Source: a virus. Taken from it: a stretch of 21,106 nt of DNA. Shown here one piece after another: positions 1 through 21,106 of this stretch. The DNA lies in IMG/VR virus record IMGVR_UViG_3300049855_000579, positions 1-21,106 of that record. One strand, given 5' to 3'. Positions within the stretch are counted from its first letter, which is position 1; each line of letters begins with the position of its first letter. The notes beneath the pieces are model-generated. The model was given only the letters and a program-made list of their open reading frames with translations, ran no database searches and was not told the DNA's origin. The position numbers and the translations under genes are program-made.

Positions 1-38
1 GGCTTGTTGGTGGCGGGGGCGGTGGGGGCGGTGGACAT
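1..38 (-). CDS. Partial leftward gene, N-terminus only, Ala/Pro/Thr-rich
   Basis: Only the first 12 codons of a leftward gene lie inside the window; the rest is beyond the left edge. The visible peptide is MSTAPTAPATNK, rich in Ala, Pro and Thr, so it is probably a flexible N-terminal tail. The start is supported by AGGAG six bases upstream of the ATG, matching the ribosome-site spacing of the other small leftward genes. The 157 bases between this start and the stop of the next gene hold no convincing copy of the promoter seen before those other genes; the best candidate is TTGCCT-N18-TAGTCC, which is weak. Function cannot be assigned. Confidence 0.55.
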   Translation of the reverse strand, partial: MSTAPTAPATNK

Positions 39-195
39 GACATACTCCTGGGCATGGAGCCCGTGATGGTCCCTGGGTGTGGTTGGCCGGTGGGACCGTG
101 CCGGCTTTGGAGACTGGACTATCGGAATCCTGGATCCGGAGGCAACAGCCTGTTTGGCCGACAAACCTTACCAGATCCTTACTAACTGCGGACCC

Positions 196-408
196 TCAAG
201 CGGCCTGCTTCTTATGGGTGATGCCGTAGACGATATGGCTGATCGTCGGGATGGCCACACCGAAGTGCTCGGCCAAGCTACGCAGGGTCCAGGGATGGCC
301 CTTGGCGTTCCACATCCGACGGATGTTGTTGACCTGCCGGCCATCCAGCTTCATGGGCTTGGCCTTGGGATTGGCGAGGTCGAGGATACGGGCGGTGGCG
401 TTGATCAT
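196..408 (-). CDS. Small helix-turn-helix protein (70 aa)
   Basis: A 70-residue protein whose C-terminal half (about residues 40-62) looks like a helix-turn-helix: W-T-L-R-S-L-A-E-H-F-G-V followed by a recognition helix with P-T-I-S-H-I-V. The pattern resembles the short HTH found in phage regulators and beside homing endonucleases (residues 'LAxxFGVsxxTIsxIvxG'). The N-terminal third is basic and polar. I chose the ATG at 408 because AGGAG stands six bases before it; a longer reading to 480 would run over the promoter at 453-480. It is transcribed alone from that promoter. A small DNA-binding regulator is the likely role (inference); its target is unknown. Confidence 0.75.
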   Translation of the reverse strand: MINATARILDLANPKAKPMKLDGRQVNNIRRMWNAKGHPWTLRSLAEHFGVAIPTISHIVYGITHKKQAA

Positions 409-452
409 GGTGGACTCCTGGGTGTCGGCTTGTGGCCGTGCTGTATGGGCCC

Positions 453-480
453 ACTCTAACGCGGTGGGCGGGTCGGTCAA
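453..480 (-). promoter_or_regulatory. Leftward promoter for the HTH gene (TTGACC-N16-TAGAGT)
   Basis: On the minus strand, TTGACC (475-480) is followed after 16 bases by TAGAGT (453-458). The -35 box begins six bases after the stop codon of the gene to its right. Its spacing and -35 core match the other leftward promoters in this window. Confidence 0.6.
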
Positions 481-486
481 CAGCGA

Positions 487-759
487 TCAGCGAACGGCGA
501 CCTTAACGGCGATCAGGCCACCAGATGTGTTCTCGCTATACAAGAAGGCGGCATCACGGAGAGTGATGTTCAAGCAGTTGCGCAGCCGACGCAGCTCGTC
601 GTCCGACCGGACGAGGAAGGTGTAGGTCTCCTCGGTTGTGTTGTAGAAGGAACCGCAGCCCAGCTCCTTGCGTAGATTGTTAAGGTAGGCATAGCGCTCC
701 TCGTAGCGGGCTTGGCAGAAGGCGTCTGTGATGGCAGAGGGTGTGGTGTTGCTGGTCAT
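487..759 (-). CDS. Hypothetical small protein (90 aa)
   Basis: A 90-residue protein I do not recognise. Residues 15-35 are a likely amphipathic helix rich in Arg, Glu and Tyr. The middle (T-Y-T-F-L-V) looks like a strand followed by a charged helix, and the end looks like two strands. There is no signal peptide or membrane segment, so it is probably cytoplasmic. The ATG at 759 has AAGGA six bases upstream and its own promoter at 784-811. It belongs to a row of individually promoted small leftward genes, a setting typical of phage early or accessory genes that act on the host; that role is inference from context only. Confidence 0.7.
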   Translation of the reverse strand: MTSNTTPSAITDAFCQARYEERYAYLNNLRKELGCGSFYNTTEETYTFLVRSDDELRRLRNCLNITLRDAAFLYSENTSGGLIAVKVAVR

Positions 760-783
760 GGCTTATCCTTGGGTGATGGTCTC

Positions 784-811
784 AGTGTACGGCAGGCTGT
801 CGGCGTGTCAA
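784..811 (-). promoter_or_regulatory. Leftward promoter (TTGACA-N16-TACACT)
   Basis: Minus strand: a perfect consensus -35 TTGACA (806-811), a 16-base spacer and TACACT (784-789). The -10 lies 25 bases before the ATG at 759. The -35 starts seven bases after the stop of the next gene, so promoter and upstream gene are almost fused. Confidence 0.75.
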
Positions 812-818
812 CAGGCTT

Positions 819-1007
819 TCAGGCCTGGACCCAGGCGTCACCGACCTTGACGGAGTAGACGTGCTGGAAGCTCTCGTTGTGGCCGACCAGGACTACGTCA
901 CCGTTGACGGCCTTGGCGACCTTGGAGGCGGCCGACACGCTGGTCCAGATCCTGGCCAGGAGGCGGTTGCCGAGGGTGTAGGTCTTGGTGGTGGTGGGCT
1001 TGGTCAT
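819..1007 (-). CDS. Hypothetical small protein (62 aa)
   Basis: A 62-residue protein of unknown function. The first 10 residues are Thr/Lys-rich. A helix-like stretch (about 14-35, with A-A-S-K-V-A-K-A-V) follows, then short strand-like segments (V-V-L-V-G-H, H-V-Y-S-V-K-V) and the end W-V-Q-A. It could be a small alpha/beta domain, but no family is recognised. I chose the ATG at 1007 because GGAG lies seven bases upstream. An earlier in-frame start at 1061 would begin inside the promoter. It has its own promoter at 1034-1061. It is probably cytoplasmic, as no hydrophobic leader is seen. Confidence 0.65.
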   Translation of the reverse strand: MTKPTTTKTYTLGNRLLARIWTSVSAASKVAKAVNGDVVLVGHNESFQHVYSVKVGDAWVQA

Positions 1008-1033
1008 GGCTTGCTCCGTGCTTGTATGGACGC

Positions 1034-1061
1034 AGTGTACACCGAGGTGTCGACGTGTCAA
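1034..1061 (-). promoter_or_regulatory. Leftward promoter (TTGACA-N16-TACACT)
   Basis: Minus strand: TTGACA (1056-1061), 16 bases, TACACT (1034-1039). Both hexamers and the spacing are identical to the promoter at 784-811, while the spacer sequences differ. This is good evidence that the hexamers themselves are conserved. Confidence 0.75.
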
Positions 1062-1070
1062 CGGGCAATC

Positions 1071-1271
1071 TCAGAACCCGGCCTTGGTCGGCCACAGGAC
1101 GTTGGAGGTCCAGCCGGCGGCGTTCGTCGGCGCCATCTTCTGGGCGATGGCGGTCTGGCGGTCGTAGCAGGCCTTGGCCTTGTTGAGGTCATCGAACCTG
1201 ACCCGCAGCCAGCCACCCTTGGTGGAGGCGGTGGAGAAGAAGGTCACGGCGAAGGGCTTGGAGGGGCTCAT
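1071..1271 (-). CDS. Hypothetical small protein (66 aa)
   Basis: A 66-residue protein with the likely order strand (F-A-V-T-F-F-S-T), loop (T-K-G-G), strand (W-L-R-V-R-F), helix (D-D-L-N-K-A-K-A-C-Y-D-R-Q-T-A-I-A-Q-K-M) and an aromatic tail. This beta-beta-alpha plan is common in tiny phage proteins that bind other proteins, but I recognise no family. The ATG at 1271 is preceded by AAGGA seven bases upstream; an upstream in-frame start at 1304 would overlap the promoter. It has its own promoter at 1296-1324. Confidence 0.65.
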   Translation of the reverse strand: MSPSKPFAVTFFSTASTKGGWLRVRFDDLNKAKACYDRQTAIAQKMAPTNAAGWTSNVLWPTKAGF

Positions 1272-1295
1272 GGCTTTGTCCTTGGTTGATGACGG

Positions 1296-1324
1296 AGCAT
1301 ACACCTCGGCGATCCTAGAGTCAA
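1296..1324 (-). promoter_or_regulatory. Leftward promoter (TTGACT-N17-TATGCT)
   Basis: Minus strand: TTGACT (1319-1324), a 17-base spacer and TATGCT (1296-1301), placed 25 bases before the ATG at 1271. It follows the hairpin at 1352-1380 in the direction of transcription. Confidence 0.65.
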
Positions 1325-1351
1325 CACCTCGGCTAGGTCACCGTCCAACCG

Positions 1352-1380
1352 GCCCGTAGGTGTGTCACTCACCCACGGGC
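1352..1380 (-). terminator. Hairpin after the 88-aa gene, probable terminator
   Basis: GCCCGT-A-GGTG pairs with CACC-C-ACGGGC around a 7-base loop: ten base pairs with one internal mismatch. It lies 20 bases past the stop of the leftward gene at 1400. No clear run of T follows. An outer pair of octamers, TCACCGTC (1338-1345) and GACGGTGA (1391-1398), can extend the fold. Confidence 0.45.
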
Positions 1381-1399
1381 TCGGTGCTGTGACGGTGAT

Positions 1400-1666
1400 C
1401 TACAGCTGTCCGCGGAGCTGTGTGCCACGGTCCCATTGACCCTCTGGTACTACGGACGAGTGAGGGTCGTCGAGGAGGGCGATCCAGAGGAGGGCCTGAT
1501 GGCCTTCCGTGGCCTGGACGTTATCCCACCACTGGCTGTTGATCTTCCGGATCATCAGCCACGGCGGCATGCGGTTGCCCCTAGTCCAGTTCCAAGCGTA
1601 CTCGTTGGTGAGGTTACGGATAACCCGCTTGTCGACTTGACCGGCGGGGACGGGCTCGATGGGCAT
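1400..1666 (-). CDS. Hypothetical small Trp-rich protein (88 aa)
   Basis: An 88-residue protein, unusually rich in tryptophan (seven by eye; W-N-W-T, P-P-W-L, Q-W-W-D, L-L-W-I, Q-W-D). It has no signal peptide and no segment long enough to be a clear membrane span. The N-terminus (V-D-K-R-V-I-R-N-L-T) and middle (W-L-M-I-R-K-I) look helical. I chose the ATG at 1666 because AAGGAGG stands just upstream, the strongest ribosome site of this row. It ends with TAG and is followed by a hairpin. Its promoter is at 1688-1716. No family is recognised; a protein-binding role is only a guess from the exposed aromatic content. Confidence 0.65.
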   Translation of the reverse strand: MPIEPVPAGQVDKRVIRNLTNEYAWNWTRGNRMPPWLMIRKINSQWWDNVQATEGHQALLWIALLDDPHSSVVPEGQWDRGTQLRGQL

Positions 1667-1687
1667 GGCTGCCTCCTTGATGGCTGG

Positions 1688-1716
1688 AGCGTACAACGGC
1701 AAGCCCCTCCGGTCAA
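1688..1716 (-). promoter_or_regulatory. Leftward promoter (TTGACC-N17-TACGCT)
   Basis: Minus strand: TTGACC (1711-1716), 17 bases, TACGCT (1688-1693), 22 bases before the ATG at 1666. The -35 box sits across the loop of the hairpin at 1703-1728, so the end of one gene and the start of the next share the same DNA. Confidence 0.65.
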
Positions 1717-1728
1717 CACCGAAGGGGC
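1703..1728 (-). terminator. Hairpin after the 80-aa HTH-like gene, overlapping a promoter
   Basis: GCCCCT-C-CGGT pairs with ACCG-A-AGGGGC around a 4-base loop (1714-1717): ten pairs with one mismatch. It starts nine bases past the stop at 1737. On the minus strand a weakly T-rich TTGCCGTT follows. The next gene's -35 is inside it, which may couple termination and initiation. Confidence 0.5.
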
Positions 1729-1736
1729 TATGGTGG

Positions 1737-1979
1737 TCACAGGCCGTGGAACCGGAACACGCACTTGACCGTGTTCTGGATGTCGGTCAGCTTGTAGTCA
1801 GGCTTCCTGGGCCGACCGGGGCAACGGACGACACGGTCGTACAGGTGGGACTCCGGGTCCAGGATGAGCCGGAGGCAGCTGTGCGAGATGCCGAGGTCTT
1901 CGGCGGCGTCCCTCAGGTTGCCGTAGAAGGCGTATGCTTGGTACGCCTCGGCCTTGGTGATGGTGGTCTTGGTTGGCAT
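1737..1979 (-). CDS. Small HTH-like protein (80 aa)
   Basis: An 80-residue protein. Residues 9-40 read as a helix-turn-helix: a helix (K-A-E-A-Y-Q-A-Y-A-F-Y), then N-L-R-D-A-A-E-D-L-G-I-S and a recognition-like helix (H-S-C-L-R-L-I-L). It resembles the DNA-binding half of phage HNH/intron-associated and terminase-small-subunit HTH motifs. The C-terminal half is basic (R-C-P-G-R-P-R-K-P) and could hold an AT-hook-like contact; this is inference. AAAGGA six bases before the ATG at 1979 supports the start. The promoter is at 2005-2032. It is likely a small DNA-binding regulator with unknown target. Confidence 0.65.
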   Translation of the reverse strand: MPTKTTITKAEAYQAYAFYGNLRDAAEDLGISHSCLRLILDPESHLYDRVVRCPGRPRKPDYKLTDIQNTVKCVFRFHGL

Positions 1980-2004
1980 GGTCGATCCTTTCGTGGATGA
2001 CCGA

Positions 2005-2032
2005 AGCCTACATCACCGCACCGAGCGATCAA
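2005..2032 (-). promoter_or_regulatory. Leftward promoter (TTGATC-N16-TAGGCT)
   Basis: Minus strand: TTGATC (2027-2032), 16 bases, TAGGCT (2005-2010), 25 bases before the ATG at 1979. It begins seven bases after the lipoprotein stop codon. It is the least consensus-like of the row. Confidence 0.5.
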
Positions 2033-2039
2033 CAGGCGA

Positions 2040-2507
2040 TCAGCCAGGGCCGGACGGCGCCGCAACATCGCTGTTGACCGTCGGGTAGATCACGTACGTC
2101 GACGTCCGGTCTACATCGGCCCATACAGCAGGATTCACAGGGTCAACGTAGCGAATCGTGATGGTGACCTGGACGATCCACTGTTGACTCTGGTAGTCCC
2201 ACATCACGCTGGCCGATCCACCTTCGGGCCTTGTGGCGGTCCATCCGTACGGACCGGTGTCGAGGTCGATCGTGTCACGCAGCCCGACCCAGTGGAAGGC
2301 AACAGACGTGTCGGGCTTGATCGCGTCGCCGACGATGCCACGTCGCCTCCACTTGCCGTGGTTCAAGGCAACATCATCACCGTCATACAGCACCAGTTGA
2401 CCGTCGGTCGGCACGGCGAGAGTGCGATGTGGTGGAGGGGCATCCTGGTGGCTGCTGGAGCAGCCGGCCAAGGCCGCGATGGCGGCGGTGATGAAGAGGA
2501 AGCGCAT
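2040..2507 (-). CDS. Predicted lipoprotein (155 aa)
   Basis: A 155-residue secreted protein with a classic lipoprotein signal: M-R-F, a hydrophobic stretch and the lipobox L13-A-G-C16, so Cys16 should be lipid-modified and the protein anchored outside the cytoplasmic membrane. After a Ser/Pro-rich linker (to about residue 27), the rest looks all-beta with many Thr, Val and Trp. No known domain is recognised. The upstream 51-codon membrane gene ends one base before this ATG, so the two are translationally coupled and probably act together. Possible roles are superinfection exclusion or envelope modification during infection; neither is shown by the sequence. The preceding AGGG is a weak ribosome site, consistent with coupling. 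Confidence 0.75.
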   Translation of the reverse strand: MRFLFITAAIAALAGCSSSHQDAPPPHRTLAVPTDGQLVLYDGDDVALNHGKWRRRGIVGDAIKPDTSVAFHWVGLRDTIDLDTGPYGWTATRPEGGSASVMWDYQSQQWIVQVTITIRYVDPVNPAVWADVDRTSTYVIYPTVNSDVAAPSGPG

Positions 2508-2508
2508 G

Positions 2509-2664
2509 TCAGTACCCTAGCTCTCTGAGGTGCTGGTCGATCTCATGGCAACGACGAATCTCGTCATCGCTTCTACGATCGATGTGGAGGTGGTAGCCGC
2601 GAAGCCTCGTCACGATATACGCAATCGCAACCAAGGCAACGAGTGAGGACATGATCACCGTCAT
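2509..2664 (-). CDS. Small single-span membrane protein (51 aa)
   Basis: A 51-codon gene. Residues 1-19 form a hydrophobic helix (V-I-M-S-S-L-V-A-L-V-A-I-A-Y-I-V). It is followed by a basic stretch (R20-L-R and R30-R31) and then an acidic/basic helix rich in Asp, Glu, Arg and His. The positive residues after the span suggest the C-terminus stays in the cytoplasm. GGAG stands six bases before the ATG at 2664. A second in-frame ATG four codons later is possible. The stop is one base before the ATG of the lipoprotein gene, a tight two-gene unit served by the promoter at 2689-2716. No family is recognised. Confidence 0.65.
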   Translation of the reverse strand: MTVIMSSLVALVAIAYIVTRLRGYHLHIDRRSDDEIRRCHEIDQHLRELGY

Positions 2665-2681
2665 GGTGTTCTCCAGAATTC

Positions 2682-2715
2682 TGTTGACTTTATAGTATGA
2701 TTCGTAAAGTCAACA
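2682..2715. repeat. Inverted repeat with 11-bp perfect arms, probable operator
   Basis: TGTTGACTTTA (2682-2692) and TAAAGTCAACA (2705-2715) are exact reverse complements separated by 12 A+T-rich bases. The site lies between divergent transcription units and overlaps the proposed leftward promoter. Each arm contains the TTGACT hexamer also used as -35 box at 2759 and 7629. Two-fold symmetry of this size is typical of a repressor operator (inference). Confidence 0.6.
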
Positions 2716-2716
2716 A
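2689..2716 (-). promoter_or_regulatory. Candidate leftward promoter (TTGTTG-N16-TATAAA)
   Basis: Minus strand: TTGTTG (2711-2716), 16 bases, TATAAA (2689-2694), 25 bases before the membrane-protein ATG at 2664. The -35 box is weak, but the -10 and position fit. It is embedded in the inverted repeat at 2682-2715, so a bound protein would block it. Confidence 0.45.
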
Positions 2717-2758
2717 CCGAGTTAATGATCACCTTATGAAGACACCAAAAGATATCTG

Positions 2759-2786
2759 TTGACTTTTCAATTTTTCACATTACATT
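2759..2786 (+). promoter_or_regulatory. Rightward promoter of operon I (TTGACT-N16-TACATT)
   Basis: TTGACT (2759-2764), 16 A+T-rich bases, TACATT (2781-2786), then a 26-base leader to the ATG at 2813 with GAGAGGA as ribosome site. It shares TTGACTTTTCAA with the promoter at 7629-7656, which drives the second rightward unit. Confidence 0.75.
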
Positions 2787-2812
2787 GCACGACCCACACA
2801 AGAGAGGACACC

Positions 2813-3175
2813 ATGCCCGCATATCAAGATATCGACCTTGCTATGTTGAAGGAGCTGATAGGCAAGCTCCAAAACATGCACGTCACGTTCGAGGAGGCGG
2901 TCAACACGATCGCCAACAAGTCTGACCTGTCTTCCTCGGACCATCGGCGAGTACGTTTGATGGTCCAGCAGCTCCAGACCCATCAGGTCGATGTCTCGAA
3001 CACGATCGACGAGCTCGGTGGTCCGGCGTTCCTGATCTCTCGTCTCGCAGCTAAGTTTCTGATCGCCGCTGCCGACGAGCTCGGCCAGCAGGTCCTGGTC
3101 AACAGCCAACACCTGTTCCATCCTCTCCCGAAGATCGACCAGGACGAGCTGCTCCGTCGTATGCGGGAGCGGTGA
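2813..3175 (+). CDS. Hypothetical helical protein, first gene of operon I (120 aa)
   Basis: A 120-residue, mainly helical and probably cytoplasmic protein. Residues 8-30 (L-A-M-L-K-E-L-I-G-K-L) and 40-70 (S-S-D-H-R-R-V-R-L-M-V-Q-Q-L-Q) look like long amphipathic helices. Another helix runs about 78-105, and the C-terminus is charged (D-E-L-L-R-R-M-R-E-R). No family is recognised. I chose the ATG at 2813 because GAGAGGA precedes it and the promoter -10 lies 27 bases upstream; an earlier in-frame start would overlap the promoter. Its stop lies two bases before the ligase ATG, so the two are coupled. Being first in a replication operon suggests an early or regulatory role (inference). Confidence 0.7.
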   Translation: MPAYQDIDLAMLKELIGKLQNMHVTFEEAVNTIANKSDLSSSDHRRVRLMVQQLQTHQVDVSNTIDELGGPAFLISRLAAKFLIAAADELGQQVLVNSQHLFHPLPKIDQDELLRRMRER

Positions 3176-3177
3176 TC

Positions 3178-4314
3178 ATGAGTCTGTTACCTCTCGGCGG
3201 CCGAGACTTAGGTCGCCCTCTCAAAGCGCCGAACCACGTCGTCGATGTGGCGACGCAGTTGGACTTCGATCGCTTCGTGTACGTCGCCAGCCCGAAGTTG
3301 GACGGCAATCGCTGCTTGATTCTCGGAGGCAGAGCATACACGAGCTCGATGAAGCCGTTCAGGAACGTGCGCCTGCAGAGCTACCTCGGCGACGTGCTGA
3401 ATTACTCCGCCGAGCACGACATCATGCTGGATGGTGAGCTGTACGACATCGACGGCACACACCATGCCGATCTATCTGGCATCCTGAATAGTTGTGACGG
3501 TCATATTCCCGACACGATGCGATTCTGTGTGTTCGATGCCGCCGACATGGCCGACTACTCCGACCAGTGTCGGACGATGCCGTACCAGTATCGAATCGAG
3601 CAGTACTTTCAGCACTGCATCATGATCGATCCGGATCACCGAATCGTCATACCTCTGAAGCAGCACAAAGTCGAGCGTGACGGTGATGCTTCCGCGTCGT
3701 CATGGTTCGATATGCACACCCACGACGAATCATCACCGTTCGGCCACGCCGTCGAAGGCGTGATGATTCGTCCTGTCAACATCGAGAGATCGTATGATGG
3801 ATCGCTCCTCGGAGGCTGGTACAAGCACGGGCGTTCGACAGATCGTCAGCATATCATATGGAAGCTCAAGTCATACGAGACTCAGGACGCGGTTGTCACT
3901 GCTGTTCTTCCTCGCCGTGTACTTGATCCGGTATGGCTCGAATCTCATGAGCGTGAGTACGATCTCAACGGACGGCTCAAACCGATTAAGAATCAAGATG
4001 CGTTTCTCACAACCGAGTGTGTCGGAGCGTTTCAGGTCGAGTACGAAGTGCCGTCCGGAGTATGCCACTGCGGAGCCGAGTTAGATCGGCACACGCAGTC
4101 AGACAATCACGGCCCCGTAGAAGCGATGAGGCCAGTCGAGACAGAGATCGGTTTCGGTCGCGGATTCGACATGGCAGAGCGTGATCGTCTCTGGTCGATC
4201 AGAGAGAGTCTGATTGGCAGGCATGTCGAGTTCAGACATCTGCCTCACGGTGCCATGGAGGGTGGACGAGCCCGCCACGGCATGCTGGTCCGATTCCGTC
4301 CTGACCTTGACTAA
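3178..4314 (+). CDS. ATP-dependent DNA ligase
   Basis: The enzyme seals nicks in duplex DNA using ATP, for example at Okazaki junctions during phage replication. Motif I is K40-L-D-G-N-R, with Lys40 the adenylated residue. Motif III is L-D-G-E87-L-Y, IIIa is V-F-D-A near 118, IV is V-E193-G-V-M-I-R-P, and V is W-K229-L-K231. The C-terminal part (about 300-378) carries the OB-fold signature G-F-G-R-G-F-D, then L-I-G-R-H-V-E-F and a final V-R-F-R-P-D. A small C-H-C-G pair near 296-299 is an unusual insertion, possibly metal-binding. I chose the ATG at 3178 because GGAG is eight bases upstream; a GTG six bases earlier would sit too close to that site. At 378 residues it is a compact viral-type ligase. 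Confidence 0.9.
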   Translation: MSLLPLGGRDLGRPLKAPNHVVDVATQLDFDRFVYVASPKLDGNRCLILGGRAYTSSMKPFRNVRLQSYLGDVLNYSAEHDIMLDGELYDIDGTHHADLSGILNSCDGHIPDTMRFCVFDAADMADYSDQCRTMPYQYRIEQYFQHCIMIDPDHRIVIPLKQHKVERDGDASASSWFDMHTHDESSPFGHAVEGVMIRPVNIERSYDGSLLGGWYKHGRSTDRQHIIWKLKSYETQDAVVTAVLPRRVLDPVWLESHEREYDLNGRLKPIKNQDAFLTTECVGAFQVEYEVPSGVCHCGAELDRHTQSDNHGPVEAMRPVETEIGFGRGFDMAERDRLWSIRESLIGRHVEFRHLPHGAMEGGRARHGMLVRFRPDLD

Positions 4315-4462
4315 CAATCTTCCGTGACCGTAACGGGTCTATCGATCAACTGACGGCGTAGGTCGATATACGCGGAGTGTGGCAGCGGCCACGAATGAGA
4401 CCGTCCCATCCGATTCCCTCGTGCTGGTAGGGCAATGCCAGCAACCAAACCGGAGACATGCC

Positions 4463-5143
4463 ATGCACCTCGATTCCAAAGCGATCGCCGAGATCAAACT
4501 GACGATGTCTGACGGATCCGTCATGACGGCCAAGGGCCTGTGCACCTCGCTGGAACGCCGTGTTCCGTGCGGCGGCCTCGGAGCTCTTGAAAGGGTCACC
4601 GTCTCGCTCGATTTGGTCAGCCCGATCGCGTATCAACCTCACACACCCAAGTCCGTCACCACACCGACGGCGAAAGAAGGAACCATGCCGAAAGTCCAAG
4701 TCCTCCGCTACGTCCACGACGAGACCAAGTACCCGCACGCCATGCCGTCGAATCACGGCACGAAGTGGCTGTTCGAGGATATGGCCAAGGTCAAGGACCA
4801 GATCAAGACCGCCGATCCGATCAAGCTCTGCACGTCTATTCACCGCACGCCGGTGGCGGTGACGTGGAAGGCGATCGACATGCTGCAGGCCTCTCTGTCC
4901 GACTCGACTCTGGTCAAGTTCTGGCTAAAGTGGTTCGAGCACATGAACAAACATCACCGTCTCGATATCGCTACGCTCCGTATTGCGATCGATGATGTGT
5001 CGGCATTCAGCTCGTTCAAGGAGATCATCGAGCCGGCCTGGCAGCGCAGGGACGACAGCGTTCTGATGTACCAGTTCATGGCGCTGGCTCTGATCCGCCA
5101 TGGCGTCGAAATCGAGCAGCACAAGACCGATGTGTTCGGCTGA
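4463..5143 (+). CDS. Hypothetical protein with possible internal second start (226 aa, or 152 aa from 4685)
   Basis: No family is recognised. From the ATG at 4463 (GGAG seven bases upstream) the reading frame gives a short strand-rich N-terminal part of about 74 residues, a Thr/Pro-rich linker, then M-P-K-V-Q-V-L at residue 75. That internal ATG at 4685 has its own good ribosome site (GAAGGAACC), so a 152-residue product may be made as well or instead. The second part is mostly helical (for example L-V-K-F-W-L-K-W-F-E-H-M) and has no transmembrane segment. It lies between ligase and helicase genes, so a replication or repair role is plausible but unproven. The 148 bases before 4463 hold no clear promoter or terminator. 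Confidence 0.6.
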   Translation: MHLDSKAIAEIKLTMSDGSVMTAKGLCTSLERRVPCGGLGALERVTVSLDLVSPIAYQPHTPKSVTTPTAKEGTMPKVQVLRYVHDETKYPHAMPSNHGTKWLFEDMAKVKDQIKTADPIKLCTSIHRTPVAVTWKAIDMLQASLSDSTLVKFWLKWFEHMNKHHRLDIATLRIAIDDVSAFSSFKEIIEPAWQRRDDSVLMYQFMALALIRHGVEIEQHKTDVFG

Positions 5144-5149
5144 TCGATC

Positions 5150-6661
5150 ATGGCACTCTACGTACATGTCGACGGCATCCGTCCGTACCAAGGCAAGCTG
5201 GCCGGTCGCGGCCTGCACAGCATCATCGACGGACCGAGTGCCGGCCCTCAGAAGCGCTGCATCATCCTGAAGTACGGTGCAGGCAAGACCTGGGTCAGTC
5301 TGATGATCGCAGATGCCGCTCGACATCGTACGCAGCAGTCGGCCGGAACGATGTTCGGTATCGTGCTGTGCAGGAAGCATAACGTCCAGACGTGGATTGA
5401 TGAAGTCAGGCAGCGCTCGTCACTCGAGCCGATCTCGTTCGATGAGTATCGTCGACTGTCGACCGCGAAGAGATTGAAGCCTGGACAGGAGCGACCGAAG
5501 ATTACGAATCGGACGGTGATCATTGCTCACCACTATGAGGCCGGTGCCTACACGAACGAGCTGGTCGGACTGATCACCGCCAGTCGCCCGTTCGTGCTGA
5601 TCTGTGACGAGTCGACCAAGATCAAGACTCCGTCGACACAGAGAACGAAGGGCGCGATTCGTCTTGCCGAAGTCCACGAAGATGCCCTCGGCACGCACGG
5701 TCTTCGTATGACTCTGACCGGCCACATGACTCCGGAGGGGCCGCACGAGTTGTGGTCACAGTTCCAGTTCGCGTTCGCCAAGCGCAACCCATTCGGCTCG
5801 TCGTACTACCAGTTCCAGAGGCAGTGGTTCGTGCTGTCGGACATGGGGTACAGACTCAAGAGCGAGTTGGCTCAGAAGTTCCGCGACCTCGCTGCACAGC
5901 ACATTCTCCGCATGACGCCTGATGAATGGTCCGGCTACGTGACTGACCTCGGCATCACGCCGACCTACGTCACCGTCAAGTACTCGCCTTCACAAGATCA
6001 GCGATCGCTGATTGGTCGCCTGTTCGATTCGTGGTCTCTTCCGGCAACGTGGGGAGACGGTGATGAAGGTCAGGACGAGCTGTACAATCACACGATCTCG
6101 CTGCATGTCAAAGCACAGCAGATCGCCAACGGCTTCTACTACACGGAAGGCAAAGTCGTCAATCGGCTGCCTGGCACGAATCCGAAGATCGAGGCTCTGA
6201 ACAGCACCCTGCAGGATCTGTTCGAGGAGAAGCGCAACCGCAAGGTCATCATCTGGTGCCACTACGATCCTGACTACACGATCGTCGGCGAGATGCTGGG
6301 CAATGCGAAGATCGGTTGGTGCAGAGGCCCCGACGTCGAGCAGTTCCGTCGGTTCCGTGACGATCCGATGACCCAGGTCATACTCATGCCCATCACAATC
6401 TCGGAAGGGTTCAACGAGCTGGCGATTGCCGATGTCGCGATCTACTACACCAACGTGTACTCGAACGAGACTCGCAACCAAGCCGAGGCTCGCATTGATC
6501 GGATGAATCAGAAGTCGCCAATCACGACCCATATCGACATCATCGGCGATAGCGCCTTCGATGAGCATGTGCTCCAATGTCTTCGTGCCAAGAACCTCAA
6601 CAAATCAGAACTCATGGCAGCCGCTGTGAAGTTCGAACTACAGCGCAAATGTGCTGTATGA
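5150..6661 (+). CDS. SNF2-like superfamily 2 helicase/ATPase
   Basis: A 503-residue ATP-driven DNA translocase of superfamily 2, close in motif style to phage SNF2-type helicases. Visible motifs are Walker A G43-A-G-K-T47, the Q/DEAH-like motif II with D153-E-S followed by I-K-T, and motif III L-T190-G-H-M-T-P-E-G with the phage-typical E-L-W-S-Q-F right after. Motif VI is N443-Q-A-E-A-R-I-D-R-M-N-Q454. Motif II reads DES rather than DEAD or DEAH, which is common in this subfamily. It probably remodels replication or recombination intermediates. The gene starts six bases after the previous stop with little Shine-Dalgarno sequence, suggesting coupled translation. Its stop overlaps the next start as ATGA. 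Confidence 0.88.
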   Translation: MALYVHVDGIRPYQGKLAGRGLHSIIDGPSAGPQKRCIILKYGAGKTWVSLMIADAARHRTQQSAGTMFGIVLCRKHNVQTWIDEVRQRSSLEPISFDEYRRLSTAKRLKPGQERPKITNRTVIIAHHYEAGAYTNELVGLITASRPFVLICDESTKIKTPSTQRTKGAIRLAEVHEDALGTHGLRMTLTGHMTPEGPHELWSQFQFAFAKRNPFGSSYYQFQRQWFVLSDMGYRLKSELAQKFRDLAAQHILRMTPDEWSGYVTDLGITPTYVTVKYSPSQDQRSLIGRLFDSWSLPATWGDGDEGQDELYNHTISLHVKAQQIANGFYYTEGKVVNRLPGTNPKIEALNSTLQDLFEEKRNRKVIIWCHYDPDYTIVGEMLGNAKIGWCRGPDVEQFRRFRDDPMTQVILMPITISEGFNELAIADVAIYYTNVYSNETRNQAEARIDRMNQKSPITTHIDIIGDSAFDEHVLQCLRAKNLNKSELMAAAVKFELQRKCAV

Positions 6662-6792
6662 TCAGAGCATACGCGACGATGCCGGCAACGTGCTCGGATT
6701 GTGGATGCCTGTTCAGAACCCACAAAGATAAGAATCACAGACGTACACGATGCCCGTCGTGTCATCATAAACGCAAAGCCCGAAAGGCCTAA
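6658..6792 (+). CDS. Mini zinc-ribbon protein (44 aa)
   Basis: A 44-residue basic protein with C12-x2-C15 and C32-x2-C35, separated by 16 residues, plus an extra Cys17. This is the four-cysteine layout of a zinc ribbon. The last ten residues are almost all Lys, Arg, His and Ala, so nucleic-acid contact is likely. The start overlaps the helicase stop as ATGA, and the stop is two bases before the QueD ATG, so it is well fitted into the operon. A shorter form starting at the ATG at 6679 would keep all cysteines. Such tiny zinc ribbons are common in phages. The partner could be the helicase, but that is only inference from position. Confidence 0.7.
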   Translation: MIRAYATMPATCSDCGCLFRTHKDKNHRRTRCPSCHHKRKARKA

Positions 6793-6794
6793 TC

Positions 6795-7418
6795 ATGCCG
6801 TACCGCGTCAAGAAGTCCATCGACATCGACTTCGCCCATCATGTCCACGGCCATGCCGGCCCCTGCATCAACATCCACGGCCACACGTGGAAGTTCGAGG
6901 TCGAGGTGCAGGCCGAGAATCTCGGCGATGATCACTTCGTCATCGACTTCAAGGATCTGAAGACGAAGCTGCTGGAGCCGATCCACAACATGCTGGATCA
7001 CGGCTTCGCGATCTGGAACAAGACTCTGTTCGATACCGAAGGCAAGGTCGTGCACTCGTTCCAGACGATTGGCGAGGCCCTTGTCGCGACTCGCGAAGGT
7101 CGTGCTGGCAAGAATCGCTGGTTGTTCGGCGCCGATGTCCGGTCGTTCGATGATTGTGCTGGCAACATCACCGTCGCAATGCCGTCGGTCGACTCTCTGA
7201 ACGGCGCGACTGACTACTGTATCGGCGGCATCAAGATCATCGGCTTCCCGTTTCCGCCGTCGTCCGAGACTTTGGCTCGCTGGCTGTACGAGACCGCTCA
7301 CAAGGTTCTGGTGCCGGAGTACGCGCGCCTTGGCCGCACGATCCAGATCCGTCAGGCCAGCGTGTATGAGACTCTGCACCCCGTCGAGTCCGTCGCGACG
7401 TACACGGAGAACTGGTGA
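6795..7418 (+). CDS. queD: QueD-like 6-carboxytetrahydropterin synthase
   Basis: It converts dihydroneopterin triphosphate, the FolE product, to 6-carboxy-5,6,7,8-tetrahydropterin, the second step of 7-deazaguanine synthesis. Zinc-binding residues fit the family: H16 after D-F-A-H, then H28 and H30 in C24-I-N-I-H-G-H. Cys24 is the catalytic cysteine. D-F-K-D-L-K (51-56), L-D-H-G (67-70), the P-S-S-E-T-L-A stretch and the late Y-E192 also match. At 207 residues it is longer than the usual QueD of about 120. The excess is an insertion at roughly residues 75-150. AAGG is seven bases before the ATG. It sits about 6 kb from FolE and QueE but in the same transcription direction. Confidence 0.88.
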   Translation: MPYRVKKSIDIDFAHHVHGHAGPCINIHGHTWKFEVEVQAENLGDDHFVIDFKDLKTKLLEPIHNMLDHGFAIWNKTLFDTEGKVVHSFQTIGEALVATREGRAGKNRWLFGADVRSFDDCAGNITVAMPSVDSLNGATDYCIGGIKIIGFPFPPSSETLARWLYETAHKVLVPEYARLGRTIQIRQASVYETLHPVESVATYTENW

Positions 7419-7603
7419 TGACGGTGACGTACAAGCCGGTCATGCACAAGGAGTCGCAGACGATTGTCGTCGGCAAAGAAGTCGACGGCAAGCTGATGCC
7501 TCTCACCGATGCAGAGGTCACGAGAGTCTGTGCCCTCATGAATCTGACCGAGAACCCGGAAGCCGTCATCGGGCAGAACGGTCAACCTCTGCGATACGGT
7601 TAG
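7418..7603 (+). CDS. Hypothetical small protein (61 aa)
   Basis: A 61-residue protein, last gene of operon I. Its ATG shares one base with the QueD stop (TGATG), so translation is coupled; GGAG lies eight bases upstream. The N-terminal half looks like two or three strands (V-T-Y-K-P-V-M, Q-T-I-V-V-G-K-E-V) and the second half like a helix (D-A-E-V-T-R-V-C-A-L-M). No signal peptide or membrane span is present. I do not recognise a family. Coupling to QueD may mean a shared pathway, but nothing in the sequence shows that. Confidence 0.65.
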   Translation: MTVTYKPVMHKESQTIVVGKEVDGKLMPLTDAEVTRVCALMNLTENPEAVIGQNGQPLRYG

Positions 7604-7628
7604 GCACGAAGTCTCCAAAGTTGACATA

Positions 7629-7656
7629 TTGACTTTTCAAAATTGTACTGTACTAT
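7629..7656 (+). promoter_or_regulatory. Rightward promoter of operon II (TTGACT-N16-TACTAT)
   Basis: TTGACT (7629-7634), 16 bases, TACTAT (7651-7656), then a 27-base leader to the ATG at 7684. A second TTGACA stands just upstream at 7621-7626, giving a tandem -35. The first 12 bases, TTGACTTTTCAA, are identical to the start of the operon I promoter at 2759, so both may answer to the same regulator. Confidence 0.78.
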
Positions 7657-7683
7657 CTTCATCCCCCACGACAAGGACAGATC

Positions 7684-8058
7684 ATGGCCAAGCAGAAACC
7701 GCCTTCGGCGATTCCGAAGTCGGACATCCCTACGCCGTCCAAGGCCCACGATACCAGCGATAGCGATGTCTTCGCTGTCGATACGGTCAAGGACGGTACG
7801 GTGGCTCCGAAGCAGACGAAGCCGGAAGTCTCCGCGCCTCAAGCCGTCGAGGAACGTCCGCGACGCGAATCCGCCACGAAGTGCATCTACTTCAAGGACT
7901 CCGAGCAGCTGAGCGAGCTCGAAGGCCTTTCCAAGCTGTACCCCAACAGCTCCGTCAGCTCCATCATCCAACAGCTGGTGGCGAACCTGCTGGAAGCGAA
8001 CGCGAGGCAAACGGCCGAGAACCGTTGCCTCGAATTCAGCTGTAAGATTTACCTGTGA
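7684..8058 (+). CDS. Ribbon-helix-helix-like protein with disordered N-terminus (124 aa)
   Basis: The first 65 residues are rich in Pro, Lys, Ser, Thr and Asp and are probably disordered. From about residue 66 the pattern is a short strand (K-C-I-Y-F-K) and a helix (E-Q-L-S-E-L-E-G-L-S-K-L-Y). A loop (P-N-S-S) and a second helix (V-S-S-I-I-Q-Q-L-V-A-N-L-L-E) follow, the plan of CopG/Arc-type ribbon-helix-helix DNA-binding proteins. As the first gene after the operon II promoter it could be an autoregulator (inference). A weak AAGGA lies seven bases before the ATG. The stop overlaps the next start as GTGA. An alternative is a structural adaptor with only superficial similarity. Confidence 0.6.
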   Translation: MAKQKPPSAIPKSDIPTPSKAHDTSDSDVFAVDTVKDGTVAPKQTKPEVSAPQAVEERPRRESATKCIYFKDSEQLSELEGLSKLYPNSSVSSIIQQLVANLLEANARQTAENRCLEFSCKIYL

Positions 8059-9161
8059 CCTTCGCCAACGAATCGGAGCTGTCGACTTCTGCTGCGTCGG
8101 GTTTCTCGGACTTCGACCAGCACAAACTGCGTGACCTGACACAGTCGGCAGCCTCCATGTACATGAAGTGCCCGCAGGCATTCGTGTTCCGCTACATGTT
8201 CGGAATCACGAAGCGCAAGATCGCCAAGCCGCTGGTCGTCGGCAGTCTGGTGCACAACGGCATCGAACGCATCCTCAACTTCAAGCGCGGCGTCGTCGAC
8301 AAGCGCGACGATCCTCTGTCGCCTCCTGCCTCGATCGAAGACATTCTCGCGAAGCTCGATGACGAGTTCTCGGAGTACGTCGACGAGCTGGCATCGAAGT
8401 CCGACATGGTATCACCGTCCGAGGCCGAGGATCTGGAGTACTGCCGAGTGCAGGCTCTGGCCTGTACGGAAGCGTGGGCCACGATGTACGCCGACAGCCT
8501 GCTCGAGTGGACGATCGAGGCTGCCGAACAGGAGTTCCGTACCGTCGACTCGGCTCTGCCTGGCAGCGAGTACGATCGCCTGATCTCGACCGGCAACGGC
8601 AAGATCGATGCCCTCGTCCGTCGTGCCTCCGATCCGTCCAGGCTGTTCGTTCTGGAGCACAAGACCAGATCCAGGATGGACACACTGAATGTCGGCAGTC
8701 TGTCTCTCGACATGCAGGGTCTGTGGTACATCGCGCAGGCTCGGGCTCGGATCGACAAGCGTACGGTCGGCTTCCTGTACAATGTGATCAAGAAGCCTTC
8801 GCACCGGATGTCGGCGAAGGGGTCCGACGAGCTGCGTCGCCGGATGGTCAAAGCGATGTTGGACGAGCCGGAGAAGTACTTCGCGTTCGTCGACATTATC
8901 GCCGACAACGACGCACTCCGCAACAATCTCGACAACATGAAGCTTGTGTCGGATCAGATGCAGCATCTGGCACCGAAGACGGTGATCATGAACGTCACCG
9001 CCTGCGACAACTACGGCGGGTGCTCGTATCGAGCTCTGTGCCGTGAAGGTGCATGTGTTCGTCGGCCCGAGTCCCTCGCATCGAACCCGGCGATGGCGGA
9101 CTACGCGTTCGCTCCGCCGCATTCCGAGCTGTCAGTGGAAGGTGGTGAGTCCGATGAGTAA
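8055..9161 (+). CDS. RecB/Cas4-like PD-(D/E)XK nuclease with Fe-S cysteines
   Basis: A 368-residue nuclease of the PD-(D/E)XK superfamily, related to RecB nuclease domains, AddB and Cas4. The order of motifs is right: C39 in Y-M-K-C-P-Q-A-F; H67 in G-S-L-V-H-N-G-I-E; D185 in G-K-I-D-A-L-V; E201-H-K203-T; and a following Q221 with Y in the next turn. Cys317, Cys323, Cys329 and Cys334 at the C-terminus together with Cys39 look like the ligands of a 4Fe-4S cluster, as in Cas4 and AddB. It probably degrades DNA ends to give single strands for the recombinase next door. It starts with GTG in a GTGA overlap and its 3' end overlaps the next gene by eight bases. Confidence 0.88.
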   Translation: MTFANESELSTSAASGFSDFDQHKLRDLTQSAASMYMKCPQAFVFRYMFGITKRKIAKPLVVGSLVHNGIERILNFKRGVVDKRDDPLSPPASIEDILAKLDDEFSEYVDELASKSDMVSPSEAEDLEYCRVQALACTEAWATMYADSLLEWTIEAAEQEFRTVDSALPGSEYDRLISTGNGKIDALVRRASDPSRLFVLEHKTRSRMDTLNVGSLSLDMQGLWYIAQARARIDKRTVGFLYNVIKKPSHRMSAKGSDELRRRMVKAMLDEPEKYFAFVDIIADNDALRNNLDNMKLVSDQMQHLAPKTVIMNVTACDNYGGCSYRALCREGACVRRPESLASNPAMADYAFAPPHSELSVEGGESDE

Positions 9162-9990
9162 GTTCGCTGTGCCTGGAGCCCCTCGCAAACCGAAGCTGTC
9201 TCTCGACGGTTGCATGTTGTGGGTGTACGGCGAGCCGAAAATCGGCAAGACGACCTGGGTCAACAGCCTCGGTGGAGTCTGGTTCGTCGCCACGGAGAAG
9301 GGGCAGGAGTTTGTCGGCAGCCGCGAGCCGACGTACATCACCTCGTGGAAAGAGTTCCGCGAGTTCGTCGAGTGGATCGCCACCGCGAAGCCTGTCAAGT
9401 TCTCCGACGGCACCGACATCAAGTGGCTGTCGATCGACGTCGTCGACGATCTCCACAAGATGTGCACCGAGTTCGTCTGCAAGAGCCTCAGCGTCGAGGA
9501 TCCTGGCGAGCTGGATCACGGCAAGGGGTGGGCCCGACTCCGTACGGAATGGTACAACGTGATGAACGTTGTGCGCCGACTTCCATACGGTCTGGTCTGT
9601 CTCAGCCACGAGAAGACGGTGACGATCAAGGCCAAGGGCCAGCAGACCTCACGGGTCGAGCCACAGATCGGAGCCTCCGGCTACTCGTGGTGCCGTGGTC
9701 TAGCCGACCTGATCGTTCGGATGCATGCCGTCGACGTCCCTGAGAAGGATTCCAAAGGGAACGTCACCGGCAAGATCCGTACGGTACGTGCCCTCCGGCT
9801 GCACCCCGATTCGTCGATGGTCGCTGGCGGACGTATGTCCGAGTTCCTGCCTCCCGTTCTCGCCACTTCGATGCCGAACCCGTCGGCATCCTTGATCACC
9901 GTCCTCGCCAAGAAGGACGCTTCGCAGTCGGCCGTATCGGACGCCGTCAGCGATGCAGCCCCCCAGTCCGAAGTTTCACCCCAGTCCTGA
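9154..9990 (+). CDS. Sak4-like RecA-fold ATPase (AAA_24 type), phage recombinase
   Basis: A 278-residue RecA-like ATPase. Walker A is G26-E-P-K-I-G-K-T33, and the hydrophobic Walker B is W-L-S-I-D95 with two further aspartates. L-S-H-E-K follows later, the usual place of the next core motif. This pattern matches phage Sak4-type single-strand annealing or strand-exchange proteins. The C-terminal 45 residues are Ser/Ala-rich and probably flexible. The ATG at 9154 overlaps the nuclease gene by eight bases and has GGTGGTGAG upstream. The neighbours (Fe-S nuclease before, DUF669-like protein after) form the recombination module often seen with Sak4. Confidence 0.85.
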   Translation: MSKFAVPGAPRKPKLSLDGCMLWVYGEPKIGKTTWVNSLGGVWFVATEKGQEFVGSREPTYITSWKEFREFVEWIATAKPVKFSDGTDIKWLSIDVVDDLHKMCTEFVCKSLSVEDPGELDHGKGWARLRTEWYNVMNVVRRLPYGLVCLSHEKTVTIKAKGQQTSRVEPQIGASGYSWCRGLADLIVRMHAVDVPEKDSKGNVTGKIRTVRALRLHPDSSMVAGGRMSEFLPPVLATSMPNPSASLITVLAKKDASQSAVSDAVSDAAPQSEVSPQS

Positions 9991-10002
9991 AAGGACTAGC
10001 CC

Positions 10003-10569
10003 ATGGACCCGACCAACCCCACGACCGACGCCGCCAGCACCGATGGCGAAGTCGATTCCACCCTCCTCCCCGGCGCCGCGGGTTCCAACGGCAACGACAA
10101 CGGTGACGATGTCGCCAGCGATCCAGATATGGACAAGATGTGGAACCAGGGCACCGAGCAGCGCACCAAAGGCGAGCCCGACGGCAAGTTCCAGGCTCTG
10201 ATCGAGGACGCGACCCTCGGTCGTTCGGCCAGCAGCGGCCGTGTCCAGATCCACTACAAACTCAAGGTCCTGACCGGCCCTTCGAGCGGCCAGAACCTGA
10301 ACAAGTACGACGGCCTCGGCTCGCCGAAGCAGGTGTCGATCACCCAGCAGCAGATGAAGCGGCTCGGTATCGACGTCGACAAGATCGATATGAAGAAGCT
10401 GCCGGCCGTCCTGCTGGATCTGAAAGGCAAGACCGTCGACTGCATGGGCAAGCACAGCGGCGACTTCTACAATGTGAACTTCAACAAGCTGGTCAATGCG
10501 GATGCCGGTGATGCCGCTCCGTACAACCCGGAAGGCGCGGACGATTTGTTCGGCCCTTCGGGTGGGTGA
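10003..10569 (+). CDS. DUF669-like protein, candidate ssDNA-binding protein
   Basis: A 188-residue protein. Residues 1-50 are acidic and low-complexity. Then G-K-F-Q-A-L-I-E-D-A-T-L and Y-K-L-K-V-L-T-G-P-S-S-G-Q match the start of the DUF669 fold, which occurs beside Sak4-type ATPases in many phages and is thought to bind single-stranded DNA. The region D-L-K-G-K-T-V-D-C-M-G-K and Y-N-V-N-F-N-K-L are later strands. The end is acidic with D-D-L-F near the terminus, like the protein-binding tail of SSB proteins. AAGGA is seven bases before the ATG. SSB function is inference; family membership is from pattern recognition only. Confidence 0.75.
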   Translation: MDPTNPTTDAASTDGEVDSTLLPGAAGSNGNDNGDDVASDPDMDKMWNQGTEQRTKGEPDGKFQALIEDATLGRSASSGRVQIHYKLKVLTGPSSGQNLNKYDGLGSPKQVSITQQQMKRLGIDVDKIDMKKLPAVLLDLKGKTVDCMGKHSGDFYNVNFNKLVNADAGDAAPYNPEGADDLFGPSGG

Positions 10570-10588
10570 TTGTCATCGGTTTATGAGA

Positions 10589-10615
10589 CCGGCGGCAGCG
10601 TGGTGCTGCCGCCGG
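10589..10615 (+). terminator. Strong hairpin between the DUF669-like and primase genes
   Basis: CCGGCGGCAGC pairs perfectly with GCTGCCGCCGG across a GTGGT loop: an 11-bp stem, almost all G-C. Only CTATTCATC follows, so the U-tract is poor. It may act as a partial terminator, a processing site or an mRNA end-protector. The primase starts 36 bases later without an evident promoter. Confidence 0.6.
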
Positions 10616-10651
10616 CTATTCATCTACCTTTGACCAGATCGCCCTCTCATC

Positions 10652-13594
10652 ATGCCCGATGACAATGATCTCGATATCGAGCTCGGCTTCGGTATCAGAT
10701 TCGATCGACCCAACAAGAACGTACTGTGCGCATTCTGCGAAGCAGACGAAGGTGAGCATCGCTCGCCTTCATGCTCCGTCAATGTCAACGGGTACTTTAT
10801 CTGCAAGTCTTGCGGAGCGAAAGGCTTCGTCGTTGACTTCTACGCTCACAAGGAAGGAATCACGAAGCGCCAATCACGTGACCGTCTGACTCTGCGGTCA
10901 CTGGACCATAAGAAGGCACTGAATGACCGTCTGTCATCGATTAGGGCGTCATCTCAGGAGTTCAAGCGGTCATCCAAACTGACGACCGAGATTGTCGAGC
11001 AATGTGTCGATGCTCTGCAGTCGGAGACGAAGTGGCTTCAGTACCTGATGAACGAGCGTGGTCTGGAGTACGACACGATCGTTCGGTTCGACCTCGGATG
11101 TGACGAGTATCGAATCACCATACCGGTCTACAATCAAGACGGTACCGTCGCGAACATTCGTCGCTACCTGCCTCGCGGCCAGCCGAAGATCGTCAACCAC
11201 CAGATCGGAGACAGCCGTCCGACTCTCTTCCCTATCCAGGTGTTGGATGAGGTCGAAGAGGGCAAGCAGATTGTGATCTGCGAGGGCGAGTTCGACTCTC
11301 TGGTACTGAATCAAGTCGGATACACGGCCATCACGAACACCGGCAATGCCGGCGTGTGGATGGATGCATGGACCGACTTCCTGCAGGAGAACTACAGTGA
11401 CCACGAATTCATCATCTGCTTCGACGTCAATGACAAGAAGGCAGACTATGGCCAGCGAATGGCCAGGAAAGTTGCCAGAGAGCTCGCCTCGCGTGGGCTC
11501 GTCGTACGTATTGTTCGCCTGCCTCTTAGTATTGTTGGCGGAGACATCACCGACTTCTTCGTTGTCGAGAAGCGAACCAAAGAAGAGTTCCAATCGCTGA
11601 TCGATCAGGCGAAGCAGATCATCGCCTCCGAGATTACCGACGCGATGATCTTCCACGCCGATGACGGTGATGAAGAGACGTCCGGCCTTGACACTGACTC
11701 AACGACCAATGTCACTCTGCATCAGGCATCGCACTCGCAGTACTTCCATCAACCGATCCGACTTCGTGCCATGGTCGCCGGCAAGAAGGTATCGCCGTAC
11801 TTAGTACCGAGGAAGGTCACCGTCAGATACACCGATGGCGAAGGCGACGACTCGTGTGACGAGATCATCGACCATGAGTTCAAGCCGACAGATGCTGCAC
11901 TCCTGTCTCTGATCGACTGTGATGAGGTGCACCAGAAGGCTGGCATCAAGAACATACTCGGCGTGCCGAAGAATGCCAAGTCCGTGTCGGTGATGATCGT
12001 CGACACGATGAATGTCGAGGAGTTGTACCTGATCCCGTCCGTCGACCAGCAGGCGGATCAAGGTCCGTACACGATGCGCCAGGCGTACTACGTCGGGCAT
12101 GGCATCGAGACCAACAAGGTGTACAACTTCGAAGGCATCACACTGCCGTCGCCTCGATCGCAGATTGCAACCCACCTATTCAACGAAGCGGAGCCGTCCG
12201 AGACGGACATCGAGACATTCAAGCTGAGTGAGGGGCAGATCGATACGATGCGTGAGGTGTTCACGCCTGACGGTGATGTTCACGACAAGCTGGAAGCCAT
12301 CGCCAGTGATATGGCCGCACACATCACGAAGATTTACGGTCGCCCGGACATGCACATGATGGTCGACCTTGTATTCCATTCGCCTCTGCAGTTCGAGTTC
12401 GATGGCAAGATGCTCCGCAAAGGCTGGCTCGAATGTCTGATCCTCGGCGACACACGAACAGGCAAAGGCTCCGTGGTCGAAGGTCTCGGTCAGCACTATC
12501 GTGCAGGCGAGATGGTCAGCGGTGAGTCTGTGTCGTTGGCAGGACTGATTGGTGGCGTACAGAAGTTAGGTGACCGTTGGACTCTGGTCTGGGGCAAGGC
12601 GGTACTGAATGATCGTCGTCTCGTGACAATCGACGAAGCGACAGGTCTATCGACGTCGGACATCTCGAAGATGTCTCGCATCCGTTCGGAAGGTATTGCC
12701 GAGATCACGAAGATCGTGTCGGAGAAGACCACCGCTCGTACTCGACTGATCTGGCTTGCCAACCCTCGTCCTGCCTTTGAGTCGACTCGTCCGCGCACCC
12801 TCGCCGACTACAACTACGGCATCGAAGCGGTGCCCGAACTGATCGGCGCTGCTGAGGACGTCGCCCGATTCGACATGGTACTGATTGTAGCACAGAACGA
12901 AGTCGCATCGAAGGACATCAACAAGGCGCACAAGGCCGTAGGCGAGACTGGTTATCCATCCGATCTGTGCCACTCTCTCCTGATGTGGTCGTGGAGCCGG
13001 AAGCCGGAGCACATCACGTTCGACGATGAGGTGGTCAAGCTGGCATACAATGCGGCCGATGACCTCGGCAAGAAGTTCAGCTCGGCGGTATGTCTGATCC
13101 AGGCCGAGGACGTTCGATACAAGCTGGCTCGGATCGCTGCCGCCGCGGCTGCCAGAACGTTTTCCAGCCCCGACGGTATTCGACTGGTTGTGAAGCGCGA
13201 GCATATGGTGTTCGCGTACAACTTCCTCCACTACATCTATTCCAAGCCATGCTGCGGATATGCTCAGCTGTCTGCCGCCTTAGCCGAGAGATCGACATTG
13301 CGCGATCCAAAGGCGGTGGTGAAGATCCTCCAGCAAGCCGGCCCGCAGCTTCGTGACCTGATCGAAGGCCTTTTGGAGCATCGCAAGATCACGCCGAGTG
13401 ACCTTGCCGACTTCGCGGCGATTGACGGCTTTGCAGCCAAGTCGATCACGTCGGAGCTCGTCCGCGAGAGGGCAATCATCAAGGAGCACTTCTACTACGT
13501 CAAGAAGCCTGCCTTCAAGGCGTTCCTGGAGAAGTACAAAGAACATCTCGATAGCAAGATCCAACGTACCACCGCCGCCGAGGAGGCATCATGA
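10652..13594 (+). CDS. Primase-helicase fusion: zinc finger, TOPRIM primase, MCM-like AAA+ helicase
   Basis: A 980-residue replication protein. The N-terminus has a CHC2-type zinc finger with Cys26, Cys29, Cys51 and Cys54. A TOPRIM domain follows: E211-G-E in I-C-E-G-E-F-D, D258-V-N-D in C-F-D-V-N-D, and G-G-D-I-T-D-F-F near 296-303. A middle region (about 365-590) precedes an AAA+ ATPase. Its Walker A is G599-D-T-R-T-G-K605, Walker B is L-V-T-I-D661-E, and sensor 1 is L-A-N704-P. A-R739-F-D-M follows, as in MCM helicases (S-R-F-D). It probably primes and unwinds at the fork. The gene starts at 10652 with no obvious ribosome site; the zinc finger rules out later starts. It ends in an ATGA overlap with QueE. 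Whether the ATPase is MCM or another AAA+ clade is uncertain. Confidence 0.85.
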   Translation: MPDDNDLDIELGFGIRFDRPNKNVLCAFCEADEGEHRSPSCSVNVNGYFICKSCGAKGFVVDFYAHKEGITKRQSRDRLTLRSLDHKKALNDRLSSIRASSQEFKRSSKLTTEIVEQCVDALQSETKWLQYLMNERGLEYDTIVRFDLGCDEYRITIPVYNQDGTVANIRRYLPRGQPKIVNHQIGDSRPTLFPIQVLDEVEEGKQIVICEGEFDSLVLNQVGYTAITNTGNAGVWMDAWTDFLQENYSDHEFIICFDVNDKKADYGQRMARKVARELASRGLVVRIVRLPLSIVGGDITDFFVVEKRTKEEFQSLIDQAKQIIASEITDAMIFHADDGDEETSGLDTDSTTNVTLHQASHSQYFHQPIRLRAMVAGKKVSPYLVPRKVTVRYTDGEGDDSCDEIIDHEFKPTDAALLSLIDCDEVHQKAGIKNILGVPKNAKSVSVMIVDTMNVEELYLIPSVDQQADQGPYTMRQAYYVGHGIETNKVYNFEGITLPSPRSQIATHLFNEAEPSETDIETFKLSEGQIDTMREVFTPDGDVHDKLEAIASDMAAHITKIYGRPDMHMMVDLVFHSPLQFEFDGKMLRKGWLECLILGDTRTGKGSVVEGLGQHYRAGEMVSGESVSLAGLIGGVQKLGDRWTLVWGKAVLNDRRLVTIDEATGLSTSDISKMSRIRSEGIAEITKIVSEKTTARTRLIWLANPRPAFESTRPRTLADYNYGIEAVPELIGAAEDVARFDMVLIVAQNEVASKDINKAHKAVGETGYPSDLCHSLLMWSWSRKPEHITFDDEVVKLAYNAADDLGKKFSSAVCLIQAEDVRYKLARIAAAAAARTFSSPDGIRLVVKREHMVFAYNFLHYIYSKPCCGYAQLSAALAERSTLRDPKAVVKILQQAGPQLRDLIEGLLEHRKITPSDLADFAAIDGFAAKSITSELVRERAIIKEHFYYVKKPAFKAFLEKYKEHLDSKIQRTTAAEEAS

Positions 13595-14331
13595 CCGCCA
13601 CCGTGACCGAGCATCGCTCGTCCGCCGACCTGTTCAAGCTGGTCGAAATCTTCAACTCAGTCAAGGGAGAGGGCACTCAGTCCGGCATCCCGATGACGTT
13701 CGTCCGATTCGCCGGATGCAATTTGGCGTGTTCGTTCTGCGACACGCCGTACAATCGGAAGGCGATCGCCCTGCCGTTCCGATCCCTGATCGAGGCGATC
13801 CTGGCACAGGAGCCGGCATGGGTCGTGTTCACCGGCGGCGAGCCGTTGATGCAGCTGACTCTCGACATCACTCAGGCTCTGAAGGCCGCCGGCATTCGGA
13901 TGGCGATCGAATCGAACGGCATGATCTGGAACGAGGCTCTACTCGATCTCGACTATGTCTGCTTCTCGCCGAAGCGCTTCTTCACCGACAAGTCCAGACC
14001 GATCTCGCTCGAGAAGCAGATCAGCCAGGAGACGGTGAAGCATGTGCTGGACGGTGCCCTTCGTATCCACGAGCTCCGGTACGTGGTCCACCCCGATGAC
14101 GACGTCGACAACTTCCCTCTGCTCGATGTGCCGTCGGACCAGATCACGTTCAGCCCGATGATGAATGACAACGGCCTTCCGACCGACTGGAAGTCCGGAG
14201 ACGGCTTCGGCAACCAGTTCGGCCAGATGGACACCGCCAGCTTCAACAAGTGCATGGCCCTCGTCCACAAGCATCGTCATCGTGGCGGTCGCCTCTCCCT
14301 CCAGACCCACAAGTTCATCGGCGTCCGCTGA
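13591..14331 (+). CDS. queE: QueE-like 7-carboxy-7-deazaguanine synthase (radical SAM)
   Basis: It converts 6-carboxytetrahydropterin to 7-carboxy-7-deazaguanine (CDG) using S-adenosylmethionine and a 4Fe-4S cluster. The cluster motif is C43-N-L-A-C47-S-F-C50, the normal CX3CX2C of radical SAM enzymes. T81-G-G-E-P binds SAM, E107-S-N-G matches the QueE E-T-N-G site, and S-P-K follows near 126. The N-terminal K-L-V-E-I-F-N-S-V-K-G-E-G-T-Q-S-G is the usual QueE opening. Length (246 aa) is normal for the family. GAGGAGG four bases before the ATG is one of the best ribosome sites in the window, and the start overlaps the primase stop as ATGA. FolE follows 19 bases later. Confidence 0.92.
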   Translation: MTATVTEHRSSADLFKLVEIFNSVKGEGTQSGIPMTFVRFAGCNLACSFCDTPYNRKAIALPFRSLIEAILAQEPAWVVFTGGEPLMQLTLDITQALKAAGIRMAIESNGMIWNEALLDLDYVCFSPKRFFTDKSRPISLEKQISQETVKHVLDGALRIHELRYVVHPDDDVDNFPLLDVPSDQITFSPMMNDNGLPTDWKSGDGFGNQFGQMDTASFNKCMALVHKHRHRGGRLSLQTHKFIGVR

Positions 14332-14350
14332 CGCCAGATCGGTAATCACC

Positions 14351-15097
14351 ATGCAGAAGACTGACCCGACCGTCGGATGGACGGTCCACGAGCACCTCAA
14401 ATCAAAGGGCATCGAAACGCCGATGACCGACGATTTCATCGAAGAGAGGAGGAAGCGGTCTGCGCGGATCGTCGCGAACCTCGGCATTAAGCACGCATAT
14501 CTGGAGACCGACTGGAAGGCCGACGAACGCCTCGGTCAACTCAACTACCATGTGACCGAGATCATGAAGTCGCTCGGTCTCGACATCACTGACGACTCTC
14601 TCAAAGGCACGCCGAGCCGTGTCGCCGAGATGTTCGTCAACGAGATGTTCTCTGGCCTCGACTATACGAACTTCCCCAAGATCACCGTCATCGAGAACAA
14701 GATGGCATCAAAGGATGAGTTCGTCCTCGAGACCGGTATCTCGGTCGACTCTGCCTGCGAGCATCATCTCGTCGTGATCGACGGTGTCGCATCCGTGGCG
14801 TACATCCCCAAGGCCAAGGTGCTGGGTCTCAGCAAGATGAATCGTATCGTGCGATTCTTCGCCAGCCGTCCGCAGGTGCAGGAACGCCTGACTGCCCAGA
14901 TCGCCGAGACCATGTCGTTTCTGGTCGAGTCACCCGACGTCGCCGTCTTCATCGATGCCAGACACTACTGTGTGAAGGCCCGTGGTGTTCGTGACGCCGG
15001 ATCGAGCACGTCGACGTTCCACGGCACCGGTCGGTTCGCCGATGTGACCGACCCGATCCGTGCCGAGTTCCTCTCACGCACGAGGAAGAGATCGTGA
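14351..15097 (+). CDS. folE: GTP cyclohydrolase I (FolE)
   Basis: It opens GTP to dihydroneopterin triphosphate, the first step shared by folate and 7-deazaguanine synthesis. Zinc ligands are visible: C136-E-H-H139 and C207 in A-R-H-Y-C-V-K-A-R-G-V-R. The conserved G-L-S-K-M-N-R-I-V and R-P-Q-V-Q-E-R-L-T are also present. At 248 residues it is near the usual size with a slightly long N-terminus. Because QueD, QueE and DpdA are also here, the phage most likely uses it to feed DNA base modification rather than folate. The ribosome site before the ATG at 14351 is weak. The stop overlaps the next gene as GTGA. Confidence 0.93.
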   Translation: MQKTDPTVGWTVHEHLKSKGIETPMTDDFIEERRKRSARIVANLGIKHAYLETDWKADERLGQLNYHVTEIMKSLGLDITDDSLKGTPSRVAEMFVNEMFSGLDYTNFPKITVIENKMASKDEFVLETGISVDSACEHHLVVIDGVASVAYIPKAKVLGLSKMNRIVRFFASRPQVQERLTAQIAETMSFLVESPDVAVFIDARHYCVKARGVRDAGSSTSTFHGTGRFADVTDPIRAEFLSRTRKRS

Positions 15098-15699
15098 GAC
15101 ACTCCCATCACGGCCACCGAGTTGTCCTCCACGAGAAGGGGGTCGCAGCCGGCATCGCCGATGTTGCCAGTCGGATCGTTTCCTTATCTGGAGACGCCAC
15201 GATCGTGCCGGTGGTCGTGATGGATGGAGGCGGTCCATTCGGCCGCTCTCTCATCTACGAGATGGGTCTGGTCGCCGACATCGATCGCCGGATCAACATC
15301 ACCGTCAAGTCGTACGACGGACAGAAGCAGAAGGCTCCGACGGTGACGATGTTGTCGGAGGATCGCATACATCTGTCCGGTGCCGGTCAGTCTCGCGACA
15401 AGCAGATCGTCATCATCGATGATATCATCGAGACTGGCAACACGATCGCAGCGATTCTGGAACACGAATGGATCGCTCTCGAAGTGACGGCTAGGCCGAT
15501 CCTTCTTGCCTCGCTGCTGACGAAGTCACCGTCATGCAGCGACCCTCTTCAAATGCGACTCTCAGATCGAGACCGCACCACCAAAGGTCTCAAGCACATC
15601 AGTGCATACGACCTGCCTTCACGCCTATGGGTTTACGGCTTCGGCATGGACCTGGACGGCAAACACAGGGACCTTCCCTTCATCGCGGAGAAGTCATGA
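15094..15699 (+). CDS. HPRT-like purine phosphoribosyltransferase
   Basis: A 201-residue type I phosphoribosyltransferase that joins a purine base to PRPP. The PRPP loop is I-V-I-I-D109-D110-I-I-E-T-G-N-T117. The first loop is D44-G-G-G-P-F-G. The C-terminal I-S-A-Y-D-L-P-S-R-L-W-V-Y-G-F-G-M-D and R-D-L-P-F-I closely follow the hypoxanthine-guanine PRTase pattern (f-V-V-G-Y-G-L-D then Y-R-N-L-P). The Lys of that region (K168) is kept. It starts with GTG overlapping the FolE stop and ends in ATGA with DpdA. This fixed place between FolE and DpdA suggests a part in 7-deazaguanine DNA modification, for instance guanine recycling (inference). Confidence 0.85.
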   Translation: MRHSHHGHRVVLHEKGVAAGIADVASRIVSLSGDATIVPVVVMDGGGPFGRSLIYEMGLVADIDRRINITVKSYDGQKQKAPTVTMLSEDRIHLSGAGQSRDKQIVIIDDIIETGNTIAAILEHEWIALEVTARPILLASLLTKSPSCSDPLQMRLSDRDRTTKGLKHISAYDLPSRLWVYGFGMDLDGKHRDLPFIAEKS

Positions 15700-16526
15700 C
15701 CTTCAGATACCATCTCATCGCCAACGTCGGATCGTACAAGAATCGCGACGGACTGGTGTTCCGATACCCGAACAGCCTCGCGCTGGCACATCTGTACGGT
15801 CCTCACGGTCTGTACTCCGGTGCCCTGAAAGCGAAGGTCGCCCTGGGTCACCGTATCATCCTCGACAACGGTGCCCATGAGGGCGTCGACATGGACATTC
15901 AGTCGTACGCCGAAGTCGTGAAGGATCTCAAGCCGGCGGTCGTCGTGATGACCGATAAGGTCGGCATCAGCAATGTCGGCAGTCGTGCTCGGTCTCTCCA
16001 TCTGCTCAACTACGTAACGCCGAAGGATCTGCCTGGCACGAAGTTCATGTACACGCCCCAAGGCGAGGACAAGGATCAGGTTCTGGCCGACTACGAGTGG
16101 GCTCTGAATCGTCTCGATCCGTCCGAGTTCATGCTCGGGCTCGGTCAGGGCTATCTGTGCTGGGCCGACAAGGATCGTCCCGATACGGTCAACCTCGAAG
16201 ACACTCGGGTGCCGATGGTCGAGGCGGTGATGAAGCTGCCCAACGCCGACAAGTTCGAGTTCCACCTTCTCGGCGCTCGGTGGTCCGCTGGCCAATCTCG
16301 ATACGATCAGTTCGCGAACATCAGCGGCGTCGACACGATCAAGCCGGTGACGTGTTCCGAGTTCCGTACGTACTACCCGACTCGTCCGCCGATCCGATGC
16401 ATCAATCGTGAAGGGTATCACGAGATCGACGAGGCGTACCTCGCCGCTAACATCGAGACGTTCTGCGAGTCGTACCACGCCGATTGGTGCCGCGGTTTGG
16501 TGAGCCAGTTCCTGACCGAGGTGTGA
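15696..16526 (+). CDS. dpdA: DpdA-like DNA guanine transglycosylase
   Basis: A 276-residue relative of tRNA-guanine transglycosylase, of the short phage DpdA type, which exchanges guanine in DNA for a 7-deazaguanine base. The TIM-barrel signature I-I-L-D57-N-G-A-H-E-G corresponds to the D-S-G-G-F region of TGT enzymes. M-T-D87-K, F-M-L-G-L-G-Q-G (145-152) and F-H190-L-L-G-A follow in the family order. D213 in I-S-G-V-D-T is a good candidate for the nucleophile. GGAG is five bases before the ATG, which overlaps the PRTase stop. The neighbours FolE, QueE and DNA polymerase fit a DNA-modifying role rather than tRNA. Identification is by pattern, without a database search. Confidence 0.85.
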   Translation: MTFRYHLIANVGSYKNRDGLVFRYPNSLALAHLYGPHGLYSGALKAKVALGHRIILDNGAHEGVDMDIQSYAEVVKDLKPAVVVMTDKVGISNVGSRARSLHLLNYVTPKDLPGTKFMYTPQGEDKDQVLADYEWALNRLDPSEFMLGLGQGYLCWADKDRPDTVNLEDTRVPMVEAVMKLPNADKFEFHLLGARWSAGQSRYDQFANISGVDTIKPVTCSEFRTYYPTRPPIRCINREGYHEIDEAYLAANIETFCESYHADWCRGLVSQFLTEV

Positions 16527-16527
16527 T

Positions 16528-18399
16528 GTGATCTCCACGACCCTGCCCGAACGATGGATCGCCATCGACACCGAAACCACCGGACTGAATCGGTGGCGAG
16601 GCGATCGGCCATTCTGTATCGGCGTGTGGCTGCCGAACGGCACGAAGCAGTTCTACTGGCGAGACGACATGGAGCGTATGCGCGACACCTTGGCCGATCC
16701 GTCGATCGACAAGGTGTTCGCCAATGCGAAGTTCGATCTGCGCATGCTGGAGGCTGCCGGCTTCGTCGTTCGTGGCAGGGTCTGGGACATCTTCATCTTT
16801 GCCCACTTGCTGGATGGTCGCGACTCGAACAACATCTCGTTGGACTTCATATCGAAGAAGTACCTGCCTTCCTCAATGAGGAAGATCACCGCTGAGATCG
16901 ATGATTGGTTCAAGGCGAATCCTGGCGCCAATCCGAAGGACAAGGACTTCAGTCGTCTATCGAAGGACCTCGTCGAGAAGCGGTGCACTGGTGACGCCGA
17001 GCTGACCGGAGCGTTCTTCCGTAAGGTGTATTCGACGGTGGCCAAGCTGTTCCCGTTCCTACTCGAACAAGAGCACCGTCTTCTGCTTGTTGTCAAGAAG
17101 ATGGAGGATCGCGGTGTGCGCATCGATCAGAGTGAGATCGAGCGTCAGTACGACTACTTCAACGAGATCGTTGAGGAAGTGATTGATTGGTTTGAGTGCT
17201 ACGAGGGCCGATACTATTTCAGCCTGACGTCTCGTACCGATCAACTCGCCGCCGTCAACCGTGCCGGCATTGCTGATCTGCTGATCGACACTGATCCTGA
17301 CACCAAGAAGGAACGGATGTTCCTGGACGACTACCATCTTCGGAACACCCATCACCCTGTCGCGCATATGCTTCTGGTCGGCAAGGCTGCCATGAAGATG
17401 CGCGACACATTCCTGGGCCAGATGGAGCGTCTGGCCACGGACGGTGTCCTCCATCCATCATACAATCAGATCGGCACGAGCACCGGTCGATTCTCCTGCT
17501 CTGCTCCGAACCTGCAGAACATACCTATTGAGGGTGACCGTCGTACGGCGTACACCGAGGCTGAGGCAGACGAGATGATCGACATGACGGGTATCAACTA
17601 TGCTCCGCATGTCAAACGTATCTTCCCGGTTCGTGATGGGTATGCCCACATGCATACTGACAAGAAGCAGGCCGAAATGGTCATGCTCGCTCACTATACG
17701 AACGACCCGATCATGAAGGCAATCTTCCAGCGCGGTGAATCGATCCACGACGGTATCTGTAGGATGCTGTACGGCGAGTGGACCAAAGGCCTCAAGACCA
17801 GAACGAAGGCAGTCGTGTTCGGATATCAGTACGGAGCAGGGCTGCCGACCATCGCCAAGAAGATTGGTGGCACGATTGACGACGCTCGTAAGGCCAAGGC
17901 CAAACTTGAGACGACGTTCCCCTCGCTGCCGAGGTGGCGCCGCGAACTGAACGAGCGTATCACCGAGCTCGGATTCGTGCAGACGATCCACGGTCGTCGA
18001 CACTACATCCACATGAGCGACGCCTATAAGGCGGTGAACTACATGTGCCAAGGCTCGGTCGGTGATGAAATCAAGAACCGCATGATCGCCATCGATGACT
18101 ATATGACCAGCGGCGGTCACGACGGTCGAGTAGTGATGAACATCCACGACGACATTGTGACTGAGTTCCCGAAGCACGAGGCACAGAAGCACTCGATCGA
18201 GATCGCTCGCATCATGAATGAGGCCGGAGCCGACTATCGCCTGCCTCTGCCGTCATCCGCCGACATCACGTACACTCGTTGGGCCGACCTGCACGAGATC
18301 AAGGATATGGCCGCCTTCGAGAGTGAATGGTCACCGTCAATCCTCGAACCCAAGTATCGCAGCAAGATCGCTGCCGAAAGAACCAAGGTGCACGCATGA
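16528..18399 (+). CDS. Family A DNA polymerase with 3'-5' proofreading exonuclease
   Basis: The 623-residue replicative polymerase, like Pol I without the 5' nuclease domain. Exonuclease motifs are D14-T-E16, N66-A-K-F-D70 and D156-A-E. Polymerase motifs are T-G-R-F-S (319-323), motif A H-T-D378-K-K-Q-A-E383, motif B R425-T-K427-A-V-V-F431-G-Y-Q-Y-G, and motif C N-I-H540-D541-D542. Motif A normally reads D-Y-S-Q-I-E-L-R; here Tyr-Ser is Lys-Lys and the final Arg is Met. The catalytic Asp and the steric-gate Glu remain. Phe431 is the position linked to dideoxynucleotide discrimination. The GTG start at 16528 has GAGG six bases upstream; later starts would remove exonuclease motif I. Confidence 0.92.
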   Translation: MISTTLPERWIAIDTETTGLNRWRGDRPFCIGVWLPNGTKQFYWRDDMERMRDTLADPSIDKVFANAKFDLRMLEAAGFVVRGRVWDIFIFAHLLDGRDSNNISLDFISKKYLPSSMRKITAEIDDWFKANPGANPKDKDFSRLSKDLVEKRCTGDAELTGAFFRKVYSTVAKLFPFLLEQEHRLLLVVKKMEDRGVRIDQSEIERQYDYFNEIVEEVIDWFECYEGRYYFSLTSRTDQLAAVNRAGIADLLIDTDPDTKKERMFLDDYHLRNTHHPVAHMLLVGKAAMKMRDTFLGQMERLATDGVLHPSYNQIGTSTGRFSCSAPNLQNIPIEGDRRTAYTEAEADEMIDMTGINYAPHVKRIFPVRDGYAHMHTDKKQAEMVMLAHYTNDPIMKAIFQRGESIHDGICRMLYGEWTKGLKTRTKAVVFGYQYGAGLPTIAKKIGGTIDDARKAKAKLETTFPSLPRWRRELNERITELGFVQTIHGRRHYIHMSDAYKAVNYMCQGSVGDEIKNRMIAIDDYMTSGGHDGRVVMNIHDDIVTEFPKHEAQKHSIEIARIMNEAGADYRLPLPSSADITYTRWADLHEIKDMAAFESEWSPSILEPKYRSKIAAERTKVHA

Positions 18400-18602
18400 T
18401 CGATTCTCCATCGGCGATCCACATCAGCCTCGGCATCCCTCTACGATCCGCGCACACAGCATCTTGGAAGAAGGCGGTGCGGCTCCGCAAGACCAGATCA
18501 AGATCGGAGTGGTTGCGATCGTATCGTCACCGCTCCAGACAGGCTCTGCGGAGAGCTCTCGGACGAACCGGTCCCATCACTAGCGGCGGGTTCGAATCAT
18601 GA
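18396..18602 (+). CDS. Small arginine-rich protein (68 aa)
   Basis: A 68-residue, strongly basic protein with about 15 Arg. They lie mainly in residues 30-57 (K-T-R-S-R-S, R-S-Y-R-H-R-S-R-Q-A-L-R-R-A-L). The basic part could form a helix that binds DNA or RNA; no family is recognised. The start overlaps the polymerase stop and the stop overlaps the next start, both as ATGA. This chain-like fit is the main argument that the gene is real. A longer reading upstream would run inside the polymerase gene and is rejected. Confidence 0.6.
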   Translation: MIDSPSAIHISLGIPLRSAHTASWKKAVRLRKTRSRSEWLRSYRHRSRQALRRALGRTGPITSGGFES

Positions 18603-18916
18603 ACCTGATCTTCGGTCCTAACTTCGACTTCATCGGCTCGAAGCGACAACAGCTCTGTCAGATCAACCAGTCGTATCTCGAAGCGATATCGAAGCTCGAC
18701 AACAGCGTGCAGGATCCGTGGATACACGGCCTGATGATGCTGGGTCTCATCTCAGGCTACATGACCCAACTCACCCACGTTGCGTTTGCCATGCAGATGC
18801 CTGGCACATTCGGTCAGCCCGAGTCGACAATCAGACCGATTGTGATCTCTCTCAATCGAGACTCGATATCGCAGGACGACGTCCGCAGACTTGTCGACAA
18901 GATCAATCGGCCATGA
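18599..18916 (+). CDS. Hypothetical protein (105 aa)
   Basis: A 105-residue protein of unknown function. The centre (I-H-G-L-M-M-L-G-L-I-S-G-Y-M-T-Q-L-T-H-V-A-F-A) is hydrophobic and Met-rich. It could be a buried helix pair or a marginal membrane segment. The end, with R-P-I-V-I-S-L-N and S-Q-D-D-V-R-R-L-V-D-K-I, looks like a strand then a helix. Both ends overlap neighbours as ATGA, placing it in a tightly coupled run between polymerase and the RuvC-like gene. The function is not recognisable. Confidence 0.65.
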   Translation: MNLIFGPNFDFIGSKRQQLCQINQSYLEAISKLDNSVQDPWIHGLMMLGLISGYMTQLTHVAFAMQMPGTFGQPESTIRPIVISLNRDSISQDDVRRLVDKINRP

Positions 18917-19470
18917 ACCTCCTCTCAATCGACCCGAGTATTCGATCGCTAGGTCTCGCCGTGTTTGACGAGTCCGGAGCGGTGACGAAGATCGCGAGCC
19001 TCAAGCTGTCGAACGGCCACGAAGACGACTACGTGATCCGCGCCGTCGCCATGGCTAGATCGATTGTGCCGTATGTGATGGACGGCGACTGGTCAGTCGT
19101 CACCGAGACGCCGGCACATTGGAGCCATGCCAGAGGCACGAACTCGGAGTCGTCGGAGAGCGTGCAGAAGCTGTACTGGTTCGTCGGCACTCTTGTCGGA
19201 CACCTGATCGACCTTCCTCAGGTGAAGGACATTTATACCGTCAAGCCGGCCCAATGGAAGGGCACCGTCCCGAAGGCGGTGATGACTGCCAGGGCCAGGA
19301 AGATGTTCCCAACTCTGCCGATCGATTCGTTCCCACACGACACACACGAGGCTCTGATCCTGGGATCATGGGCCCGTCGTAAGATCGAATCAGGCAACTC
19401 TCATCCACTCGTACCGGTGAAGTCATCGGTACTTTCAATCCAAGCCCCAGACATCAAGGAGTACCCGTGA
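18913..19470 (+). CDS. RuvC-like Holliday junction resolvase
   Basis: A 185-residue RNase H-fold nuclease of the RuvC type that would cut four-way junctions formed in recombination and replication before packaging. Likely catalytic residues are D7 in L-S-I-D-P-S, E65 in V-T-E-T-P, and D143 with H145-E146 in P-H-D-T-H-E-A-L-I-L-G. The order and spacing fit RuvC, and the length is close to cellular RuvC (about 170). P-A-Q-W-K-G (112-117) is a stretch often seen in phage RuvC-like proteins. Translation is coupled on both sides (ATGA before, GTGA after). Confidence 0.85.
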   Translation: MNLLSIDPSIRSLGLAVFDESGAVTKIASLKLSNGHEDDYVIRAVAMARSIVPYVMDGDWSVVTETPAHWSHARGTNSESSESVQKLYWFVGTLVGHLIDLPQVKDIYTVKPAQWKGTVPKAVMTARARKMFPTLPIDSFPHDTHEALILGSWARRKIESGNSHPLVPVKSSVLSIQAPDIKEYP

Positions 19471-19793
19471 GCAAGAAACTCAAAGTCCTAACCGACGGCG
19501 TGAAGGAGGTAACGGTCAGTGGCGAAGCACGCTTCCTGCCGACTCCCGACCTCGTCAATCATCCGCCACACTACAACGGTCATCCGAGCGGTGTCGAATG
19601 TATCACCGTCATCGAGCATATGAATCTGTGCCTCGGCAATGTGATCAAGTACATCTGGCGAGCCGACGACAAGGGCAACGACATCCAGGACCTGGAGAAG
19701 GCCGAATGGTACCTCAAGCGCGAGATCGCCAGACGGAAGCGGATGACGAAGACGAACACGACGAGGGTCGTCAGGATCCGCCGAGGACGGTGA
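19467..19793 (+). CDS. DUF3310 family protein (108 aa)
   Basis: The signature H32-P-P-H-Y-N, then G-V-E-C-I, N-V-I-K-Y-I-W-R, D-I-Q-D-L-E-K-A-E-W-Y-L-K-R-E-I identifies the small phage family DUF3310. The C-terminal part of phage T7 gp1.7, a nucleotide kinase, belongs to this group; most members have no tested function. The first 28 residues are an extra, less conserved lead, and the last 15 are basic. GTG is used as start, with a strong AAGGAG five bases upstream, in a GTGA overlap with the RuvC-like gene. A link to nucleotide metabolism is plausible from the family and operon. Confidence 0.85.
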   Translation: MSKKLKVLTDGVKEVTVSGEARFLPTPDLVNHPPHYNGHPSGVECITVIEHMNLCLGNVIKYIWRADDKGNDIQDLEKAEWYLKREIARRKRMTKTNTTRVVRIRRGR

Positions 19794-19939
19794 CGTTGTT
19801 CAGAGGGCAGAGGCTGGCCAAAAGATCCCACGAGTGCCTGCATTGTGGCCGTTCGATCTATAAGGTAGAGTTCTACTTCGTGAATGTGCTCCTGCGGTAC
19901 CGCAGGAGCACATTCAAATCGTGCTGCAAGGCCGTATGA
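19790..19939 (+). CDS. Mini zinc-finger protein (49 aa), last gene of operon II
   Basis: A 49-residue basic protein with C16-x2-C19 and C45-C46, a CxxC...CC arrangement that could hold one zinc ion. It starts with GTG overlapping the DUF3310 stop (GTGA), like several genes of this operon, with GAGG three bases before. Codons 31-42 coincide with the perfect 36-bp palindrome at 19881-19916, so this coding stretch (V-N-V-L-L-R-Y-R-R-S-T-F) may be shaped by the DNA or RNA structure rather than by protein function. The terminator hairpin begins within its stop codon. I am moderately sure it is translated. Confidence 0.5.
   Translation: MTLFRGQRLAKRSHECLHCGRSIYKVEFYFVNVLLRYRRSTFKSCCKAV
19881..19916. 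repeat. Perfect 36-bp palindrome
   Basis: TGAATGTGCTCCTGCGGT is followed directly by its exact reverse complement, with the centre between 19898 and 19899 and no spacer. It lies in the 3' part of the last gene of operon II. As RNA it would form a very stable hairpin but without a following U-tract; as DNA it is a two-fold site of unusual length. Function is unknown. Confidence 0.8.
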
Positions 19940-19961
19940 CCCGATGGTGATCCATCGGGTC
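19938..19961 (+). terminator. Terminator-like hairpin at the end of operon II
   Basis: GACCCGATGG pairs perfectly with CCATCGGGTC around TGAT: ten base pairs starting in the stop codon at 19937-19939. TACGTATTGT follows, a weak U-tract. Position and stem make it the likely main terminator of the rightward operon. Confidence 0.6.
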
Positions 19962-20006
19962 TACGTATTGTACACATTGTCACGGAATTATTAAGCCCTT
20001 AACAAG

Positions 20007-20078
20007 GGCCCTAGGATCGAAGATTTTGGCCGGGCCCATCCAATTACATCAATCCGGCCGTTCTTCGATTCTAGGGCC
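20007..20078. repeat. Long nested inverted repeat in the convergent junction
   Basis: The outer arms, 20007-20023 and 20062-20078, are 17 bases each and match except for one G-T wobble; the inner arms GGCCGG (20028-20033) and CCGGCC (20054-20059) pair around a 20-base loop. A small competing hairpin, GCCCTT-AAC-AAGGGC (19995-20009), shares bases with the left outer arm, so two exclusive folds are possible. No open reading frame of note crosses it. Confidence 0.7.
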
Positions 20079-20116
20079 GAATCCGCCTAACCCTCACGGA
20101 TTCCAGGAGTTAGGAA

Positions 20117-20141
20117 ACCCCGGCCAAATCGTGGCCGGGGT
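20117..20141. terminator. Bidirectional terminator-like hairpin
   Basis: ACCCCGGCCA pairs perfectly with TGGCCGGGGT around AATCG. In the leftward direction the stem is followed by TTCC and comes 34 bases after the stop of the lipoprotein gene at 20176, so it most likely terminates that unit. It could also stop rightward read-through. Confidence 0.6.
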
Positions 20142-20175
20142 CTCACAGAGTAATACAGATGTGTCGCTTTCGTGG

Positions 20176-21009
20176 TTATGTCTTGCCTCTGATCCTGTCG
20201 ATCAGGTTGCCGAGCCTGCCATGATTCGTTGACGATGCCTTCTTGATGTCGTCGAGACTCGAACTGATCAACTGCCTCGTCTCGTCCGGCATTGCCGAAG
20301 CAACTTTGACCAGCAGGTCCTCAACACGATCGCCGTGGTCCGCTGTCGATCGAACGGACTGGATCAAGGCACGAATCAGGACGATCACCGTCACGACGGC
20401 GGCTAGTCCAGCGACTACGATGCCGATCTTGATTGCGATCGGAACCCACGTAGGGGCGCTGTATGATACGGCAAATAGCACGACCATCGAAGCCGCTCCG
20501 ATGAGGGCTCTCTTCTTGCCGGCTCCGAGAGGTAGGAACCAGGCAGCGATACAGCAGATAGCGAAGACGACCGACGAGAGTGCCATACCGAATCGGCTGA
20601 CCAATCGGATTCGTTCCTCGGTCAGCTTTCGTTCAGCGGTGGCTCTCTCGTCGGTCGCCTTCTTCTCCAGGGCCTTCGATTCGGCCTCCAAGGTGGAGGC
20701 TCGTGCTCGGAGAGATGACGCCTGCTCGCTCAGAACGGATGCTTCATGTGATGTTGCCTCGGCCCGGTCCCTCCAACCGGCGGCATTGTCTTTGAACGAC
20801 TTGAGATCGACTTCTGCCTTCTGGCGAGCAGCTCTCTCGATGTCGACGTTCGTCGTGGCGGATGCCAGACGGTCACGAAGATCGGCGATGACGGAGGCAG
20901 CCGTGTCGGAACCAGGAATGGACGAGGCAGCCGCTCGTACAGCCTGGTCGGCACAACCAGACAGCATCACCGTCATCGCGATGAAGATGAGTGCGACGAA
21001 TCGGTTCAC
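20176..21009 (-). CDS. Lipoprotein with coiled coil and three membrane spans (277 aa)
   Basis: The N-terminus is a lipoprotein signal with lipobox L16-S-G-C19. Residues about 40-135 form a long coiled coil rich in Ala, Glu, Arg and Lys. Then come three hydrophobic segments at about 140-161, 168-186 and 190-213, and a charged C-terminal part to 277. The coiled coil would be outside the cytoplasmic membrane and the C-terminus should end on the inner side after three spans (inference). It starts with GTG overlapping the stop of the upstream membrane gene (GTGA). A role in lysis, envelope remodelling or as a spanin-like protein is possible, but no known family is recognised. The reverse-strand reading of similar length has no protein-like features. 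Confidence 0.75.
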   Translation of the reverse strand: MNRFVALIFIAMTVMLSGCADQAVRAAASSIPGSDTAASVIADLRDRLASATTNVDIERAARQKAEVDLKSFKDNAAGWRDRAEATSHEASVLSEQASSLRARASTLEAESKALEKKATDERATAERKLTEERIRLVSRFGMALSSVVFAICCIAAWFLPLGAGKKRALIGAASMVVLFAVSYSAPTWVPIAIKIGIVVAGLAAVVTVIVLIRALIQSVRSTADHGDRVEDLLVKVASAMPDETRQLISSSLDDIKKASSTNHGRLGNLIDRIRGKT

Positions 21010-21106
21010 GCGATCCTCCAGACGGCGATGATCGCCGCGACGATCAGAGCCCCTGTGCCGGCCGTCTTCACACGAAGCCAGTCGATGTGGTTGATAATGT
21101 CCTTCA
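21006..21106 (-). CDS. Partial small membrane protein, C-terminus only
   Basis: The last 32 residues of a leftward gene that begins beyond the right edge. They contain an amphipathic lead (D-I-I-N-H-I-D-W-L-R-V-K), a hydrophobic span of about 15 residues (T-G-A-L-I-V-A-A-I-I-A-V-W) and the end R-I-A. The stop overlaps the GTG of the lipoprotein gene, so they form an operon. A single span next to an envelope lipoprotein would suit a holin or a lysis partner, but the missing start prevents a firm call. Confidence 0.6.
   Translation of the reverse strand, partial: KDIINHIDWLRVKTAGTGALIVAAIIAVWRIA

Follow-up and report, generated by a model that had tools for sequence, protein, structure and literature searches.

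In the viral DNA fragment analysed here (21,106 nucleotides of IMG/VR record IMGVR_UViG_3300049855_000579, hereafter the window), the octamer TCACCGTC is over-represented along its whole length, and this over-representation is confirmed. We consider it rather probable that the DNA primase of the phage itself recognises this word on the template.

To quantify the enrichment, we counted all exact copies of the word and found 29 of them, 17 on the plus and 12 on the minus strand. The initial annotation had given about 28 copies (16 and 12) and about one copy expected by chance. The enrichment and the excess hold, but the tally was one too low and the calculated expectation is higher, namely 1.8, 1.8 and 3.0 copies under Markov models of order 1, 2 and 3 and 1.95 copies after dinucleotide shuffling (maximum 5 in 100 shuffles). 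Models of order 4 and 5 predict 6.4 and 14.5 copies, but these orders already absorb the word. At orders 1–4, TCACCGTC ranked first among all 8-mers of the window. When synonymous codons were shuffled with protein sequence and codon usage kept fixed (n = 100), only 8.9 ± 2.0 copies were obtained (maximum 15), and a codon or composition artefact was thereby rejected as source of the excess. Thus, the many equally abundant 8-mers that the initial annotation had considered as a counter-argument were not seen. It can also be seen that 24 of the 29 copies are located within open reading frames, 12 in sense and 12 in antisense orientation and in several frames; the initial annotation had stated that protein sequence does not explain the copies and that some of them lie outside coding DNA.

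The word is strict. Nearly all one-mismatch variants occur at about background level and the most frequent ones were TGACCGTC (7 copies, 2.8 expected) and TCACCGCC (7 copies, 2.0 expected). As noted before, a purine precedes nearly every copy (28 of 29; A in 18, G in 10 and T in one case), and the following base is A in 16 of 29. Flank conservation stops at this purine and the weak following A, and a longer repeat containing TCACCGTC was rejected. Same-strand spacing was only marginally even, with CV values of 0.64 and 0.62, and 7% and 9% of the control words were as even.

Three copies lie where no gene was mapped (1338–1345, plus; 1391–1398, minus; 2655–2662, plus). Antisense copies on the plus strand were found within orf155 (2377–2384) and orf277 (20385–20392 and 20967–20974). 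The ligase gene carries one copy (3679–3686, minus), orf254 two (4596–4603 and 4954–4961, both plus) and the SNF2-type helicase gene three (5512–5519, minus; 5970–5977, plus; 6056–6063, minus). These are followed by single copies within queD (7168–7175, plus) and orf62 (7420–7427, minus) and by pairs within the PDDEXK exonuclease gene (8412–8419, plus; 8978–8985, minus) and the Sak4-like gene (9615–9622, minus; 9896–9903, plus). Three copies are located within the primase-helicase gene (11663–11670, minus; 11817–11824, plus; 12269–12276, minus), one within queE (14031–14038, minus; the sole copy preceded by T), one within folE (14682–14689, plus) and three within the phosphoribosyltransferase gene (15299–15306, plus; 15339–15346, minus; 15526–15533, plus). 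The remaining copies lie within the polA-type gene (18331–18338, plus) and the DUF3310 gene (19603–19610, plus; 19786–19793, minus).

The proposed reader of the word is the primase-helicase (10652–13594, plus strand), which combines a CxxC zinc-ribbon-like N terminus, a TOPRIM primase domain and an MCM-type AAA+ helicase. In Pfam it matched MCM (1.4e-8) and Toprim_3 (5.7e-7), and a profile of four relatives matched T7 gp4 primase (1nui, 6e-8), DnaG (2au3, 2e-12), the DnaG zinc-domain structure 1d0q (3e-5) and MCM2 (1e-12). Judged by these matches, the window primase is of the T7/DnaG type and is fused to an MCM helicase. No PrimPol was found in the fragment. A family A DNA polymerase is encoded at 16528–18399 (plus; phrog_17, 1.3e-91). 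The DpdA-like protein at 15696–16526 (plus) shares 38% identity with the protein at the same place in the nearest relative; it has no match in Pfam or PHROG and is named from its context and residue pattern. It was considered as candidate reader of the word and was rejected.

The window record comprises only this fragment, and enrichment elsewhere in the genome was looked at in relatives. G001 (59.7 kb) is the nearest relative of the window phage; it is syntenic and its primase-helicase is 56% identical. Scans with the polymerase, the primase or the DpdA-like protein singly and an alignment of the DpdA-like pair yielded no further close relatives, and a scan with the polymerase-pair alignment returned G001 again and distant loci. 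G001 has its own word, CAACCGTT, with 36 copies across early and late genes versus 2.8 expected, and both words share the ACCGTY end. All Queuovirinae that were tested (CAjan, 9g and their kin), and likewise all tested cousins, carried TGTGGTYA (25–57 copies per genome); the phages with this word infect E. coli, Providencia, Pseudomonas, Sphingomonas, Vibrio and Stenotrophomonas. TGTGGGCA is the word of the KL1/Halfdan-type phages and was found in Burkholderia, E. coli, Achromobacter and Acinetobacter phages. Overall, a genome carries about 15–57 copies of its word and these are mostly evenly spaced. In Salmonella phage 9NA and Klebsiella phage KP13-27, which were found via the CAjan primase (N-terminal part), CCCGTGG (which includes GTGG) was among the most enriched words, and its spacing was not clearly even. 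In most of the other TOPRIM-MCM relatives, the words are less strict and not evenly spaced; among the enriched words of such contigs were CTTGCAG, CTCGCAG, TCCGGT, CTCCTTA, TCCCTAC, AGTTTTAA and CGAGCTCA, mostly not even.

Spacing on a given strand is more regular in the relatives. Here, the CV of same-strand copies went down to 0.17–0.5 versus about 1.0 for control words (words of equal count, CV near 0.9–1.0). The copies are typically 1.6–3 kb apart, with medians usually between 1.6 and 2.8 kb. CV values of 0.30 were obtained for 9g, 0.32 for JenP1, 0.38 and 0.45 for PSTCR4, 0.42 and 0.42 for MMDA13 and 0.17 for Halfdan. For the minus-strand copies of CAACCGTT in G001, the CV was 0.53 (random p 0.0008) and 0.40 in the late part (p 0.0002). 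In all 17 genomes compared, the template-sense word was more frequent on the late-gene strand than on the other. The spacing, even in most relatives and marginally so in the window, may correspond to Okazaki-like intervals on the lagging-template strand(s).

In the mechanism we propose, the TOPRIM primase-MCM helicase would read TCACCGTC on the unwound lagging-strand template in the sense 5'-(R)TCACCGTC(a)-3'. This sense was chosen in part because it obeys the rule known from T7 and agrees with the late-strand bias seen in a single relative. The primase would recognise the 3' GTC of the word as T7 primase does, the last C being recognised and not copied; the primer would begin with pppAC(GGUGA) and the family A polymerase would extend it. 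Words kept at intervals on each strand would provide a lagging-strand start point every 1–2 kb. G001 would use CAACC-GTT in the same manner, and in the Queuovirinae and their cousins an unrelated NrS-1-type PrimPol would do the same job at TGTGG(T/G)YA. We infer the primase as reader, the choice of the template strand, the primer sequence and the use of the sites in vivo, and likewise the assignment of the window word as a primase site, given that spacing in the window is only marginally even and that covariation did not point to the primase in particular.

This reading is supported by the enrichment and strictness of the word, its G001 counterpart, the occurrence of TGTGGTYA and TGTGGGCA in phages of many hosts, the even same-strand spacing in relatives, the bias to the late-gene strand and CCCGTGG in 9NA and KP13-27. 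It also draws on the similarity of the words to sites that are experimentally known for homologous primases, which was found for two pairs (TGTGGTTA with NrS-1 and the GTC of the window word with T7). The G001 word ends in GTT, and GTT is the core of the T4 primase site. The window word TCACC-GTC ends in GTC, as does the T7 site, but this agreement covers three bases only; on the lagging-strand template, the site of T7 primase is 5'-GTC-3' (PMC9198812). Both primases are of the TOPRIM type and helicase-fused. However, T7 gp4 sites (5'-GTC-3' core; (G/T)GGTC) are short and show no clear evenness along the genome of T7, which counts against the primase reading, whereas the window word is strict over eight bases and the helicase is MCM-type. 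The CAjan primase matched the NrS-1 polymerase helix-bundle domain (1.6e-6) and NrS-1 primase structures (4e-7) and carries the PrimPol motifs DxD/SxH/D; by homology, the CAjan-type primase is a PrimPol related to that of NrS-1. The sites of known TOPRIM primases are three to five bases long and not eight, which likewise counts against the primase reading. NrS-1 PrimPol initiates on the template TTTGGTTA and does better on GTGG (PMC8718748). The Queuovirinae word TGTGGTTA contains GTGG and is one base apart from TTTGGTTA (7 of 8 match), and in both systems de novo priming would use a template site of eight bases. For NrS-1 PrimPol, GTGG/GTGA are also given as recognition site. In contrast, the NrS-1 genome holds two copies only of its 8-mer (PMC7102993), far from the numbers found here, and NrS-1 has a PrimPol whereas the window fragment encodes a TOPRIM primase. 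Covariation of the word with proteins did not single out the primase. Mantel r for word distance across genomes was 0.77, 0.72 and 0.69 for Sak4, Cas4 and clamp versus 0.51 for primase, and within the TGTGGTYA group word distance correlated significantly with no protein. Further points against the primase reading are the two copies in NrS-1, the less strict words of most other TOPRIM-MCM relatives, the spacing in 9NA and KP13-27 and the marginal evenness in the window.

The initial annotation had offered a Chi-like hotspot, a packaging or partition word, a modification target for DpdA and a binding site of a phage protein. The last option survives, with the primase as proposed protein; replication priming had not been named. 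Some 15–57 copies per genome, mostly evenly spaced, are at odds with one single site for packaging or partition. A Chi site of the host, which would help the phage to survive RecBCD or AddAB, would fit the octamer length, and phages can enrich host Chi (PMC3784561). However, it is very improbable here because the E. coli phages carry TGTGGTYA (CAjan, 9g, JenP1) or TGTGGGCA with Chi itself, GCTGGTGG, at background, and because a single word is shared by phages whose hosts belong to many genera; these observations come from relatives. Just as improbable is a recognition context for deazaguanine insertion by DpdA. The window and G001 have a DpdA-like gene together with queD, queE and folE, but the word is also present in KL1, Halfdan, phiAxp-1, IMEAB3 and BUCT548, all without detectable dpdA. 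Nick sites of the kind present in virion DNA of T5-like or phiKMV-like phages, which are strand-specific and dispersed, have hardly better prospects, since the word is used on both strands and no nickase candidate was identified.

A phage-specific Chi-like signal, which a phage helicase/exonuclease and Sak4 would read strand-specifically to switch resection to recombination-dependent replication, appears unlikely to us. Most word carriers have SNF2-type helicase, PDDEXK exonuclease and Sak4 genes, Chi likewise acts on one strand, and Sak4 and Cas4 distances track word distance at least as well as that of the primase. However, the word is also carried by phiAxp-1, for which Cas4 gave no match, and by MiCath, for which Sak4 gave none, the similarity to NrS-1 PrimPol sites would become coincidental, and we know of no phage exonuclease of this kind that reads an octamer. 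Chi is also an enriched strand-specific octamer, but the words described here are not host-specific, several-fold more enriched and evenly spaced. Dispersed sites of another DNA-binding protein (stoperator-type repressor, nucleoid-like or partition protein) are more doubtful still. Cluster A mycobacteriophage stoperators resemble the words in their roughly 30 dispersed, strict copies of lineage-specific sequence, but they are mainly intergenic and follow transcription, whereas most copies of our words are intragenic and occur in either orientation. Moreover, the window showed no recognisable immunity system, and a double-strand binder is not expected to give even per-strand spacing.

As to the generality of the primase reading, we see about even chances that large phage groups, whether their primase is a PrimPol or a TOPRIM enzyme, maintain eight-base primase start sites as an evenly spaced lattice over the whole genome. 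Okazaki starts, the preferred direction of forks and the specificity of the primase would then be readable from the genome, and a TOPRIM primase could have an eight-base site. Literature searches on the words and on primase-site distributions found no report of the same pattern. The E. coli phages CAjan and 9g are easy systems for an immediate test of the primase reading. Lagging-strand starts are normally taken as loosely set by very common tri- to pentanucleotides. If the strict octamers at regular intervals are primase sites, some phages would fix the positions of these starts in their genomes, and the sites may account for part of the codon choice. Replication start sites would then be readable from sequence alone, and primase specificity would be predictable for many uncultured phages.

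We found that TCACCGTC occurs 29 times in the window (17 copies on the plus and 12 on the minus strand), so that the 28 copies of the initial annotation were essentially right but one short, while its approximate orientation split of 16 to 12 and the purine preceding nearly every copy (28 of 29) were borne out. Dinucleotide shuffling yielded an expected count of 1.95 (maximum 5 in 100 shuffles) and Markov models of order 1-3 gave 1.8-3.0. When all 8-mers of the window were ranked, as had been proposed, TCACCGTC was the most over-represented word at Markov orders 1 to 4, and the counts of its single-base variants were close to background. Synonymous codons were then shuffled within each ORF, with protein and codon usage held constant, and 8.9 ± 2.0 copies were obtained (maximum 15 in 100 shuffles); the word is under selection beyond codon usage. 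Since the words were picked as the most enriched among many candidates, individual z-scores are not corrected probabilities, and the evenness and strand tests, run on the words after selection, count as separate evidence.

The record is a virus fragment with a module of replication and nucleotide genes, among them those for an ATP-dependent ligase, an SNF2-type helicase, a PDDEXK exonuclease, a Sak4-like protein, a primase-helicase, a family A polymerase and a RuvC-like resolvase. Deazaguanine genes (queD, queE, folE for GTP cyclohydrolase I) and a phosphoribosyltransferase gene lie at 6795-7418 and 13591-15699. The window also has a gene for a DpdA-like protein, named from context, and lacks a recognisable queC. 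At its N terminus the primase-helicase (10652-13594) carries a CxxC...CxxC region, which is accompanied by a TOPRIM and an MCM-type AAA+ domain; a profile of four relatives matched T7 gp4 primase, DnaG, the DnaG zinc-domain structure and MCM2. Such fusions of a DnaG/T7-like TOPRIM primase with an MCM-type helicase are widespread among metagenomic phages and Microbacterium and Arthrobacter phages.

With a primase-helicase profile we found the nearest relative, phage G001 (59,722 bases), which is syntenic with the window, shares its deazaguanine genes and has a primase-helicase of 56% identity. Here, TCACCGTC was scarcely enriched (7 copies vs 3.4 expected), whereas CAACCGTT, with which it has the end ACCGTY in common, occurred 36 times (2.8 expected) over the whole record. 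CAACCGTT lies on both strands in the early genes, and in the late half 17 of 20 copies are on one strand (sign test, p 0.003). Its same-strand spacing is even (minus strand, CV 0.53, p 0.0008; late part of this strand, CV 0.40, p 0.0002; random about 0.95), and only 0.2% of control words match this evenness on the whole minus strand. Spacing of TCACCGTC in the window is even only marginally. In other TOPRIM-MCM phages the words were less clear: enriched words ending in GCAG (CTTGCAG, CTCGCAG, ACCGCAG; L111-L112 of G015, L108-L110 of G012, L009, L118-L121 of G013) were mostly not evenly spaced, nor were AGTTTTAA in the 17-kb contig G014 (L122; 29 vs 2.9 expected) and CGAGCTCA in G016 (L115-L116; 29 vs 3.6), which contains the palindrome GAGCTC.

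Through the portal of G001 we reached CAjan-like phages, and CAjan and 9g carry a module of the same kind. Their top words, TAACCACA and TGACCACA, correspond to TGTGGTYA, which is present in 25-57 copies in CAjan, 9g, JenP1, SLUR25, Dru_SM1, Ec1-ASingh, PSTCR4, PAJD-1, MMDA13, MiCath, BUCT548 and a Vibrio phage (G+C 37-59%). It is absent or nearly absent from KL1, Halfdan, phiAxp-1 and IMEAB3, which carry 14-24 copies of TGTGGGCA; no comparable word was found in Lambda, PaMx74, DLP4, A2 and PSA. The window word is real, strict and lineage-specific and belongs to a wider pattern, of which no description was found in the open-access literature searched. Between the sister genera of CAjan and 9g, primase identity is 32% and that of polymerase, helicase and DpdA 54-69%; this far greater divergence suggests that the primase was replaced.

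In nearly all word-carrying relatives, copies on one strand follow each other at even intervals (for example, CV 0.30 for 9g plus, 0.32/0.49 for JenP1, 0.42/0.42 for MMDA13, 0.17 for Halfdan minus); control words of equal count had median CVs near 0.9-1.0, and mostly less than 1% were equally even. Exceptions were MiCath plus and 9g minus, strands with long gaps, and PAJD-1 minus was intermediate. The top words of T7 were not evenly spaced. The GTGG form is commoner on the late-gene strand in 16 of 16 PrimPol genomes, and G001 agrees via CAACCGTT, although this 17/17 does not represent 17 independent trials because the genomes are related.

Which protein reads the word? Modification by DpdA, one of the initially suggested roles and one for which the window encodes a candidate, is excluded because five word carriers have no DpdA match. 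A host Chi function was excluded in the relatives. In tblastn searches, Cas4 had no match in the carrier phiAxp-1 and Sak4 none in the carrier MiCath. A covariation test of word versus proteins did not single out the primase.

A primase start site is suggested by the CAjan-type primase, which matches NrS-1 primase structures and, in Pfam, the NrS-1 polymerase helix-bundle domain, and conserves the PrimPol motifs DxD, SxH and D. NrS-1 PrimPol initiates on the template TTTGGTTA, GTGG being more efficient (PMC8718748); TGTGGTTA differs from TTTGGTTA by one base and contains GTGG. Salmonella 9NA and Klebsiella KP13-27 were retrieved by matches to the CAjan primase in its N-terminal part; in both, CCCGTGG, containing the GTGG site, ranks among the dispersed words with the strongest enrichment, with no clear evenness of spacing. 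The NrS-1 genome has two copies of its own 8-mer (PMC7102993), so a primase of this kind need not entail a lattice of sites. In place of PrimPol, the window and G001 encode a T7/DnaG-type primase. When template sense was chosen by the late-strand rule, the window word ended with GTC and the G001 word with GTT. GTT is the site of T4 primase. For T7 primase, the sequence recognised on the template of the lagging strand is GTC (PMC9198812). Both the choice of template strand and the sequence of the primer are inferences. Taken together, the most likely reading of the window word, which we hold with moderate confidence, is a primase start site for lagging-strand synthesis, and for the PrimPol group we consider the same reading more probable still.
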